A DNA stretch of 64,000 nt, from NCBI RefSeq assembly GCF_009014635.1, contig NZ_BKCF01000005.1:186001-250000 (forward strand), in the 5' to 3' direction. A model generated the notes under the pieces. The model had not been told where the DNA came from and ran no database searches. It saw only the letters and a program-made list of their open reading frames with translations. This DNA comes from Patiriisocius marinistellae (GTDB lineage Bacteria > Bacteroidota > Bacteroidia > Flavobacteriales > Flavobacteriaceae). The translations under genes were made by a program, and so were the position numbers. Below, piece after piece: positions 1 to 64,000 of the stretch (position 1 is its first letter; every line of letters begins with the position of its first letter).

Positions 1-74
1 GTTTCGATAGAAATTTCTCTACCGTCACCAAGGTCAATGACCTCTTTAAATACTTTAGGTATCATACTTTTCAT
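1..74 (-). CDS. pnp: Polynucleotide phosphorylase, N-terminus only (runs off window start)
   Basis: The reverse strand reads MKSMIPKVFKEVIDLGDG and continues REISIET to the window edge, which matches the conserved opening of flavobacterial PNPase. This enzyme is the phosphorolytic 3'-5' exoribonuclease of mRNA decay. Only about 24 residues are present, so no catalytic residue can be seen. The start is either the ATG ending at 74 or the one ending at 65 (MIPKVF), and homologues commonly begin at the latter. It follows rpsO on the same strand, the classic rpsO-pnp order, but a terminator at 271-306 separates them, so pnp probably has its own promoter as well. Its leader (75-170) carries overlapping inverted repeats, listed separately. 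Confidence 0.85.
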   Translation of the reverse strand, partial: MKSMIPKVFKEVIDLGDGREISIE

Positions 75-102
75 ATTTGATGCGCACCCGCGCATCGTTA
101 AT

Positions 103-159
103 TTGGTCAAGGTTTGACTTTCAAACCAAGTGTTGTTGTGTTGTGTGTGGTTTGACCAA
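103..159 (-). promoter_or_regulatory. Mutually exclusive hairpins in the pnp leader
   Basis: Seen directly: TTGGTCAA (103-110) is the exact inverted repeat of TTGACCAA (152-159). GGTTTGA (111-117) pairs with TCAAACC (121-127) over a 3-nt loop. TCAAACCA (121-128) also pairs perfectly with TGGTTTGA (148-155). The last pairing excludes the first two, so the leader can form two alternative folds 29-85 nt before the pnp start. In enterobacteria pnp is autoregulated through a leader hairpin cut by RNase III. An analogous role here is inference. Confidence 0.5.
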
Positions 160-270
160 TGAAAAACTAAGGGTAGCCTTTTATGTATTTAATGAACGTA
201 TCGGGTTTTTAATTTATTCTCTTTCCCAAAGCAGAGATACTTAATCTTATTCCCCTAAAAAAATTGGGGT

Positions 271-306
271 TAAAAAAAATAAGGAGCGCTTTGTGGGCGC
301 TCCTTT
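271..306 (-). terminator. Rho-independent terminator after rpsO
   Basis: A nine-base arm AAGGAGCGC (281-289) pairs with GCGCTCCTT (297-305). On the reverse strand the stem is followed by a T-rich run (complement of 271-280). It lies 5 bases beyond the rpsO stop. Confidence 0.85.
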
Positions 307-311
307 ATATA

Positions 312-581
312 TTATTTACGTAATCCTAATTCAGCAACGATTGCTCTGTAGCGTAAAATGTCTTTTTTCATTAGATAGTCTAATAAAGAACGACGCTTAC
401 CTACTAGTTTTACTAGAGAACGCTCTGTGTTGTAATCCTTGTGATTTCTTTTAAGGTGACCAGTAAGGTGCTCAATTCTGTAAGTAAATAAAGCAATTTG
501 TCCTTCTGCTGTTCCTGTGTCTGTTGCAGATTTTCCGTGCTTTGCGAAAATCTCTGACTTCTCTTTTGGGTCTAAATACAT
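312..581 (-). CDS. rpsO: 30S ribosomal protein S15
   Basis: The 89-residue product matches the usual S15 length. It contains the family's typical stretches (TGTAEGQIALFTYRIEHLTGHLK near residues 20-42, and the C-terminal block around LVGKRRSLLDYL). S15 is a primary 16S rRNA-binding protein that nucleates the 30S platform. The frame is open 20 codons further upstream, but MYLDPKEK at 581 is the conserved flavobacterial start, and the -7 element TATTTTTG (646-639) would put the transcript start inside that extension. It has its own terminator and lies just upstream of pnp. Confidence 0.95.
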   Translation of the reverse strand: MYLDPKEKSEIFAKHGKSATDTGTAEGQIALFTYRIEHLTGHLKRNHKDYNTERSLVKLVGKRRSLLDYLMKKDILRYRAIVAELGLRK

Positions 582-638
582 GCTAATATTGTTGTAAATG
601 ATTTTTATGTATGAATGGCGTCTATCGCAATTCGGGTG

Positions 639-646
639 CAAAAATA
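639..646 (-). promoter_or_regulatory. Bacteroidetes -7 promoter element for rpsO
   Basis: The reverse strand reads TATTTTTG, an exact match to TAnnTTTG. It lies 58 bases before the rpsO start and gives a leader of roughly 50 nt. Confidence 0.5.
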
Positions 647-783
647 AGCAATACTTTTATATTTCAAACATTTAGTTAAAGATATTCAAGTATTGATGAA
701 TAAAAATTTCAGCAAGTATTATACGTAAATTAAGCTTTTTAACGTTGTAATAGTCTCAATAAAGAACCTTTTAAAACCATATT

Positions 784-1605
784 ATGAAAATCACACAGTT
801 TGCATATGTAGCAATGTTTTGTTTTGCACTTGTTTTTACAAGTTGCGAAAAAGATGAAGATCAAGAAACCGAAACACAATTCAATTTTTCGGCCGAAGAC
901 AATTTGAGGGCAGCTCAAGCGGATAATGCCACAGATGGGGCACTCAATATTGTTGAAAATGGCTATGTTGAAGCAGAAGAGGGGAGAAGCCAAATAAATT
1001 CTTTCTTCAATGAATGCGCTATTATTACCATACAGCCCAATGGAAACGGAGGAAGTATTGTTATAGATTTTGGCGAAGGTTGCCAGCTCAATAACAGTTC
1101 TATTGTTAGCGGAATCATCAACATGGACTACGGCGCCATCGTTGGCGGTACACGCACTATCAATTATCAATTTGAAAATTTTATCTACAATAGTAATAGT
1201 GTTACCGGTGGTGGCGAAATACTACGTGAAATTGCCAACAACAACGGAAATCCTCAATCTACCATAAACGAATCCATCGTAATTGGCTTTCCAAACACAA
1301 GTGTTACGGCGACGCGTACGGGATTGAGAGTTGCAGAATGGGTAGCGGGAGTTGGCAGTGGTACTTGGCAAGACAATGTTTATAACATTACGGGCAACTG
1401 GGATACACAATTGACAAACGGATTTAACCGAAGCGGGCTCGTAACCGAAAAACTAGTACGCAAATTGAGCTGTTCCTATCTTGTTAGTGGATTGTTAGAA
1501 GTAACTCAAAATAACTTTACGGGAGTCATAAACTGGGGAGCGGGTGAGTGCGATAACTTGGCAACACTGGAAGTCAATGGTCAAGTGTATGATATTGTCT
1601 TATAA
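784..1605 (+). CDS. Predicted surface lipoprotein, unknown function
   Basis: The 273-residue product begins with a hydrophobic signal and a lipobox (VFTSC, Cys 21). The acidic run EKDEDQE follows directly, resembling the Bacteroidetes lipoprotein export signal that sends lipoproteins to the cell surface. The rest is rich in Asn, Gly, Thr and beta-prone repeats, with no catalytic motif that I can recognise. The C-terminal segment (SGLLEVTQNNFTGVINWG and then GECDNLATL) looks conserved among flavobacterial hypothetical lipoproteins, but this is from memory. It stands alone, divergent from rpsO and convergent with accD across a shared terminator at 1633-1668. No function is proposed. Confidence 0.75.
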   Translation: MKITQFAYVAMFCFALVFTSCEKDEDQETETQFNFSAEDNLRAAQADNATDGALNIVENGYVEAEEGRSQINSFFNECAIITIQPNGNGGSIVIDFGEGCQLNNSSIVSGIINMDYGAIVGGTRTINYQFENFIYNSNSVTGGGEILREIANNNGNPQSTINESIVIGFPNTSVTATRTGLRVAEWVAGVGSGTWQDNVYNITGNWDTQLTNGFNRSGLVTEKLVRKLSCSYLVSGLLEVTQNNFTGVINWGAGECDNLATLEVNGQVYDIVL

Positions 1606-1632
1606 TTTTTGCTGCTGAAATTTTAAGGAATT

Positions 1633-1668
1633 AAAAAATCCGCTGTTATTGGAACAGCGGATTTTTTT
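1633..1668. terminator. Bidirectional terminator between lipoprotein gene and accD
   Basis: AAAAAATCCGCTGTT pairs with AACAGCGGATTTTTT across a 5-base loop. The A and T tracts flank both sides, so it can serve both convergent genes. Confidence 0.9.
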
Positions 1669-1686
1669 GATTATTATGCATTAGCA

Positions 1687-2553
1687 TTAAGCAGTCATGT
1701 GTCTTACGGGTCTGTTTAATACAAGGTCTAAGTATAAATTTACTTTTTGTTTTAAGTCTTTACGATGCGAGATAAAATCTAAGAAACCATGTTCAAGTAC
1801 AAACTCTGCGGTTTGAAAACCTTCTGGTAATTCTTTTCCTGTAGTATCACGTACTACACGTGGGCCTGCAAAACCAATTAATGCACCTGGCTCACTTATG
1901 TTAATGTCACCAAGCATAGCGAATGATGCGGTTGTACCTCCTGTTGTAGGGTCTGTACATAATGACACGTAAGGAATTCCAGCATCTGCTAATTGTGCTA
2001 ATTTTGAACTTGTCTTTGCTAATTGCATTAATGAAAGTGCAGCTTCCATCATACGGGCGCCACCACTTTTGCTTATTAATAAAAAAGGAATGTTTTTCTT
2101 TAGGGAATAATCTGCAGCACGAGCAATTTTTTCACCTACAACACTACCCATAGAACCACCAATAAAACTAAAATCCATACAAGCAACAACTAGATCTGCT
2201 CCGTTTGATTTTCCTACTGCCGTGCGTACGGCATCTTTTAATCCCGTTTTTGCTTGAGCATCTTTAAGACGGTCTACGTATTTTTTCTTATCCTCAAATT
2301 CTAGAGGATCTTTAGAAGTAAGATTTTTGTCTAATTCTTTAAACTTATTATTATCAAAGAAAATTTCAAAGTACTCCTTACTGCCTACTCTTACGTGATA
2401 CCCATCTTCTGGGCTTACGTAAAAGTTTTTTTCTAGCTCGTCTGCATCAACTACTTTTCCAGTAGGTGATTTATACCAAAGCCCTTTAGGAATATCCTTT
2501 TTTTCTTCTGTTGGGGTGCTAATACCTTTTTTTGTTCTTTTAAACCAAGACAT
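1687..2553 (-). CDS. accD: Acetyl-CoA carboxylase carboxyltransferase subunit beta
   Basis: The 288-residue product is AccD, which with AccA transfers the carboxyl group from carboxybiotin to acetyl-CoA to give malonyl-CoA, the first step of fatty acid synthesis. The crotonase-like core is clear ([45 protein letters not shown]). The N-terminal region aligns with the usual four-cysteine zinc ribbon (LWYKSP at 25-30, VSPEDGYH at 46-53), but the expected cysteines are Ser29, Gly32, Ser47 and Asp50, so no zinc can be bound there. Flavobacterial AccD proteins often have this substitution. The gene lies 36 bases after fbaA on the same strand and is probably co-transcribed with it. Confidence 0.95.
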
Positions 2554-2589
2554 ATTTTATTCGGTTAGGGGAGTTTTAAAATACTCCAA

Positions 2590-3657
2590 TTATAATGTAT
2601 TTACGTTGTTCAAGTCTTCAAAAGCTTTTTTCAATCTAGCTTTAAACGTGATTTCACCTTCGCGAAGCCACTTTCTTGGGTCGTAATATTTTTTATTTGG
2701 TAATTCTTCGCCATCAGGGTTTCCTATTTGAGTCATCAAATACTCTTTATTGGCAAGTACATAATCGCGTACGCCTTCAGTATAAGCAAATTGTAAATCT
2801 GTATCGATATTCATTTTTACAACTCCGTACCCTATTGCTTCTCTAATTTCTTCAACCGTAGATCCACTACCACCATGGAAAACAAAATCTACAGGATTGT
2901 GCCCTGTATTAAATTTTTTCTGAACAAACTCCTGTGAGTTTTTCAAAATCTTTGGAGTTAATTTTACATTACCAGGCTTATAAACACCGTGCACATTTCC
3001 AAAGGCTGCAGCAATTGTAAACTGGTCGCTTACTTTCATTAATTCCTCATAGGCATAAGCTACTTCTTCTGGTTGTGTATATAACTTAGACACATCAACA
3101 TCACTGTTGTCAACACCATCTTCTTCACCTCCAGTAATACCTAATTCAATCTCTAAAGTCATCCCTATTTTGCTCATGCGAGCAAGATACTTTTTACAGA
3201 TTTCAATGTTCTCTTCAATTGGCTCCTCACTTAAATCAATCATGTGCGAGCTGTATAGTGGTTTGCCTGTCTCTTTAAAAAACTGCTCTCCTGCATCTAA
3301 CAAACCGTCAATCCAAGGTAATAATTTTTTTGCACAATGATCTGTGTGGAGTATAACAGTTGCGCCGTAAATTTCTGCCATTTGATGTACATGCTTTGCC
3401 CCAGCTACACCTCCCGCTATTGCTGCTCGCTCTCCATCATTATTTAAACCTTTTCCAGCATTAAATAAACATCCGCCATTAGAAAACTGAATATTAACTG
3501 GCGCGTTTAATTCTGCAGCCGTTTCCATAACAGCATTTACACTGCTAGAACTTACTACATTAACAGCAGGCATTGCAAATCCTTTTTCCTTTGCATAGGC
3601 ATGTATTGCTTGAATTTCTTTTCCAGTGGCAACTCCGGCCTTTATATTGTGACTCAT
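2590..3657 (-). CDS. fbaA: Class II fructose-1,6-bisphosphate aldolase
   Basis: The 355-residue product is a zinc-dependent class IIA aldolase that interconverts fructose 1,6-bisphosphate with dihydroxyacetone phosphate and glyceraldehyde 3-phosphate in glycolysis and gluconeogenesis. Visible family signatures are HTDHCAKK at residues 104-111 (zinc/catalytic region), the acidic EIELGITGGEEDGV loop, the FGNVHGVY histidine and the phosphate-binding VFHGGSGS segment. The length is typical of E. coli-type FbaA. It precedes accD with a 36-base gap, and no terminator is seen between them. A weak TATTTTTAC sequence 22-30 bases upstream resembles the -7 element with one mismatch. Confidence 0.96.
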   Translation of the reverse strand: MSHNIKAGVATGKEIQAIHAYAKEKGFAMPAVNVVSSSSVNAVMETAAELNAPVNIQFSNGGCLFNAGKGLNNDGERAAIAGGVAGAKHVHQMAEIYGATVILHTDHCAKKLLPWIDGLLDAGEQFFKETGKPLYSSHMIDLSEEPIEENIEICKKYLARMSKIGMTLEIELGITGGEEDGVDNSDVDVSKLYTQPEEVAYAYEELMKVSDQFTIAAAFGNVHGVYKPGNVKLTPKILKNSQEFVQKKFNTGHNPVDFVFHGGSGSTVEEIREAIGYGVVKMNIDTDLQFAYTEGVRDYVLANKEYLMTQIGNPDGEELPNKKYYDPRKWLREGEITFKARLKKAFEDLNNVNTL

Positions 3658-3923
3658 ATTGTTGTTTAAATTTGGGTGTAAAAATAACGATTTTAGTCCT
3701 ACGATTTACGATATAGGATTGTAGTTTTCAACCATCCTAGTTTTAGATTAAAAAATCCAGTGATTAGCATAGAATTATTAAAATAATAATTATGCGTTTA
3801 ATGTTTTATAATAATTTTGTTTTCTTCGGAAATGTGCCTAAAATGTTACTGACTAAATTTTATTAAATAGAAGAGTAATAAAACAGGTTAAATTTCAGAA
3901 GGAATAATACTTAATAAAATTTA
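3658..3923. other. Intergenic region between tamL-like gene and fbaA
   Basis: No gene or RNA is recognised in these 266 AT-rich bases. The stretch holds one exact copy of the iterated motif (CTTCGGAAAT at 3824-3833) and one single-mismatch copy (ATTTCAGAAG at 3892-3901) just beyond the stop of the TamL-like gene. Confidence 0.5.
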
Positions 3924-6512
3924 TTAGAAAGGGTAATTAATCCCAATGTTATAAACAGCATTGTTAAAATTGTACTCCTTAAACCAGCGTTCACCCTCAG
4001 GAAGTGCTGGGTTGTGAGTTTTAAAACCAGTGTCTAACCTAAAGACGAAAAAGCCAAAATCATAACGAATACCCAATCCGCTTGCAATAGCAATTTCTTT
4101 CAAATCTGCAAGACCACTAAAACGCGATGCTTCATCTTCTACATTGTCCAGCGCGTTCCAAATGTTTCCTGCGTCTACAAAAAAGGCTCCTTTAAATGCG
4201 CCTAAAATAGTAAATCGATATTCTGCATTAAATGCAAGTTTAAAATTAGCTTCATTAAAATCAAAAATGCTTCCGCTGCTTCCAGGGCCTAAGTCATAAG
4301 GGCGCCATCCTCTGTTATCATTAGCGCCACCAGCAAAATAACTACGGGTAAATGGTATGCTATTACTGTTGCCGTAAGGGATTGCAATCCCTCCAAAACC
4401 TCTTACTGCAAATACATTTTGCCCAGCAAGTTCCCAGTGTTTTATAAATTCGGCTTCAACTTTACCATATTGAGAAAATACAACGCCACCGGTTTCAAAA
4501 TTACCATCTTCATTTTTTTCAAGTCCAGCAATATTTGATATTCCCGCTAGTACGTTGCCGGCACTTTCAATTTTCCATCTAAATCTAGAAAAATTCTTAT
4601 CAAATATATTGTCTCTCGTGTCTCTTGTCCACACAAAATTTGTTGTAAAGATAAGATTGTCCTCTGTTAATCTATTGCCTCTTTCAATAACGCTTAAAAG
4701 TATATCGCTGTTGTCTGGGGAGAGGGTGTAAGGGCTTTCTGGGGCTGTTGTAGTTTGTAAAAAACTATTAATGCCATTAGGTATATTTAATACTATATCA
4801 TTGTCTTCGTCAAGGGTGTAAAAATCTGGGTTAATGATTCCAGGGTCTGCAGCTTCAATATCTCTTGCTATTTCGTTAACTTGATCAAATGAGTTGCGAT
4901 AGACATTGAAAAAATTATCTGTATTTAAATTACGTACATAGGATACATTAACAAGGTCAAGACTATTTTCTCTAATTTTTGATGGTTTCCAATTATAATT
5001 AAAAATAGCACTTAAATTTTGACGGTCAAGGCCTATGTTATTTTGTGCGTTAAACCCTATGCTTATATTTGTTCTTGGCCCCATATATTTAGGGATAATC
5101 TTGTTTGTGTTTATAGGAAATAGAAAACGCGGAAAAGATAGTTTAGCATCAACACCAAATTCTGAAATATTAAAAAAACTTTCATCATCTGCGGCATCTT
5201 TTGAAGAACCTACTGAGCCACTTCCAGTAATTTGTAGAGTTTCGGCACCTCTAAAAATATTTCTTAGCAGGAGTGAACCGCTGCCACCAATACCTATTTG
5301 TTGTATGGTAGAAGTATAAGCGTCAAAACTAGCATTGAGAGTTGCTTTTTTTCTAGGTGTTAAAAATATAGTACTTATTAAACCAGTTTTTGTGGAATCT
5401 CTAGGGTCTTCTTGGTAAGATAGATTAGGGTATTTAAAAATACGTAAATCACTAATTTGATTATAAGTAAGTGTACGGTCAATGTCTTTAAAAGTTTTAT
5501 TAGGTGTTATTGAAATAGCATCTGTAATTGCTTTAGGGCGATACCGCATTTTTTCATAACTGTACAATGTGTATCCTTTAAATTCAATAGAATCTGAAAA
5601 TTTTTTCCCTTGGTTTGCAAAAGTATAATCTGTGATAATTTTAACTTCGTTTACTTTATGTACTTTAAAGGGCTCTGTGTAGCTAGAGTCTCCTACTTCA
5701 ATTTTACGGTCAGGAATTATATAGGTCATGTTTGCCTTATGCCCTGTATTCACTGTGTCTCCTTCAAAACTTATATACTCACGGTCAAAATAGTAAAGAC
5801 CAGAATTACGCATTTGTATATTGATACGCTCTCGTTCATTTTCAAAGTCTGAAGCCTCATATTGCTTCCCTTTTTTTACAAACGCTTTTGATTTTGTCAT
5901 TTGAAAAATAGAATCAACAACAGGAGAGCTAATCCTCTCTTGAAGACTATCAACAATATACGGCATGTGCCTTGTTACATTAAAAGTGATAGCAGCACGC
6001 TTTGCTTTACTAGAGTCTGACACTATTTTATACTCTGCCTCTGTATTAAACCACCCTCTTTTTGCATACCATGATTTAACACGTTGAAGTGATTTCTCAG
6101 TCTTTTCCTTTTCAATAATTACAGGTGCATCCCCAGATTTTAATAGCCATTCATTAAAACCTACATATGTGTTTCCTAACTCATCGACTTGCTTTTTTGA
6201 TAAAAAGCGCACAAGTCGTTCTTCTCGTTTAGGTTTTTTATGCAGCCATTTGTAATATGTTGAATCTGCCTCTTGGTCTGCCATATTGTAAATATGCAAT
6301 CCCACGGGGATTCCAATGATGGGTAGCGTTGTATTTGGCCGTTGAACAAACTGGCTTTCTACACCTAGATCACTTATCTTTTCACCGTCAACAATGATTG
6401 TATTTTCAGTAAGCAAAAACTTATCATCTGGAACGTGTTTTACCGCATTACACGATAGTACTAACGCTACAAATACTAAAATTAATGATATTTTTGTGAG
6501 GCTTCTTTTCAA
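3924..6512 (-). CDS. TamL-like BamA/TamA family outer-membrane lipoprotein
   Basis: The 862-residue product has a lipobox (ALVLSC, Cys 21), then POTRA-like periplasmic domains to about residue 390, and a C-terminal Omp85-type beta barrel. The barrel part includes the late signatures FAGGANDNRGWRPYDLGPGS, FVDAGNIWN and GLGIRYDFGFFVFRLD. These features fit TamL, the lipid-anchored TamA relative of Bacteroidetes, which acts in outer-membrane biogenesis with TamB. TamB is often encoded next door in this phylum, but no TamB is seen in the adjoining genes here. It is transcribed divergently from the SpoU methyltransferase gene and has a -7 element at 6540-6533. BamA itself lacks a lipobox, which argues against that identity. 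Confidence 0.85.
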   Translation of the reverse strand: MKRSLTKISLILVFVALVLSCNAVKHVPDDKFLLTENTIIVDGEKISDLGVESQFVQRPNTTLPIIGIPVGLHIYNMADQEADSTYYKWLHKKPKREERLVRFLSKKQVDELGNTYVGFNEWLLKSGDAPVIIEKEKTEKSLQRVKSWYAKRGWFNTEAEYKIVSDSSKAKRAAITFNVTRHMPYIVDSLQERISSPVVDSIFQMTKSKAFVKKGKQYEASDFENERERINIQMRNSGLYYFDREYISFEGDTVNTGHKANMTYIIPDRKIEVGDSSYTEPFKVHKVNEVKIITDYTFANQGKKFSDSIEFKGYTLYSYEKMRYRPKAITDAISITPNKTFKDIDRTLTYNQISDLRIFKYPNLSYQEDPRDSTKTGLISTIFLTPRKKATLNASFDAYTSTIQQIGIGGSGSLLLRNIFRGAETLQITGSGSVGSSKDAADDESFFNISEFGVDAKLSFPRFLFPINTNKIIPKYMGPRTNISIGFNAQNNIGLDRQNLSAIFNYNWKPSKIRENSLDLVNVSYVRNLNTDNFFNVYRNSFDQVNEIARDIEAADPGIINPDFYTLDEDNDIVLNIPNGINSFLQTTTAPESPYTLSPDNSDILLSVIERGNRLTEDNLIFTTNFVWTRDTRDNIFDKNFSRFRWKIESAGNVLAGISNIAGLEKNEDGNFETGGVVFSQYGKVEAEFIKHWELAGQNVFAVRGFGGIAIPYGNSNSIPFTRSYFAGGANDNRGWRPYDLGPGSSGSIFDFNEANFKLAFNAEYRFTILGAFKGAFFVDAGNIWNALDNVEDEASRFSGLADLKEIAIASGLGIRYDFGFFVFRLDTGFKTHNPALPEGERWFKEYNFNNAVYNIGINYPF

Positions 6513-6532
6513 GAGGAAATTTTAATCAAGTT

Positions 6533-6540
6533 CAAAAATA
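6533..6540 (-). promoter_or_regulatory. -7 promoter element for the TamL-like gene
   Basis: The reverse strand reads TATTTTTG, matching TAnnTTTG exactly, 21 bases before the start codon. Confidence 0.45.
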
Positions 6541-6547
6541 GAGAAAA

Positions 6548-7276
6548 TTGATAAGTAAAAGTCAAATTAAATTAATAACAAGTTTGAAGCAAAAAAAGTA
6601 CCGTGCTATTGAAGGACTTTTTGTTGCAGAAGGTCCTAAGGTAATTGCCGAACTTATTGCTTCAAATATGGAATTACATAGTCATTTTTCTTCGGAAATA
6701 AATGCTGTTGAAAATGATAAGACTCATAAAATTACAGCGACCGAACTTAAAAAAATTAGTTTTCTTACTACGGCAAATAAATCATTGGCACTGTTTGAAA
6801 TTCCACAAATTTCCGAAGTTAATAAAAGTGGATTGACCGTTGTTCTCGATGCTATTAGAGATCCTGGAAATCTAGGGACAATTATTAGACTTTGTGATTG
6901 GTTTGGCGTGGAACAATTAGTGTGTTCGCTAGATACGGTGGATTGCTATAATCCAAAAGTTATACAAGCAACGATGGGGTCTATTGCTCGGGTTAATGTT
7001 CATTATATTGATGTTTCAGCATTTATTAAAAATACAGAGCTCCCAGTATATGGGGGTGTGATGAATGGCAATAGTATTTACAATGAGGCATTACCTGCAG
7101 ATGCAATTGTTGTTTTAGGAAATGAGGCAAATGGTATTTCAAAAGTTATTATGGAACAATTGACTCATAGAATTACGATACCGCAATTTGGAAAATCTCA
7201 AGAAACCGATAGTTTAAATGTAGCTACAGCTACGGCTGTTTTGTTGAGTGAATTTAGAAGGACTACTGGAATGTAA
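6548..7276 (+). CDS. TrmH/SpoU family RNA 2'-O-methyltransferase
   Basis: The 242-residue product is a SPOUT-fold methyltransferase expected to methylate a ribose in rRNA or tRNA with S-adenosylmethionine. All three SpoU motifs are visible: DAIRDPGNLGTIIR, VVLGNEANGIS, and the knot segment QETDSLNVATATAVLLSE near the C-terminus. An N-terminal substrate-binding region (MISKSQIKLITSLKQKKYR) precedes them. The start is TTG at 6548, because the next ATG would remove the conserved N-terminus. The 3' end overlaps the convergent porT gene by 14 bases. The exact target nucleotide cannot be told from sequence. Two copies of the iterated 10-mer lie inside the gene in opposite orientations (6690 and 6809). 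Confidence 0.9.
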   Translation: MISKSQIKLITSLKQKKYRAIEGLFVAEGPKVIAELIASNMELHSHFSSEINAVENDKTHKITATELKKISFLTTANKSLALFEIPQISEVNKSGLTVVLDAIRDPGNLGTIIRLCDWFGVEQLVCSLDTVDCYNPKVIQATMGSIARVNVHYIDVSAFIKNTELPVYGGVMNGNSIYNEALPADAIVVLGNEANGISKVIMEQLTHRITIPQFGKSQETDSLNVATATAVLLSEFRRTTGM

Positions 7277-7970
7277 AATTGATAAAAACGCCTCTAGAGT
7301 TTAGTGAGCTTATGTTTGAAGTGTAATTGCTAAATGTGTCTGCATCTGGAACTAACTCATCACTCATTGCAAAAACACCACGAATTGAAGGGGTGAATTT
7401 AAAGAAGTATAGATAGAAATCTATTCCAAACCCTAGTTCGTAATAATTAGTATAGGTTGTAGTTCTAAATTGCCCTTGGGAATTGTCTTCAGGGTTTTTT
7501 TCATTACTGGAGAGGTTGAGTGATGTTGAAACTCCACCAACGATGAAAGGTTTCCAGTTATTTAGCCTTTTTGTTGAAAACTTAACAAGTAGTGGTACAT
7601 GTATGTATGTAGATTTTACTTCTCTTAAAATATCTGCTTCTTCTGTAAATCCAGGAAACCTAAGATTACGTTGTGTAAAATAAAGTCCTGGTTCAAGACG
7701 TAGGTTAATATAGTTATTAATGCGCATATCTCCCACTAATCCTACATTAAAACCTGTTGATCCTTCTACAACAATATCAGTCTCTGCGTTGCTAAACTCA
7801 TTGTTGTATTCAATTTTAAAATCATAACTATTAAAACCTAGAAAATATCCCCAAGTAAGGAATTGATTATCAAAAGTTTCAATATTTGCTAAACGTTCTC
7901 TGCTAAAAAGCTGTGCTTGTGCTGTTTGACCAAGCATTATAACGGCTATTACAATTAGTATTTTTTTCAT
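7263..7970 (-). CDS. porT: PorT/SprT family type IX secretion protein
   Basis: The 235-residue product has a signal peptide (MKKILIVIAVIMLGQTAQAQ) and a predicted eight-strand-type outer-membrane barrel ending in VFINFTFQ, with the terminal Phe typical of barrels. Stretches such as NVGLVGDMRINNYINLRLEP and YYELGFGIDFYLYFFKFTPS match the PorT family, required for T9SS secretion and gliding in Bacteroidetes. It starts 3 bases after the ubiE stop, an ubiE-porT arrangement I recall as common in flavobacteria. T9SS substrates encoded in this window support a functional system. A generic outer-membrane beta-barrel protein of the same fold is the alternative. Confidence 0.8.
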   Translation of the reverse strand: MKKILIVIAVIMLGQTAQAQLFSRERLANIETFDNQFLTWGYFLGFNSYDFKIEYNNEFSNAETDIVVEGSTGFNVGLVGDMRINNYINLRLEPGLYFTQRNLRFPGFTEEADILREVKSTYIHVPLLVKFSTKRLNNWKPFIVGGVSTSLNLSSNEKNPEDNSQGQFRTTTYTNYYELGFGIDFYLYFFKFTPSIRGVFAMSDELVPDADTFSNYTSNISSLNSRGVFINFTFQ

Positions 7971-7973
7971 AAA

Positions 7974-8711
7974 TTATTTTGTAGCGCTGTAAATGGTGGC
8001 TACACCAAAAGTTTGGGGTTTGTGCTCCACTTGTATAAACCCAATTTTCTTCAAAATATTGTTGAGAACTTCACCGTGTGGAAATACAGAGGCACTTTCA
8101 GATAAATATTTATAGGCTACTTTATCTGAGCTAAATAGTTTACCTACTAATGGAAGTACATTTTTACTATAAATATGATAACCTTGCTTAAATGGAAACT
8201 TAGTAGGAACAGATGTTTCTAAAATGATAAACAAGCCACCCTTTTTTAAAACCCTTAAAATTTCGGAAAGGCCTTTTTCGAGATTTTCAAAATTACGAAC
8301 TCCAAATGATACGGTAATCGCATCAAAACTATTGTCATCAAATGGCAAAGCTTCAGAATCTCCTTGAATAAATTCTATTTTATTTTGGAGCTTGGTGTCT
8401 TTTACCTTTATTCTTGCTTGTTCTAACATCCCGTTAGATAAATCAAGACCTACAATTCTTGTGGCTTTTGTTTCGTTAGCAAATTTTATTGCAAGGTCGC
8501 CTGTTCCTGTAGCAATGTCAAGAATGCTTTCTGGCTTAGTTGCCGCGATGGCTTTAACAACTTTTTTACGCCATTTAAGATCCATGCGTAAGGATATAAC
8601 TCTGTTTAAGCCATCATAGTTTCCACTAATGGTATCAAACATTTGTTCTACCTGCTTCTTTTTATTAAGCTGAGAGTCTTTATAAGGCGTTATTTTTTTG
8701 TCTTCTTTCAT
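7974..8711 (-). CDS. ubiE: Demethylmenaquinone methyltransferase
   Basis: The 245-residue product is the S-adenosylmethionine-dependent C-methyltransferase that finishes menaquinone. Motif I reads DIATGTGDLAIKFA. The later family blocks ITVSFGVRNFENLEKGLSEI and RVLKKGGLFIILETSVP are present, as is the N-terminal MFDTISGNYDGLNR segment. As flavobacteria use menaquinone, the menaquinone branch is the likely role. It heads an operon with porT. A perfect -7 element (TACCTTTG, 8727-8720) lies only 8 bases before the start codon, so the transcript would be leaderless or nearly so. Confidence 0.95.
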   Translation of the reverse strand: MKEDKKITPYKDSQLNKKKQVEQMFDTISGNYDGLNRVISLRMDLKWRKKVVKAIAATKPESILDIATGTGDLAIKFANETKATRIVGLDLSNGMLEQARIKVKDTKLQNKIEFIQGDSEALPFDDNSFDAITVSFGVRNFENLEKGLSEILRVLKKGGLFIILETSVPTKFPFKQGYHIYSKNVLPLVGKLFSSDKVAYKYLSESASVFPHGEVLNNILKKIGFIQVEHKPQTFGVATIYSATK

Positions 8712-8719
8712 TGCGGGTG

Positions 8720-8727
8720 CAAAGGTA
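8720..8727 (-). promoter_or_regulatory. -7 promoter element for ubiE-porT
   Basis: The reverse strand reads TACCTTTG followed by CACC. The same 12 bases occur before trkA on the other strand. The distance to the ATG implies a very short or absent 5' leader. Confidence 0.5.
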
Positions 8728-8846
8728 GGTACTTTTTAGAATATTATTATACATTTTCAATGTCATTACTATGTGTTTCAAGTGTTAAAATAAATAGATC
8801 AATCAATAATTAAGTAGGTTAAGAGATACACGTTTTAAATTTTCAA

Positions 8847-8854
8847 TACCTTTG
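8847..8854 (+). promoter_or_regulatory. -7 promoter element for trkA-trkH
   Basis: TACCTTTG matches TAnnTTTG, 24 bases before the trkA ATG. It is followed by CACC, as at the ubiE promoter. Confidence 0.55.
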
Positions 8855-8878
8855 CACCATTATTCGTAAGAACTTTCT

Positions 8879-10228
8879 ATGAAAATTATAATCGCCGGTG
8901 CCGGTGAAGTGGGGTTTCATTTAGCTAAATTATTATCTTTTGAATCTCAAGATATTACATTAATTGATACAGACCGAGAATCATTAGCATATGCTGATAC
9001 GCATCTTGACATTAGAGTTGTGCGCGGTGATGCAACTTCTATAAGAGTTTTAGAGGAGAGTAATATTCAAAGTATAGATTTAGTTATCGCTGTTACTTCT
9101 TCTGAAACTACTAATATTACAGTATGCGTTTTAGCAAAACAATTAGGCGCAAAAAAGACGATTGCTAGAATAAGTAATACCGAATTTATCGAAAGAAAAG
9201 ATGAGGTAGGTTTTACAAAATTTGGAATTGACGAGCTCATCTCCCCAGAATCTTTAGCTGCAAACGAAATAGAACTACTACTTAATCAAAGTGCTTTTAA
9301 TGACTCTTATGAATTTGAAGGCGGTGCTTTAACAATGATTGGGCTTAGTCTTTCTAGAACAAATGCATTTGTAGATAGAACTATAAAAGAAGTAGGGGCT
9401 ATGTTTCCTAATTTAGAATATGCGCCAATTGCTATGCAACGTTTTGGGACACAATATACATTGATACCTCGTGGTGATACAAAGTTTAAAGAAGGTGATC
9501 AAGTATATTTTATTACAACAAAAGAAGGGTTGAACGAAATCTATACTATTATTGGTAAAGAGCGTAAAGAGATAAAAAATGTGATGATATTGGGCGGAGG
9601 TAACATTGGTTACAAAACAGCCAGAGACCTTTGTCATAATAAGTTTAAAGTTAAACTTATTGAGAATAATAAAGACAGAGCTTTTGAAGTAGCTGATGAT
9701 ATTCCTAGCTGTTTAGTGATTAATGGAGATGGCCGTAATGTTGATTTGCTCACCGAAGAAGATCTACAAGAAATGGATGCTTTTGTGAGTGTAACAGGAA
9801 ATAGCGAAACAAATATTATGTCTTGCTTAGTAGCAAAAAGTAAAGGGGTGGGAAAAGCAATTGCTCTAGTTGAAAATATGGATTATTTTCAATTGTCTCA
9901 CAGTATAGGTATTGATACTTTAATTAATAAAAAGTTATTAGCAGCAAATAATATTTTTAGATATATCCGCAAAGGAGAAGTTGTTGCGATGACTAAGCTA
10001 AATAATATGAATGCTGAGTTGCTTGAGTTTGTAGTAACATCAACATCAAAAGTAAGCGGAAAAAAAATAAAAGATATTGAAGTACCCCGCTCGGCTATAA
10101 TTGGTGGAATCGTTCGTCAAGGCGAAGGTCTAATTCCACTTGGAGATTTTAAGATTGAAATAAATGATCGTGTGGTTGTTTGTTGTCTACCACAATCAAT
10201 TAATAAAGTTGAAAAACTTTTTATATAA
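8879..10228 (+). CDS. trkA: Trk potassium transporter peripheral subunit TrkA
   Basis: The 449-residue product is the cytoplasmic NAD(H)-binding gate regulator of the Trk potassium channel. It has the usual duplicated plan: a first RCK-N domain starting with IIAGAGEVGFHLA (residues 3-15), an RCK-C domain, a second Rossmann domain starting at about residue 232 (VMILGGGNIGYKTARDL), and a second RCK-C domain at the end. The length is typical. Its stop codon overlaps the trkH start by one base (TAATG), so the two subunits are probably translationally coupled. A -7 element lies just upstream. Confidence 0.96.
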   Translation: MKIIIAGAGEVGFHLAKLLSFESQDITLIDTDRESLAYADTHLDIRVVRGDATSIRVLEESNIQSIDLVIAVTSSETTNITVCVLAKQLGAKKTIARISNTEFIERKDEVGFTKFGIDELISPESLAANEIELLLNQSAFNDSYEFEGGALTMIGLSLSRTNAFVDRTIKEVGAMFPNLEYAPIAMQRFGTQYTLIPRGDTKFKEGDQVYFITTKEGLNEIYTIIGKERKEIKNVMILGGGNIGYKTARDLCHNKFKVKLIENNKDRAFEVADDIPSCLVINGDGRNVDLLTEEDLQEMDAFVSVTGNSETNIMSCLVAKSKGVGKAIALVENMDYFQLSHSIGIDTLINKKLLAANNIFRYIRKGEVVAMTKLNNMNAELLEFVVTSTSKVSGKKIKDIEVPRSAIIGGIVRQGEGLIPLGDFKIEINDRVVVCCLPQSINKVEKLFI

Positions 10229-11733
10229 TGCCTTTTTATAAAAAAGTAAATTATAAAATTATTACCCACCTCATGGGGCTCCTGCTTGCAGTAAATGGTG
10301 GTTTTATGTTGTTATCATCTTTAGTAAGTTTTTTCTATAAAGACGGCGTTTTTAAAGAGATGGTGTTTTCTGGAGTTTTGACAATGGTACTAGGAGGAGT
10401 GATTATGCTCTTGACTCGCAATCATAAAAAAGAAATCGTAAAAAGAGATGGTTATATTATTGTTTCTTTAGGTTGGGTCATTATGTCGCTTGCGGGAACA
10501 GCTCCTTATATTTTTACAGGTGCTATTCCCAGTTTTACAAATGCTTTTTTTGAAACAATGAGTGGGTACTCCACAACAGGCGCTTCTATTCTATCTGATA
10601 TAGAAAGCCTACCAAAAGGTATTTTGTTTTGGAGAAGTATTACCCACTGGATAGGTGGGATGGGTATTATTGTTTTAGCCATTGCTATTTTACCATTATT
10701 GGGAATAGGAGGAATGCAACTATTTGCTGCTGAAGCACCAGGTCCTGGAGGAGATAAATTACACCCTCGAATTACTGATACGGCTAAGCGTCTATGGCTT
10801 ATCTATGTAGGGTATACTATTGCAGAAACTATATTGCTTAAGTTAGCTGGGATGAGCTTTTTTGATGCGATTAATCATTCCTTAAGTACCTTGAGCACAG
10901 GAGGATTTTCAACTAAAAATAATAGTGTTGCATATTGGAATGACACACCTCTAATACAATATATTATAATCTTTTTTATGTTTTTAGCAGGAACTAATTT
11001 TGTACTTAGCTACTATGCGTTTAAAGGTAGATTTAGTAAAATATTTAGAGATGAAGAATTTAAAGTATATAGTATAGTTATAGTTGCATTGACTACTATT
11101 GCAGCTTGTTTAATATACTTAGATGTTGATATGACTGCTAGTTCTATCGCACATCCCATGCTATTGGGTCAATTTGAGAGTGGTCTTCGTCATGCTTTAT
11201 TTCAGGTATTAGCTATTGTTACCACTACAGGTTTTGTTACAGCTGATTATGCTGTGTGGACCCCATTACTTACAATTTTCTTTTTCGGTTTAATGTTTTT
11301 AGGAGGTTCTTCAGGATCAACAGCAGGAGGAATTAAAATTGTGCGTCACTTAATTATGATTAAAAACGGACTCATGGAATTTAAACGCACATTACATCCT
11401 AATGCGATTATTCCAGTTCGTTATAATAATAAGTCTGTACAACAACCTATTGTTTTTAACATACTTGGTTTTTTTATATTATATATGCTCTCTTTTATTG
11501 TAGGGGTATTAGTATTCTCTGCGCTGGGCTTGGATTTTCAAACAGCACTCGGTGGCGCTGCCTCAACATTAGGAAACGTAGGTCCCGCGTTAGGTGATTT
11601 AGGACCGGTTAATAATTATGGAGAATTGCCGTCCGCAGCAAAATGGTGGGCTTCATTTTTAATGCTCATTGGTAGATTAGAGCTATTTACGGTTCTTATT
11701 TTATTTACACCCTTCTTTTGGAGAAATAGATAA
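10228..11733 (+). CDS. trkH: Trk potassium transporter membrane subunit TrkH/TrkG
   Basis: The 501-residue integral membrane protein forms the potassium-conducting pore. The four selectivity-filter loops of the M1-P-M2 repeats can be read in order: MSGYSTTGASIL, LSTLSTGGFSTKN, VTTTGFVTADY and AASTLGNVGPALGDL. About ten hydrophobic helices are present. The length is typical for the family. Together with TrkA it gives a complete uptake system, relevant for a marine cell that balances sodium and potassium. It converges on the OmpA-type gene with a 32-base gap. Confidence 0.95.
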   Translation: MPFYKKVNYKIITHLMGLLLAVNGGFMLLSSLVSFFYKDGVFKEMVFSGVLTMVLGGVIMLLTRNHKKEIVKRDGYIIVSLGWVIMSLAGTAPYIFTGAIPSFTNAFFETMSGYSTTGASILSDIESLPKGILFWRSITHWIGGMGIIVLAIAILPLLGIGGMQLFAAEAPGPGGDKLHPRITDTAKRLWLIYVGYTIAETILLKLAGMSFFDAINHSLSTLSTGGFSTKNNSVAYWNDTPLIQYIIIFFMFLAGTNFVLSYYAFKGRFSKIFRDEEFKVYSIVIVALTTIAACLIYLDVDMTASSIAHPMLLGQFESGLRHALFQVLAIVTTTGFVTADYAVWTPLLTIFFFGLMFLGGSSGSTAGGIKIVRHLIMIKNGLMEFKRTLHPNAIIPVRYNNKSVQQPIVFNILGFFILYMLSFIVGVLVFSALGLDFQTALGGAASTLGNVGPALGDLGPVNNYGELPSAAKWWASFLMLIGRLELFTVLILFTPFFWRNR

Positions 11734-11765
11734 ACGCTACAATATATTAGTAGCAAAAAGTAAAG

Positions 11766-12575
11766 CTACTCAACATCTGTTATCATAATTTCTACACGTC
11801 TATCCTTAGTGTTGTTTTCTCCAGTGGGTTGTCTAAACGCCATTCCTTCATAGCGCATTCTTCTTCTTTCAATACCTTTTTTTCTTAGAAAATTGTAGAG
11901 TGCTTGAGCACGTGCTTCGCTTAAATTGTTTTTACCCGTTCGCACATTTATAAAATCGTTTCCTGGGCGTAGTGGGTCACCGCAGCATACATGGCCAATT
12001 AATTTAAATTTAATGTTAGCATTTTCTTTTAAAAAAATTGTCAATTTGTCAAGAGCATCTCTGCTTTCGTCCATAATGACATCTCTGTCTTGATAAAACA
12101 TAATGCCTTCAAGCGTAATTTTATCACCCTTCTTTAAACTACTTGTAAAAGAAGGTTTTTTCTTAGGAACAATAATTGGCTCAATAATAATATCACCAGC
12201 TTCTGGAATATGATCTTTTTTGTAATGTACTAAAATATCAACTCGTCTATTTTTAGCTGCATCTGTATCGAGTTCACCGTAACCTTGCGAAGAGATAATA
12301 GTAAACTCCCGTAGCAGGGCAGTCACATTTGCCGCACGTTCATTAGAAAGTTTTAAATTATACTCTGGACTTCCCAAACTATTAGTATATCCTTTTATAT
12401 GGATATCAAGTTCGTCCTTTTCTTCGGAAATATTAATGCCTTCAATAATCTGCAAATGTTGTGCACTTAGTCTAGCAGAATCATGCTCAAAATACAAAGA
12501 AAACTTTTGTTCCGTTTCTTGGCAAATTGCCAAAAGTGGAAATAATAAGAAGAATAGAAGATAAGTACGTTTCAA
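11766..12575 (-). CDS. OmpA-family protein with two tandem OmpA-like domains
   Basis: The 269-residue product has a signal peptide (cleavage near AICQE) and two peptidoglycan-binding OmpA_C-like domains. The first (about residues 25-120) carries the signature IHIKGYTNSLGSPEYNLKLS and ends KNRRVDI. The second (about 150-265) carries KLIGHVCCGDPLRPGND and LSEARAQALYNFLRKKG and ends TKDRRVEI. No barrel domain is present, so the protein is probably periplasmic and attached to the wall. It is a stand-alone gene upstream of nothing in its own direction except the convergent trkH. An iterated-motif copy lies inside at 12422. Confidence 0.85.
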   Translation of the reverse strand: MKRTYLLFFLLFPLLAICQETEQKFSLYFEHDSARLSAQHLQIIEGINISEEKDELDIHIKGYTNSLGSPEYNLKLSNERAANVTALLREFTIISSQGYGELDTDAAKNRRVDILVHYKKDHIPEAGDIIIEPIIVPKKKPSFTSSLKKGDKITLEGIMFYQDRDVIMDESRDALDKLTIFLKENANIKFKLIGHVCCGDPLRPGNDFINVRTGKNNLSEARAQALYNFLRKKGIERRRMRYEGMAFRQPTGENNTKDRRVEIMITDVE

Positions 12576-12652
12576 TGCTAAAATTTTGATCCAACTATAA
12601 AAATATAAAAATTAAAATAGATGACATTTAGGCTCACATTTCCGAAGCTATT

Positions 12653-13816
12653 TTATCCTGTTATTGTAATTCCTTTTGCTAATTTTTTTGCTTTTTCTGT
12701 AACTTCATTAATGTCACCATCAAGCGAATCATAAGTGACAACAACTCCCATTCTTCGATAAGGGCGGGAGGTGGGTTTTCCAAAAATTCTAAAATCTGTT
12801 TTTGATGCTTCGGCTAAAGTTTCTAATCCTTCAAATTTAGGCATATCTGAATTTTTTGATGCAAGCAATACAGCACTCGCTCCTATGCGTTCTTGAGTGA
12901 TTTCAGCAATTGGTAATCCTGTGATTGCACGAAGGTGTAATTCAAATTCATTAAAATTTTGAGTATTAGCTAGGGTAACCATTCCAGTATCATGAGGTCT
13001 TGGCGAAAGTTCAGAAAAATAAACGCCATCCTTACCTACAAAAAATTCAACTCCCCATATTCCATTACCTGTAAGTGAAGCTGTTACTTTAGCTGCCATG
13101 TCTTTAGCTGTTTGTAAATCTATGTCTTGCATGGCTGCTGGTTGCCAGCTTTCTTGATAATCACCTCTTTCTTGACGGTGTCCAATAGGAGGGCAAAAAA
13201 GCGTGTTACCGTTTTGTTGTGTGACAGTGAGTAGCGTAATTTCATAATCAAAGTTGATAAATGCTTCGACGATAACTTCGGCAACATCACCACGGGAGCC
13301 TTCTTGCGAGTAGTCCCAGGCCTTTTGAATGTCGCTTTCTGTTTTGATGGTGCTTTGGCCCTTTCCGCTGGAGGACATTAATGGTTTTACAACGCATGGC
13401 ATTCCTATGATTTCTACAGCTGCTTTAAGCTCGTTAGATGAGGTTGCGTATTTATAAGGTGCGGTTTTAAGGCTGAGTTCTTTCGCTGCTAAATCTCTAA
13501 TAGCCTTACGATTCATTGTATAATTTGCTGCTTTTGCAGAGGGTACAACTACATAGCCTTGCTTTTCGTATTCATAAAGCCTTTCTGTACGTATGGCTTC
13601 AATTTCAGGTACAATAAAGTCTGGTTTGTGCTTTTCAATAGTTGCGTCTAAGGCTTCGGCATCGAGCATATTAATAATCTCTTTTTCATGAGCAACTTGC
13701 ATACCGGGTGCGTGGTCATAACTGTCCACGGCAATAATATAGTGTCCTAGTCGTTGTGCGGAGATTATAAATTCTTTTCCTAACTCACCAGATCCTAACA
13801 AAAGTATTTTAGCCAT
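12653..13816 (-). CDS. purT: Formate-dependent phosphoribosylglycinamide formyltransferase
   Basis: The 387-residue ATP-grasp enzyme makes formyl-GAR from GAR, formate and ATP in purine synthesis, as a folate-free alternative to PurN. Visible elements are the N-terminal [13 protein letters not shown] loop, the ATP-grasp segment [14 protein letters not shown], the [16 protein letters not shown] strand and the catalytic [15 protein letters not shown] motif near residue 270. The length is close to the E. coli enzyme (392). It has a -7 element at 13851-13844. An exact iterated-motif copy in sense orientation lies 6 bases beyond its stop (12647-12638). Confidence 0.96.
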
Positions 13817-13843
13817 AATTTCGAAAAATTTTAAAGATGAAAC

Positions 13844-13851
13844 AAAACTAC
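13844..13851 (-). promoter_or_regulatory. -7 promoter element for purT
   Basis: The reverse strand reads TAGTTTTG, an exact TAnnTTTG match 28 bases before the start. Confidence 0.45.
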
Positions 13852-13887
13852 TATTTTCAATGTATCTATCCTGTATAAGTAATAACT

Positions 13888-13923
13888 AAAAAAGCTCGTT
13901 GATTTATTTCAACGAGCTTTTTT
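13888..13923. terminator. Terminator after aspartate aminotransferase gene
   Basis: AAAAAAGCTCGTTGA pairs with TCAACGAGCTTTTTT around a short loop. T runs flank both directions. It lies about 20 bases beyond the aminotransferase stop. Confidence 0.9.
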
Positions 13924-13943
13924 ATTGTAGTTACATTTCGGTA

Positions 13944-15134
13944 TTAAGAAGTAAGTGCTTCTTTAATTTGTGCCATTGCTGTTGAAATGTCGTTTTCTGA
14001 TGCTGCATACGAAATACGAATACAATTAGGGTCGCCAAAAGCCTCGCCAGTCACAGTTGCTACTTTTGCGTGCTCTAAAAGATAGAGTGAAAAATCTGTC
14101 GCATTACTAATTGTAGTGCCACGAAGGGTTTTGCCAAAGTAAGCGGCAATATCTGGAAATACATAAAATGCTCCTTCTGGCTCATTTGTTTTAATATCTG
14201 GAATTTCAGAAAGAAGTCCCAAAATAAGTGCTCTTCTATTTTTAAAAGCATCCACCATATATTGAATTTTGCTAGGTGGATTTTCTAACGCAACTATTGT
14301 TGCCTTTTGTGCAATACAGTTTGCACCACTAGTTACTTGACCTTGCATTTTATTACACGCACGTGCAATATATTCTGGAGCCCCAATAAAGCCTATTCTC
14401 CATCCAGTCATTGAAAATGCTTTAGATACTCCATTTACAGTAACTGTACGATCATACATATCATCAAATTGTGCCATAGATACATGGTCACCAATGAAAT
14501 TGATATGTTCGTAAATTTCATCGCTTATTATGATGATTTTTGGGTATTTAACGAGTACATCTGCAAGTGCTCTCAACTCTTCTCTACTATAAACAGAGCC
14601 ACTTGGATTACAAGGTGAACTGTAAATAATCATTTTAGTTTTTGGAGTAATTGCAGCCTCTAACTCTTGAGGAGTTACTTTAAAATCGTTATTAATTGAC
14701 GTTTTAATTTCAACAGGTACACCACCAGCAACTTTGCTAATATCTCCATAACTTACCCAGAAAGGTGCGGGAAGTAATACTTCGTCGCCAGGGTTTAATA
14801 GTACTTGTGCTAAGTTGTATAATGATTGCTTTGCTCCGGTTGATACTACAATTTGAGATGGTTTATAATCCAGTCCATTATCACGCTTAAATTTTGTAAT
14901 AATTGCTTCTTTTAAATCACCATAACCATCTACGGGAGTGTATGAGTGAAAATCATCGTTTACAGCTTTGATGGCAGCATCTTTGACAAATTCGGGAATT
15001 GTAAAATCTGGTTCCCCTAGGCTTAGTCCTATTATTTTTTCGCCAGCTTCTTTTAGTTCTCTGGCTTTTGCTGCCATTGCAAGTGTGGCAGAAGTTGCCA
15101 TCTCGTTTATGCGGTTAGAAAGTTTGTTGTCCAT
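13944..15134 (-). CDS. Class I PLP-dependent aminotransferase (aspartate aminotransferase type)
   Basis: The 396-residue product is a fold-type I aminotransferase, probably aspartate:2-oxoglutarate. Hallmarks are SLGEPDFTIPEFV near the N-terminus, STGAKQSLYNLAQVLLNPGD, the conserved YSSPCNPSGSVYS, the SDEIYEHI aspartate, the PLP-lysine motif NGVSKAFSMTGWRIGFIG at about residue 237, and the substrate-carboxylate arginine in CIRISYA near the C-terminus. The length is typical of the thermophile-type (Ib) AspC. It begins 4 bases after the stop of the desaturase gene, so the two may share a transcript, although no pathway link is evident. Confidence 0.92.
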   Translation of the reverse strand: MDNKLSNRINEMATSATLAMAAKARELKEAGEKIIGLSLGEPDFTIPEFVKDAAIKAVNDDFHSYTPVDGYGDLKEAIITKFKRDNGLDYKPSQIVVSTGAKQSLYNLAQVLLNPGDEVLLPAPFWVSYGDISKVAGGVPVEIKTSINNDFKVTPQELEAAITPKTKMIIYSSPCNPSGSVYSREELRALADVLVKYPKIIIISDEIYEHINFIGDHVSMAQFDDMYDRTVTVNGVSKAFSMTGWRIGFIGAPEYIARACNKMQGQVTSGANCIAQKATIVALENPPSKIQYMVDAFKNRRALILGLLSEIPDIKTNEPEGAFYVFPDIAAYFGKTLRGTTISNATDFSLYLLEHAKVATVTGEAFGDPNCIRISYAASENDISTAMAQIKEALTS

Positions 15135-15138
15135 GTTT

Positions 15139-16239
15139 TTAAGCGGAAAGAGCGGGATTCATTCCCATTTGCTTTAAATGATTAAAATGTGCAATTAGTG
15201 CTTTTCTTGTTGTCTTATATTCATTGTAAGGCAGATTGAATTCAATAGCTGTCTCACGAACTATTTTTGAAATTTTTGTATAATGTACATGGCTAATATG
15301 TGGAAAAATATGGTGCTCTACTTGATGATTTAAACCACCCGTAAACCAATTCATTACTTTGTTTTTTGTTCCAAAGTTTACTGTTGTAAATAATTGATGA
15401 ATTGCCCATGTATTTTTCATAGTTCCAGAAGCGTCAGGTAATGGCATTGCAGCATCCTCCACGACATGTGCAAGTTGAAAAATGGTGCTTAAAATAACAC
15501 CTGCTACATAGTGCATAATGAAGAAGCCAATTAAAATTTTCCACCATGCAATGTCAAAAAATAATAATGGTACTACTATCCACATTCCAAAATAGATTAT
15601 TTTAGTGATTATTAAAATACTCCATTGTTTAGTGGGCTTCGGAAATTTACCAAAAGATAATTTTCTTTTTAAATATCTACTTGTCTGTTGAAAATCTGTT
15701 GTTAATGCCCAGTTGAAAGTAAGAAGACCATAAAGAAGAAAGCCATAATAATGCTGGAATTTATGCATTCTATTCCATTCTGCATGTTTAGAAAAACGAA
15801 GTACTCTTCCTGCTTCTAAGTCTTCGTCATGTCCATGAATGTTGGTATATGTATGGTGCAATACATTATGTTGTACTTGCCAGTTATATACATTTCCGGC
15901 TAGAATGTATATACTACTACCCATTATTTTATTAATCCATTTTTTTGAGGAATATGATCCATGATTTGCATCATGCATGACATTCATACCTATCCCAGCC
16001 ATTCCTACTCCCATTAAAATGGTAAATAAGAGTTGCGCCCACGTTGGAAAATTAAGGGTTAATAATAAAAAATATGGGGTAAGGTAAATTGCAAACATTA
16101 TCACCGTTTTTAGATGAAGTTTCCAGTTACCTGTGCGTTGTATGTTGTTCTCTTTAAAGTACGAGTTAACGCGCTTATTGAGCGTTCTAAAGAATTTTGC
16201 CGAATCTACTCTAGAAAATTTAAGTTGAGTCTCAGTCAC
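15139..16239 (-). CDS. Membrane fatty acid (acyl-lipid/acyl-CoA) desaturase
   Basis: The 366-residue di-iron membrane desaturase introduces a double bond in acyl chains, which helps membrane fluidity in the cold. The three histidine boxes are all present: MHDANHGSY, HNVLHHTYTN and NHQVEHHIFPHISH. The last box has the Q-x-x-H-H form of front-end/delta-6 or acyl-lipid desaturases. Hydrophobic pairs flank them (about residues 45-80 and 215-255). No cytochrome b5 domain is fused. The regiospecificity cannot be told from the sequence. It is divergent from rsmG and carries a -7 element at 16287-16280. Confidence 0.92.
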   Translation of the reverse strand: MTETQLKFSRVDSAKFFRTLNKRVNSYFKENNIQRTGNWKLHLKTVIMFAIYLTPYFLLLTLNFPTWAQLLFTILMGVGMAGIGMNVMHDANHGSYSSKKWINKIMGSSIYILAGNVYNWQVQHNVLHHTYTNIHGHDEDLEAGRVLRFSKHAEWNRMHKFQHYYGFLLYGLLTFNWALTTDFQQTSRYLKRKLSFGKFPKPTKQWSILIITKIIYFGMWIVVPLLFFDIAWWKILIGFFIMHYVAGVILSTIFQLAHVVEDAAMPLPDASGTMKNTWAIHQLFTTVNFGTKNKVMNWFTGGLNHQVEHHIFPHISHVHYTKISKIVRETAIEFNLPYNEYKTTRKALIAHFNHLKQMGMNPALSA

Positions 16240-16279
16240 GGTTCTGATTTTTAAAAGGTTTACACCTAAGTAGAAACAT

Positions 16280-16287
16280 CAAAAATA
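16280..16287 (-). promoter_or_regulatory. -7 promoter element for desaturase operon
   Basis: The reverse strand reads TATTTTTG, matching TAnnTTTG 41 bases before the desaturase start. Confidence 0.45.
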
Positions 16288-16341
16288 CATATCTATTGTT
16301 TAAAAGAAGTAATCATAATCATAAATTTATAATAGATGCAT

Positions 16342-16349
16342 TACTTTTG
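16342..16349 (+). promoter_or_regulatory. -7 promoter element for rsmG
   Basis: TACTTTTG matches TAnnTTTG 17 bases before the rsmG ATG at 16366. It lies downstream of an earlier in-frame ATG (16336), which argues that the later ATG is the true start. Confidence 0.55.
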
Positions 16350-16365
16350 TAACTTAAATTCATTT

Positions 16366-16995
16366 ATGGAAGAATTATTAGCATACTTTCCGCATTTAAG
16401 CGATGTTCAAAAAGAACAATTTTCTCAATTGTCTACTTTATATAAAGATTGGAATTTGAAAATTAATGTGGTTTCTAGAAAAGACATTGATGAGTTATAT
16501 GTTAGGCATGTACTTCATTCACTTGGAATTGCAAAGGTGCAGGAATTTATGCCTGGCGCAAAAATTTTAGATGTTGGTACTGGAGGGGGGTTTCCAGGTA
16601 TTCCGTTAGCAATTTTATTTCCAGAAACAAAATTTCACCTAGTTGATAGTATAGGCAAGAAAATTAAAGTTGTTGAGGAAGTAAGGGATGGTCTAAAGCT
16701 AGAAAATGTTAAAGTGACTAATGCGCGTGTTGAGACTATTGATGAAAATTTTGACTTTATTGTAAGTAGAGCAGTAGCTCAAATGGAAACATTTAACCAT
16801 TGGGTTAAAAGGAAAGTTGCTAAAAAAAGCAATCACGAATTATCTAACGGAATTTTGTATTTAAAAGGAGGCGATTTAACTGAAGAACTTGCAAATTTTC
16901 CTAAAGCGACTATTTATAAATTGTCTGAAATTTATAAAGAAGATTTTTTTGAAACAAAAACAGTTGTTCATTTGCCTTTAAAATATAAAGGATAA
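16366..16995 (+). CDS. rsmG: 16S rRNA (guanine-527-N7)-methyltransferase
   Basis: The 209-residue product methylates G527 of 16S rRNA. Loss of this modification gives low-level streptomycin resistance in other bacteria. The glycine-rich SAM site reads ILDVGTGGGFPGIPLA, with the family's INVVSRKDIDELYVRHVLHSL before it and FIVSRAVAQM after it. The start MEELLAYFPHLSD at 16366 is preferred over an ATG 30 bases upstream, because a promoter element lies between them and homologues begin this way. It is followed by the terminator at 17048-17080. Confidence 0.94.
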   Translation: MEELLAYFPHLSDVQKEQFSQLSTLYKDWNLKINVVSRKDIDELYVRHVLHSLGIAKVQEFMPGAKILDVGTGGGFPGIPLAILFPETKFHLVDSIGKKIKVVEEVRDGLKLENVKVTNARVETIDENFDFIVSRAVAQMETFNHWVKRKVAKKSNHELSNGILYLKGGDLTEELANFPKATIYKLSEIYKEDFFETKTVVHLPLKYKG

Positions 16996-17047
16996 ATTAA
17001 GACAGTTGTTTAAAGGTTAAGTTACATTTCTGAAGAAAAAAAACATT

Positions 17048-17080
17048 AAAAACCCTCGATGATTTCCATCGAGGGTTTTT
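17048..17080. terminator. Bidirectional terminator between rsmG and first Omp28-like gene
   Basis: AAAAACCCTCGATG pairs with CATCGAGGGTTTTT around a 5-base loop. It is a paralogue of the terminator at 19048-19080, differing at two stem pairs by compensatory changes. A single-mismatch copy of the iterated motif (ATTTCTGAAG, 17026-17035) lies next to it. Confidence 0.92.
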
Positions 17081-17103
17081 AGGTATAACTAAGAATTTAA
17101 TAA

Positions 17104-18807
17104 TTATCTAGCGATTATAAACTTTTTAGTAGTGGTTGTTGTTCCGTTTGAAATTTTAACGAAATATGTTCCTGTTACTAATTGTGAAACATTTAATGCT
17201 TCATTTAACGATATATTTGACTTTATCATCATTACTTGACCAAGAATATTATATACTTCAACAGTTGATTTATCAACATTAGAAATATTTAATATTGTAT
17301 TAGCTGGGTTAGGGTAAAGCGAAACTTCTGCTGTATTTAAATTGTCAATTCCTAAAATTCCATCTGTTGAAAAACTTCTTTTTTCGCCAAAGCCATATTG
17401 TCCAAAAGATAAAAAGGCAACAACTCCATTAGGGTCATAAAGTCTAACTCTTCTACCGCCATCACCGCCTGTATCTGTAATGTTAAAGGTGTAACAACCT
17501 TCGGTCAAAACAACATCGATTAGATTTGTAGTGTTGTTTTCAAAAGGCCCACCTTCCATAACTATAGTGTCATTAATATCTTTAATGTCGTAAAAAACCT
17601 CATCTCCATTATCATCTGTTAATATTTCTAATGTTAAGTTTCCAGCTGTATTAACTTCAATATTATCAAAAGATGTGTCGCCATCATTATTTGCATTATT
17701 TTCATCGTTTACTAACGAGATGTCAACTGAATTTGTAGATTGTACAGAAAACATAATCTCATCAAGTGTTATTTCTTCTTCTTGAAAGGTGGTAATTGAA
17801 CCAGTATAAGTAAAAATTTGTGTATTACCACCATTTACTGAATACTCAATGTCTAAAGAAGTAATTGAATCTCCGCCTTCATTTCTTACAGAAATAGTAG
17901 GTGTGATTACCCCACTGTCACAGAAGTATTGATCGTCTATGTCATTTACAGTTCTTAAGCTCACATCATTTGCTAGTGGTAAGTTTGTATAAGTTGGTTT
18001 TCCACCAATTCCCGTAATTATTTCTTGGGTTGTTTCTGTCATAAATGCTACGAACTCTAATTCTGCTAAGTCAATAGCTACTCCATTATGGTCTGCAGGA
18101 ATGTTATATACAAAAGTTTCATCAACAAGATTTGTCGCACTTGTTGTGGTGATTTCCATACCCCATTGACCTAATGGCATATCTATGAGTCTGTGATTGT
18201 GGTTATAGTTATTACCTGCCCCACCGCCGGTTTGCGGTCCAGTAGTGTTATTTTGTAATACAGCAAAGTTAAGCATGTTTGTTGCTACTGGGCTATTTGA
18301 AGTGTAATATCCTTCAATATGAACTGTCATTGTTCTTGCAGCTACATCAATTTCAGCTTCTACACCCATATTTAAATATGATGGTTCTTCTAGCCATGAG
18401 GCTCCGGTTGACGCCCAAGTAGTTCTGCTTTGTGCTGTTGCTCCAGAAGGAGAACCACTTTGTTGAATTCCAGGAAATGCATGGCGGTTAATAGTTCCAG
18501 CAGGATATCCAGCAAGCTGAGATTGATCAGCAATTAATTGTCCAAAAGGAGTTCTAAAATCTGGTTGGCCAGTACTTGGAATAGCAAATCCACCTGCGTG
18601 AATATTGATTAAAAAGATATTATCTGGATCAGTCGCTTTAAACGCATTTGCTCTTGCATGTCCATCAGGGCAAAATTGACATTTAATCCCTGTGAACTCT
18701 TCTAATATCACATTTTTATTTTCAGGAGAGGTCCCTACTATGGTTTGAGCGAACATTCCAGCAGACATCAGTAGAGCTGTTCCTAAAAGGTGTAATTTTT
18801 TTGACAT
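17104..18807 (-). CDS. T9SS-exported Omp28-like protein, paralogue 1
   Basis: The 567-residue product has a signal peptide (to about residue 21, MFAQ). An Omp28-like thioredoxin-fold domain follows, with the redox-like pair C43-x-x-C46 (IKCQFCPDGHARAN). Next come beta-rich sequence and a type A T9SS sorting domain (residues 497-567, LYPNPANTILNIS to KKFIIAR). It should be exported by T9SS and anchored or released at the surface. The ligand or substrate is unknown. The next gene upstream (19100-20809) is a close paralogue: the first 285 residues and the last 70 are near-identical while the middle differs. Its terminator is also duplicated. A role in surface disulfide chemistry or adhesion is only a guess. 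Confidence 0.85.
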   Translation of the reverse strand: MSKKLHLLGTALLMSAGMFAQTIVGTSPENKNVILEEFTGIKCQFCPDGHARANAFKATDPDNIFLINIHAGGFAIPSTGQPDFRTPFGQLIADQSQLAGYPAGTINRHAFPGIQQSGSPSGATAQSRTTWASTGASWLEEPSYLNMGVEAEIDVAARTMTVHIEGYYTSNSPVATNMLNFAVLQNNTTGPQTGGGAGNNYNHNHRLIDMPLGQWGMEITTTSATNLVDETFVYNIPADHNGVAIDLAELEFVAFMTETTQEIITGIGGKPTYTNLPLANDVSLRTVNDIDDQYFCDSGVITPTISVRNEGGDSITSLDIEYSVNGGNTQIFTYTGSITTFQEEEITLDEIMFSVQSTNSVDISLVNDENNANNDGDTSFDNIEVNTAGNLTLEILTDDNGDEVFYDIKDINDTIVMEGGPFENNTTNLIDVVLTEGCYTFNITDTGGDGGRRVRLYDPNGVVAFLSFGQYGFGEKRSFSTDGILGIDNLNTAEVSLYPNPANTILNISNVDKSTVEVYNILGQVMMIKSNISLNEALNVSQLVTGTYFVKISNGTTTTTKKFIIAR

Positions 18808-19047
18808 TTTATTTTTTTTTAATTAAGTAAGTAATTTATTGAAATAAATGAAAATAGGCAAATTAATTGGTGTCAAATACTTTATGTTTTTTTGATTGAA
18901 GGTCTAGTGTTTTTGTAGGCTTAAGTTTTGGTTTTTAATTTAGTATATGGTTTTTTAAAAATTTTGTTAAGCTGTCGTTCCTCCAATAAAAATTCTAAAT
19001 CAGAATAATAATTATGCATATTTCCGAAGAAAAATATTGTATAAAAA

Positions 19048-19080
19048 AAAAGCTCTCGATGATTTGTATCGAGAGCTTTT
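19048..19080 (-). terminator. Terminator after second Omp28-like gene
   Basis: AAAAGCTCTCGAT pairs with ATCGAGAGCTTTT, with an A-rich tract at 19043-19050 that gives a U-run in the reverse-strand transcript. It aligns base for base with the terminator at 17048-17080. An exact iterated-motif copy (19020-19029) follows in sense orientation. Confidence 0.92.
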
Positions 19081-19099
19081 AAGATTAAAAAGAAAATAA

Positions 19100-20809
19100 T
19101 TATCTAGCGATGATAAATTTCTTAGTTGTAATAGTTGTCCCGTTTGAAATTTTAACTAAATAAGTTCCAGTTACTAATTGAGATACATTTAATGCTTCAT
19201 TTAATGATATATTTGACTTAGTCATCATTACTTGGCCAAGAATATTATAAATTTCAATAGTTGAATTATCAGCATTTGAAATGTTCAATTGTGTATTAGC
19301 AGGGTTAGGGTAGATAGTAATATTGCTTATATTGTTGTCACCAAGTCCTAATACTCCGTCAGCATTAAAATTTCTAGAATTTGTAGAAGTAAAATTTCCA
19401 TCAAGATCTGCTAAGATGACACCGTTGAGGTCTTCAAGAAGAGCTCTACCACCTGGTACACCATCACCATAGCTATCTCTAAGTTCTAATTTAAAACAAT
19501 CTTCTGTATCAAGTGCAATATTGAAAGTAACTGTACTGTTATTGTTTGCGGAAGTTAATGCTCCACTTTCAACAATATCTCCAGTAGAATTATAAATTCT
19601 GAAAGAAATTTCATTTGCATACTGGTCTGCTGTAATAGAAAGTGTTGAATTACCAGTTCCTAAAGCAGGTGCTGAAAATTCTGCTGTTAATTCATTGTTT
19701 GAATTATCATCATCATTTGCTATAGTAAATACAATTGTATTGTCTTCTGAAATAGTATATGCTGCCTCATCAATTTCGATAGTTTCGTATTGGAATGAAG
19801 TTAGATTCCCTGTGTATGTGTAAGTTTCTTGAGGGCCGCCATTAATTGTATAGTTAATATCTAAAGAGGTAATCGTAGTTGCACCTAGATTACGAATTTC
19901 GATAGTTGGAGTAATATCATTAGCATCACATGGAGCATCAATTTCCTCTACATTTAATAAGCTTACATCATTAGCAATAGCTACGTTTGTATATGTTGGA
20001 ACTCCACCAATACCAGTGATTATTTCTTGATTAGTTTCTGTCATAAATGCAACAAATTCTAATTCAGTAATGTCTATGGCAACTCCATTATTGTCAGCTG
20101 GTATCGTGTAAGTAAATGTTTCATCTACAAAAGAATTTGCAGTAGTTGTTGTGATTTCCATACCCCATTGACCAAGTGGCATATCAATTAGTCTGTGGTT
20201 ATGATTGTAGTTATTTCCTGCTCCACCACCTGTTTGTGGTCCTGTGGTGTTATTTTGTACAACTGCAAAATTAAGTTTATTTGTGCTTTCAGGACTGTCA
20301 CCAGTGTAGTATCCTTCAATATGAACCGTCATAATATTTGTTGCCATATCGATTTCTGCTTCAACACCCATGTTTAAATATGATGGTTCGTTTAGCCAAG
20401 ATGCTCCTGTTGTAGCCCAAGTTCCTCTTCCTTGAGCAGTTGCCCCAGCAGGTGAACCGTTTTGTTGTTGTCCTGGAAATGCATGGCGATTTATAGTTCC
20501 TGCTGGATACCCAGCAAGTTGAGATTGACTGGCAATTGCTTCGCCAAAAGGAGTTCTAAAGTCTGGTTGACCAGCACTTGGAATTGCAAATGAACCTGCA
20601 TGAATATTGATTAAGAAAATATTATCTGGGTCTGTGGCTTTAAAAGCATTAGCTCTTGCATGCCCATCTGGACAAAATGTACATTTAATCCCTGTGAATT
20701 CTTCAAGAATCACATTTTTGTTTTCTGGAGCTGTTCCAACTATAGTTTGTGCAAACATTCCAGCAGACATTAATAAAGCTGTCCCTAAAAGGTGTAATTT
20801 TTTTGACAT
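19100..20809 (-). CDS. T9SS-exported Omp28-like protein, paralogue 2
   Basis: The 569-residue product has the same plan as its downstream neighbour: signal peptide, Omp28-like domain with C43-x-x-C46 (IKCTFCPDGHARAN), beta-rich middle and type A sorting domain (about residues 499-569, IYPNPANTQLNIS to KKFIIAR). The middle part (about 285-480) has diverged and includes a Gly/Asp loop (LRDSYGDGVPGGRALLEDLN) that looks calcium-binding-like. The tandem pair, each with its own terminator, is best explained by an old duplication: protein similarity at the ends is very high while synonymous sites have drifted. The 248-base gap upstream shows no clear -7 element. Confidence 0.85.
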   Translation of the reverse strand: MSKKLHLLGTALLMSAGMFAQTIVGTAPENKNVILEEFTGIKCTFCPDGHARANAFKATDPDNIFLINIHAGSFAIPSAGQPDFRTPFGEAIASQSQLAGYPAGTINRHAFPGQQQNGSPAGATAQGRGTWATTGASWLNEPSYLNMGVEAEIDMATNIMTVHIEGYYTGDSPESTNKLNFAVVQNNTTGPQTGGGAGNNYNHNHRLIDMPLGQWGMEITTTTANSFVDETFTYTIPADNNGVAIDITELEFVAFMTETNQEIITGIGGVPTYTNVAIANDVSLLNVEEIDAPCDANDITPTIEIRNLGATTITSLDINYTINGGPQETYTYTGNLTSFQYETIEIDEAAYTISEDNTIVFTIANDDDNSNNELTAEFSAPALGTGNSTLSITADQYANEISFRIYNSTGDIVESGALTSANNNSTVTFNIALDTEDCFKLELRDSYGDGVPGGRALLEDLNGVILADLDGNFTSTNSRNFNADGVLGLGDNNISNITIYPNPANTQLNISNADNSTIEIYNILGQVMMTKSNISLNEALNVSQLVTGTYLVKISNGTTITTKKFIIAR

Positions 20810-21004
20810 TGTATAATAGTTTTAAGTTAAATGAGTTACGAATATATGTAAATATCATTTTATTTAAGGATTTTTTAACACTAAAATCATAAGAAAAATC
20901 AATAGATAATCCTAGCTATTTAGTGGGTTAAGGCGTTAATTGTGAGTTTGATAGCGTTTTGCTGTAGAAGTTGTGTTATTCAAAAATAAGCGTGTAGTTT
21001 TTAA

Positions 21005-21012
21005 TAGATTTG
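21005..21012 (+). promoter_or_regulatory. Candidate -7 promoter element for small T9SS substrate gene
   Basis: TAGATTTG matches TAnnTTTG 45 bases before the ATG at 21057. Confidence 0.35.
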
Positions 21013-21056
21013 TCATATATTTACAAACTACTTAATTAATATAAAAAATAAAAGTT

Positions 21057-21776
21057 ATGAAATTTAAACTACTGCTTTTTGGATTATTTGTTACATCTAT
21101 ATCTGTAAACGCTCAATTTACAGTTGCTGATGAGAATGGAAATCCTATTAATGATGGTGATGTTATTGCTGTGAACTCTAACGATCCATCAGTTGCAACA
21201 AAAGATTTTTTTGTTACTAATACAAGCACCGAAACTATATTTTCAACAGTTCAATATGTTTCGACAGATACACCAGCACCGTTTCAGTTATGTTATGGAG
21301 GAACGTGTTTTGACAATATTATAGTTGGTAATTCTTATCCTCCAGTAACTTCACCCCAAGTAATTGAAGCGGGTGCTACTACAGGACCAGGAAACCATTT
21401 TTTGTATACAGGTCAAGAAGTAACTTCGCCTGTAAACCATGTTTTTAGATTTTATCAAGTTGACGCAAGTGGTAATGAAACTGGTGAGGATATAACGATC
21501 ACATACTTATATGACCCAAGCCTAGGAATAGGTGATAACCAGGTTTCTCTTTTTTCTCTGTCATCGACAATCGTAAATGATGAGTTGATTATAAATTCGA
21601 GAGAAAATTTGGACATTACTATTTATGACATGCGTGGGCGTGTAATTAAAAAGAAATCGAAATTAAAAAAGGGAACTAAGAGAATGTCAGTTGGTAATTT
21701 AGTGCCTCAACTATATATTGTTAAAGTTACCAATGAAAATGGACTTTCTCAAACTATACGTTTTGTAAAGCAATAA
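21057..21776 (+). CDS. Small secreted protein with T9SS type A sorting domain
   Basis: The 239-residue product has a signal peptide (MKFKLLLFGLFVTSISVNAQ). A domain of about 140 residues follows, with two nearby cysteines (QLCYGGTCFDN) and a beta-sandwich look. The T9SS type A C-terminal domain starts around residue 165 (FSLSSTIVNDELIINSREN, DITIYDMRGRVIKKKSK, LYIVKVTNENG, TIRFVKQ). The domain DENGNPINDGDVI at the mature N-terminus resembles short immunoglobulin-like secreted proteins of flavobacteria. No enzymatic motif is visible. It lies divergent from the Omp28-like pair and has its own terminator at 21801. Confidence 0.8.
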   Translation: MKFKLLLFGLFVTSISVNAQFTVADENGNPINDGDVIAVNSNDPSVATKDFFVTNTSTETIFSTVQYVSTDTPAPFQLCYGGTCFDNIIVGNSYPPVTSPQVIEAGATTGPGNHFLYTGQEVTSPVNHVFRFYQVDASGNETGEDITITYLYDPSLGIGDNQVSLFSLSSTIVNDELIINSRENLDITIYDMRGRVIKKKSKLKKGTKRMSVGNLVPQLYIVKVTNENGLSQTIRFVKQ

Positions 21777-21800
21777 ATCTTTATAAAAGATTTTAGAATT

Positions 21801-21833
21801 AACCCGTCACAGAAATGTTGCGGGTTTTTTTTT
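21801..21833 (+). terminator. Terminator after small T9SS substrate gene
   Basis: AACCCG (21801-21806) pairs with CGGGTT (21821-21826), followed by a run of nine or more T. It lies 24 bases beyond the stop. Confidence 0.85.
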
Positions 21834-22043
21834 ATATAATAAAACGATCTAATTATTTATTCGTTAAATAGTTTGAAAATTAGAATTAATCTTATGCTTA
21901 ATTATGTTTTATTAATATAGCCTTCAAATTGTTTAAATGTAGCTTGTGATATAATATGATAATACTAATGAATACTAAATTAAGAGGTTTGATTTCAATA
22001 AAATTAATATTGAATACAAAATGATTTTATTATTTACAAATAG

Positions 22044-22109
22044 TATAACCTAGATGTCAATAACTGACCTAATGAAGTCAATTGGCTAGGTTATAATGAG
22101 GTTATAACC
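22044..22109. repeat. Inverted repeat TATAACCTAG/CTAGGTTATA plus GGTTATAACC palindrome
   Basis: TATAACCTAG (22044-22053) is the exact inverse of CTAGGTTATA (22086-22095), with a 32-base spacer. A second palindrome GGTTATAACC follows at 22100-22109, so the GGTTATA unit appears repeatedly in 66 bases. No coding sequence overlaps it. Function is unknown. Confidence 0.6.
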
Positions 22110-22179
22110 ATTCTTGATATTAAATAATGGATTTATATGAGCATTATTATTTTGATTGGTCTCGTTAGGGTAACAAATT

Positions 22180-22208
22180 AAAAAGGCATCACTTAGTGAT
22201 GCCTTTTT
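22180..22208. terminator. Terminator after DUF6029 gene
   Basis: AAAAAGGCATCAC pairs with GTGATGCCTTTTT around a 3-base TTA loop, a 13-bp perfect stem. It lies 20 bases past the stop of the leftward DUF6029 gene. Confidence 0.93.
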
Positions 22209-22227
22209 AATGTTATATAATATAATT

Positions 22228-23898
22228 TTAAAAAGAAATATTTAGACTAGCGCTAAGGCCATTGCTTTCAGGGACAACTCTACAAACTCCTCCTACACAA
22301 ATGAGTCCTCCACGTTGACGACCGTAATTCATAGATAATCTAGTGCGGCCTTCAGTGTAACTACCTCCCACACTATAATAATGAATTTGTGATTCTTCGC
22401 CATCATAGCCTAATTCTCTGTAATTCCAATTATCGTACACATACATAGAAAACCTAGAGCTAAAGTTATATTCAACTACTGCTGCCATCCAATTCTCTCT
22501 ATCTTGTTCAGTCCATAAATGTTGTACAACACCACGTATTGATTGCGAATTTTTTAATTTATATGTCCCTTCAATAACCGCGATTTGTGCTTGAATTTCT
22601 CCTTGTGTGCCAACAAATCCACCTTGAGAAATAGCTTTGTCAATATATACATTTTGATAAGTACCAACAGAGCTAAACTTAGGCGTCCATTTCTTTTTTA
22701 TTTCAAAATTGAAATCACGGTAAAATCTACTTCCAGATCCAATAAACTTAGCTTCATAAAATCTATTCTCAACATTGTATTCTGCATCTAGACCTCCCCA
22801 ATAAGAAAAGTTTGCTGCTATTTTTGTTCCATACTTTCCTCCTAAAGTACTTCCTTTCTTTATTGTGTAAAAAACATCTACTTGAGCACCTACTTCACCA
22901 GCACGTTGTTCTGCTTGTTCAATTACAAGCCCTGGTTGCGCATTGTAAACATATAAATTAGTCAATAAATAATCTTGTGTTTTTGATAGAGCAGGAATAT
23001 AATTTACTACTTGATCATTAAATTGATTTCCTGCAGCTTGTCTGTCTGCATAAAAATTGAAGTTTTCTAATCTTCTAAAGGTACCATTGATTCCAAGTCC
23101 TTTTTGAGCATATCCAAGGTTTACCTGCATTGCAGTACCATCGTACAATTTTTCTGAAACTAATTCACCTTCAAAAAACAGAGCGTCTTTAGACTTAGTA
23201 TCTACTTCAAGACCACCATAAACAGATCCTGCAACAAAATCAAGTCTTGCTCCAGCTATGCTTACATTACTAGGTAAAAAAGTTTGTGTACCTTGGTTTT
23301 GATATCTATTTACATAACTAGCACCAAACCTTAAATCAACAGCTTCAATTCCAAAAGCCGTACTTAAATCAACATTAGCATCCAACCCTTGGATTGTGGC
23401 TTCTGAAACTTCAAAACCTATACGTTGTTGGCCATATAGTGCAGTGAAATCTGAATATTCATTTATAGCATATTTAACACGAGCACCACGAATGCTATTG
23501 TTAATCCCTAACTGTCTGTCTTCCCATGATCGAAGTGCAAGACCACTTCCAAACTGCTCATAAAAATATCCTCCAGTGACATCTAGTTTGTCAGCTTTAT
23601 AATTTAAATAATATGTACCAATTCCGTTTCCATTTTCATAGACTGGAGAGTATCCTAATAGTGCATCTGGTAGATAAGCTTCATATTGTATTCCAGCGGT
23701 AAATTTTCCAAGAGAATAATTAAGTTGGAAATAATTGTTAGCTCTTAAATTGTCTTCTGGAGCTACAAAGTTAATTCCGTCATCATCTAGGAGCCATTGT
23801 GCATTTGATTCAAAGCCTCCAAAAAAATACCCACCTTCTTGGGCAAATGAAGAAAATATTGTGCAGATTAGTGCGGCGGTTAGGAGTAATTTTTTCAT
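22228..23898 (-). CDS. DUF6029-type outer-membrane protein
   Basis: The 556-residue product has a signal peptide (MKKLLLTAALICTIFSSFAQ) and long alternating hydrophobic/polar strands through the whole chain. It ends in SASLNISF with the terminal Phe of a beta barrel. I associate the opening EGGYFFGGFESNAQW and the YYEQFGSGLALRSWEDRQLG block with DUF6029, a Bacteroidetes family of unknown function. A cysteine pair (LICVGGVCRV) sits in the last loop. It follows the TlpA-like thioredoxin gene on the same strand, next to Omp28 genes, a neighbourhood that suggests a shared redox or surface role. This link is inference. Confidence 0.75.
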   Translation of the reverse strand: MKKLLLTAALICTIFSSFAQEGGYFFGGFESNAQWLLDDDGINFVAPEDNLRANNYFQLNYSLGKFTAGIQYEAYLPDALLGYSPVYENGNGIGTYYLNYKADKLDVTGGYFYEQFGSGLALRSWEDRQLGINNSIRGARVKYAINEYSDFTALYGQQRIGFEVSEATIQGLDANVDLSTAFGIEAVDLRFGASYVNRYQNQGTQTFLPSNVSIAGARLDFVAGSVYGGLEVDTKSKDALFFEGELVSEKLYDGTAMQVNLGYAQKGLGINGTFRRLENFNFYADRQAAGNQFNDQVVNYIPALSKTQDYLLTNLYVYNAQPGLVIEQAEQRAGEVGAQVDVFYTIKKGSTLGGKYGTKIAANFSYWGGLDAEYNVENRFYEAKFIGSGSRFYRDFNFEIKKKWTPKFSSVGTYQNVYIDKAISQGGFVGTQGEIQAQIAVIEGTYKLKNSQSIRGVVQHLWTEQDRENWMAAVVEYNFSSRFSMYVYDNWNYRELGYDGEESQIHYYSVGGSYTEGRTRLSMNYGRQRGGLICVGGVCRVVPESNGLSASLNISF

Positions 23899-23977
23899 TA
23901 ATATAATTGTTTGGTTGATTTTGTTTTCCTTTGTTATTCCTAGTGGTTATCTAGGGAAATGGAGGTCTGTAAAAGTT

Positions 23978-24023
23978 AAATGTTAGGTCTAAAAATAAAC
24001 ACTTATTTTCAAACCTAACATTT
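23978..24023 (-). terminator. Long two-part hairpin after TlpA-like gene
   Basis: AAATGTTAGGT (23978-23988) pairs with ACCTAACATTT (24013-24023), and inside it AAAATAA (23992-23998) pairs with TTATTTT (24003-24009). The structure lies 38 bases beyond the stop of the TlpA-like gene and before the DUF6029 start. It is likely a terminator, possibly bidirectional. Confidence 0.65.
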
Positions 24024-24061
24024 TTTGTTGTGATAACTTATTTGCTTTGCGCGTTATCTAA

Positions 24062-24547
24062 TTACTTTTTTGAATACTTTTTTACGTACTCATATAATTC
24101 ATCTTCAGCACCTGGGCTATATCCAGAATGTCTGTAAACTATCTTATTATCTTTGATAAGCACAGTAAGTGGAACAGTCGCTGCCCCCAATGCTCTCTTT
24201 AAATCATTGTTGGTGTCAAGTAAAATCTCATAATCCCAGCCTTTACCGTTAATTAATGGTTTTACTCTTTTTACAGTACGACTGTCATCGACAGATACAG
24301 CGATTAATGAAACACCAGTCTCCTCTTGCCAATCTGAATATACATCGCTAATAGCATCTAGTTCTTTAATGCAAGGAACACACCATGTAGCCCAAAGAGA
24401 AACAATAGTAATGTCGCTTTTCTCTGCAGCATTTTGAATAGTGGTTGAATCTCCATCAATAGTTTCAAGAGATACTGCAGGTAATTTTTCTTGAGAAATT
24501 CCAGCAAATGAAACAACGAGTGCTAAAGTGAATAATATTTTTTTCAT
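24062..24547 (-). CDS. TlpA-like periplasmic thioredoxin
   Basis: The 161-residue product has a signal peptide (MKKILFTLALVVSFAGISQ) and a thioredoxin fold with active site W-C56-V-P-C59, followed by the cis-proline region (ATVPLTVLIKDNKIV). It is expected to reduce or isomerise disulfides, or feed electrons, in the periplasm. The start at 24547 is chosen because it gives a clean signal peptide. An ATG 33 bases earlier would prefix it with polar residues. It sits between the DUF6029 gene and a divergent Omp28-like lipoprotein gene that also has a C-x-x-C motif. Confidence 0.88.
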   Translation of the reverse strand: MKKILFTLALVVSFAGISQEKLPAVSLETIDGDSTTIQNAAEKSDITIVSLWATWCVPCIKELDAISDVYSDWQEETGVSLIAVSVDDSRTVKRVKPLINGKGWDYEILLDTNNDLKRALGAATVPLTVLIKDNKIVYRHSGYSPGAEDELYEYVKKYSKK

Positions 24548-24715
24548 AATTGACGTTTTTGAATTTTTTAATATTAGCAATAATAGTTAAATTTATTGTA
24601 AATTTTACCATGGTTGTTTGAGAATTAAAAAACTTGTTAGCCTACTAAAACACTATGGTAGTTGAGAATACAATATTAATTTGTTATCATTGCATTAACA
24701 ATTAAAATGCCAAAC

Positions 24716-25774
24716 ATGAAAAAGATAAAAAATATATTATGGGTTGCAATAGCCGTGTTTACAATTTCTTCTTGTAGTAAATCTGAAGAAAATGTTTCAC
24801 TTACTCAAGAGACGGTGGAAATAACTGTAGAGAATTTTGTAAGGAAAGCATCTCTACGAAATCAAGAAATTCCATTTACGCTTACAAATGAAGCCGGAGA
24901 CAATATTAATGACATAGCCACATTTTATGTAAATGGAGAAGCAATAGACGGAGCTGTGTTCTCCTCTGCCGAAGTAGGAGCTTTTGAAGTCTATGCTGAG
25001 TACGAAGAAAATGGCGCGCCTGTTAGCACCACTCCTGAAACTTTTGAAGTAATTATCCCAAAAAGAAAAGTTGTTCTAGAAGATTACACAGGGACTTGGT
25101 GTGGTTTTTGTCCAAGAGTTGCTGAAGCTATAGAAAAAGCCTTAGATGAAACAGATCATCTTGCTGTAGTTGCAATACATGAAGGTGTAAATAGTGACCC
25201 AGACCCAATGGATTTTATTGACATGCCTATTTTAAGAGATGCATTTTTTGAGCCTGGAGCAGGGCTTCCTCAAGCGCGTATTGATAGAACTACCGTCTGG
25301 TCAAACCCACAGCCTATTGATGATATCGTTGCTGTTGCTGGCGAACAAACTAATGTTGCTTTATCAATTAATTCTACATTAAATGGCGATCAACTCATTA
25401 CTGAAATAAACGTAGTTTCAGAAGATGGAATTGTTGACGGAGATAAAATAGTAGTTTACCTCTTAGAAAGTGGAATTGTTTACAAGCAGACTAATTATTA
25501 TAATACTGATACTAACAGCATCTATTTTGGTAGAGGAGATCCTATTTTAGATTTTGTTCATAATGACGCATTGAGAATTTCAATGTCTCAAGTGTTAGGT
25601 GATGATGTTACCCCAACAGGGGCTTTAGAGGAATTTAGTAAAACATATAATACCACAATCCCTGCAGATTATAACACTGCAAATTTATCTATTGTAGCTA
25701 TGTTAGTTAGAGAAGATAATTCTGCCAGAAACGCACAGCATGCACATATTCAAGAGAATAAATCTTACGAATAA
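24716..25774 (+). CDS. Omp28-like lipoprotein with thioredoxin-type CxxC
   Basis: The 352-residue product begins with a signal and lipobox (TISSC), then SKSEENV. An immunoglobulin-like region of about 80 residues follows. After it comes an Omp28-type thioredoxin-fold domain with WCGFC at about residues 127-131 (DYTGTWCGFCPRVAEAIEKA). The family is outer-membrane associated. The C-x-x-C pair and the adjacent divergent TlpA-like gene point to a redox function at the envelope. An ATG three codons upstream is an equally possible start. It is a third Omp28-like gene in the block but is lipid-anchored and lacks a T9SS tail. Confidence 0.85.
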   Translation: MKKIKNILWVAIAVFTISSCSKSEENVSLTQETVEITVENFVRKASLRNQEIPFTLTNEAGDNINDIATFYVNGEAIDGAVFSSAEVGAFEVYAEYEENGAPVSTTPETFEVIIPKRKVVLEDYTGTWCGFCPRVAEAIEKALDETDHLAVVAIHEGVNSDPDPMDFIDMPILRDAFFEPGAGLPQARIDRTTVWSNPQPIDDIVAVAGEQTNVALSINSTLNGDQLITEINVVSEDGIVDGDKIVVYLLESGIVYKQTNYYNTDTNSIYFGRGDPILDFVHNDALRISMSQVLGDDVTPTGALEEFSKTYNTTIPADYNTANLSIVAMLVREDNSARNAQHAHIQENKSYE

Positions 25775-25815
25775 AGAGTACATTACATTCATGCTTTAAT
25801 ACACAACTAATGTTT

Positions 25816-25846
25816 AAAAGGCTGCCTAATATAGGTGGCCTTTTTT
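25816..25846 (+). terminator. Terminator after Omp28-like lipoprotein gene
   Basis: AAAAGGC pairs with GCCTTTT, and the inner CCTA with TAGG, followed by a T run. The iterated motif CTTCGGAAAT starts 4 bases downstream (25850-25859). Confidence 0.85.
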
Positions 25847-25986
25847 ATGCTTCGGAAATATTAAGGCTAGAAGTTTTCAAGCACTGTTTATAAGTATTTT
25901 TTTTAATAATAAAGACTTTTTACAACCTTATAAATCAAAACCTATAAGGCGTAATCCTTATAAAATTTTATCAAAATTAACCGAAT

Positions 25987-26023
25987 AAAAAAAGCCACAT
26001 CAATTAAAAATTAATGTGGCTTT
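25987..26023 (-). terminator. Terminator after pruA
   Basis: AAAGCCACAT (25991-26000) pairs with ATGTGGCTTT (26014-26023), with a poly-A tract at 25987-25993 that gives U residues in the leftward transcript. An iterated-motif copy (26058-26049) sits between the pruA stop and this stem. Confidence 0.88.
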
Positions 26024-26069
26024 AAATAAATTATTTTCAATCTTTAAAATTTCCGAAGAATTTTAAAAA

Positions 26070-27695
26070 CTATCCTAAAAATGGATATTTATAATCTGTT
26101 GGAGTTACAAAAGTTTCTTTTATCATTCGTGGAGAAATCCATCGCAATAAGTTTAGTTTACTTCCTGCTTTGTCATTTGTTCCACTCGCTCTAGCACCAC
26201 CAAATGGTTGTTGACCTACAACTGCACCAGTAGGTTTATCATTTACGTAAAAGTTACCCGCTGCATTTTTTAATGCTTTGATGGCAACTTCAAGTTCATA
26301 ACGGTCTTCACTAAATACTGCTCCAGTAAGTGCGTATTCACTAGTGTTGTCAACAAGTTCAAGTGTTTCTTCCCATTTTTTGTCTTCAAAAACATAAATG
26401 GTAACAACAGGGCCAAAAAGCTCTGTAGACATTGTAGTGTAATTAGGGTCTTTTGTTACAATTACTGTAGGCTCAATAAAATAACCTTCGCTCTTGTCAT
26501 AATTTCCTCCTACAATAATATTAGCTTTTTTGTCCTTTTTAGCTTGGTCAATGTAACTAGCTAATTTGTCAAAACTTCCTTCGTGGATTACAGCGGTAAT
26601 AAAATTACCCATATCTTCAGGAGATCCCATTTTAAAAGAATTTACATCTGCAATTAGGTATTTTTCCACTTTTTCCCAAATGCTTTCTGAAATATAACAA
26701 CGGCTCGCCGCACTACATTTTTGTCCTTGGAATTCAAAAGCTCCACGAGCAATCGCAGTTGCAACTTGTTGCGGATTTGCAGTTTTGTGCGCAACTATAA
26801 AATCTTTTCCACCTGTCTCGCCAACGATGCGTGGGTATGTTTTGTAGTTGTGAATATTTGTGCCTATTTTTTGCCAAATATCTTTAAAAACATTTGTTGA
26901 GCCTGTGAAGTGAATTCCACTAAAATCTGGACTTGCAAGAATCGTATCTGTAATCATTACTGGATCTCCCATTACCATATTGATAACGCCATCTGGAACT
27001 CCAGCTTCTTTAAAAATATCTAAAATAACTTTTGCCGAAAATACTTGACTATCACTTGGTTTCCATACTACAACATTACCCATCAACGCTGCACTAGCAG
27101 GTAAATTTGCTGCAATAGCAGTAAAATTAAAAGGAGTAATAGCATATACAAATCCTTCTAATGGACGATATTCTAGTCTATTCCAAGCGCCAGATGTTGA
27201 TGCTGGTTGTTCATGGTAAATTTCGGTCATGAACTGTACATTGAATCTTAAAAAATCAATCAGTTCACAAGCAGCATCAATTTCTGCTTGATATATAGTT
27301 TTTGATTGTGCAAGCATTGTTGCTGCATTAATTTTTGCTCTGTAAGGCCCTGCGATTAGCTCAGCAGCTCTTAAAAAAATCCCTGCTCTTTGTTCCCAAG
27401 GCATTTCTGCCCATTTAGTACGTGCTTCTAGTGCCGTGCTAATTGCTTTTTCAACATGTTTTTTCTCAGCATTGTGGTATGTGCCTAAAATATGTTTATG
27501 ATCGTGCGGACAGCTCATTGTCGCAGTGTCTCCGGTTTTTACATCTTTACCGTTAATGAATAGAGGTACGTCTATTGTTTTATCGTACATTTTTTTGTAC
27601 GTTTTAGCAACTTCTGCACGTTCTAGAGAGCCTGGTGCGTAGTCCTTAACTGGTTCGTTTACTGCAACTGGCACTTTAAAAAAACCTTTTCCCAT
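26070..27695 (-). CDS. pruA: L-glutamate gamma-semialdehyde dehydrogenase (P5C dehydrogenase)
   Basis: The 541-residue aldehyde dehydrogenase oxidises glutamate semialdehyde (from proline) to glutamate with NAD. Visible motifs are the cofactor segment VVWKPSDSQVFSA, FTGSTNVFKDIW, the general-base IVGETGGKDF, the nucleophile region FQGQKCSAASRCY (Cys near residue 325) and the C-terminal QPFGGARASGTNDKAG. It matches stand-alone mitochondrial-type P5CDH (about 540 residues) rather than the fused PutA form. A proline dehydrogenase gene is not in this window. The -7 element TACCTTTG lies 124 bases upstream, which gives a long leader. Confidence 0.95.
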   Translation of the reverse strand: MGKGFFKVPVAVNEPVKDYAPGSLERAEVAKTYKKMYDKTIDVPLFINGKDVKTGDTATMSCPHDHKHILGTYHNAEKKHVEKAISTALEARTKWAEMPWEQRAGIFLRAAELIAGPYRAKINAATMLAQSKTIYQAEIDAACELIDFLRFNVQFMTEIYHEQPASTSGAWNRLEYRPLEGFVYAITPFNFTAIAANLPASAALMGNVVVWKPSDSQVFSAKVILDIFKEAGVPDGVINMVMGDPVMITDTILASPDFSGIHFTGSTNVFKDIWQKIGTNIHNYKTYPRIVGETGGKDFIVAHKTANPQQVATAIARGAFEFQGQKCSAASRCYISESIWEKVEKYLIADVNSFKMGSPEDMGNFITAVIHEGSFDKLASYIDQAKKDKKANIIVGGNYDKSEGYFIEPTVIVTKDPNYTTMSTELFGPVVTIYVFEDKKWEETLELVDNTSEYALTGAVFSEDRYELEVAIKALKNAAGNFYVNDKPTGAVVGQQPFGGARASGTNDKAGSKLNLLRWISPRMIKETFVTPTDYKYPFLG

Positions 27696-27818
27696 AGTAT
27701 TATTTTTATTTCTGATGCTGATTGAAAATCCACTTTATCAGTATCGATTAGTAGTTTGTTTTTTGTAATTTAAAAAATGAATAAAGTATAACGTTTCTTA
27801 GGCTTCATTTTCAGTCTG

Positions 27819-27826
27819 CAAAGGTA
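27819..27826 (-). promoter_or_regulatory. -7 promoter element for pruA
   Basis: The reverse strand reads TACCTTTG. A TTG trinucleotide 17 bases further upstream (27846-27844) fits the -33 position. The implied leader is about 115 nt. Confidence 0.5.
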
Positions 27827-27907
27827 CAAAAACTTAAATGCTTCAAGTAGCCTTTGTATATGAGTAGTGTTTGAAGCTACTATATTTTTTTCAATGTCCT
27901 AATTGAC

Positions 27908-27915
27908 TACATTTG
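27908..27915 (+). promoter_or_regulatory. -7 promoter element for NRDE-DUF6695 operon
   Basis: TACATTTG matches TAnnTTTG 47 bases before the NRDE start. Confidence 0.45.
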
Positions 27916-27961
27916 TGGAGTCTTTCTAGAAAATTTTTAAACTAAAAAGCCAAATCATTTT

Positions 27962-28666
27962 ATGTGCACATTAACGTTTATTCCTACCTCTTTTGACAAC
28001 TTTGTCCTAACTTCAAATAGAGATGAAGCCCCAGGAAGAGCTACAATTGCACCACAGGAGTATGATGAGAATGGAACTAAATTACTATTCCCTAAAGATG
28101 AGCTTGGTGGAGGTACATGGATAGGTGTTTCAGAAAAGAAAAGGCTTATTTGTCTTTTAAATGGGGGTTTCACTACCCATGAGAGAGCAGAATCTTATAG
28201 GATGAGTCGCGGAATTATCGTGACAGATTTATTGACTTCGGAAATTTTAAAAACCGAAATTGATTCCTACAATTTTAAAGGCATAGAGCCATTTACAATC
28301 ATTGCTGTAGATTGGGCAAAAGAATTGCATTTGTATGAGTTGGTATGGGATGGGAAAGAATCACATTTTAGTGAAAAGCCATTAGCACCACATATTTGGT
28401 CTTCATCGTTGTTATACACGCCTACCGTTAAAAAACAACGTGAATTATGGTTTTCAAATTTTTTGTTTAAAGAAGTACGTCCCACAAATACTCAAATTTT
28501 GAATTTTCATAAAACCGCAGGCATAGGAGATGTCGTAAATGATATAGTAATGGATCGCGGTTTTGTAAAAACCAAAAGTATTACTCAAATTAGTAAGAGT
28601 GAGGATACGATCAATATGTACTATGAGGATTTACAATCTCAAAAAATAACAAAAACTACTTTTTGA
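27962..28666 (+). CDS. NRDE family (TANGO2-like) protein
   Basis: The 234-residue product begins MCTLTFIPTS and has the family-naming motif TSNRDEAPGR at about residues 18-27, then LGGGTWIGVS and a CLLNGG segment. The eukaryotic relative TANGO2 has been linked to haem and lipid handling, but bacterial NRDE proteins have no settled role. The conserved Met-Cys start recalls N-terminal-nucleophile hydrolases. Its stop overlaps the TTG start of the next gene by 4 bases (TTGA), so the two are translationally coupled. Confidence 0.88.
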   Translation: MCTLTFIPTSFDNFVLTSNRDEAPGRATIAPQEYDENGTKLLFPKDELGGGTWIGVSEKKRLICLLNGGFTTHERAESYRMSRGIIVTDLLTSEILKTEIDSYNFKGIEPFTIIAVDWAKELHLYELVWDGKESHFSEKPLAPHIWSSSLLYTPTVKKQRELWFSNFLFKEVRPTNTQILNFHKTAGIGDVVNDIVMDRGFVKTKSITQISKSEDTINMYYEDLQSQKITKTTF

Positions 28667-29688
28667 ATTATACTGGAAAAATAATTGTTCTTGCGTTTCC
28701 TGATACTTTTGTAAAAATGAGTACAGAGTTTATATGTAAAATTCTTCCGTTAGTTGGGCTAGGTACTCGGGAATATATAAAAGCTGGTCACGCAGCACTT
28801 GTCTTGATTGAAAATGAAACCGGAGAAGCGTGTTATTTTGATTTTGGTCGTTACGTAACGCCTCCAGGTAATGGAAGAGTGCGAGGAGCAAACACAGACG
28901 CCGAATTGAAGATCCCTTTTAAAGCAAAAATTGATATAAATAATCAATTGAAAAATATTGAAGAGTTTTTAATTTGGCTCGATGCAAATCCTCAAAAAAC
29001 ACACGGTTCTGGTAGGCTGTTAGCATCTGTTTGTGATGCAGTAAATTTTAAAAAAGCCCAAGAATATATAAATCAATTACAAGGAAGAGGGAGTATGGTT
29101 TACGCTGCTTTTGATAAAACAGGAAGTAATTGTTCTCGTTTTGTGACTGATACTATTTTAGCTTCTACAGATGATTTAAAACTTATAAAAAGTTTAAATT
29201 TTAATAAAAAATTTACGCCAAGTACAGTGGGTAATGTTGAAAAAGCAGCAATTGAAAATTCAGTATTTCAAGTTTTTAATGGAGTTGTTTCTCCTTTTAA
29301 AAGTAGTGCCTTAAAGGAAAATTTAACAAATTACTTTGATAAAAGAGTGCCTGAAAATGTGAGTCACGTTTCAGAAAAAGATTTAAAAGAGTTTGAGGAA
29401 AAAGGATTCTCAAAATTAGAAGGAACCGGGAGTGTAGCTTGGTTCGAGGTGGTTAAAGAAAAAATGCCAAAAAATCATTTTAGGATTAGAAGATACAGTC
29501 AGCAGCTTGAGGTGGATTATGATGGTGTTTATGTATCATCGAGTTTTGATAGCTCAAAACCATTTAAGTTTACATATGATTCACATTGTGCATATTGTCA
29601 TGTAGTCCAAAACGGAAAGAAAATAAAGTTAAAGAATAAGCAGTCTTTTGCTTCATTTAATTCATCGCAAAAGCAGCATTCAGCTTAA
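28663..29688 (+). CDS. DUF6695-like conserved hypothetical protein
   Basis: The 341-residue soluble product has no signal peptide. Its first 200 residues (FPDTFVKMSTEFICKILPLV, GHAALVLIENETGEACYFDFGRY, GSNCSRFVTDTIL) look like a papain-fold or NlpC-type domain, with conserved His in GHAAL and Cys in NCSRF. This fold assignment is inference. I recall the family as DUF6695. The start is TTG at 28663, overlapping the NRDE stop. The next ATG (28717) would cut the conserved N-terminus. It converges on apaG with a 32-base overlap. Confidence 0.75.
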   Translation: MNYTGKIIVLAFPDTFVKMSTEFICKILPLVGLGTREYIKAGHAALVLIENETGEACYFDFGRYVTPPGNGRVRGANTDAELKIPFKAKIDINNQLKNIEEFLIWLDANPQKTHGSGRLLASVCDAVNFKKAQEYINQLQGRGSMVYAAFDKTGSNCSRFVTDTILASTDDLKLIKSLNFNKKFTPSTVGNVEKAAIENSVFQVFNGVVSPFKSSALKENLTNYFDKRVPENVSHVSEKDLKEFEEKGFSKLEGTGSVAWFEVVKEKMPKNHFRIRRYSQQLEVDYDGVYVSSSFDSSKPFKFTYDSHCAYCHVVQNGKKIKLKNKQSFASFNSSQKQHSA

Positions 29689-30043
29689 AGTTAGGGATGG
29701 TAGCTTTAAATTTAGTTGCAGTTTCAATATTTACCATTTCATAATAACCGCTCATAGACCCAAAAGGGGCACTTAATAAACAGCCGCTGCTATACGTGTA
29801 GGATTCGTTGGGTTTTATTACAGGTTTCTTTCCCACAACACCTTCACCATAGACTAAATCAATATCGTTTAAAGCGTCTTTTATTTGCCAATGGCGCGCT
29901 TTTAACTGTACAATATGCTTTCCTTCATTTTTGATACGTATTGTATAAGCAAAGGCGTATTGCTTTAAACCGTTGTTGATAAAAGCTCCTTGAAATCGTG
30001 TTCTTATAGAAACACGAATATCTTTTGTAACTAATTGAACCAT
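29657..30043 (-). CDS. apaG: ApaG domain protein
   Basis: The 128-residue product is a typical single-domain ApaG with an immunoglobulin-like fold. The signatures YTIRIKNEGKHIVQLKARHWQI, GEGVVGKKPVIKPNESYTYSSG and PFGSMSGYYEMV are present. ApaG is associated with Co/Mg homeostasis and diadenosine tetraphosphate metabolism in enterobacteria, with no firm biochemical role. It starts one base after the DUF3667 stop, so the two form an operon. Its 3' end overlaps the convergent DUF6695 gene by 32 bases. Confidence 0.93.
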   Translation of the reverse strand: MVQLVTKDIRVSIRTRFQGAFINNGLKQYAFAYTIRIKNEGKHIVQLKARHWQIKDALNDIDLVYGEGVVGKKPVIKPNESYTYSSGCLLSAPFGSMSGYYEMVNIETATKFKATIPNFKLNAAFAMN

Positions 30044-30044
30044 A

Positions 30045-31409
30045 TTAATAAGTTGCTGCTGTTATTGCAAAGAAAAATACCGCTGATAAAGACGCGGCAA
30101 ATAAAAACACGTGATTTAAAAATACAAATTTTATAATTGTTATCAAACGAGACTGCTTGTAAAAGTTGCGAAGTGCTTTATAAAAATAAAAAGGGCCAAT
30201 AAATAAAAATAAAATGGCCATAAAAACTCCTGAGCCTATTATCAAATCTGGGATGATTGCGATAATCATTGATAAGAAAATAAAGCTAAAAATATGGAAT
30301 ATAAATACTAAATGTTCCATATAGCTATATGTTTTCTTTGAGTAAATTAACCAAAAAAATAGAGCAAATAAGGGAGCAAAGAAAAACAAGAATAGTGGGA
30401 CTTTTGCACTTAAGTAATTTATAAATTTTTTTGGGTCTTCTTTAATTCTATCAATTGAGTTGTTTTTTTCGTAAAGCCATAGATTAAAACGGCTAGGTGG
30501 GTGGTTAAGGCTGTCAAGTGCTCTGCCAGCATTTTTAATTTCTGTTTCCTCCCAAAAATCATTATATGTTGTGAAGCGGTCAAAATGACGTTGTGCCCAG
30601 TTTAATTTTTGTAATTCTTCTTCAGAAATATATTTTTTTGTCTTTAAATCAGTTTTTTCTTTTATTGTGTTGGTGTCAATTTCTTTTTGGTTCTCTTTTA
30701 CTTCTGAAATTTTAGGTGGTTTGTTGCTTCTAGTTTCTGTTTTCAATGTGGTTGAATCATTAAAAGCGCCAGCTACTTCTTCTTCCCAATTGGGGTTTGA
30801 AATATAAATTTCTTCAGCTTCAGTTGTGTTCTCTATTTCACTATCATCTTCATAGTTGTTTTCTATAGGATTAATTTTTACTATATCGTCATCATTTTCT
30901 GCAAAATCGAAATCATTATTTGGTAGAAGAAAATTTATGAATCCAGATAATAAAAAATAGATTATAGAAATACTTAAGAAAAATCGAAACGGATTTGCAT
31001 AACGCAATCTATGTCCTTCAACATAACATTTAGTTATTGTTCCAGGTCTTAAAAGTAAGTGTTTAAGTGTAAACCACAATCGTGAATCATAGCTTACAAG
31101 GCTGCTGAAAAACTCTTTAAAAAAATCTCCGAGTGATAATTGCTTTGTACTGTTAAGTTGAGAGCAATAAGGGCAGTAACGATCACTGAGATCGAGCGGC
31201 TGACTGCAATTTAAACACTCGTTACTACGATATTTAAAATGTTTTCGACTAGTTTCAGAAACTTCAATATTATTGATTTCTGAAGTTTTTTGTTGAGCTT
31301 TTGTTTCTTTTACTACCTCTTTTGTAGCTTCGTTAGAGGGCACATTGTTTGATGCTTCTGTTTGTTTTGGCAGTTCTTCGTTGTCATTAGCTTTTGGTGT
31401 GTCGCTCAT
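30045..31409 (-). CDS. DUF3667 membrane protein with zinc ribbon
   Basis: The 454-residue product begins with a low-complexity charged region (Lys/Glu/Gln/Thr). A zinc ribbon C-L-N-C...C-P-Y-C near residues 66-84 and the conserved SYDSRLWFTLKHLLLRPGTITKCYVEGHRLRYANPFRFFLSIS block, which defines DUF3667, follow. It then has a first membrane helix, a long acidic cytoplasmic or periplasmic insert (about residues 165-320), and four more hydrophobic segments at the C-terminus. The function is unknown. It precedes apaG with a one-base gap. Neighbouring pruA and decarboxylase genes show no obvious link. Confidence 0.82.
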   Translation of the reverse strand: MSDTPKANDNEELPKQTEASNNVPSNEATKEVVKETKAQQKTSEINNIEVSETSRKHFKYRSNECLNCSQPLDLSDRYCPYCSQLNSTKQLSLGDFFKEFFSSLVSYDSRLWFTLKHLLLRPGTITKCYVEGHRLRYANPFRFFLSISIIYFLLSGFINFLLPNNDFDFAENDDDIVKINPIENNYEDDSEIENTTEAEEIYISNPNWEEEVAGAFNDSTTLKTETRSNKPPKISEVKENQKEIDTNTIKEKTDLKTKKYISEEELQKLNWAQRHFDRFTTYNDFWEETEIKNAGRALDSLNHPPSRFNLWLYEKNNSIDRIKEDPKKFINYLSAKVPLFLFFFAPLFALFFWLIYSKKTYSYMEHLVFIFHIFSFIFLSMIIAIIPDLIIGSGVFMAILFLFIGPFYFYKALRNFYKQSRLITIIKFVFLNHVFLFAASLSAVFFFAITAATY

Positions 31410-31432
31410 AGTATAAAAGTAGCAAACATTTT

Positions 31433-32821
31433 TTATTCAGCTAATACTTTGGTAGGTATGATGTTTTTATTTTTTGCAACAAAACTTTCAAGAGTATTAA
31501 AGAAGTTTAAGATGTCACTATCTTCATTACCTGCATTTATAGTAACCAATCGCACAAAAGTGGTCCCGTTAAAATTTCCGAAGCCTACCATTAACGCCGC
31601 GTCTTCATACAAGCGAGTACATAATTCTTGAGCAGGAATGCCTTTATAGTTGAAACAAATAGAAATTGAATTATCGTAACTGTAAAGTGTGTAATCTGAG
31701 TTGCTTTTAATATAATTGCGAGCAACATCGGCAAGATGAAACTGGTGATCAACCATTTTTGAGAGTCCTTTTGTACCTACACTTTTCCATAGGGTCCAAA
31801 ATTTAAGCGCATCATTGCGTCTTCCACATTGTAACGATGTCTTCCCTAAGTTATAATCATCACCGTCTGTCTGGTACAAATAAGCTGCATCGTTTGAAAA
31901 TGAGTCGTGTAAATGTTTTTTATGCTTTGTTAAAATTATTGAACACGATAGCGGTGTGCCTAACATTTTATGAGCGTTGTAGCTAAATGAGTCTGAATGC
32001 TCAAGACCTTTGACTAGGTGTTTATATTTTTCACTAAAAATTACACTGCCACAATAAGCGCCATCAACGTGTAGCCAGATGTTATATTTTTTACAAATTT
32101 TTGAAAGTGGTTCAATAGGGTCAAAGGCTCCTAAAACAGTTGTGCCCGCAGTGGCATTAACAAAGAAAGGGTGATTGCCAGCGTCTATATCTTTAATAAT
32201 TTGTTTTTTTAAATCTGCCGCAAGCATTTCCCCATAATCATTTGTCTTAATGAAATGCACTTGTTTTCTCCCAATTCCAGCAAAAGCTGCATTTTTAGGA
32301 GTAGAATAGTGTGACTCTGCTGAGGTGTAAACGATCAATTTTTGAGTAACACCATCTTGAGGAATGTTTGCATTGTAGGCGTCTCTCGCCATCAATAGTG
32401 CCATAAAATTGCTCATAGAGCCTCCCGGGGCAAATGTTCCGTCTGCATCTTTTCCATAGCCAATTAAGTCACAAGATTTGTGAAGAATTTCTTTTTCAAT
32501 ACCTACTTGTGGTCCAGCAACTTTATAAGTGTACATGCTGTTGTTGAGCAATACTGCAAGTAAATCTCCAATGGTAGCCTTGGGATTTCTTCCTCCAAAA
32601 AGTTGGTTAAAAAATAGCTTGGTTGCTGTTTTTGGAGTGCTCTCTATTAATCTTCCTAGTGTGTCTTCAAAAAACTCATCAGAAACTGGATTGTCATCTA
32701 ATGAAATACTGAGTGTGTCGTACAATTCATCTGCAGGTATGGGGGTTGCGATGGGATTCTTTTTTTCAGCTTCAAATAATTTATTGGCAAGTCTTTGAAA
32801 GAGTTCTAGATCTTTTTGCAT
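31433..32821 (-). CDS. PLP-dependent group II amino acid decarboxylase
   Basis: The 462-residue enzyme belongs to the group II decarboxylases (glutamate, aromatic amino acid, cysteine sulfinate). Visible signatures are the substrate/cofactor region FAPGGSMSNFMALLMAR, the HVDGAYCGS aspartate that contacts the pyridine nitrogen, and the PLP-lysine motif SYNAHKMLGTPLSCS at about residue 285. The family's usual SGTT/GTT region appears as NATAGTTVLGAFDP. The substrate cannot be assigned, though the N-A-H-K form recalls cysteine sulfinate/aspartate-type enzymes. The -7 element TATATTTG lies 18 bases upstream. An iterated-motif copy is inside the 3' part (31574). Confidence 0.88.
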   Translation of the reverse strand: MQKDLELFQRLANKLFEAEKKNPIATPIPADELYDTLSISLDDNPVSDEFFEDTLGRLIESTPKTATKLFFNQLFGGRNPKATIGDLLAVLLNNSMYTYKVAGPQVGIEKEILHKSCDLIGYGKDADGTFAPGGSMSNFMALLMARDAYNANIPQDGVTQKLIVYTSAESHYSTPKNAAFAGIGRKQVHFIKTNDYGEMLAADLKKQIIKDIDAGNHPFFVNATAGTTVLGAFDPIEPLSKICKKYNIWLHVDGAYCGSVIFSEKYKHLVKGLEHSDSFSYNAHKMLGTPLSCSIILTKHKKHLHDSFSNDAAYLYQTDGDDYNLGKTSLQCGRRNDALKFWTLWKSVGTKGLSKMVDHQFHLADVARNYIKSNSDYTLYSYDNSISICFNYKGIPAQELCTRLYEDAALMVGFGNFNGTTFVRLVTINAGNEDSDILNFFNTLESFVAKNKNIIPTKVLAE

Positions 32822-32838
32822 TTGGGATTCATTTTTTG

Positions 32839-32846
32839 CAAATATA
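32839..32846 (-). promoter_or_regulatory. -7 promoter element for the decarboxylase gene
   Basis: The reverse strand reads TATATTTG, an exact TAnnTTTG match 18 bases before the start codon. Confidence 0.45.
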
Positions 32847-32895
32847 CGAGAAAATGAGGGTAGCTATTATTTGTAATCTACTTCTCGGGTTTTAA

Positions 32896-33279
32896 TTATT
32901 GAAGTTTATTAAAAAGCAAATTGCTTAAGCCACTTAATAAAAGTTGTCCGTTTGAGTTTATGGAAAATGGAGTTGTTAGACTTTCATCGTCAAATTCAAA
33001 GTTTAGTAAGGTTTCACTCGTTGACCATGTGTAAGTGCTGGCATTAGAAATTACTTGTCCGTCTGCGTTTGTTTCTAATAAAGTTCTTATGCCAGTGTTG
33101 TCTGTGTTAAAAATAAGTTTATAATCATATTGATCGTCTGAGTCGCTTCTCTGCCATTCTCCAATTAGATTTGAAGTAGTATCATTTTCAATACTATTAT
33201 CATCATCATTTTTACAGGATAAGATAGAAATGCCAATAAAAAGAACGATAACCGTCTTTAATATTTTATTATTTTTCAT
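32896..33279 (-). CDS. Small lipocalin-like lipoprotein
   Basis: The 127-residue product has a lipobox (SILSC) followed by the acidic run KNDDDNS, which resembles the surface-export signal of Bacteroidetes lipoproteins. The mature part has GEWQRSDSDDQYDYKLIFNTDNTG, the W-containing opening of lipocalin-like beta-barrel lipoproteins. The function is unknown. The start at 33279 gives a clean signal peptide; an ATG 30 bases upstream would add polar residues. It shares this architecture with the lipoprotein at 55364-55792. Confidence 0.75.
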   Translation of the reverse strand: MKNNKILKTVIVLFIGISILSCKNDDDNSIENDTTSNLIGEWQRSDSDDQYDYKLIFNTDNTGIRTLLETNADGQVISNASTYTWSTSETLLNFEFDDESLTTPFSINSNGQLLLSGLSNLLFNKLQ

Positions 33280-33342
33280 TGTGAGGATTTTTTTATTTGA
33301 AAGTTGCAAATGTCTCGTAACAGTAAGAATATTTTAGACCAA

Positions 33343-34596
33343 TTAATTATTATTAATTGTTGTCGAACTAGCAAAGCCTTCGCCCATTAATCTATCAAAG
33401 CGTGCGCCTGGCGCGCGGTAATAAACTAATACCGTGTAATCATTTTCTGTTTGCCAAAAATTGCCGCTAATTGGGCCTTCGGTTATACTTCCGTCTCTGT
33501 CAACTACAACGTATTTATAATTATAGAAACCTTGTTTGAAAAGACGGGCGTTTTGATAGCTATCACTTTCTTTATTATAGCGCATGTATGTTGTTTCGTC
33601 GATGGTCCAATTGTTAAAATTTCCGTAAATATGAAGTTCCTTTCCGTCAAGGTCATCAAAGTATTGTAGGTTAAAATGCATTACCACATATTCTGCTTCT
33701 GTATTTTGATTTTCTGCGTAGAGATTACGTACTTGAAAATTACCATTAATATCTGGTGCAAAGGTGTAAGGCCTTGTGCTTCGATCAATGTCTGTGTACA
33801 AGAAGTTTTCATACAACTCATTTAGTTGGACACGTCGTACTCCGTTAGTTGCAGAACGAATATCTTTATTATCAAAAAATAAAAACTCGTTTCCACCTTC
33901 AAAAGCTGCTTCTTGATCGTAACGATAAATTAATTCACTTCCTATGGTGTATTGAGGTTTCAAATCAATGATGGCAGTTTTTTGATTGCTATTTTGCATC
34001 ACCATTGTTTTAACGTTCTGTTTGGGATTTATGAGTAGTAAATTTTGTGAGTTTACTGTAAATTGAACAACTTGCTGCTCATCAATTTTTCGAATATCGC
34101 GCGCGCGCTTAATTTCTACGCCAACGCTTAATACGCGCTCAATAACCATAAATTTTCTTGTGAAGACAATGTTACCGTCGTCATCAAGAATAGTCAATAG
34201 GTAATTCCCGCTTTTTTGCAATGCACGTGTTTCTCTGTTTGGGATTGTAAATGAGTAATTTGAAAAAAGCTGGAGTGTATTAAAACTATTTTCATATGTT
34301 TCAATGCGTACATCATCAAATCCATCAAGATATTCACCTTTTGAGAGGTCACTTGGTGTCCAGTCAAAATTGTAGTGTGTTATTTTGTAATAATAATCAG
34401 CCTCATCGCCATTTATATCGTCAAAGGAAAGTTGTAGTTTTTGTCCTAATTCAATGATGGGGAGTTGGCTCTGGGCAGAAGTGCCTTTAAATTGAATTGT
34501 TCTTATGTGGTAAGGTTCTACTATTTCGTCAAGTTGAGCAAATGCGTTTTGAAACGAGATGAGTACAAGAAATATAAAAAAGATGGTTGTGCGCAT
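33343..34596 (-). CDS. Type IX secretion plug protein (DUF5103)
   Basis: The 417-residue product has a signal peptide (ending NAFAQ) and the DUF5103 architecture. It starts IVEPYHIRTIQFKGTSAQSQLPII and has YYYKITHYNFDWTPSDLSKGEYLDGFDD, with the late ELHIYGNFNNW and FKQGFYNYKYVVVD blocks. In the structurally studied Flavobacterium T9SS translocon, a plug protein of this family closes the periplasmic side of SprA. The acidic YYRAPGARFDRLMG near the C-terminus is also typical. With PorT and four sorting-domain substrates in this window, the T9SS is evidently active. It is divergent from the nqr operon. Confidence 0.85.
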   Translation of the reverse strand: MRTTIFFIFLVLISFQNAFAQLDEIVEPYHIRTIQFKGTSAQSQLPIIELGQKLQLSFDDINGDEADYYYKITHYNFDWTPSDLSKGEYLDGFDDVRIETYENSFNTLQLFSNYSFTIPNRETRALQKSGNYLLTILDDDGNIVFTRKFMVIERVLSVGVEIKRARDIRKIDEQQVVQFTVNSQNLLLINPKQNVKTMVMQNSNQKTAIIDLKPQYTIGSELIYRYDQEAAFEGGNEFLFFDNKDIRSATNGVRRVQLNELYENFLYTDIDRSTRPYTFAPDINGNFQVRNLYAENQNTEAEYVVMHFNLQYFDDLDGKELHIYGNFNNWTIDETTYMRYNKESDSYQNARLFKQGFYNYKYVVVDRDGSITEGPISGNFWQTENDYTVLVYYRAPGARFDRLMGEGFASSTTINNN

Positions 34597-34792
34597 ATAG
34601 GGTATTTTAACTTCGGAAATATGTGGCGTTTAAATAATAATAACTGTTTTAAAATTTCAGAAATTATTTAAAATGTTATTTAATGTTGCTAATATAAACA
34701 AATTTTGTGCCCTAAAATTGTACACTTTTGCTTCCAATATATTTCCGAAGAAAATTCCTATTTAAATTATTGTAAGATGGTTCTTTAATGTT

Positions 34793-34800
34793 TATTTTTG
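34793..34800 (+). promoter_or_regulatory. -7 promoter element for nqrABCDEF
   Basis: TATTTTTG matches TAnnTTTG 73 bases before nqrA. The intergenic region with the divergent plug gene also holds two iterated-motif copies in opposite orientation (34611 and 34741). Confidence 0.5.
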
Positions 34801-34873
34801 CAATCCTTAATTACGTCTTATTAAACGAAGCCTAAATTTGGGTTTTGAAAGACAATTTTAACACAACTATCCT

Positions 34874-36226
34874 ATGTCCAAAGACATTAAGATTAAAAAA
34901 GGTCTTACCATTCGCTTAAAAGGCGAAGCGGATAAAACACTTTCAAACGCACCGCGTTCTCGCACATTTGCTATCATTCCTAAAGATTTACACTTAATTA
35001 CACCTAAGATGGTTGTAAAAGAAGGTGCTAAAATACAGGCTGGTGATACGATTTTTTATAGTAAAGACAACGAGGACATCAAGTTTTCATCACCTGTGAG
35101 TGGAACGTTAACGCAAATTGAGCGTGGCGCAAAACGTGTGATCACAAAAATATTGATTGAAGCTGATCAACAAGATGCGTTTAGAGATTTTGGTATTAAA
35201 AATCCAGACTCGATGACTGCAGATGCTATTAAAAATCATTTGTTAGTTTCAGGATGTTGGGCTTTTATTAAGCAACGTCCTTACGATGTTATTGCGAATC
35301 CAGAAGTAATGCCTAAGGCTATTTTTATTTCAGGAATTGATACAGCACCCTTGGCAACAGATCTTGATTTTGCTTTAAGCGGAAAAGAGACAGCGTTGCA
35401 AGCTGCGTTGTCTGCATTAGCAAAATTAACTGAGGGAACTGTGCACGTTACGTTGAGTAATAATGGAAACTCTCCTCTTGCTAATTTGAATGACGTGGTA
35501 TATCACAAAACAAATAATTTGCATCCTGCAGGAAACGTGGGAACTCAAATAAATAAAATTAATCCTGTAAATAAAGGAGAGACTGTATGGACAGTTGCTG
35601 CGCAGGATTTGGTAATTATTGGAGAGTTGTTCTTGACAGGAAAATATAATACAGAGCGTGTTGTTACGCTTGCAGGATCATCAGTTAAAAATCCTAAGTA
35701 TTATAAAACACGTCTAGGTAGTGAAGTAGCTACGGCGGTTTATGATTCTGGATTAAACGAAGAAAATGTGCGTATTATCTCTGGGAATGTGTTAACTGGG
35801 AAAGCGATTTCGCCAAAACAACATTTAGGCTTTTATCATAATGCCATAACGGTAATTCCAGAGGGTGATGATTATGAATTCTTTGGTTGGAATAAGCCTG
35901 TTTTTGATAAAATTTCAACATCAAGAGCGTTGACATTTTCATGGTTATTTCCGAAGAAAAAATTTGACCTTAATACAAACACAAACGGTGAACACAGAGC
36001 ATTTGTGTTGACTGGAAATTATGAGGAGGTCTTTCCTTTAGATATTTATCCAATGCAAATAATGAAAGCATGTATGGTTCAAGACCTAGATGCGATGGAA
36101 GCACTAGGGATGTATGAAGTAGCTCCAGAGGATTTTGCCTTGACTGAATTTGTTTGTGTGTCAAAACAGCCACACCAAGAAATTATAAGAAACGGACTTG
36201 ATTTAATGTATAAAGAAATAGGATAA
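34874..36226 (+). CDS. nqrA: Na+-translocating NADH:quinone reductase subunit A
   Basis: The 450-residue peripheral subunit of the Nqr complex begins MSKDIKIKKGLTIRLKGEA and has the family blocks IPKDLHLITPKMVVKEGAKIQAGD, SPVSGTLTQIERGAKR and the late DIYPMQIMKACMVQDLDAMEALGMYEVAPEDFAL. Nqr couples NADH oxidation by quinone to sodium export, a hallmark of marine bacteria. It starts a six-gene operon with very short gaps (3 bases to nqrB). One exact iterated-motif copy lies in the coding sequence (35947-35956). No flavin is carried by this subunit. Confidence 0.96.
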   Translation: MSKDIKIKKGLTIRLKGEADKTLSNAPRSRTFAIIPKDLHLITPKMVVKEGAKIQAGDTIFYSKDNEDIKFSSPVSGTLTQIERGAKRVITKILIEADQQDAFRDFGIKNPDSMTADAIKNHLLVSGCWAFIKQRPYDVIANPEVMPKAIFISGIDTAPLATDLDFALSGKETALQAALSALAKLTEGTVHVTLSNNGNSPLANLNDVVYHKTNNLHPAGNVGTQINKINPVNKGETVWTVAAQDLVIIGELFLTGKYNTERVVTLAGSSVKNPKYYKTRLGSEVATAVYDSGLNEENVRIISGNVLTGKAISPKQHLGFYHNAITVIPEGDDYEFFGWNKPVFDKISTSRALTFSWLFPKKKFDLNTNTNGEHRAFVLTGNYEEVFPLDIYPMQIMKACMVQDLDAMEALGMYEVAPEDFALTEFVCVSKQPHQEIIRNGLDLMYKEIG

Positions 36227-36229
36227 GTT

Positions 36230-37438
36230 ATGGGAATGAAACAAAGTTTACATAAGCTTAAATTGAAATACGAAGGAACAAAAATGGCGCCTGCGTTTAA
36301 CGCAATACATACATTTTTGTACTTACCAAACGAGACTACTCATAGTGGAGGTCACGTTAGAGCAGCAGATGATTTAAAGCGTACCATGAACATGGTAATT
36401 TTATCATTAGTACCTTGTTTGTTATTTGGTATTTTTAATGCGGGATATCAATATAATTTGCAAACGGGTGATGTTACTAAGGCTTTAAGCTTTTTTAGTC
36501 TAGAGTTTTGGAACATGGCTAACTTTAGCGTTGGTGCATGGAAAGTATTGCCTTTAGTAATAGTGTCCTATGGAGTAGGGCTTGCTGTCGAGTTTATTTT
36601 TGCAGTAATTAAAGGTCATGAGGTTGAAGAAGGGTACTTGGTTACGGGAATGTTAGTTCCTTTGATTGTACCTATAGATATTCCATTGTGGATGTTGACA
36701 GTGGCTGTTATTTTTGGTGTTGTAATAGGTAAAGAAGTATTTGGTGGAACTGGGATGAATATCTTAAATCCAGCATTGACTATTCGTGCTTTCTTATTCT
36801 TCGCATATCCTACTTGGATGTCTGGAGATAAAGTGTGGGTAACTGGAGCAGTTGATACCGTTGGACAACCAGACGCTATAACTGGAGAGACTATTTTAGG
36901 TAGTTTGGCACAAAATAATGGTTTTATGGATTTGAGTACCATGGACCAATTTTTAGGATTTATCCCAGGATCTGTGGGTGAAACTTCAAAGTTGTTGATT
37001 ATCGTGGGAGCACTTATCTTGATTTTATCAAAGATAGGGAGCTGGAGAATAATCTTTAGTACACTAGTAGGTGCATTGACAATGGGACTTATTTTTAACG
37101 GTGTTGTAAGTGCTGGATGGATTGATGAGAGTTCTAAATTCTTTGGATTAATGGATGTTGTATTTTGGCAACATTTATTTATAGGGAGTATTTTGTTTGG
37201 TGCTGTATTTATGGCTACAGACCCTGTGACTGCCTCTCAAACAAACAAAGGGAAATGGATTTACGGATTTTTGATAGGATTTATCTCGATTATGATTCGT
37301 GTATTTAATCCTGCCTATCCTGAAGGAGTATTCCTTGCAATTTTATTAATGAATGTTTTCGCTCCTACAATTGACCACTACGTGTTAGAAGGAAATATCA
37401 AAAGAAGAGCAAAACGTCTTAAAGTTAAAACAGTTTAA
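36230..37438 (+). CDS. nqrB: Na+-translocating NADH:quinone reductase subunit B
   Basis: The 402-residue membrane subunit has about ten hydrophobic helices. The covalent FMN site is visible as D215-AI-T218-G-E-T221 (the D-x-x-[S/T]-G-x-T pattern recognised by the ApbE flavinyl transferase), with Thr221 as the likely attachment. Conserved glycine-rich segments such as GKEVFGGTGMNILNPALTIRAF and MATDPVTASQTNKGKWIYG match the family. It is followed by nqrC with a 2-base gap. An apbE gene that could flavinylate it is at 50071-51081. Confidence 0.96.
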   Translation: MGMKQSLHKLKLKYEGTKMAPAFNAIHTFLYLPNETTHSGGHVRAADDLKRTMNMVILSLVPCLLFGIFNAGYQYNLQTGDVTKALSFFSLEFWNMANFSVGAWKVLPLVIVSYGVGLAVEFIFAVIKGHEVEEGYLVTGMLVPLIVPIDIPLWMLTVAVIFGVVIGKEVFGGTGMNILNPALTIRAFLFFAYPTWMSGDKVWVTGAVDTVGQPDAITGETILGSLAQNNGFMDLSTMDQFLGFIPGSVGETSKLLIIVGALILILSKIGSWRIIFSTLVGALTMGLIFNGVVSAGWIDESSKFFGLMDVVFWQHLFIGSILFGAVFMATDPVTASQTNKGKWIYGFLIGFISIMIRVFNPAYPEGVFLAILLMNVFAPTIDHYVLEGNIKRRAKRLKVKTV

Positions 37439-37440
37439 TT

Positions 37441-38190
37441 ATGGCAGTTAATAAAGATTCTAACGTATATACAATTATATTCACCGTGATAATGGTAGCA
37501 GTTGTAGGTTCATTACTTGCAGGTTTTGCAAGCGGTTTAAAACCAATTATTACTGTGAATGAAGAGGCTGAAAAACAACAGAACATCCTTTATGCAATGA
37601 ATGTAAATGATAATGAAGGAGATGGTGATGTTGTGTTTATTCCAACAGATAGAGTTGCTAGTGAATTTTCTAAATATGTTACAAAGCAAATAGTAATAGA
37701 AGGAGATAAAGTAACCGAAAATGATAAAGCCTATTTAATTGATATTAAAAAGGAGGGAACAAAAGCAAAAGACCCTAATTATACTAGGAGATTACCTTTA
37801 ATGATAGGTGAAAAAGATGGTAAGGAATTATATGTTGTTCCTGTAAGAGGTAAAGGTCTTTGGGATGCTATTTGGGGATTTGTTGCTATGGATAAATCAA
37901 TGACAATCCAAGGGGTTTATTTTGATCACAAGGGAGAGACACCTGGATTAGGTTCAGAAATTAAGCAACGCTATTTTATGGATGACTTTACAGGAGAAAG
38001 TTTTCTAAATGGAAATGCCTTTGAAGGTATCACTGTTGCTAAAGGGAATAATGATCCTTTGAACAATGATAAAACAGATTATGAAGTAGATGCCTTAGCT
38101 GGTGCAACAATAACAGGTGATGGTGTTTCTGCTATGCTTAAAAAGGACGTAAGAATGTACTTGCCATATTTTCAATCTCTAAACAAATAA
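37441..38190 (+). CDS. nqrC: Na+-translocating NADH:quinone reductase subunit C
   Basis: The 249-residue subunit has one N-terminal membrane helix (about residues 10-30) and a periplasmic FMN-binding domain. The flavinylation motif is D217-ALAG-A-T223 near the C-terminus (DALAGATITG), Thr223 being the expected FMN attachment. Other family blocks are GLWDAIWGFVAM and FDHKGETPGLGSEI. It lies between nqrB and nqrD with gaps of 2 and 3 bases. Confidence 0.96.
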   Translation: MAVNKDSNVYTIIFTVIMVAVVGSLLAGFASGLKPIITVNEEAEKQQNILYAMNVNDNEGDGDVVFIPTDRVASEFSKYVTKQIVIEGDKVTENDKAYLIDIKKEGTKAKDPNYTRRLPLMIGEKDGKELYVVPVRGKGLWDAIWGFVAMDKSMTIQGVYFDHKGETPGLGSEIKQRYFMDDFTGESFLNGNAFEGITVAKGNNDPLNNDKTDYEVDALAGATITGDGVSAMLKKDVRMYLPYFQSLNK

Positions 38191-38193
38191 GAA

Positions 38194-38841
38194 ATGGGAT
38201 TATTATCTAAGAAAGACACAAAATTAATACTTGACCCATTAACCGATGATAACCCTATTACTATACAGGTATTGGGTATCTGTTCCGCGTTAGCAATTAC
38301 CGCTCAATTAAAGCCATCTATTGTAATGGCAGTATCGGTAATTTTTGTAATGGGATTAGGAAACGTAGTTATATCTCTATTGAGAAATTTGATTCCGTCA
38401 AAAATTAGAATTATTGTTCAACTTATAGTTGTCGCAACACTCGTTATTATTGTTGACCAAGTATTGAAAGCCTTTGCTTATGAGTTGAGTAAAGAACTCT
38501 CTGTGTTTATTGGGTTAATAATTACAAACTGTATTATCATGGGGCGTTTTGAAGCTTTTGCATTAGGTAATGGTGTATGGAGGTCTTTTCTAGATGGAAT
38601 AGGTAATGCTCTTGGGTATGGAATTATCTTAATTATTGTAGGTTTCTTTAGGGAGTTGCTCGGGTCTGGAACTTTATTTGGATTTAAGGTATTAGGAGAT
38701 CCAATTACTAAAACTGGATTGTATGCAATAGGTTATGAAAATAACGGTTTTATGGTATTACCTCCTATGGCTTTAATAGTAGTGGGAATTATCATTTGGG
38801 TACAACGTAGTAGAAATACTGACCTAATAGAAGAAAATTAA
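38194..38841 (+). CDS. nqrD: Na+-translocating NADH:quinone reductase subunit D
   Basis: The 215-residue membrane subunit has six hydrophobic helices and the family block VFIGLIITNCIIMGRFEAFALGN, whose Cys is part of the intramembrane iron site shared with NqrE. The start LLSKKDTKLILDPLTDDNP is typical. It ends 66 bases before nqrE, the only sizeable gap of the operon, where an RNA hairpin can form. Confidence 0.95.
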   Translation: MGLLSKKDTKLILDPLTDDNPITIQVLGICSALAITAQLKPSIVMAVSVIFVMGLGNVVISLLRNLIPSKIRIIVQLIVVATLVIIVDQVLKAFAYELSKELSVFIGLIITNCIIMGRFEAFALGNGVWRSFLDGIGNALGYGIILIIVGFFRELLGSGTLFGFKVLGDPITKTGLYAIGYENNGFMVLPPMALIVVGIIIWVQRSRNTDLIEEN

Positions 38842-38857
38842 ATAAACTAATTATTTC

Positions 38858-38891
38858 ACACTATCCTAATGATTATTGGGAGTTGAAGTGT
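38858..38891 (+). other. Hairpin in the nqrD-nqrE gap
   Basis: CCTAAT (38865-38870) pairs with ATTGGG (38875-38880) over a GATT loop, and the outer ACACT (38858-38862) pairs with AGTGT (38887-38891) across an asymmetric internal loop. No T run follows, so it is not a terminator. It might be a processing or stability element inside the operon. Confidence 0.4.
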
Positions 38892-38907
38892 AATTAATAA
38901 GATATAT

Positions 38908-39657
38908 ATGGAACACGTTGAATTATTTTTCAAATCAATCTTTGTCGATAACATGGTATTCGCATACTTCTTGGGTATGTGCTCTTACTTGGCTGTATCA
39001 AAAAAAGTGAGTACTGCTGTAGGTCTTGGTGCCGCAGTAATATTTGTATTGACAGTTACAGTACCATTAAACTGGTTTTTAGATCAATATATTTTGCAAC
39101 CTGGTGCATTAGCATGGTTAGATGGTAATAGAGCAACCCCAGAGTTAAGTGCTTACGCAGATTATGACTTGAGCTTCTTATCATTTATTTTATTCATCGC
39201 GACGATTGCAACTATGGTTCAATTAGTTGAAATTATCGTTGAGAAATTCTCACCTTCTTTATACAACTCATTGGGTATTTTCTTGCCGCTAATTGCAGTA
39301 AATTGTGCTATTTTAGGAGGATCATTGTTCATGCAGTCAAGAGAAATCGAAACTGCTGGACTAGCGCTTAATTACGGTTTTAGTTCTGGAATAGGATGGT
39401 TTCTAGCAATTGTTGCAATTGCAGCAATTAGAGAGAAAATTAGATATAGTAATGTGCCAGCTCCTTTAAGAGGTCTTGGAATTACTTTTATTATTACTGG
39501 TTTAATGGCGATTGGTTTTATGAGCTTTGGAGGAATGTTAACCGGTGGTGATGATGCCACTCCTTCATTAGATGGAAATGGTGAAAATGTTGGACAAACT
39601 GAACAAATAATTGAAAAGGAAAATGAGACTGCACAAGTTTTAATTTCAGAAAACTAA
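38908..39657 (+). CDS. nqrE: Na+-translocating NADH:quinone reductase subunit E with C-terminal extension
   Basis: The 249-residue product has the usual six-helix NqrE core, including the block [19 protein letters not shown] with the iron-site Cys and the start [24 protein letters not shown]. The family norm is about 200 residues. The extra length is an insert near residues 60-85 and a hydrophilic tail of about 45 residues after the last helix ([20 protein letters not shown] onward, rich in Gly, Asp and Glu). The tail appears genuine because the frame runs to the stop just before nqrF. Its function is unknown. Confidence 0.94.
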
Positions 39658-39672
39658 TAAATAATACAGACT

Positions 39673-40980
39673 ATGTTTTTAGCAGCAAGTACAATAGGCG
39701 TAATAGCAGCAACAGTAGTGGCATTTTTAGTGTTGACATTATTGTTAGTAGCATTATTGTTATTTACAAAACAAAAATTATCACCATCAGGACCTGTTAC
39801 AATTACGATTAACGGTGAGAAAGAAATAGAAGTAGCGAGTGGTGATACATTGCTTACTACATTAGGTGCAAATAAAATATTTTTACCATCTGCTTGTGGT
39901 GGAGGTGGTACTTGTATACAGTGTGAATGTCATGTCTTAGAAGGTGGAGGAGAAGCTTTGCCAACAGAGACGCCGCACTTTAGCCGTAAAGAGTTAAAAG
40001 AAGGAGCACGCTTATCTTGTCAAGTAAAAGTGAAGCAGAACATGAACATCACAATCCCTGAAGAGGTATTTGGGATAAAAAAATGGGATGCTGTCGTAGT
40101 ACGTAATTACAATGTGGCTTCATTTATTAAAGAATTTGTAGTTGAAATCCCGCAGGATATGAATTACAAAGCTGGTGGTTATATACAAATTGAAATTCCT
40201 GAATGTGAAGTGAATTTTAAGGATATGGATATTACTGCACATCCAGAAGAACATGAGACACCAGATAAGTTTCAAGCAGAGTGGGATAAATTTGGTTTAT
40301 GGCCATTAGTGATGAAAAACAATGAAGTTGTGGAAAGAGCCTATTCTATGGCTTCTTACCCAGCCGAAGGTCGTGAGATTATGTTGAATGTACGTATAGC
40401 CACACCACCATGGGATAGAGCAAAAAATCAATGGATGGATGTTAATCCAGGTATTGCTTCCTCATACATATTCAACCTTAAAAAAGGAGATAAATGTGTA
40501 ATTTCTGGACCTTACGGAGAGTTCTTTATTAACCCGTCTGAAAGCGAAATGCTTTATGTAGGTGGTGGAGCAGGAATGGCGCCTATGCGTTCACACCTGT
40601 ATCACTTATTCCGTACATTGAAGACAGGTAGAAAAGTAACGTACTGGTATGGTGGACGTTCAAAGCGCGAGTTATTTTACTTAGACCATTTCCAACAACT
40701 AGAAAATGATTTCCCAAATTTCAAATTTTATTTGGCACTTTCTGAGCCAATGGAAGAAGATAACTGGAAAGTAAAAGATGGAATTGAAGGAGAAGGAGAT
40801 GGCTTTGTAGGATTTATTCATCAAGTTGTAATTGACAACTATTTAAATTTACATGAAAATCCAGAAGACATAGAATTATATTTCTGTGGACCACCCTTGA
40901 TGAATCAAGCAGTTCAAAAAATGGGAGAAGACTTTGGGATTCCAGATGAGCATATTCGCTTTGATGATTTTGGAGGATAA
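39673..40980 (+). CDS. nqrF: Na+-translocating NADH:quinone reductase subunit F
   Basis: The 435-residue electron-entry subunit has an N-terminal membrane helix, then a plant-type 2Fe-2S ferredoxin domain with Cys ligands in SACGGGGTCIQCECHVL and LSCQVKV. A ferredoxin-reductase-like FAD domain (ERAYSMASYPAEGRE) and an NAD-binding domain (YVGGGAGMAPMRSHLYHL, YFCGPPLMN) follow. NADH is oxidised here and electrons pass through FAD and 2Fe-2S to the membrane subunits. It is the last gene of the operon, followed by an iterated-motif copy and a terminator (41005-41038). Confidence 0.97.
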   Translation: MFLAASTIGVIAATVVAFLVLTLLLVALLLFTKQKLSPSGPVTITINGEKEIEVASGDTLLTTLGANKIFLPSACGGGGTCIQCECHVLEGGGEALPTETPHFSRKELKEGARLSCQVKVKQNMNITIPEEVFGIKKWDAVVVRNYNVASFIKEFVVEIPQDMNYKAGGYIQIEIPECEVNFKDMDITAHPEEHETPDKFQAEWDKFGLWPLVMKNNEVVERAYSMASYPAEGREIMLNVRIATPPWDRAKNQWMDVNPGIASSYIFNLKKGDKCVISGPYGEFFINPSESEMLYVGGGAGMAPMRSHLYHLFRTLKTGRKVTYWYGGRSKRELFYLDHFQQLENDFPNFKFYLALSEPMEEDNWKVKDGIEGEGDGFVGFIHQVVIDNYLNLHENPEDIELYFCGPPLMNQAVQKMGEDFGIPDEHIRFDDFGG

Positions 40981-41004
40981 TCTCTTCGGAAATATAAAAA
41001 CATT

Positions 41005-41038
41005 AAACCGCTTTCATTTAATTGAAAGCGGTTTTTTT
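41005..41038 (+). terminator. Terminator of the nqr operon
   Basis: AAACCGCTTTCA pairs with TGAAAGCGGTTT over the loop TTTAAT (41017-41022), followed by a T run. It has the same 24-base core and loop as the terminator at 47374-47403, with one compensatory pair change. An iterated-motif copy (40984-40993) precedes it. Confidence 0.94.
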
Positions 41039-41110
41039 AGTTTTATAATGTTATTATTACTCTATAAATTTTATATTACGATCAAGTTATAACATAAGAA
41101 ACTTAAAAGT

Positions 41111-41524
41111 ATGTCTTTGAAAATAGCAACTATATTACTGCTTGCAGCTATTACAAGTTGCCAATCAATTTCTATTAATGATATTGAAAAAAAAATAGTT
41201 ACTGCATCTCGGCCAGGTCAGTCCCTCACCTTTCAGTATAGTTTGACAATGACAATAAAAGAAGACGTCATGTTGAAGTCGATAATGTATAAGAATGCTT
41301 CTAAGCCTATTAATTTTTCTATTTCAAGATTGCCAGACGGATTGGTTATGTCAAATTCTGAAATGTTACAGTCAGGGATTTATTACATAACAGCAATAGC
41401 CGCATTCGACGAGTCAATAAAATCTAGTAATGATACACTTTTGTTTAATTTTGAAAATAGTTCAAATAAAACTTTTACATTTCAGAAAGAAACAGTTTGG
41501 AAAGGTAACCTACTCACTAAATGA
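41111..41524 (+). CDS. Small lipoprotein, unknown function
   Basis: The 137-residue product has a short hydrophobic signal and a lipobox ending AAITSC (Cys 17). The mature part has a beta-sandwich look and resembles no family that I can name (IEKKIVTASRPGQSLTFQYS, NFSISRLPDG). There is no acidic run after the cysteine, so it may stay in the periplasm. It lies alone between the nqr terminator and the convergent TPR/HTH regulator gene. Confidence 0.6.
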   Translation: MSLKIATILLLAAITSCQSISINDIEKKIVTASRPGQSLTFQYSLTMTIKEDVMLKSIMYKNASKPINFSISRLPDGLVMSNSEMLQSGIYYITAIAAFDESIKSSNDTLLFNFENSSNKTFTFQKETVWKGNLLTK

Positions 41525-41585
41525 TTGTAAATTATATTCATTATTAATCACATCGATACCTTTGTTACCAATTAAAAAAGAAAGT

Positions 41586-43142
41586 TTAATATGTTTTGTT
41601 AATGTGCTCAACAAGTAATTTGCTATTCTCTAAATTCATTTTTTTGCTAATTCTAAATCTTTGACTTTCAACTGCTCTAATCGATTTGTCAAGAAAGAAA
41701 GCAATATCTTTATTTTTAAAACCTAGTTTTAGATAATAACTTATAATTAGTTCTGAGTCACTTAACATAGGGTAAGCCTTATTTATTTTATTGAAAAAAT
41801 CATCATTTAATTCTCTCAATAAATCAATATGATTTTCTTCGTTACTTCTAAGGTTAGATGATTCAGCATTGATATTTCTATATAAATCTCTGAGTTTATT
41901 TTTTTGAGAAGATTCATCTTTAAGTGAGGATACCTGTTTGATTTTATATTTAATTTCAGAAATATAGTTTTCTAGTTCTTGGGTTCTAACAGTTAATTTT
42001 TTATGCTTGGATTTTAATTGAGAAAAGTCTTGCTCTTGGGACGTATAATCTTTTGATCTAGATTTGTAATTTCTGTAAAGTACAATAAGTAGTGTTATAA
42101 TGCCAACTACAATAATGACTAATACTATATTGAAATTTTTTGATTTTGTTACTTTATCGGTTTCTTGTTGTAGTACCGTTTCAGTATCCATTAAAATTTT
42201 ATTCAATTCAAAACTAGCATCTATATTATCGCGTAATATATCTTCTTGAAACATTTTTAAAGAATCTAGATAAGTACGGCTTAAATTTTCCTGTCCTGAT
42301 TTGTTATAAGCTTCGGCAGAGAATGAGAAATATTCTCCTTGAGATATGATTGGCATATATTCTTTTAATTTCCTTGCAGATGATAAATAATATAAGGTTG
42401 AATCAATTTGATTTTTATCTAAGTGTAGTTTGGACATGCAAATATCTAATGTAGCTTTAAAACTTTTGTAATTATATGGAGCGATGGTTGTGTCTAATTT
42501 TAAACTTTGGAGCTCATTTAAATATTTGTTAGCATTGGGGAGGTCTCCCATGTGAATATAATTTGATGCTAACATAAAATTTGCAAATAAGTAATAATAG
42601 CTATCATCAGTTATTTTTTTGTATGTATCTATATTTTGTAAAATTAGTTTATTGCTTTTATCATATTCTTTTTTAGTAAAAGCCATATAAGCTGGCATTT
42701 GTTTTACATCAATAAGACCCAGTGTATTGTTTGACAATAAGAAAAATTTTTCTGCATCGTCTAAATATTTTTGTGCGGTACTGTCTTTTTTAACGAAATA
42801 AGTGTACCTAAACATTTCTAAACTTGCGTTGCCAGCAGTTTCAAAGTCATTTTCTTCTTTGGCATTTCTTATAGATAATAAATAACTTTGATACACTTTT
42901 GCATCTTGATTAATACGGTCGTATGCATACCCTTGTAATAAATAATATTCTCCCACTTTTCCATCTATATTATTTTTCAATGGAGTAGGAATACTATCAA
43001 GAAACTGTAATGCTTTAGTAGCATTTGTGGATACATAAAAATCTGCAGAATCAATTAATTGTGAATAGTTCTTTTCGTTTTGTGCAAAAGAGAAAATTAT
43101 TTGAAATAGTAATATTTTGGTAAGAATATACCTCATGAACAT
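41586..43142 (-). CDS. Membrane TPR protein with C-terminal LuxR-type helix-turn-helix
   Basis: The 518-residue product has a signal peptide (ending FSFAQ), then TPR-like helical repeats (about residues 25-320). A single membrane helix (about 338-356, VLVIIVVGIITLLIVLY) follows, then a coiled-coil linker, and a C-terminal LuxR/GerE-like helix-turn-helix (about 461-508, SELIISYYLKLGFKNKDIAF and SIRAVESQRFRISKKMNL). This plan, periplasmic TPR sensor plus cytoplasmic DNA-binding domain, is common in Bacteroidetes. Its targets are unknown, but the divergent gene at 43299 is a natural candidate. A second ATG two codons in (43136) is also possible. Confidence 0.82.
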   Translation of the reverse strand: MFMRYILTKILLFQIIFSFAQNEKNYSQLIDSADFYVSTNATKALQFLDSIPTPLKNNIDGKVGEYYLLQGYAYDRINQDAKVYQSYLLSIRNAKEENDFETAGNASLEMFRYTYFVKKDSTAQKYLDDAEKFFLLSNNTLGLIDVKQMPAYMAFTKKEYDKSNKLILQNIDTYKKITDDSYYYLFANFMLASNYIHMGDLPNANKYLNELQSLKLDTTIAPYNYKSFKATLDICMSKLHLDKNQIDSTLYYLSSARKLKEYMPIISQGEYFSFSAEAYNKSGQENLSRTYLDSLKMFQEDILRDNIDASFELNKILMDTETVLQQETDKVTKSKNFNIVLVIIVVGIITLLIVLYRNYKSRSKDYTSQEQDFSQLKSKHKKLTVRTQELENYISEIKYKIKQVSSLKDESSQKNKLRDLYRNINAESSNLRSNEENHIDLLRELNDDFFNKINKAYPMLSDSELIISYYLKLGFKNKDIAFFLDKSIRAVESQRFRISKKMNLENSKLLVEHINKTY

Positions 43143-43180
43143 TTTGTTTTAATCTAATGGTTGTTTAAAGGTAAAAATAG

Positions 43181-43188
43181 CAAAATTA
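43181..43188 (-). promoter_or_regulatory. -7 promoter element for TPR/HTH regulator
   Basis: The reverse strand reads TAATTTTG, an exact match, 39 bases before the regulator start. Confidence 0.4.
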
Positions 43189-43264
43189 GATGTTGTGTAG
43201 TATTTGCGTAGTACTTTAAAACGAAATTTAACATCATTCAATTAATCGAATATTGTAAAAAAAA

Positions 43265-43272
43265 TACTTTTG
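43265..43272 (+). promoter_or_regulatory. -7 promoter element for the 1349-residue T9SS protein
   Basis: TACTTTTG matches TAnnTTTG 27 bases before the ATG at 43299. The 76 bases between the two divergent -7 elements would hold any operator. Confidence 0.5.
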
Positions 43273-43298
43273 GTAAATAAAATTTAAACACATTATTT

Positions 43299-46200
43299 AT
43301 GAAATTTATTTACTCTAATTTTAAATCTTTAATAGTTGTTTCTTTACTGTTTTTAACAACTATTAGTTTCGCCCAATCTTTAACGAATATTGATTATAAA
43401 GAAAAGGTAACTGACCCTAATGCAAATTTCTATGAAATAGTTGCACAAAAGAGAGCGGAGTTTGCTTTAATGGATATGAGCGTTAAAGCCAATAACAAAG
43501 AGATGAAACAATTTGAGCGTTGGGCATATATTTGGCAAGACAAAGTAAATGCAGATGGATCCTTTCCAAGAACTTCAAATCAACGATTATCTAAAGAAGC
43601 ATATATTAATACTTTGATGGAAACGCAGAATGTAAATAATCTTTCTACTACAAATCCTTGGGTACAAGTGGGGCCTGTAGATAGGCCTTTAGCAAATGGT
43701 TATGCTGGATATCCTGGAAAAGGAAGGGTTAATGTAATTACTGAAGACCCAAATAATACAGATATAATGTATGCAGGGACCGCTGCGGGAGGTGTTTGGA
43801 AAACGACGGATAATGGTACAAATTGGATTCCTAAATCTGATTTTCTAGCAGGGCTGGGTGTTACAGATATTCTTGTAGACCCGTTAAATACTAACATTAT
43901 TTATATGGCAACTGGGGACGAAGATGGAGAACATATCTCATCAATAGGTATATTTAAATCTACAGATGCAGGTGAAACTTGGAATCCAACAGGATTAACA
44001 TTTAGTTTAGATGAAAATGAATACATTAGAGACTTAACCTTTGCTCCAAATAGCTCTACTAAAATATTTGCCCTAACAAATGATGAGATTAGAGTTACAA
44101 CAGATAGTGGCGCTTCTTGGAACAATGTTCCTGTAACATATCCTTATGACCCATATACAGAAGGATTTCAAAATATTATTTTTGATCCTAATGATTCGAT
44201 GAAAGCTGTTGTTTCTGATAGCTTTGGTGGTTTGTATTTTTCTACTGATGGTGGCTCAAATTTTGCTCTTCACGCTACTATTGAAGGTTTAAGTGGTGGT
44301 CAACAAAAGTTAAAAATAACTAGTTCTGCTAACGATCCAGATTTTTTCTACGGTATTCTCGAAGATCAAAGAAATAATGGTGCTATTACAGAACAGGCAA
44401 CATTTAGAAAATATAGGTATGCGTTAACAAACTCAGCTGCAGATTTGATAAGCACAACCTCTTTAACAGGATTTAATTCGCAACAAGGATACAATCAAAA
44501 TATAGCTGTTTCACCTATAAACAAAAATAATATAATTGTAGCCGGTGTTAATGGATTCCGTTCTACAAATGGAGGGGCAACATTTACTACGTTAATGAAT
44601 GCCTATGATACTCCTCCAGGCGTAGGTTTTTATATTCACGCAGATCATCACCATGTATCATTTGTAGGGAATACTGAAGTTGTTTTAAATGGGCATGATG
44701 GAGGTGTCCACAAAGGACCTTTTAACGCTACTTCAGCAACACCATGGGATGACCTTTCAAACACCTTGGTAATAACACAGCCTTATAATATTGCGGTTAC
44801 TCAAGAAATGAATGGAGATAACTTTATGATGGCAAATCAAGACAATGATGGTTTTTCTAAAATACTGCAAGGTGGTTCTAGAAATTGGCTTTCTGCTGTA
44901 GCTGGTGATGGTACTTCAACTGCTATTGATATTAGTAATTCTAATATTAGATATTTGGGTGGTACAAATGGACAATTATATCGAGCAGATGCTGGTTATG
45001 CAGATGGTTACGATCAAGCCACATATATATTAGGATCAAATACTGACGCAGCTTTCGTTTCTCCTATGTCAGTTCATCCTACAGATGCAAATATTATTTA
45101 CGCTTGTCATGGAGATATTAAAAAATCTACAAATAAAGGTGGATTAGGAGATCCTGAAGATTTTACCGCTTTAGGTTCGGGGCTTACTGGGACAAAATTT
45201 ATTGATGTTACTGCAAATGGTGGATCTATAAGAATTTATACAATAAGTGAAAATGGTGTTGCAAAACGTACTGATGATGACGGAGCAAGTTGGGTTACTG
45301 TTACACCTCCAGCCGGTCAAATTTTCAATAGCTTTTCTGCTTTACCAAACTCTACAATAGTTTATGCAACGGTGAGTGGCTATAATGCTGGAAATAAGGT
45401 TTACAAATCAATAGATAGCGGAGCTTCATGGACAAACTTAAGTGCTGGACTTCCTAATATTATTATGAAAAAAGTTGTTTTAAATAGGACTTCAATGGAT
45501 GAAACTCTTTATTTAGGAACAGAATTAGGACCTTATTTTAGGAATAATACAACTAGTTGGGAAAAACTGGGATCTGGATTACCTAATGTTAGAGTTGATG
45601 ATCTAGAGATAAATTATACAGACCAAAAATTATACATAGGTACTTTTGGTAGAGGTATGTGGGGAATTGAAATTGCAAATCGTTGTACTGGTGTAACTAA
45701 AACATGGGATGGTACAAATTGGTCTCCTACAGGTGCGCCAGGAAATACTGATACGGTTGTAATCAATGGTAATTACAGCACAACAATTAATGGCGGTTCT
45801 ATTGATGCTTGTTCATTAACAATTTCTGGAACTAATGCTGTCGTTACTGTTGGTGCTGAGGATTACATTTCAGTAGAACATGCAGCTATAGTAGATGCGG
45901 GTACGACACTAAATATAGAACACCAAGGTAGTTTTGTACAAATAGCAGATGATGCAAAAGTTACAAACAACGGTACTATAAATGTAAAAGTTACAACGCC
46001 AGCACTAAACCCAAGAGATTTTATGCTCCTTGGTAGCCCTATGAGCACTGTAAACCGCGAAGATTTAGAAGGATTTAGATTACTTAAACATGATACTAAT
46101 GCGTTTGACATGTTTAGTGACCCTGCACTTACAGATGCTACTAATTTTGTGGATATAGATAATAATGATTGGTCTGCAAAAACTGGTATATTAAATCCAA

Positions 46201-47348
46201 GTGAAGGATTTATGTATTGGGCAGCTCCAAATATTTCTACTGGAGGAACATATAATCTTGAGTTTAATAAGGGCACACTTAACTCAGGTGATGTTTCTTA
46301 CGACATAACCTTTGGAACAGATAAAAATGATAGTCCTAATATATTATCAAATCCATATGCAAGTGCTATTGATACAGATAAATTAATTGCAGATAATACT
46401 GCGATTAACGAAGTATATTTCTGGGAACATAATACAACTCCTTCAAATGTATATCCAGGAGCAAACTCAGCTAATTTTAATATGGCTGATATCTCAGTAC
46501 GAAACGCTGGTGCAGGTGTCGTTTCATCTACTGGGGGTGCAAGCCCTACGCAATTTATGTCAACTGCCCAAGGTTTTGGTATCAAAGCAGCTAATGCAAC
46601 AGACGTAAAATTTACTAATAGCATGCGTGTTACAAGTAACAATAATACACTTAGAACATCAATAGTTGCTGATAAAGCATGGTTGCAAATGGAGAATAAT
46701 AGCTATAGTGATACCAGTACAATGGCAGTAGTATTTACAGACCAAGCAACTGCTGGGTACGATGCAGATTTTGATTCTCAAAGATTAGCAACAACAATTT
46801 CTTTTTATTCACAAATAGCAAATGATGCGCAAGGATATATCATCCAGAGTAGAGAAGCGTTAACACAAGACATGAGTGTTACAGCAGGGTTTTCTTCATT
46901 GATTGATGAAACAAGTACCTATAAAATTAGTTTGAGTACTATAGAAGGAGATTTGATAGAAAATGCAACTGTCTATTTAATTGATAATATTACAAACAGT
47001 GTTACAAATTTAACAAATGATGTTTATAGTTTTGAAAGTGTGAAAGGTAATTACCCAGGACGATTTACAATATTATTTGAAAATTCATCAGTATTAGGTG
47101 TTGACAATGTGGAAGAAAATACAGTCTCTCTGTATCCAAACCCTGTACAAGATAAGTTGACTATAGTCTCATCAAATGCAATGAACAGCATTACGATAAC
47201 AGATTTAACAGGAAGAACAATCAATAAAATTCCAGTAAATGAAGTAAAGGCACAACAAATTAATTTAGAGTCTCTTACATCAAATGTTTATTTTGTGACC
47301 ATTGAGAGCGATAATGTAGTAACTACAAAAAGAATAATCAAAAACTAG
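43299..47348 (+). CDS. Large T9SS-exported beta-propeller (sialidase/VPS10-like) protein
   Basis: The 1349-residue product has a signal peptide (MKFIYSNFKSLIVVSLLFLTTI region). From about residue 142 to 760 it carries many BNR/sortilin-like repeats (YAGTAAGGVWKTTDNGTNW, GIFKSTDAGETWNPTG, KSIDSGASWTNLSAGLPNI), which fold as beta-propellers. A region with fibronectin-like and N-G-T sequences follows, and a type A sorting domain (about residues 1265-1349, SLYPNPVQDKLTIVSSN to TKRIIKN) ends it. The family is often annotated as exo-alpha-sialidase or glycosyl hydrolase, but I see no clear sialidase catalytic set, so adhesion or polymer binding is equally likely. Divergent from a TPR/HTH regulator. 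Confidence 0.85.
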   Translation: MKFIYSNFKSLIVVSLLFLTTISFAQSLTNIDYKEKVTDPNANFYEIVAQKRAEFALMDMSVKANNKEMKQFERWAYIWQDKVNADGSFPRTSNQRLSKEAYINTLMETQNVNNLSTTNPWVQVGPVDRPLANGYAGYPGKGRVNVITEDPNNTDIMYAGTAAGGVWKTTDNGTNWIPKSDFLAGLGVTDILVDPLNTNIIYMATGDEDGEHISSIGIFKSTDAGETWNPTGLTFSLDENEYIRDLTFAPNSSTKIFALTNDEIRVTTDSGASWNNVPVTYPYDPYTEGFQNIIFDPNDSMKAVVSDSFGGLYFSTDGGSNFALHATIEGLSGGQQKLKITSSANDPDFFYGILEDQRNNGAITEQATFRKYRYALTNSAADLISTTSLTGFNSQQGYNQNIAVSPINKNNIIVAGVNGFRSTNGGATFTTLMNAYDTPPGVGFYIHADHHHVSFVGNTEVVLNGHDGGVHKGPFNATSATPWDDLSNTLVITQPYNIAVTQEMNGDNFMMANQDNDGFSKILQGGSRNWLSAVAGDGTSTAIDISNSNIRYLGGTNGQLYRADAGYADGYDQATYILGSNTDAAFVSPMSVHPTDANIIYACHGDIKKSTNKGGLGDPEDFTALGSGLTGTKFIDVTANGGSIRIYTISENGVAKRTDDDGASWVTVTPPAGQIFNSFSALPNSTIVYATVSGYNAGNKVYKSIDSGASWTNLSAGLPNIIMKKVVLNRTSMDETLYLGTELGPYFRNNTTSWEKLGSGLPNVRVDDLEINYTDQKLYIGTFGRGMWGIEIANRCTGVTKTWDGTNWSPTGAPGNTDTVVINGNYSTTINGGSIDACSLTISGTNAVVTVGAEDYISVEHAAIVDAGTTLNIEHQGSFVQIADDAKVTNNGTINVKVTTPALNPRDFMLLGSPMSTVNREDLEGFRLLKHDTNAFDMFSDPALTDATNFVDIDNNDWSAKTGILNPSEGFMYWAAPNISTGGTYNLEFNKGTLNSGDVSYDITFGTDKNDSPNILSNPYASAIDTDKLIADNTAINEVYFWEHNTTPSNVYPGANSANFNMADISVRNAGAGVVSSTGGASPTQFMSTAQGFGIKAANATDVKFTNSMRVTSNNNTLRTSIVADKAWLQMENNSYSDTSTMAVVFTDQATAGYDADFDSQRLATTISFYSQIANDAQGYIIQSREALTQDMSVTAGFSSLIDETSTYKISLSTIEGDLIENATVYLIDNITNSVTNLTNDVYSFESVKGNYPGRFTILFENSSVLGVDNVEENTVSLYPNPVQDKLTIVSSNAMNSITITDLTGRTINKIPVNEVKAQQINLESLTSNVYFVTIESDNVVTTKRIIKN

Positions 47349-47373
47349 ATTGATTAAATTTTTAAATTAAGGG

Positions 47374-47403
47374 CCGCTTTTATTTAATTAAAAGCGGTTT
47401 TTT
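47374..47403 (+). terminator. Terminator after the large T9SS gene
   Basis: CCGCTTTTA (47374-47382) pairs with TAAAAGCGG (47389-47397) over the loop TTTAAT, followed by T-rich sequence. It is nearly identical to the nqr terminator. An iterated-motif copy (47417-47426) follows 14 bases later. Confidence 0.93.
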
Positions 47404-47471
47404 ATTAGGTATTTTTCTTCGGAAATATTAAGGCTATAAAATAATTGTACTTCATTGACAGTTATCTATAA

Positions 47472-48341
47472 ATGAAGAAATGGATACTACTGTTAATTAT
47501 AGTACTAGGAGCGAGCTTCTTTTTCTTCGGTACAAAAAAAGGAAATGTCATTCAACATACCGCTTTAACGTATGTGATGCCTATAAATTATATTAACGAA
47601 GCTGGACTAACTGTTTCAAATAGAATAAAGTTACCCAAAGGTTATACGCGGACGACAACAGAAGTCAATTCTTTCGCAAGTTATCTTCAAGATTATATCT
47701 TAAAACCTTTCGGAGCTCCAGTGATAAACTATGATGGAAACCCGTATATATATCAAAGCGGTCATGTAGGCATATTAGAAATTCCAGTACCATCAAATGG
47801 ATTACAACAATGTGCAGATGCGTTAATGCGTATTCGTGCAGAGTATTTGTGGGATAATAACAGAAAGGGAGAAATAGGCTTCAATTTTACTTCGGGACAT
47901 TATTGTAACTGGTCAAAATATGCAGAAGGTTATCGACCTAAAGTTAATGGCAATAAGGTTACTTTTAAAAAGAGAGCAGCTGCAAACTATACAAAACAAA
48001 ATTTTTATAAATATCTTAATCTCATTTATACCTATTCAGGGACACAGTCATTGTTTGACGAATTACCCCCGGTCAATGCAATTTCAAAATTACAAATAGG
48101 TGATATGCTCATCAAACCTGGAAGTCCGGGACACGTTATTATGATTGTTGATATCGCAGAAAACAGAGATGGGAATCGTTTGTTTATTTTTGCTCAAGGA
48201 AATACTCCTGCTCAAAGTGTTCACATAATAAAAAATCCTAATGACACATCTATAAGTCCTTGGTTTGAATTAGAGATGAACGGTTTTTTAGAAATCCCTA
48301 CCTATTACTTTAATGATTCTCAGTTTATGAGGTTTAAATAG
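47472..48341 (+). CDS. DUF4846 domain protein
   Basis: The 289-residue product has an N-terminal hydrophobic signal or membrane anchor (MKKWILLLIIVLGASFFFFG). A domain with the blocks RIKLPKGYTRTTTEVNSFASYLQ, LKPFGAPVINYDG, LQQCADALMRIRAEYLW and GDMLIKPGSPGHVIMIVD follows, which I recognise as DUF4846. The GHVIMIVD histidine recalls a cysteine-peptidase-like fold, but no matched cysteine nucleophile is obvious except the one in LQQCADA. The function is unknown. It is likely a free-standing gene between the terminator at 47374 and the curlin gene terminator at 48479. Confidence 0.78.
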   Translation: MKKWILLLIIVLGASFFFFGTKKGNVIQHTALTYVMPINYINEAGLTVSNRIKLPKGYTRTTTEVNSFASYLQDYILKPFGAPVINYDGNPYIYQSGHVGILEIPVPSNGLQQCADALMRIRAEYLWDNNRKGEIGFNFTSGHYCNWSKYAEGYRPKVNGNKVTFKKRAAANYTKQNFYKYLNLIYTYSGTQSLFDELPPVNAISKLQIGDMLIKPGSPGHVIMIVDIAENRDGNRLFIFAQGNTPAQSVHIIKNPNDTSISPWFELEMNGFLEIPTYYFNDSQFMRFK

Positions 48342-48478
48342 CACTATTTGTTTTTTCTCGTTTTGACTTCTTAATTTTTAATCAAATTTGATTGCTTCGA
48401 GCTTTAAAATTTCCGAAGAAAACAAAACTATAAATCAACCACAAATTTCTACGGAATAACAACTGCCCATAAATAAAA

Positions 48479-48512
48479 TAAAAAAAGTGCACTCTTATGT
48501 AAGAATGCACTT
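48479..48512 (-). terminator. Terminator after curlin-like gene
   Basis: AAGTGCA (48485-48491) pairs with TGCACTT, with an inner TCTT/AAGA pair and a poly-A tract (48479-48486) that yields a U run leftwards. An iterated-motif copy (48418-48409) follows in sense orientation. Confidence 0.85.
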
Positions 48513-48535
48513 GGAAATTTTAATTGATTTAAAGC

Positions 48536-49510
48536 TTAGTTGTTTTGATTCACTGTCGCTGTATTTGCTCCCTGTTGGTCTATATTACTTATATTTCCTA
48601 ATAAGCCTAAAGTTCCGTTTTGAGTAAGAGTTGCTGTGTTATTTGCAGAAAAAGGAGAACCCGTAGAGAAATTTCTTTGATTTATCTCAGAAAAATTATT
48701 ATACCCATCTTGATCTATATATGCCTCATTTGTCCAAGGGTCCCCAGCAAGTCCATCTGCATCTTGGAATAACATTGAGATTTGATTAGAGCCATCTTGC
48801 GCTATATTTGTGAAATTAAAATCACCAGATTGTATAACACGACTTTCTTGAAGATATCCATTTGAGGCCATTATGGGACTTGTGGTTATTACGGGACCAG
48901 AAACATCACTAGATTGGCTAGATACGACAGCATTGTTGTTACCAAATTGAAAAGTATAATGACTGTTGCCACCATTGTCCTGGTCATTGTTGACCATGTT
49001 GTTATCTCCAATTTGAAAGGCATCTACCACATTATAAGGGGTTGTAAATCCAGCAGCAGGAGTTTCTTGATCTATAATAATAATGTTGTTGTTCCCAGTT
49101 TGGCGCATGCGAGAAAAGTTACCTTCATTTGTTTGTACCACATCACTATCATTAGAGAGGCCTGTCTGTTCAGAAGTTACTAAGTTTCTGCTAGTTGCTG
49201 CTCCTGGTAATGTAGATTGTTGTATGTTAGAATCATTTCCATCTCCAGATTGAGACAAAATTACATCATTGCCTCCGGTTTGGTTGATTAAGGAATTATT
49301 ATTTATTATTGACCCCGTAGTAGCACCATTGCCACCAATTTGGGTTACCAAGGCAGTGCTATTCCCAGTTTGGTTTGCTACAGAAGTATTGTATCCCATT
49401 TGGTCAATGGTAGCTTCATTTGTCCCCGTCTGATTTACATCACTATCGTTCTGCCCATAGGACATCCCTGCAACGAGTAGTGCTCCTGCATATAAAAGTG
49501 CTTTTTTCAT
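48536..49510 (-). CDS. Curlin-repeat (CsgA/CsgB-like) amyloid protein
   Basis: The 324-residue product has a signal peptide (MKKALLYAGALLVAGMSYGQ) and about a dozen imperfect repeats of the curlin type with regularly spaced Asn, Gln and Gly (VANQTGNSTALVTQIGGNGA, INQTGGNDVILSQSGDGNDS, AYIDQDGYNNFSEINQR). Curlin repeats form beta-solenoid amyloid fibres in biofilm matrix. No csgE, csgF, csgG or csgD gene is adjacent, so the secretion and nucleation machinery must lie elsewhere or differ. The product is longer than E. coli CsgA (151) and less regular. An 8-bp palindrome lies 58 bases upstream (49568-49587). Confidence 0.8.
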   Translation of the reverse strand: MKKALLYAGALLVAGMSYGQNDSDVNQTGTNEATIDQMGYNTSVANQTGNSTALVTQIGGNGATTGSIINNNSLINQTGGNDVILSQSGDGNDSNIQQSTLPGAATSRNLVTSEQTGLSNDSDVVQTNEGNFSRMRQTGNNNIIIIDQETPAAGFTTPYNVVDAFQIGDNNMVNNDQDNGGNSHYTFQFGNNNAVVSSQSSDVSGPVITTSPIMASNGYLQESRVIQSGDFNFTNIAQDGSNQISMLFQDADGLAGDPWTNEAYIDQDGYNNFSEINQRNFSTGSPFSANNTATLTQNGTLGLLGNISNIDQQGANTATVNQNN

Positions 49511-49567
49511 AATTGATAAAGTTTTATAAGGTTAAATGTAAATATAGACTTCTGTATTCTCAATTAC

Positions 49568-49601
49568 AATACGTAATTATACGTATTTACCTGTAATACA
49601 G
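49568..49601. promoter_or_regulatory. Palindromic operator-like sites upstream of curlin gene
   Basis: AATACGTA (49568-49575) and TACGTATT (49580-49587) are exact inverse repeats with a 4-base ATTA centre. A second palindrome, CTGTA-A-TACAG, lies at 49591-49601. They sit in the 201-base divergent region between the curlin gene and the gene at 49712. Confidence 0.5.
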
Positions 49602-49686
49602 TATTTTAATTCTTTTCTTTTGTCATATTAAAAAACTAAATCTTATTTTTTGATTTCCTGTTAATAGCTGATTAATTTCATTACTT

Positions 49687-49694
49687 TATTTTTG
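49687..49694 (+). promoter_or_regulatory. -7 promoter element for the 49712-apbE operon
   Basis: TATTTTTG matches TAnnTTTG 18 bases before the ATG at 49712. Confidence 0.5.
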
Positions 49695-49711
49695 TATTTT
49701 ATAACATCAAT

Positions 49712-50074
49712 ATGTCACAACTACTATCAAAACAAGAATTACATAATCTCGCAATGAATATTGTTGGGGAAGATATGAAAGCGCAAGGCTTTGAGTTTCT
49801 TGGTGTAAATAGCAAAATAGGGAAGGATCCACAATTTGTTGGGCTTAAGAATAAAGATTTGCACTTTGTTATTGTTCGGGCGGTCTCTTATCCGCAGGAT
49901 GCAAATGTATACGACCCCATTTTTATGCAAACTATAAAAGAGCACGGGAACAAATTTGATGCAAAAACATACTACGCGGGAGTGGGTTTAGGAAATGGAA
50001 CTGACTATGCAAAAGAGGTTGTCAAAGACGAAGAATACACTATGGTTTATAACGGACTCCAAGAAATAAAATGA
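49712..50074 (+). CDS. Conserved hypothetical protein encoded with apbE
   Basis: The 120-residue cytoplasmic product (MSQLLSKQELHNLAMNIVGE start; QGFEFLGVNSKIGKDPQFV; YYAGVGLGNG) belongs to a small flavobacterial family that is often labelled in databases as an Nqr subunit F. That label has no basis in the sequence: there is no cysteine motif, flavin or NAD site. It overlaps apbE by 4 bases (ATGA), so it is coupled to the flavinyl transferase, and a role in Nqr maturation or flavin handling is a reasonable guess from context only. Confidence 0.75.
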   Translation: MSQLLSKQELHNLAMNIVGEDMKAQGFEFLGVNSKIGKDPQFVGLKNKDLHFVIVRAVSYPQDANVYDPIFMQTIKEHGNKFDAKTYYAGVGLGNGTDYAKEVVKDEEYTMVYNGLQEIK

Positions 50075-51081
50075 AACTACTTTACATCACCTTAGCGTGT
50101 ATTTTGTTACTAAGTTGTAATGAAGATACGACACCTAAATACCAAGTGCTGCAAGGAAATGCCTTTGGTACTACATATGCGATTCAATATTTTTCTTCTG
50201 AAATTTTTGATGCCCAAAAAGGGGTTGATTCTGTTATAAATGCCGTAAACAAATCTGTTAGTACTTATATTCCTACGAGTGACATTTCACGAATTAATCA
50301 AGGGGATTCTACCGTAGTTGTCGATGCTGTTTTTAAAGAAGTGATGCGAATTTCGGATATTGTCTATACAAACTCTAAAGGTTATTTTGATCCAACTGTA
50401 GGGGCATTACGTAATGCCTATGGTTTTGGAACAGATACACCGTTGAGTCAAATAAGCGGCGAACGCTTGGATAGTTTAAAAAATTTAGTAGGTTTTAGAA
50501 AAGTGCGAGTTAATGCAGATGGAACTATTTATAAAGAAAACCCAAATATTTATTTTGATTTTAATGCAGTTGCAAAAGGGTATGGTATTGATTGCCTAGG
50601 CAATTTCTTAGAAGCAAACAACATAACAAATTATATAATTGAGTTGGGTGGAGAGGTGTTGTCAAAAGGTCAAAACATTTCAAAAAATAAATCATGGACC
50701 GCAGGAGTAGAATCCACAACATCTCAAATTGAAGATAGAATTGCCACAGTTGTAATAGCAATAGAAGATAAGGGAATGGCTGGATCTGGTAATTACCGCA
50801 AGTTTAGAGTTGATGAAACTACGGGTAAAAAGTTTGTACATACTATCAACCCATTGACTGGTCTTGCGGAACAAAGTGATGTTACCAGTGCAACAGTTAT
50901 AGCCCCCACTTGCGCTATGGCAGATGCTTATGCCACAGCGTGCATGGCTATGGGATTTGAACGTGCTAAAAAAATGCTCTCAGAAACCGAAGATGTGGAA
51001 GCCTATTTAACGTATCAAGATGCGTCAAATATCTCTCAGATTTTCATCACTGAAGGTTTTAAAAAAATGATATTAAACTAG
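50071..51081 (+). CDS. apbE: FAD:protein FMN transferase (ApbE) lipoprotein
   Basis: The 336-residue product has a lipobox (ILLLSC, Cys 16) and the ApbE core. Visible blocks include GNAFGTTYAIQYF, VDSVINAVNKSVSTYIPTSDISRINQGD, FDFNAVAKGYGID, NYIIELGGEVLSKG, MAGSGNYRKF and TINPLTGLAEQSDVTSATVIAPTCAMADAYATACMAMG. ApbE uses FAD to attach FMN to Thr of target proteins such as NqrB and NqrC, both encoded in this window with the expected D-x-x-x-G-x-T motifs. It would act in the periplasm at the membrane. It overlaps the upstream small gene by 4 bases and the convergent methyltransferase gene by 9. Confidence 0.95.
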   Translation: MKLLYITLACILLLSCNEDTTPKYQVLQGNAFGTTYAIQYFSSEIFDAQKGVDSVINAVNKSVSTYIPTSDISRINQGDSTVVVDAVFKEVMRISDIVYTNSKGYFDPTVGALRNAYGFGTDTPLSQISGERLDSLKNLVGFRKVRVNADGTIYKENPNIYFDFNAVAKGYGIDCLGNFLEANNITNYIIELGGEVLSKGQNISKNKSWTAGVESTTSQIEDRIATVVIAIEDKGMAGSGNYRKFRVDETTGKKFVHTINPLTGLAEQSDVTSATVIAPTCAMADAYATACMAMGFERAKKMLSETEDVEAYLTYQDASNISQIFITEGFKKMILN

Positions 51082-51834
51082 TTTTCTACAAACAGGAAGT
51101 AACTCACCTTTTGCAATACGATAGCGCTCAATATCCTCGTTAGATATTTTTAAGGTATAATCTAAAGCTTCAACATTAAAACCTATTGATCTTAACTTAT
51201 CAAAATAATCCATTCCATAAACGCGTACATGGTCGTATTGGCCAAAGATTTCTGTGCGTTCTTTTTGATCAGTAATGGTGTTGTCTTCAAAAGTAACTGC
51301 TCGCTCATTTTCTAAAGGAACTTGAAGTATTGCAATGCCTCCTGGAGCAAGTACTCTATACAATTCTTGCATTGCTTTAGTATCGTCTGGAATATGTTCT
51401 AAAACATGATTGCAAATAATAAAATCGTAGCTGTTATCTTTAAATGGCAGTGCGCAAATATCTGCCTTTACATCTGCTATTGGAGAGTTAAGGTCTGTAG
51501 TGGTGTAGTCAATATTTTTCAGTTTTTTAAATTTCCGAAGAAATGCTTGCTCTGGTGCAAAATGTAAAACTTTTAAATTTTCGGTAAAAAAATTAGTTTC
51601 ATTTTTTAAATACACCCAGAATAATCTGTGCCTTTCTAGTGATAATGTTCCCGGAGCCAGAACATTTTCACGTACGCGAGCATATCCATAGGGTAAAAAT
51701 TTACGGTAAGATTTACCATCTATGGGGTCTAAGTATTTGTCACCTCTTAAAAAAAATGCAACAAGAGGTCGCACCAAATAACTTATGCGAATAAGAAAGG
51801 TTCTTGGGAATAGGTTAAGAAAAAATTTAAACAT
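51073..51834 (-). CDS. Class I SAM-dependent methyltransferase
   Basis: The 253-residue product has a class I methyltransferase core: the modified motif I region (VLHFAPEQAFLRKFKKL, then YTTTDLNSPIADVKADI), motif II-like ALPFKDNSYDFIICNHVLEHIPDD, and the post-motif RVLAPGGIAILQVP. The N-terminus (MFKFFLNLFPRTFLIRISYLVRPLVAFFLRG) is hydrophobic and basic, like that of enzymes acting on membrane lipids or sugar substrates. The substrate is not evident. It has its own -7 element (51864-51857) in the 32-base gap after map. One iterated-motif copy lies in the gene (51531). Confidence 0.85.
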   Translation of the reverse strand: MFKFFLNLFPRTFLIRISYLVRPLVAFFLRGDKYLDPIDGKSYRKFLPYGYARVRENVLAPGTLSLERHRLFWVYLKNETNFFTENLKVLHFAPEQAFLRKFKKLKNIDYTTTDLNSPIADVKADICALPFKDNSYDFIICNHVLEHIPDDTKAMQELYRVLAPGGIAILQVPLENERAVTFEDNTITDQKERTEIFGQYDHVRVYGMDYFDKLRSIGFNVEALDYTLKISNEDIERYRIAKGELLPVCRKLV

Positions 51835-51856
51835 GTTTTTTATTACAGCAACTAAA

Positions 51857-51864
51857 CAAATGTA
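51857..51864 (-). promoter_or_regulatory. -7 promoter element for the methyltransferase gene
   Basis: The reverse strand reads TACATTTG, an exact match, 23 bases before the methyltransferase start and directly after the map stop. Confidence 0.4.
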
Positions 51865-51866
51865 AG

Positions 51867-52679
51867 CTATTGCACTTTTACTTTAAATTCATCCTCTTCA
51901 TTGCTTTTAATACCAAGGGCTTCATATACATAATCAAATGTTGAAAGAAGTTGAGGTGCTCCATCAATAATTGCAATATTATGTTCAAAATGCGCGCTGG
52001 GTTTGCCGTCTTGAGTTACTATAGTCCAGCCATCTGGTAATTGTGTTATGCGTCTAGTTCCAAGGTTAATCATAGGCTCTATGGCAACAGTCATTCCTTC
52101 TATAAATTTTTTGCCACGACCTCTACGGCCGTAATTAGGCATTTCTGGATCTTCATGCATTTTTCTTCCTAGTCCATGTCCCACAAGTTCCCTAACAACA
52201 CCATAACCGTGATCTTCGCAATATTTTTGAATTGAAAAACCTACATCACCCACGCGATTACCAGTCTTTAATTCGCGAATACCTACGTATAATGATTCTT
52301 TAGTAATTTGTAATAATTTTTTAGTCTCAAGAGCTACCTCTCCAATTTCAAAAGTATAAGCATGATCTCCATAAAAACCATTTTTTATAGCACCACAATC
52401 TATACTTACAATATCGCCTTCTTTTAAAGGTACATCTGTAGGTAGTCCATGGACTACGGCTTCATTTACACTTGTAAGAAGGGTAGAAGGGCAGTCATAA
52501 AGACCAAGAAATCCAGGGACAGCTCCCTGTTCTCTTATGTATGCTTCTGCTAATGTGTTTAACTCATTTGTTGTTACACCAGGCTTCACTTTTGTAGCGA
52601 GCATTCCTAGGGTTTTTGATACCACAAGTGCAGCTTCGCGCATTAATTCAATCTCTTCTCTAGATTTTGTTATAATCAT
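51867..52679 (-). CDS. map: Methionine aminopeptidase type I
   Basis: The 270-residue enzyme removes the N-terminal Met of new proteins. Its five metal ligands are in order: Asp in VSIDCGAIKNG, Asp in FYGDHAYTFEIG, His in LVGHGLGRKMHEDPEMPNY, Glu in VAIEPMINLG, and Glu in SAHFEHNIAI. The active-site His of AVVHGLPTDVPL is also present. It lacks the SecY-linked ribosomal context of other phyla and instead lies between a HAD-type gene (6-base gap) and a methyltransferase gene. The length is typical. Confidence 0.96.
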   Translation of the reverse strand: MIITKSREEIELMREAALVVSKTLGMLATKVKPGVTTNELNTLAEAYIREQGAVPGFLGLYDCPSTLLTSVNEAVVHGLPTDVPLKEGDIVSIDCGAIKNGFYGDHAYTFEIGEVALETKKLLQITKESLYVGIRELKTGNRVGDVGFSIQKYCEDHGYGVVRELVGHGLGRKMHEDPEMPNYGRRGRGKKFIEGMTVAIEPMINLGTRRITQLPDGWTIVTQDGKPSAHFEHNIAIIDGAPQLLSTFDYVYEALGIKSNEEDEFKVKVQ

Positions 52680-52685
52680 GTACTC

Positions 52686-53084
52686 TTAAAATTTAAACCA
52701 CCCTTTTTTCTTAGGCATTTGATGTGCTGGTGGAGCGCCACCAGTAATTTCTTGATATATTTCCCCCCAACTCTTCATGCCGCCAATATTTCTATCATCG
52801 ATAAAAATATCTGCATTTATTTTACGGCTGTATGCAGCATCAAATTCTTCTTCTGGAAAACTCATATTCACAGCGTAAAATGTAATTCCATTTTCTTTGC
52901 AAAAAGCAACAGCTTCGTCAAGAGCTTTTCCTTTTCGGTACGTCCAGAGAATAACTCTATGTCCTTTATCTTGTAATTTTTTAATCGTATCAAAAGCGAA
53001 GATTATTGGCTTTCCTATTTTTGGGTAGGCATCTTCTACAATAGTACCATCAAAATCGACAGCTATGTTTAATGTTAAATTCAT
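52686..53084 (-). CDS. BT0820-type HAD-superfamily hydrolase
   Basis: The 132-residue product has the HAD motif I as D10-F-D12-G-T (NIAVDFDGTIVEDAYP), motif II-like ILWTYR, and a motif IV-like IFIDDRNIGGMKSWGEIY. It matches small Bacteroidetes phosphatases of the BT0820 group, with no cap domain and an unknown substrate. It lies 6 bases upstream of map on the same strand. Its own -7 element is at 53115-53108. Confidence 0.88.
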   Translation of the reverse strand: MNLTLNIAVDFDGTIVEDAYPKIGKPIIFAFDTIKKLQDKGHRVILWTYRKGKALDEAVAFCKENGITFYAVNMSFPEEEFDAAYSRKINADIFIDDRNIGGMKSWGEIYQEITGGAPPAHQMPKKKGWFKF

Positions 53085-53107
53085 TTAGAAAATAAGTTAG
53101 TTGGCTA

Positions 53108-53115
53108 CAAAACTA
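53108..53115 (-). promoter_or_regulatory. -7 promoter element for the HAD-map operon
   Basis: The reverse strand reads TAGTTTTG, an exact match, 24 bases before the HAD start. Confidence 0.45.
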
Positions 53116-53142
53116 CAAAGAATTAAGCCATCTAGCTACAAA

Positions 53143-53757
53143 TTATTCTTGGTAAGCATGTTTATATGTAGCTCCGGTAATTATTTTAAGTATATCTGTT
53201 TCTAGATTTTCTTGCGCATATTCTACAAACCTTCCTAATTCTTTATCATTTTTGTAAAATATAAGAGTTGGCACAAATTCAATATTTAGGTTTTTTTCAA
53301 AACCAGATGGTGTTTCTTTGTCATGAGAAACGGCAACAATTTCCATATTTGAAAGATCAAAATCTGTTGCTTCAAGAATTTTGTAAAGTCTAGGAATTTC
53401 ACGCTGGCTATCCTCGCACCAAGTGCCCATGAACGCCTTAATCTTTACCCCGCTAAGGTTTTCTTTAATTTTTTTTAAAGTTGTAGCTTCTGGCTCATAG
53501 CTTTTCATTTCTTCATCCATCCAAGGAAACATCTTTAAATCACTTAAACCTTTTTTATTTATTGCTCCTAAAAGCATTTTGTCACCTTGATTTTCTGGAT
53601 CATCAATTAAGGTGTTAATACCATTTTTTTCTGAAATTTCTGTCAATTGATTTTCTTGTGCTGTTTTTTGCTTTGTAGTGTTCTTACAAGCAAAAAACGA
53701 AATCATTAAAAAGCTTAATATTAAGTAGCGTGTTATTTTATACATGGATTTTATCAT
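53143..53757 (-). CDS. Thioredoxin-fold lipoprotein with CxxS site
   Basis: The 204-residue product has a signal and lipobox (ISFFAC, Cys 24). A thioredoxin-like domain follows in which the usual C-x-x-C is C114-E-D-S117 (MGTWCEDSQREIPRLYKI), so only one redox cysteine is left. This single-cysteine form fits an isomerase, glutaredoxin-like or chaperone role rather than a dithiol reductase. The C-terminal EFVPTLIFYKNDKELG keeps the cis-proline. The start ATG at 53757 overlaps the gpmI stop by one base (TAATG), so it is coupled to gpmI. A later ATG at 53745 is an alternative. Confidence 0.82.
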   Translation of the reverse strand: MIKSMYKITRYLILSFLMISFFACKNTTKQKTAQENQLTEISEKNGINTLIDDPENQGDKMLLGAINKKGLSDLKMFPWMDEEMKSYEPEATTLKKIKENLSGVKIKAFMGTWCEDSQREIPRLYKILEATDFDLSNMEIVAVSHDKETPSGFEKNLNIEFVPTLIFYKNDKELGRFVEYAQENLETDILKIITGATYKHAYQE

Positions 53758-55271
53758 TATAAAAGTGATTTTTGTGTCATTTCTTCTGGCTGTTCTATTC
53801 CTATTAATTTTAAAATTGTAGGTGCAATATCTCCCAAAACACCATTATTTATATGTTCAATTTTTTTATCCACTAAAATAAGTGGGACAGGGTTTGTAGT
53901 ATGTGCTGTATTAGGAGATCCATCTTCATTACGCATAGTTTCACTATTACCGTGGTCTGCAATGATTATTGTGGTATAATCATTTTGTATGGCAGCTTCC
54001 ACAATGCTTTTTGTACAAACATCTACAGTCTCACAAGCTTTTATAGCTGCAGATAATACACCTGTGTGACCCACCATATCTGGATTAGCAAAATTGAGAC
54101 ATATAAAGTTTGCAGTTTTGTTTTCAATTTCTGGGATAATTTTATCTCTTATCTCATAAGCACTCATTTCTGGCTTTAGGTCATACGTTGCTACTTTTGG
54201 CGATGGACATAAAATGCGTTTTTCTCCTTTAAAAGGTTCCTCTCTTCCACCGTTAAAAAAGAAGGTTACATGTGGGTATTTCTCTGTTTCAGCAATTCTA
54301 ATTTGAGTTTTATCGTTGGCTTCAAGAACTTCTCCAAGTGTTTTAGTGAGGTTGTCTTTGTTATAAATTACTTTAATGTTTTTAAAGGATTCGTCATAAT
54401 TAGTAAGTGTTACAAAATAAAGCGGCAACTTTTTCATTCCAAATTCCTCAAAATCTTGTTGAGATAAGACTTCGGTTAATTCTCTTCCTCTATCTGTTCT
54501 AAAATTAAAGAAAATTACAACATCGTCTTTTCCGATTGTGGCTATTGGTTCTGTGTTTTCGGTACATACAATAGGTTCGATGAATTCATCAGTAATTCCA
54601 TTTTTATATGATTTTAATATTTCCGAAGAAGGATTATTTGTTGCAGTCCCTTTTCCGAAGCATAACAAATCGTATGTTTTTTTTATGCGTTCCCACCTTT
54701 TATCTCTATCCATTGCAAAGTAGCGACCAATAACGGTAGCAAGCTTTCCAGTGGTTTTTTCCATATGCTGCTCAAGTGCTTTTATATGTCCTGCGCCAGA
54801 TTGTGGATCCACATCTCTACCATCAGTAAATGCATGCACAAATACATTTTTAAGCTGAGCGTTATTTGCAGCAGTGAGTAACCCTTTAATATGATTTATG
54901 TGTGAATGAACCCCGCCATCTGAAACTAGACCAACAAAATGTACTTTTTTATCATGTGCTTTTGCGTATGAAAATGCCTCTTTTAAAACAGTTTCATCTT
55001 TGAGTGTATCCTTTGCAAGTGCGAGATTAATTTTTGCTAAATCTTGATAGACAATGCGTCCTGCGCCCAAATTCATGTGTCCTACTTCACTATTTCCCAT
55101 TTGACCATTGGGAAGTCCTACGTGCTCTCCGTGAGTCAATAATGTACTGTGTGGGTACTTTGTGTAGAGGGAGTCTATAAATGGAGTTTGTGCTTGCGCT
55201 ACTGCTGAAACTTTATGGTCTTGTGTGACGCCCCAACCATCTAAAATTAGAAGAATTACATTTTTGTTCAT
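53757..55271 (-). CDS. gpmI: 2,3-bisphosphoglycerate-independent phosphoglycerate mutase
   Basis: The 504-residue two-metal enzyme interconverts 2- and 3-phosphoglycerate. Visible features are LLILDGWGV at the N-terminus, the catalytic serine region QMGNSEVGHMNLGAGR (Ser near residue 61), HAFTDGRDVDPQSG, and the alkaline-phosphatase-type metal sites at NFANPDMVGHTG and IIADHGNSETM. The length fits the family (about 510). The -7 element TATCTTTG lies 20 bases upstream. An exact iterated-motif copy (54619) and a near copy (54651) lie within the gene, 24 bases apart. Confidence 0.96.
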   Translation of the reverse strand: MNKNVILLILDGWGVTQDHKVSAVAQAQTPFIDSLYTKYPHSTLLTHGEHVGLPNGQMGNSEVGHMNLGAGRIVYQDLAKINLALAKDTLKDETVLKEAFSYAKAHDKKVHFVGLVSDGGVHSHINHIKGLLTAANNAQLKNVFVHAFTDGRDVDPQSGAGHIKALEQHMEKTTGKLATVIGRYFAMDRDKRWERIKKTYDLLCFGKGTATNNPSSEILKSYKNGITDEFIEPIVCTENTEPIATIGKDDVVIFFNFRTDRGRELTEVLSQQDFEEFGMKKLPLYFVTLTNYDESFKNIKVIYNKDNLTKTLGEVLEANDKTQIRIAETEKYPHVTFFFNGGREEPFKGEKRILCPSPKVATYDLKPEMSAYEIRDKIIPEIENKTANFICLNFANPDMVGHTGVLSAAIKACETVDVCTKSIVEAAIQNDYTTIIIADHGNSETMRNEDGSPNTAHTTNPVPLILVDKKIEHINNGVLGDIAPTILKLIGIEQPEEMTQKSLL

Positions 55272-55290
55272 AGTAGTGTTTGCTTTTTTT

Positions 55291-55298
55291 CAAAGATA
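55291..55298 (-). promoter_or_regulatory. -7 promoter element for gpmI
   Basis: The reverse strand reads TATCTTTG, an exact match, 20 bases before the start, just beyond the terminator of the upstream lipoprotein gene. Confidence 0.5.
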
Positions 55299-55307
55299 CT
55301 AAGAACT

Positions 55308-55343
55308 AAAAAAACCTCCACTTACAATATAAATGAAGGTTTT
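55308..55343 (-). terminator. Terminator after lipocalin-like lipoprotein gene
   Basis: AAAACCTCCACTTA (55311-55324) pairs with TAAATGAAGGTTTT (55330-55343), using a few G-U pairs in the reverse-strand RNA. A poly-A tract (55308-55314) gives the U run. Confidence 0.75.
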
Positions 55344-55363
55344 AATCTTTGATAAATTTTAAT

Positions 55364-55792
55364 TTACTGCTTTGTATACGTTTCTACAGAGAGATAGGTT
55401 GTACCTTCTTCTGTAAAAGAATATGAATATGCTAATGTTGATTCATTTAGGGTGGTGATTTCTGCAGTTTCTGAATCGCCATCACCAAAATTTAAAGTTA
55501 ACATATTACCGTTAATGGTATACGTAAAGTTATCTGTGTCTGAAATTTCACAATTATCTCCATAATTGTAATTATTAACTCCAGACCCATTTGAGCTGTA
55601 TGTGTAAAAATCTTCTAAATCACAGGAATCTAGAACTTCGGGTACTCCGTTGTCAGTAATTGATGCTAATTTCCATGTTCCTATAATACTTGCCTCGTTT
55701 GATGAGGTGTCATTAGTATCTCCATCGTCATCTTTATTACAAGATGTAAATACTAGTGTTGATGCTAATAAAAAATAAAATAAATGTTTCAT
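55364..55792 (-). CDS. Lipocalin-like surface lipoprotein
   Basis: The 142-residue product has a lipobox (VFTSC) followed by NKDDDGDTND, an acidic run typical of surface-exported Bacteroidetes lipoproteins. The mature part has the lipocalin-like opening SIIGTWKLASITDNG and alternating beta strands (FTYTINGNMLTLNFGDGDSE). The start MKHLFYFLL at 55792 is chosen because a -7 element (55824-55817) overlaps the region of the upstream in-frame ATG at 55819. It resembles the smaller lipoprotein at 32896 in plan. No ligand is known. Confidence 0.82.
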   Translation of the reverse strand: MKHLFYFLLASTLVFTSCNKDDDGDTNDTSSNEASIIGTWKLASITDNGVPEVLDSCDLEDFYTYSSNGSGVNNYNYGDNCEISDTDNFTYTINGNMLTLNFGDGDSETAEITTLNESTLAYSYSFTEEGTTYLSVETYTKQ

Positions 55793-55816
55793 ACTCTTGG
55801 TTTTAAGGTTGAAAGC

Positions 55817-55824
55817 CAAAAGTA
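55817..55824 (-). promoter_or_regulatory. -7 promoter element that fixes the lipoprotein start
   Basis: The reverse strand reads TACTTTTG, an exact match, 25 bases before the ATG at 55792. It overlaps a longer possible frame starting at 55819, so that frame is unlikely to be translated. Confidence 0.5.
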
Positions 55825-55926
55825 TCAGCGTTATGTTTTATAGACAAAACCCATTAGGGGGGAGTTTTTTAGCTTTGTTTAATGGGAAAAGTTTTGATTA
55901 TTAATATGACAATTGCTTGCTTGTAA

Positions 55927-56700
55927 CTAAAGACCAAGCTCCGTTTTATATTTTTGGATAGAAGCTTCTATTTTTTCCATTCTATTATCAGGGTCTGGGT
56001 GTGTGCTTTTATGTTCGGGCACGCGATTAGGTCCTGCAGAGGCTTTTAAAATTTCCATTACTTGCATCATTTGGTAAGGATCATAGCCAGCTTTCATCAT
56101 AAACCGAATGCCTAAATCATCACTTTCTAATTCGTCATCACGTCCATTAGTGAGTAGTTTATTTTGTCCCATATTTGCAATCATTCCTCCCATGTCTGCA
56201 CCTACAGAGCCAGCTTGAGCGAGCCCTTCCCAAAGTCCAGCATCTGCAATGCGTTCACTGGAGTGTCTCCCAAGAACGTGTCCTATTTCATGCCCAAGTA
56301 CCCCTGCGAGTTGATCTTCTGTCTCTAATTGTGAGAATAGGGCATAGGTTATAAAAATTTGACCACCCGGTAATGCAAAAGCGTTAATTGTTTGGTCATC
56401 AGCGAGTAGGTGAAATTCATACACATATTCACTGCCCGCTGCCATAGAGCTGTCTACAAGTCTTTTTCCTACTCTGTCAACGGTTTGTTGTGCGCTTTCA
56501 TCTGGATATAAACCACCGTGTTGTTGTGCCATTTGATTGCGAGATTGAAGTCCCATAGCAATCTCCTCCTGCGGTTCAAGCGCCATTGCTTGTTCTCTGC
56601 CAGTATATTTATTTACTTCCTTGCTACTGTTGTATTGCCAGTAAGTATATCCTGCGATTAGAAGTCCAATAATGATGCGTATTTTCCAACTGCCTCTCAT
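55927..56700 (-). CDS. M48 family metallopeptidase
   Basis: The 257-residue product has an N-terminal membrane helix (residues 7-24) and an M48 (Ste24/HtpX/BepA-like) catalytic domain with HEIGH at 137-141 (VLGHEIGHVLGRHS). The third zinc ligand is in the DELESDDLGIRFM block. The family handles quality control of envelope proteins. It lacks TPR domains like those of BepA. A gene for an M15 peptidase follows on the same strand upstream. The short gap suggests co-transcription. Confidence 0.9.
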   Translation of the reverse strand: MRGSWKIRIIIGLLIAGYTYWQYNSSKEVNKYTGREQAMALEPQEEIAMGLQSRNQMAQQHGGLYPDESAQQTVDRVGKRLVDSSMAAGSEYVYEFHLLADDQTINAFALPGGQIFITYALFSQLETEDQLAGVLGHEIGHVLGRHSSERIADAGLWEGLAQAGSVGADMGGMIANMGQNKLLTNGRDDELESDDLGIRFMMKAGYDPYQMMQVMEILKASAGPNRVPEHKSTHPDPDNRMEKIEASIQKYKTELGL

Positions 56701-56738
56701 AATTATAATTTTAAAGGGTATATTTTTATCAATTCAAT

Positions 56739-57485
56739 TTACGAAATAAGCAATGGGTTTATATCTAAAACATTCTCTTTTCGATATGCAGCTATAAATT
56801 CATCGGTAAAATACGTGCTGCCTTTTACTTTTTCATCTAAAAGAATAGTTTTAATATCAAGCTCTTTATAAGCTTTTAACATAGGTTTTGAAACGGGTGC
56901 ATAGCTAAAGTGCCACGGTTCGTATTTAAAACCTTTTCTATTAGCATTATCTGTGTACACTTCATAGAATCCAAAACCAGAAGCGTTTTCATTAAGCCAT
57001 TCTTTTAATTTACAGAACGGACCCTTACCGTGAAAATTTTCTGCAAGTAAAACACTTTTAGGCCGCGGTGGATTTGCGTCAATGATGTCAATGTCTGTTC
57101 CCCAATGATGGCGAGACGTCCCAGGAATTGTGGAATATTCTATAATTTTTAAAATTGCAGCTTGTGGCGTCAACCCTTGTTTTGTAAAGCGATTATATTT
57201 GCCTTCAAAAATTTCTTTTTGTCGCTCAAAACTTCGGTAAGCTGAGACTACTTCGATTTTTAGGTTTTCTTTTAATGCGGCTTCTTTCATTTTTGAAAAT
57301 GCTGCCTTTGCTTCTTTGTGCATTTTACTTGTGTAACTATCGCCCACTATATCTGGATTGCCCTTTCCTATTAATTGATTTCGGGTAAATGTTTCTTCTT
57401 GTAATGCGTTAAATGATAACTGCGGAAATATGCTTAAACCAAAACCACCGATTGCTGTTATTTTTAAAAAATCTTTTCTTTTCAT
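56739..57485 (-). CDS. M15 family (VanY-type) D-Ala-D-Ala carboxypeptidase-like protein
   Basis: The 248-residue product begins with MKRKDFLKITAIGGFGLSIF, a signal-like sequence with one Lys-Arg pair but no twin-arginine motif. The peptidase M15B signatures are present: SAYRSFERQKEIF, then GTSRHHWGTDIDIID (zinc His and Asp) and EPWHFSYA (zinc His). The enzyme would cut D-Ala-D-Ala in peptidoglycan precursors or stem peptides in the periplasm. It lies 38 bases upstream of the M48 gene on the same strand. Confidence 0.9.
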   Translation of the reverse strand: MKRKDFLKITAIGGFGLSIFPQLSFNALQEETFTRNQLIGKGNPDIVGDSYTSKMHKEAKAAFSKMKEAALKENLKIEVVSAYRSFERQKEIFEGKYNRFTKQGLTPQAAILKIIEYSTIPGTSRHHWGTDIDIIDANPPRPKSVLLAENFHGKGPFCKLKEWLNENASGFGFYEVYTDNANRKGFKYEPWHFSYAPVSKPMLKAYKELDIKTILLDEKVKGSTYFTDEFIAAYRKENVLDINPLLIS

Positions 57486-57528
57486 TATGTATATTGAGGT
57501 GCTTTAAAATTACTATAATTTAAGAATT

Positions 57529-57954
57529 ATGACGGCTAATTTCTCCATTATTCCTCCTTCTGAAATATTAAAAATCATTCCACTTTTAGGCGTTATTGGA
57601 GACCATAAAGTTCCAGAAGCTATTTTAAAAGAAAGAGTGCTCGAAATGAGTATTCAAAATTATGAGTGTATTGCCATCACCTACGAGGAAAAGTTAATAG
57701 GCATTTGCGGCATGTGGTTTCAAACAAGGCATTATGCGGGTAAAAGTGTGGAAATAGACCATGTGGTAATCGAAGAAAATTTCCGAGGAAAAAAAATAGG
57801 TGATCAATTAATGCAATTTATATATGGATATGCCGCTTCAAAAAAATGCCGTTGGGTGGAACTTAATACATATGTACATAATTTTCCATCACATAAATTT
57901 TATTATAATCAAGGGTTTGTTGCTAAAGGATATCATTTTGTGAAAGAACTTTAA
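57529..57954 (+). CDS. GNAT family N-acetyltransferase
   Basis: The 141-residue product is a compact GNAT with the acetyl-CoA site in motif A (VVIEENFRGKKIGDQLMQFI, R-x-x-G-x-G variant) and a motif B-like region (CRWVELNTYVHNFPSHKFYYNQGF). The acceptor is unknown. It lies divergent from the M15 gene by 43 bases and convergent with pepE. A near copy of the iterated motif (ATTTCCGAGG) falls in motif A. Confidence 0.9.
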   Translation: MTANFSIIPPSEILKIIPLLGVIGDHKVPEAILKERVLEMSIQNYECIAITYEEKLIGICGMWFQTRHYAGKSVEIDHVVIEENFRGKKIGDQLMQFIYGYAASKKCRWVELNTYVHNFPSHKFYYNQGFVAKGYHFVKEL

Positions 57955-57970
57955 TAGATAAAATGAGAAT

Positions 57971-58669
57971 CTAAAATGTAAGCTTGGTTAGTTTTTCCAC
58001 TTCATAAGCTTCTTTAGCTTGTTCAAAAACCCTTGCAGATAAATGTCCTTTTAAAGTTATGTTTTCACCTTTAACCTCTAGCCAACTTCCTTCGCGAAGG
58101 CCCACAACGGGTACTGTGTTTTGAGTATGATATTCTTTAATCCTAGTTTCGCGGGTTTCACCCATGTGTTTTGTAGGTGAAGGGTCGAGGAAGTGTGCGT
58201 TTATATTGAAAGGGATGACACCTAAAGTCTTAAAAGAAGGTGGGTAAACAATAGGCATATCGTTTGTGTTTTGCATAGTAACACCGCAGAGATTGCTACC
58301 TGCACTGGTTCCTAAATAGGGGGTTCCTTCAAGTAGCATCTCTCTTAAGGGTGCCATTAATTTTAGGTCGTGCATTTTTTTTACTAATAGAAATGTGTTC
58401 CCGCCACCAGTAAAAATTCCTTTTGCATTTTTAATGGCTTCAATAGGATTTTCAAAAGTGTGAATGCCTACGAGCTTTTTGTTGATTTTGTGGAAAAATG
58501 TTGCAGCCTTTTCAGTGTATGTGTCGTGTGAAATTCCACTAGGTCTAGCAAATGGGATGAATAGAATTTCATTAGTATTTTTAAAGTGTTTGACTAAAAC
58601 TTCTTCAAGATATTCTAGGTAACCACTTCCATAAATAGTGGAAGTACTTGCAACGATTAAATTTTTCAT
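57971..58669 (-). CDS. pepE: Dipeptidase E
   Basis: The 232-residue enzyme is an S51 serine peptidase that cuts Asp-Xaa dipeptides. The nucleophile is in YLGTSAGSNLCGV (Ser122), matching Ser120 of the Salmonella enzyme. The GIFTGGGNTFLLVKKM turn and the VVGLREGSWLEV region are also present. The length is typical. It is convergent with the GNAT gene with a 16-base gap. Confidence 0.93.
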   Translation of the reverse strand: MKNLIVASTSTIYGSGYLEYLEEVLVKHFKNTNEILFIPFARPSGISHDTYTEKAATFFHKINKKLVGIHTFENPIEAIKNAKGIFTGGGNTFLLVKKMHDLKLMAPLREMLLEGTPYLGTSAGSNLCGVTMQNTNDMPIVYPPSFKTLGVIPFNINAHFLDPSPTKHMGETRETRIKEYHTQNTVPVVGLREGSWLEVKGENITLKGHLSARVFEQAKEAYEVEKLTKLTF

Positions 58670-58774
58670 TCGTATTTAAATATGTGTAAAGGTAGGTATC
58701 TTGCTTAAAATTTTAACAAAATGTAACAGATTGCTAGCAATAGATTTCCGAACTTTATACAAAGAACCAGACCA

Positions 58775-59599
58775 ATGAAACTAACAACCATATTTTTGTA
58801 TTTGCTTTTGGTGCCTTCTTGCATCATAGCACAGGAAGCACAACGTGTTTTAGTTAATGGTTATATTACTGCACCCGTAGGCGATATTGTTGAAGGTATT
58901 CACGTCTATAATATTTCATCTCAAAAAGGAACAGTTACTGATGCCAATGGCGAATTTAAACTTGAAATGGCAATTAATGAGCGGTTAGAAGTTACTTCAT
59001 TACAATATGTGGGTTTTAAGGTTATAGTTGATAAAGGTATTATTGATAATATGCAAGTGCGTATCTATTTAAACCCAATGGTTAATGAATTGAAAGAGGT
59101 AATTATAAGACCTTATGACCTTTCTGGAAACATTGCCGTAGATGTGGGCAAAATTAACACTTTTAACCCTAATCAAGGTTGGGATTTATCTTATGAGCAA
59201 TTAGAGTTTGGGTATGAATTTGCACCAGATGGTGTTACTGCAATACAAGGTAATGTTGCTCAAGATGCCTACTATAATGGGCAACAACAATATGGTGGTG
59301 ATTTAATAGGAGGTTTAGGGCTGTTGAAAAATCTTATCTTCGGAAGGTCTGAAAAGGAAAAACCTGCTTCACAATTACAAATAGAAAGCGAGTTAATAGC
59401 AAATGGAATAAGAGGAAGATTTACAAACCAATTTCTAACAGAAAATTATAATATACCCGCTGAGTTGGCAACAGATTTTGTGTATTATGTTCAAGAAAGT
59501 GGCATCCCGCCCACGTATTTAAAACCCGAAAATAAACTATTACTACTGGACTATTTGACAGGCAAGAGTAAAGAATATCTTAGAACAATTGAAAAATAA
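58775..59599 (+). CDS. Secreted carboxypeptidase-regulatory-like domain protein, paralogue 1
   Basis: The 274-residue product has a signal peptide (ending SCIIAQE) and an N-terminal carboxypeptidase-D regulatory-like beta-sandwich (about 26-105, ITAPVGDIVEGIHVYNISSQ, GTVTDANGEFKL). A conserved C-terminal half follows (LSYEQLEFGYEF, AYYNGQQQYGGDLIGGLGLL, LIFGRSEKEKP, FVYYVQESGIPP). The two genes downstream are paralogues with the same plan. The last codons read ATTGAAAAATAA, and the next gene starts inside them at a TTG. The function is unknown; this domain class is common in TonB-linked and outer-membrane-associated proteins. Confidence 0.8.
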   Translation: MKLTTIFLYLLLVPSCIIAQEAQRVLVNGYITAPVGDIVEGIHVYNISSQKGTVTDANGEFKLEMAINERLEVTSLQYVGFKVIVDKGIIDNMQVRIYLNPMVNELKEVIIRPYDLSGNIAVDVGKINTFNPNQGWDLSYEQLEFGYEFAPDGVTAIQGNVAQDAYYNGQQQYGGDLIGGLGLLKNLIFGRSEKEKPASQLQIESELIANGIRGRFTNQFLTENYNIPAELATDFVYYVQESGIPPTYLKPENKLLLLDYLTGKSKEYLRTIEK

Positions 59600-60374
59600 A
59601 ATTTCCATACTTTTAATTAGTTCTTTTACAGCGTTTTCTATGTTAGCTCAACAAGAAAAAATCAAAGGACAATTGACAAATACTGTAGATGTTGGTGGTA
59701 TAGAAATTATGAATGAAACGTCTGGTTCAATTGCTTTTACAGATGAAAATGGAGCCTTTGAAATTAAAGCAGATAAATTTGATGTTTTAAAATTTTCTGC
59801 AATAAATTATTTTACATTTAGATATAACGTATCTCGAAATAACTACACGAGTAAAACAATGGAGATTACTCTTGAGCCAATTTTAAATGAACTAGATGAG
59901 GTAAACTTAAGTAAGAATAAGGCAGATATTAGCTTTAATGACCCTGCGAAGGATGTTGAGTTGTCTTATGAAGAATTAATGTTTCAATATACCTCTAATT
60001 TTAATTCAGATGTAGGCATTAGTGGTACGGCTGCAAATAATGCCTATCATAATGGACAAACACAAAATGGATTAGATTTAATAGGCGGTGCAAAACTACT
60101 AAAGTATGTACTTTTTGGAAGACCAGAAAAAAATAAGACTGCAGATCAACTATTAAGAGAAAAAGAATTTATTGCCAAAGAGACAAGAAAAAGATTTTCA
60201 GATGAGTATTTGATGGACAACTATGATATTCCTCAAGAAGCAATTGTTGATTTCTTTTATTATGTTCAAGAGGATGGAGTTCCACTTGATTATTTTGATC
60301 CAAAAAACGAACTATTATTACTCAACTTCATGTTTGAAAAGAGTAAAGAATATTTAGAATATATTGAAAAATAA
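59589..60374 (+). CDS. Secreted carboxypeptidase-regulatory-like domain protein, paralogue 2
   Basis: The 261-residue product starts at TTG 59589, 11 bases inside the previous gene. That start is favoured because it gives a full signal peptide (MKNKISILLISSFTAFSMLA); the first ATG would remove it. The regulatory-like domain (residues about 20-100) and the C-terminal half (LSYEELMFQY, NAYHNGQTQNGLDLIGGAKLL, VLFGRPEKNKT, FFYYVQEDGVPLDYFDP) closely follow paralogue 1. Again the gene ends in ATTGAAAAATAA, with the next gene starting at the internal TTG. Translational coupling is likely. Confidence 0.8.
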   Translation: MKNKISILLISSFTAFSMLAQQEKIKGQLTNTVDVGGIEIMNETSGSIAFTDENGAFEIKADKFDVLKFSAINYFTFRYNVSRNNYTSKTMEITLEPILNELDEVNLSKNKADISFNDPAKDVELSYEELMFQYTSNFNSDVGISGTAANNAYHNGQTQNGLDLIGGAKLLKYVLFGRPEKNKTADQLLREKEFIAKETRKRFSDEYLMDNYDIPQEAIVDFFYYVQEDGVPLDYFDPKNELLLLNFMFEKSKEYLEYIEK

Positions 60375-61131
60375 ATACCTTTTAATTTTAATATTGTTCT
60401 GTTGTCCAGCAATTAATACGCTTGGGCAACAAGTTGTTATAAAAGGTGTTTTAACTAACGATATTGATGTTGAGTCCATTCAAGTTTATAACACAACCTC
60501 AAGATTTAACACCATAACAGACCAAAACGGAAACTTTGAAATAGAAGCTTTTAAAAATGATACGTTAGTTTTTTCGGCAGTTAATTATTATACTCGTAAA
60601 GCTGTAATCACAGAAGAAAACTATAATTTTAAACATATAGAGGTGACACTTGTACCCATTTTAAACGAACTAGATGAGGTATATCTAGGGCATAGATTGA
60701 CGGGTGATTTAGCAAATGATATAAAAAATGTAAAAACAGATGACCCCTTTAATTTTGATGATGTAGGCATTCCAGGCTTTAAAGGAAAACCTGAGGAAAA
60801 AATACCTCCAGTTTTAGGTGGTGTTGTTAGTATAACTTCGGTTGATGTTGAGGCGCTTTACAAATATCTTTCAGGTTATTATAAAAATTTAAAATTACTT
60901 CGGAAATGGCAATCACAAGATGCAGCCGTAGCAAACATTTTACATGGGTACATGCCTAGTTTGCTTGAAGAGGCTTTTGGAATTCCTGAAAATAGAGCGT
61001 TTGATTTTGTTTTGTTCTGCGTCGAAACCACAACACTTGAAAACGAATTTAAAAATGAAAACTACGAGCTTGTTCTTGATATATTTCAGAAGAAAGCTCC
61101 AGAATACTTAAAAGGATTGGTAAAAGAATAA
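60364..61131 (+). CDS. Secreted carboxypeptidase-regulatory-like domain protein, paralogue 3
   Basis: The 255-residue product starts at TTG 60364, overlapping paralogue 2 by 11 bases. The signal peptide is MKNKYLLILILFCCPAINTLG. The regulatory-like domain matches paralogue 2 well (GVLTNDIDVESIQVYNTTS, NELDEVYLGH). The C-terminal half has diverged: it lacks the NGQ and YYVQE blocks and instead has PVLGGVVSITSVDVEALYKYL and a final EEAFGIPENRAFDFVLFCVE. This may be a sub-functionalised copy. An iterated-motif copy lies in it (60898). Confidence 0.78.
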   Translation: MKNKYLLILILFCCPAINTLGQQVVIKGVLTNDIDVESIQVYNTTSRFNTITDQNGNFEIEAFKNDTLVFSAVNYYTRKAVITEENYNFKHIEVTLVPILNELDEVYLGHRLTGDLANDIKNVKTDDPFNFDDVGIPGFKGKPEEKIPPVLGGVVSITSVDVEALYKYLSGYYKNLKLLRKWQSQDAAVANILHGYMPSLLEEAFGIPENRAFDFVLFCVETTTLENEFKNENYELVLDIFQKKAPEYLKGLVKE

Positions 61132-61227
61132 CGTGTGTTTTAATCCATTTATATTTCCGAAGAGATAGAAAGGAATAATTTTTGTAACATTGCGAAAATC
61201 TAGACTACTAACAGTATTTGCATTCCT

Positions 61228-61731
61228 ATGAAATTTTTAAAATTATTGTTTTTTGTATTCTGTTTCACTGTATTTACGTCTTTTACAGCACATAAGTTTT
61301 ATGTGAGTATTACTAAAATAGAGTATGTTAAAGAGAAACAATCAATACAAATTATTACTCAACTTTTTACAGATGACCTTGAAGATGCCTTATCAGAGCG
61401 TTATGGCAAAGATGTACATTTAGATTCTTCTAAAGAAACTAAAGCTGACGTTGCATTATTTGAAAAATACCTACTTAGTAAGCTCACAATCTTAGTAAAT
61501 GGAAACCCAGTAAAATATAATTTTATTGGTCACAAATATGACATTGACCAAGTCAAAGCCTATATTGAAATAACAGGGATTGAAGCTGTAAATTCTATGG
61601 AAATTGAAAACACAATATTGATGGATAAATTTGAGAATCAACAAAATATTATACACTTTAAAACTGGAACATCAAGAAAAAGTCTTGTATTAGATAAAGA
61701 AAATCCTAAAGGATTGTTAAAATTTGAGTAA
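61228..61731 (+). CDS. DUF6702-type protein
   Basis: The 167-residue product has a signal peptide (LFFVFCFTVFTSFTA) and the family opening AHKFYVSITKIEYVKEKQSI, then LTILVNGNPVKYNFIGHKYD. I associate this with DUF6702, a Bacteroidetes family of unknown function that often lies just upstream of an M1 peptidase, as here (64-base gap). A single exact iterated-motif copy lies upstream (61153-61162). Confidence 0.75.
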   Translation: MKFLKLLFFVFCFTVFTSFTAHKFYVSITKIEYVKEKQSIQIITQLFTDDLEDALSERYGKDVHLDSSKETKADVALFEKYLLSKLTILVNGNPVKYNFIGHKYDIDQVKAYIEITGIEAVNSMEIENTILMDKFENQQNIIHFKTGTSRKSLVLDKENPKGLLKFE

Positions 61732-61794
61732 TCAAAGAGTATAGCTATATAAACCCCTATTTTTAACAAATTATTATTAAAAACCATTTACTAA

Positions 61795-64000
61795 ATGAAA
61801 GTAATTAAATTATTGTCATTATTGATGTTGATAACATCGGCTGGAATGATGCAAGCGCAAGAAGAGACAACAGAGCGAAAGCCAGGTCATACTAACGAAA
61901 ACAGGTTTAAGCAGCTCTATACTGAGTTTTCTACTCCTAATCAATATCGTTCTGCAAGTGGAGCACCTGGTCCTAATTATTATCAGCAGCAAGCAGATTA
62001 TAAAATGGATATTCGTCTTGATGATGAGAATACAAGGATATATGGAAATGAAACGATTACATATACTAATAATTCGCCAGATGTTTTAGAATATTTATGG
62101 GTACAGTTAGATCAAAATGTTAGAGCAAGAGATTCAAAATCTCCACTAATAGAGCCTAGTGGTGCTGCGCCTGCGCAACAAGCAAGTTCATTTGTAAATA
62201 GCTATATGGGAGAAAAATTTGACGGTGGTTTTAAAATTGACCATGTTAAAGATACTAAAGGAAATAATTTAAAGTATACGATAAACCGCACGATGATGCG
62301 TATTGATATTCCAAAAGCTATGCAGCCAGGAGATGAATACTCATTTAATATTAAGTGGTGGTACAATATTGTAAATCATACAATTGATAGAGCTAGAAGT
62401 GGATACGAAACTTTTGACGATGGAAATAATGGGTATGTGATTGCGCAGTTCTACCCACGTATGGCTGTTTATAATGATGTTGAAGGATGGCAGAATAGTC
62501 AGTTTTGGGGACGTGATGAATTTGCGTTGCCATTTGGTGACTTTGAAGTAAATATCACAGTTCCTGCAGATCACACAATGGATGCAACGGGTGTGTTGAC
62601 AAATAGGAAAGAGATATTTTCAAAAGACATGATGAACCGTTATGAGCGCGCAAAAAAATCATACGATAAACCAGTAATTATTGTAACTCAAGAAGAGGCA
62701 GAAGCAGCTGCAAAAGGATTTAGTAAAGCAACTAAAACGTGGAAATTTAAAGCAGAAAATGTACGTGACTACGGTTTTGCAACTTCGAGGAGATACATAT
62801 GGGATATGATGGCAGTAAAAATGGGAGACAGAGATGTTATGGCAGTGTCAGTATACCCACCAGAAGGAAATCCATTATGGGAAGACTACTCAACGAGAGT
62901 TGTAGCGAGTACACTAAAGTCTTATTCTAGAATGAGTTTTGATTATCCATACCACAAAGCAATTTCAGTTCACGCTAAAGGTCAAGGAATGGAATACCCT
63001 ATGATTTGCTGGAATTACGGTCGTCCAGAAAAGGATGGTACCTACAGTGAAAGAACAAAATATGGAATGATGAGTGTTATTATTCATGAAGTTGGGCATA
63101 ATTACTACCCAATGATTGTCAATAGTGATGAGCGTCAATGGACTTGGATGGATGAAGGACTAACTACATTTGTTCAATACATAGCTGAACAAGATTTTGG
63201 TGAAAAATATCCAGAGGCTATTGCACCAAACAAAGCATATCCTTCACGTCGTGGTCCTGCAAAGAACATTGTAAGTTACATGGCAGGTGATCAAGAGAGC
63301 ATCGCTCCAATTATGACAAAAGGATTAAACACATACAACTTTGGAGCAAACGCATATTCAAAGCCAGCAACTGGATTAAACATTTTGAGAGAAACAATTA
63401 TGGGCAGAGAGTTGTTCGACCATGCTTTTAGGACATATTCTCAAAGATGGATGTTTAAACACCCAACGCCAGAAGATTTCTTTAGAACAATGGAAGATGC
63501 ATCTGCCGTTGATTTAGATTGGTTTTGGAGAGCTTGGTTTTACACAACAGACTATACAGACATAGGAGTAAAGGATGTTGAGACATTTTATGTTACATCA
63601 AAAATGACTAAAGAAGTTAAAAAAATGATGGAAGCACGTGGAATGAGTGAGAGTGATTTACCACCATTAGTTTATTTAGTAAAAGAAGGAAGCGATGACT
63701 TTGAAGAAAGCATGAAAACAGAAACATTGAATGATGTTACAACACTCCAAACATACATAATGGATAATTTAACGCCTGCACAACGTGCTAATTTAAAGTC
63801 TCCTAAATATTTTTATAATGTGACTTTTGAGAAGCCAGGAGGAATCCCAATGCCGCTTATCGTTGAGTATACATACAGTGATGGTTCTACAAAAAGAGAA
63901 ACATATCCAGCACAATTATGGAGAAAAAACGATGCTGAGGTAAGCCTTACGGTACCTTCTGAAATGGAAATCACAAAAATTATGGTCGATCCAGACGAAG
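61795..64000 (+). CDS. M1 family metallopeptidase, 3' end beyond window
   Basis: The frame runs from ATG at 61795 to the window edge: 735 complete codons, no stop. A signal peptide (LMLITSAGMMQAQE) is followed by an N-terminal beta-domain (YYQQQADYKMDIRLDDENTRIYGNE) and the gluzincin site HEVGH at residues 431-435 (IHEVGHNYYPMIVNSDE), with the second zinc Glu in WTWMDEGLTTFVQY. The aminopeptidase GAMEN-type block reads KGQGMEYPMICWN. M1 enzymes remove N-terminal residues from peptides; this is a large secreted Bacteroidetes form. The C-terminus, including any sorting domain, is not seen. Confidence 0.9.
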   Translation, partial: MKVIKLLSLLMLITSAGMMQAQEETTERKPGHTNENRFKQLYTEFSTPNQYRSASGAPGPNYYQQQADYKMDIRLDDENTRIYGNETITYTNNSPDVLEYLWVQLDQNVRARDSKSPLIEPSGAAPAQQASSFVNSYMGEKFDGGFKIDHVKDTKGNNLKYTINRTMMRIDIPKAMQPGDEYSFNIKWWYNIVNHTIDRARSGYETFDDGNNGYVIAQFYPRMAVYNDVEGWQNSQFWGRDEFALPFGDFEVNITVPADHTMDATGVLTNRKEIFSKDMMNRYERAKKSYDKPVIIVTQEEAEAAAKGFSKATKTWKFKAENVRDYGFATSRRYIWDMMAVKMGDRDVMAVSVYPPEGNPLWEDYSTRVVASTLKSYSRMSFDYPYHKAISVHAKGQGMEYPMICWNYGRPEKDGTYSERTKYGMMSVIIHEVGHNYYPMIVNSDERQWTWMDEGLTTFVQYIAEQDFGEKYPEAIAPNKAYPSRRGPAKNIVSYMAGDQESIAPIMTKGLNTYNFGANAYSKPATGLNILRETIMGRELFDHAFRTYSQRWMFKHPTPEDFFRTMEDASAVDLDWFWRAWFYTTDYTDIGVKDVETFYVTSKMTKEVKKMMEARGMSESDLPPLVYLVKEGSDDFEESMKTETLNDVTTLQTYIMDNLTPAQRANLKSPKYFYNVTFEKPGGIPMPLIVEYTYSDGSTKRETYPAQLWRKNDAEVSLTVPSEMEITKIMVDPDE

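Follow-up and report, generated by a model that had tools for sequence, protein, structure and literature searches.

In the window (the whole 64-kb stretch of Patiriisocius marinistellae DNA analysed here), the 10-mer CTTCGGAAAT occurs 21 times exactly, on the plus strand 11 times and on the minus strand 10 times, compared with 0.11 expected from 100 dinucleotide shuffles, none of which held more than one copy. The sites, found within genes as well as between them, are listed in Table 1. A previous sequence-only reading of the window had given the same 21 start positions and assigned 11 of them to intergenic DNA; our search found every exact site where it had been listed, and the comparison with the listed ORFs gave the same 11. 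The window holds in addition 15 copies with one mismatch. Those cited in the sequence-only reading at 3892, 17026 and 58744 were placed correctly, while the one given as 57776 is actually at 57779. The further 8-mers reported at 54653 and 59338 both exist, and the 20-mers starting at 25850 and 47417 are indeed identical.

Table 1. Copies of CTTCGGAAAT and selected variants in the 64-kb window
Feature	Position	Strand	Context
Exact motif	3824..3833	+	Intergenic; opposite one-mismatch CTTCTGAAAT at 3892 (-)
Variant CTTCTGAAAT	3892..3901	-	Faces 3824, distance 68 bp
Exact motif	6690..6699	+	Left of convergent pair (119 bp), both within one gene
Exact motif	6809..6818	-	Right partner of 6690, same gene
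Exact motif	12422..12431	+	Coding; left of convergent pair (216 bp)
Exact motif	12638..12647	-	Intergenic; right partner of 12422
Exact motif	15637..15646	+	Coding
Exact motif	19020..19029	-	Intergenic
Exact motif	25850..25859	+	Left of intergenic convergent pair (199 bp); 20-mer common with 47417
Exact motif	26049..26058	-	Right partner of 25850; word kept at aligned G076 place, flanks 55% identical
Exact motif	28236..28245	+	Coding
Exact motif	31574..31583	-	Coding
Exact motif	34611..34620	+	Left of intergenic convergent pair (130 bp)
Exact motif	34741..34750	-	Right partner of 34611; word also in G076, flanks 50% identical
Exact motif	35947..35956	-	Coding
Exact motif	40984..40993	+	Just after stop codon; word also in G076
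Exact motif	47417..47426	+	Left of wide convergent pair (992 bp) enclosing one gene
Exact motif	48409..48418	-	Right partner of 47417
Exact motif	51531..51540	-	Coding
Exact motif	54619..54628	-	Coding; one-mismatch CTTCGGAAAA at 54651-54660, also -
8-bp core CTTCGGAA alone	59338..59345	+	
Exact motif	60898..60907	+	Coding; left of convergent pair (255 bp)
Exact motif	61153..61162	-	Intergenic; right partner of 60898

The heavy over-representation and the use of both strands claimed for the window extend to the whole 3.34-Mb genome (G000), which carries 833 copies (428 on the plus and 405 on the minus strand), or about one per 4 kb, whereas the reversed word used as a control occurs 16 times (4 and 12). 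A Markov test of the kind proposed in the sequence-only reading, run on the first 464 kb, placed CTTCGGAAAT first among all 10-mers, with 142 copies versus 0.93 expected (z 146). The excess is thus neither near the Markov expectation nor confined to the window or, as described below, to one codon context, the outcomes that the reading had named as speaking against a special role. Copy numbers in the hundreds or more and far over expectation are a mark of the DUS and USS uptake sequences. Like the Markov test, the codon and flank analyses were confined to the first 464 kb. The sampled DNA comprised 864 kb of the 3.34 Mb (26%; contigs 1-5 of 30), in stretches placed by hand at steps and not at random, and genes in the scripted analyses were called by a greedy longest-ORF heuristic instead of being taken from annotation.

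In coding DNA, 86 copies were found where codon usage predicts 2.14 for the proteins encoded, a 40-fold excess in this synonymous-codon test that rules out a codon artefact. All six frames were occupied, with excesses of 22- to 164-fold per frame, and the word was present at four tenths to two thirds, depending on the frame, of the places where the peptide is compatible with it (22 of 46 for xFGN and 25 of 57 for ISEx). Because six frames are used and the coding copies exceed the codon-usage expectation to this extent, CTTCGGAAAT acts at the DNA level. With paired copies no more complementary than chance (see below), its frequency reflects neither protein nor RNA selection. The same flanking peaks (T-3, T-2, T+11, A+13, A+22 and A+42) emerged from the 86 coding sites and from the 56 intergenic ones, that is, a T-rich upstream side and a spaced A-rich downstream side with the consensus wTnAA after the core. 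The two tail forms given in the sequence-only reading are covered by this single consensus, to which further A peaks are added. The A+42 peak was not seen in G076, nor was the T-3 peak in G287.

The density was 6-fold higher in intergenic (1.13/kb) than in genic DNA (0.185/kb), corresponding to 90 and 145 of the 235 sites in 864 kb. Intergenic copies were often near gene 3' ends, and genic copies were on both gene strands. With GC skew as a stand-in for replication, no orientation bias was detected in the 41 sampled stretches (122 sites with and 113 against, 235 in total), nor was there an excess of clustering (counts per 20 kb averaged 5.4, with a variance of 4.4). Presence on both strands, absence of a replication skew (as judged by GC skew) and a genome-wide spread are also shared with DUS and USS. 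Motif-free gaps longer than 9 kb were found in 9 of the 41 stretches versus 10.9 by chance (95% range 6.5-16), so that no depletion in foreign DNA is shown, and such gaps were discarded as a sign of foreign DNA. Of three such gaps that were partly read, one held an O-antigen cluster, one a mixed low-GC stretch and one a ribosomal operon.

The arrangement of neighbouring copies, on which the sequence-only reading was silent, is a new observation: they tend to be convergent. In the G000 sample, this was so for 43 of the 60 adjacent pairs less than 1 kb apart (binomial p 4e-14, pairs treated as independent), compared with 13 of 49 and 8 of 24 for two control words. Below 300 bp, 14 of 18 coding and 12 of 16 intergenic pairs were convergent. 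The preferred facing distance was 24-300 bp, with a weaker preference up to 1 kb, and 144 of the 235 sites lacked an exact copy facing them within 1 kb. Pairs made up of an exact and a variant copy were likewise convergent in 41 cases versus 14, 14 and 8 in the remaining orders. Clear pairing was restricted to G000 and G076; it was weak in eight other motif-rich genomes (32 of 102 pairs below 1 kb convergent), and in G287 the numbers (2 of 4) are too small to judge.

Across 397 genomes of the family, 20 belonging to 12 genera carried at least 100 copies, as read from per-genome counts; the motif is thus strongly represented in roughly a dozen genera of the family, and a milder excess was found in another family. 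Environmental strains of Psychroserpens, Ulvibacter and Altibacter are among the motif-rich relatives. The other motif-rich genera keep CTTCGGAA with a looser 3' end, in a dialect-like manner, and no clear alternative dialect word was found in 100 kb from each of four motif-poor genomes. When only sites that could be aligned were counted, 9 of 24 were conserved in G076, 1 of 22 in G287 and 2 of 13 in a third comparison, the matched-control 10-mers being conserved at 4.9% and 4.8% in the G076 and G287 comparisons. Within the genus, therefore, the word persists though many sites turn over, and a word kept among relatives, with changing sites and dialects, is what characterizes DUS and USS. The 9 sites kept in G076 also allow a local role at some of them.

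Of the competence genes, ComEC, DprA, DUF1343 and the gene pair of Riemerella were searched for in G000, and all were found. The pair consists of a DUF5689 protein (weakly also DUF5017) adjoining a 952-aa protein that carries a carboxypeptidase-regulatory-like domain, as in Riemerella RS04920 and RS04915. A competence apparatus, as expected of an organism using DUS or USS, is thus encoded. The familiar DUS and USS users take up DNA by a type IV pilus/secretin route, the secretin of which was not found in G000: the secretin family PF00263 had no match in this genome, while it was matched in 6 of 14 control genomes. For this reason we do not class the motif with the pilus-dependent DUS and USS, and claim only that it may work like them. 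The machinery does not discriminate motif-rich from motif-poor genomes, since DUF5689 is present in 357 of the 397, the majority of which do not carry many copies of the motif; G202 (68% complete), which is among the 20 rich in the motif, had no DUF5689 match. Similarly, the identity of the 952-aa protein, compared by eye across named loci, did not track motif richness. The predicted model of the DUF5689 protein (mean pLDDT 85.9) resembled adhesin and carbohydrate-module folds, and no DNA-binding fold, among the 50 matches listed, so that DNA binding by this protein is neither supported nor excluded.

Several explanations were weighed for these observations. A bridging or nucleoid-organising protein with binding sites throughout the genome, acting as a dimer that joins two facing copies and loops out the DNA between them, would suit the convergent rule at flexible spacing, the independent recognition of both arms, the spacing of A peaks along the inner flanks (as in bent DNA) and the conservation of sites with G076. 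We nevertheless consider it unlikely, because site-specific folding or regulation should need fewer of the compatible coding places than are filled, the single aligned site kept between G000 and G287 represents an excessive change for such roles, most sites lack an exact facing partner and no clustering was seen across the sampled stretches. Chi and KOPS are also short, over-represented, oriented chromosomal words, and CTTCGGAAAT might be a Chi-like signal for AddAB or RecBCD on linear DNA, with facing sites marking off a protected middle piece: it is abundant, oriented and present in coding DNA, and pairs in opposite orientation would be sensible for fragments entered from both ends. However, the orientation of Chi and KOPS is skewed, whereas CTTCGGAAAT follows no GC-skew bias and is paired convergently, and on this criterion they were rejected. 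Moreover, where facing sites are separated by 24-26 bp, the piece in between offers no useful homology, and we know of no Chi as long as a 10-bp core plus spaced flanks, all of which makes this possibility improbable.

Convergent orientation at short spacing (24-300 bp) is also typical of the terminal inverted repeats of decayed mobile elements or MITE families, and one 20-mer is common to two sites. Yet, in the 6 of the 43 convergent pairs below 1 kb that aligned fully to a congener, no pair-sized gap was present. Those at L004 12196-12390 (versus G076 and G287), L004 19775-19901 (G287), and L005 7125-7372 and 12099-12966 (both G076) showed 0-1 gap bases, and the remaining two small gaps (5 + 7 bases over 129, and 13 + 11 over 668). 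This argues against an insertion origin for these six pairs, all wholly or partly genic and none wholly intergenic. Since, in addition, the motif ends differ by substitutions and the coding copies follow codon choice, we regard such an origin as very improbable in general, though it may apply to wholly intergenic pairs. An RNA element (a hairpin, a transcription terminator or a UUCG-type loop), which the sequence-only reading had listed among the candidate roles, would agree with the position of many intergenic copies by gene 3' ends, with the folding of four convergent pairs 24-26 bp apart into stems with energies between -10.6 and -19.9 kcal/mol, and with overlapping USS pairs being described as terminators in Haemophilus (PMC7811141). 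As a general role it is the least probable of all: complementarity of paired copies outside the core is at chance (162 matches versus an independent expectation of 161.5, sd 9.9, in 29 pairs), mismatching variants are frequent partners, most copies have no exact partner to fold with, and copies occupy both strands of genes and all six frames. For the shortest pairs, such a role may come in addition.

The uptake sequence, another of the roles put forward in the sequence-only reading, gives the best fit. A dispersed, strand-balanced, frame-independent word that turns over, with USS-like flanks, in a genome with ComEC, DprA and the gene pair and no secretin found, leads us to infer that CTTCGGAAAT and its flanks probably represent a DNA uptake sequence, a self-recognition tag for natural transformation by secretin-less machinery in this genus of marine Flavobacteriaceae. 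A surface receptor would bind the motif as duplex DNA and in one orientation, and motif-bearing DNA would enter more often and then recombine into the chromosome, so that, as we propose, biased recombination would spread the copies. A short fragment with two facing sites would be handled better than one with a single site. Possibly a symmetric receptor, or a pair of receptors, would hold a DNA loop by both arms as the first part to enter, with the A-rich tracts inside the loop as an aid. More tentatively, we suggest a two-site code, possible though not the likelier outcome, in which a pilus-free outer-membrane importer of Bacteroidota would recognise two facing motifs at flexible spacing and draw in the loop between them, the genomes of the clade being "written" as convergent motif pairs in genic and intergenic DNA alike. 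In Haemophilus, USS pairs within 100 bp are reported not to raise uptake (PMC7811141). The pairing rule is thus not predicted by known uptake systems.

The Neisseria DUS is a dispersed self-tag with dialects between genera that is bound by the pilin ComP. CTTCGGAAAT is similarly dispersed, but it belongs to a different phylum and to a genome in which no secretin was found. The Neisseria sequence is given as the 12-mer ATGCCGTCTGAA (PMC2346458). The USS of Haemophilus influenzae and the Pasteurellaceae is described as a GC-containing core of about 9-10 bp with AT-rich segments, in more than 1000 copies on both strands, under-represented in coding DNA, with a second dialect in a subclade and with short inverted pairs as hairpins (PMC7811141, PMC2346458). 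CTTCGGAAAT shares with it the dispersal on two strands, the spaced A/T flanks and the lower density in genes, and differs in its unrelated core and its frequency of about one copy per 4 kb. Its pairs also differ, being mostly convergent, 24-300 bp apart and beyond, and also genic, whereas both orders are described for Haemophilus USS pairs within 14 bp (PMC7811141). USS uptake is described in the same source as dependent on a type IV pilus and a secretin, whereas no secretin was found in G000. Covariation between orthogroups and the motif dialect is described as an approach for ComN and the USS (PMC12616744). In Riemerella anatipestifer and R. columbina, ComEC, DprA, a DUF1343 protein and a pair of DUF5689/DUF5017 and carboxypeptidase-regulatory-like proteins are reported as required for transformation (PMC8459023), and G000 has the equivalent genes. 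R. columbina is reported to prefer its own DNA, and PMC7965970 presents no established Riemerella uptake sequence, its 10-mer counts yielding A-rich words and its authors leaving the question open.

Beyond that question, the matches listed from the open full-text literature, which excludes preprints and most subscription journals, reported no uptake sequence for Bacteroidota. A text search for CTTCGGAA returned, among the matches listed, primers judging by title, and the word may have been mentioned before. To our knowledge, sequence-specific DNA uptake is known in Pasteurellaceae and Neisseriaceae, and the convergent-pair grammar from no other uptake sequence. If the proposed function is true, sequence-specific uptake would have arisen again outside these two families, in a phylum where the transformation genes described are unlike those of the pilus systems, and the motif would provide a handle for finding the receptor of the machine. 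The motif also points to genera that may be capable of natural transformation and swap genes.

The sequence-only reading had counted 21 exact copies of the 10-mer CTTCGGAAAT in the window and placed eleven of them in intergenic DNA, and both counts were reproduced here: 11 copies lie on the + strand and 10 on the - strand, where shuffles expect 0.11, and 11 of the 21 fall outside the listed ORFs. The excess was confirmed as genome-wide and not local, since the P. marinistellae genome (G000; 3,338,299 bases, 30 contigs) carries 428 + 405 copies against 4 + 12 of the backwards word, and since, in the proposed comparison with a Markov model (order 3), CTTCGGAAAT was the top-ranked 10-mer of a 464-kb sample (made up of the window and 20 further 20-kb stretches), with 142 copies versus 0.93 expected. 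An enlarged sample of 864 kb (the window plus 40 stretches) contained 235 exact sites. The motif averaged 5.4 copies per 20 kb with a variance of 4.4 over the 41 stretches, that is, without excess clustering, and gaps of more than 9 kb lacking it occurred in 9 stretches versus 10.9 by chance.

The motif is selected as DNA. Given the proteins, codon usage predicts 2.14 coding copies in the 464-kb sample, and 86 were found, using all six frames (25, 22, 22, 9, 5 and 3) with a 22- to 164-fold enrichment in every one. Its density was 1.13 per kb in intergenic DNA versus 0.185 per kb within genes (235 sites, 864 kb). Alignment of 142 sites disclosed conserved flanks, with T at -3 (66%) and -2 (59%), a w after the 10-mer followed by T+11 (81%), A+13 (66%) and A+14 (49%), and distal A peaks at +22 (62%), +24 (50%) and +42 (56%), the later peaks falling about 10 and 30 bases past +13, close to whole helical turns. 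These peaks are not due to AT-rich intergenic DNA, since T-3, T-2, T+11, A+13, A+22 and A+42 each stood out in the 86 coding sites and again in the 56 intergenic ones, taken by themselves. T-2, T+11, A+13 and an A at +21 to +24 recurred in both congeners, G076 (47 sites) and G287 (22 sites); the +42 peak was absent from the former and T-3 from the latter. One-mismatch forms were scarce in the 464-kb sample except for CTTCTGAAAT (43 versus 2.4 expected), the next commonest being CTACGGAAAT, CTGCGGAAAT, CTTCAGAAAT and CTTCGGAAAA (10-11 each). The motif flanks are present at -3, -2, +11 and +13 around CTTCTGAAAT, and at -3, -2 and +13 around TTCTGAAA sites whose first base differs (T in 80%), so that both appear to be weaker variants of the motif. 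A second form, TTTCTGAAAT, had 100 copies in the 864-kb sample.

Neighbouring copies tend to face each other. Among 60 adjacent pairs less than 1 kb apart (864 kb), 43 were convergent (CTTCGGAAAT ... ATTTCCGAAG), 8 divergent and 9 tandem (binomial p ~4e-14 against one in four), and 91 of the 235 sites were faced by another exact copy no more than 1 kb away. Below 300 bp, convergence held for 14 of 18 pairs with both members coding, 12 of 16 with both intergenic and 3 of 3 mixed. Convergent spacing ran from 24 to 283 bp, followed by 2 pairs at 300-600 bp and 12 at 654-992 bp; five of the 12 in the 600-1000 bp group enclose a whole gene. Two control words gave 13/49 and 8/24 convergent pairs below 1 kb, although the second, TTCATCAA, leaned convergent too at 60-300 bp (6/10). 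An exact site may also be faced by a variant core: at distances of up to 300 bp (228 sites), the facing arrangement was found 11 times for CTTCTGAAAT (3, 3 and 1 in the others) and 16 times for TTTCTGAAAT (5, 6 and 1). The rule is thus strong in G000; it is supported in G076 (8/12 below 1 kb), G287 giving 2/4. It is weak or unclear elsewhere, eight other motif-rich genomes yielding 16/36 at 60-300 bp and 32/102 below 1 kb, and 13 named motif-rich loci 8/13 and 12/29 (core words of 8-9 bases in both).

Stretches and pairs with local coordinates (L, sampled stretches or loci). The four convergent pairs of 24-26 bp could form stems of -10.6 to -19.9 kcal/mol.
Location	Feature	Observation
L238:4149-20000	Ribosomal protein operon	Zero CTTCGGAAA over ~16 kb; S7, EF-G, L3 to SecY among 10 proteins scanned
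L011:1338-13360	O-antigen/polysaccharide cluster	CTTCGGAAA-free; gap frequency no higher than chance
L015:2461-16231	Low-GC stretch with regulators and transporters	CTTCGGAAA-free; gap frequency no higher than chance
L011:1313	Convergent pair, 24-26 bp	
L016:13529	Convergent pair, 24-26 bp	
L012:4410	Convergent pair, 24-26 bp	
L233:16422	Convergent pair, 24-26 bp	
L004 19775-19901	Motif pair	Also in G287, one end with one change
L113-L117 (G279:C1)	10-mer AGTGAGCAGT and shifts	12-13 times in 100 kb; perhaps one tandem repeat

The main rival to an uptake sequence is a DNA-bridging protein that binds the motif. Readings of the motif as an RNA element, a mobile element or a Chi-like sequence are weaker. 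Because hairpins would need flank positions matching in complement, we scored 29 pairs and obtained 162 matches, versus 161.5 (sd 9.9) for independent sites; exact/variant pairs with mismatches were also frequent (41 convergent, with 14, 14 and 8 in the other orders), which speaks against hairpins as the general role. The four closest pairs in the table may double as terminators or attenuators. Similarly, as the ends of an inserted element would leave relatives without the interval, we compared pairs with a congener. The six comparable at full length, out of 43 convergent pairs and all wholly or partly genic, showed no pair-sized gap, their motif ends differing by substitutions, which speaks against insertion for these six. 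As to Chi, motif orientation showed no skew relative to GC skew (122 versus 113; 235 sites, 864 kb).

Across the family (397 genomes, G000 among them), at least 100 copies were present in 20, from 12 genera (counted by reading of the table), with 605 and 345 in the two congeners; in most, the count was about at or below that of the reversed control. Other motif-rich genera have the core CTTCGGAA in common, with freer following bases, which resembles the dialects of uptake sequences. Loci taken from 80 named contigs (~5 to 23 kb) gave small samples in which the core was frequent in 2/2 Altibacter, 5/6 Psychroserpens and 2/2 Ulvibacter loci, and rare or absent in those of Winogradskyella, Nonlabens, Aquimarina and Gilvibacter. 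When CTTCGGAAA was counted in 395 genomes of the order, the top counts were in the same family (G000, 967; G076, 817; G045, 425). Many genomes of another family, f5, showed a milder excess, strongest in G694 (76 + 70 = 146 versus 9 + 10 = 19 for the control), as strong an enrichment as that of G045 (425 versus 80). The motif is therefore not strictly confined to one family, and a related dialect may exist outside it. Among congeners, the word is kept and many of its places are lost: where the DNA aligns, sites were identical in 9/24 (G000 in G076), 1/22 (G000 in G287) and 2/13 (G076 versus G287) cases, the matched control words giving 4.9, 4.8 and 7.4%.

Known users of DUS/USS generally have a pilus and a secretin. 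No secretin was found in G000 with a model that matches 6 of 14 control genomes, and for this reason we do not class the motif with the known DUS/USS. According to excerpts of PMC8459023, transformation of Riemerella anatipestifer requires ComEC, DprA, ComF, RecA, one HHH and one DUF1343 protein, together with the DUF5689/DUF5017 protein RS04920 and the adjacent carboxypeptidase-regulatory-like outer-membrane protein RS04915. ComEC, DprA and the DUF1343 family are all present in G000, which has a single DUF5689 protein (472 aa, weak DUF5017 match); its direct neighbour, of 952 aa, bears a carboxypeptidase-regulatory-like domain. From the same excerpts, the 952-aa protein would contain a barrel; it had no barrel family match. 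Of the 80 named loci retrieved by means of the 952-aa protein, 79 contained a 472-aa-like ORF, which immediately followed that protein in the 45 with coordinates listed. DUF5689 was present in 357/397 family genomes and missing from the motif-rich G202 (68% complete). In its predicted structure (mean pLDDT 85.9), the DUF5689 protein is similar to adhesin and carbohydrate-binding modules, a fold likeness that says nothing about DNA.

In the excerpted text of PMC7811141, the Haemophilus USS has the same plan of core plus AT segments, the latter thought to aid DNA kinking on entry; its pairs within 14 bp come in both orders and those within 100 bp do not increase uptake, so that known uptake systems do not account for the pairing rule. 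We propose that, in uptake, a DNA loop would be gripped at two facing sites. In the literature covered (preprints and most subscription journals lay outside its scope), only a paper on Riemerella columbina was, among the entries listed, relevant to uptake sequences in Bacteroidota or Flavobacteriaceae; its available part describes a preference for own DNA, the sequence basis being left open by its authors (PMC7965970). The letter string CTTCGGAA itself occurs in 852 papers. We believe, with moderate confidence, that the motif is an uptake sequence for self-recognition, propagated through biased recombination, since its core and spaced AT segments, its dispersal, its six-frame coding enrichment, the kept word with lost sites and the dialects match DUS/USS.
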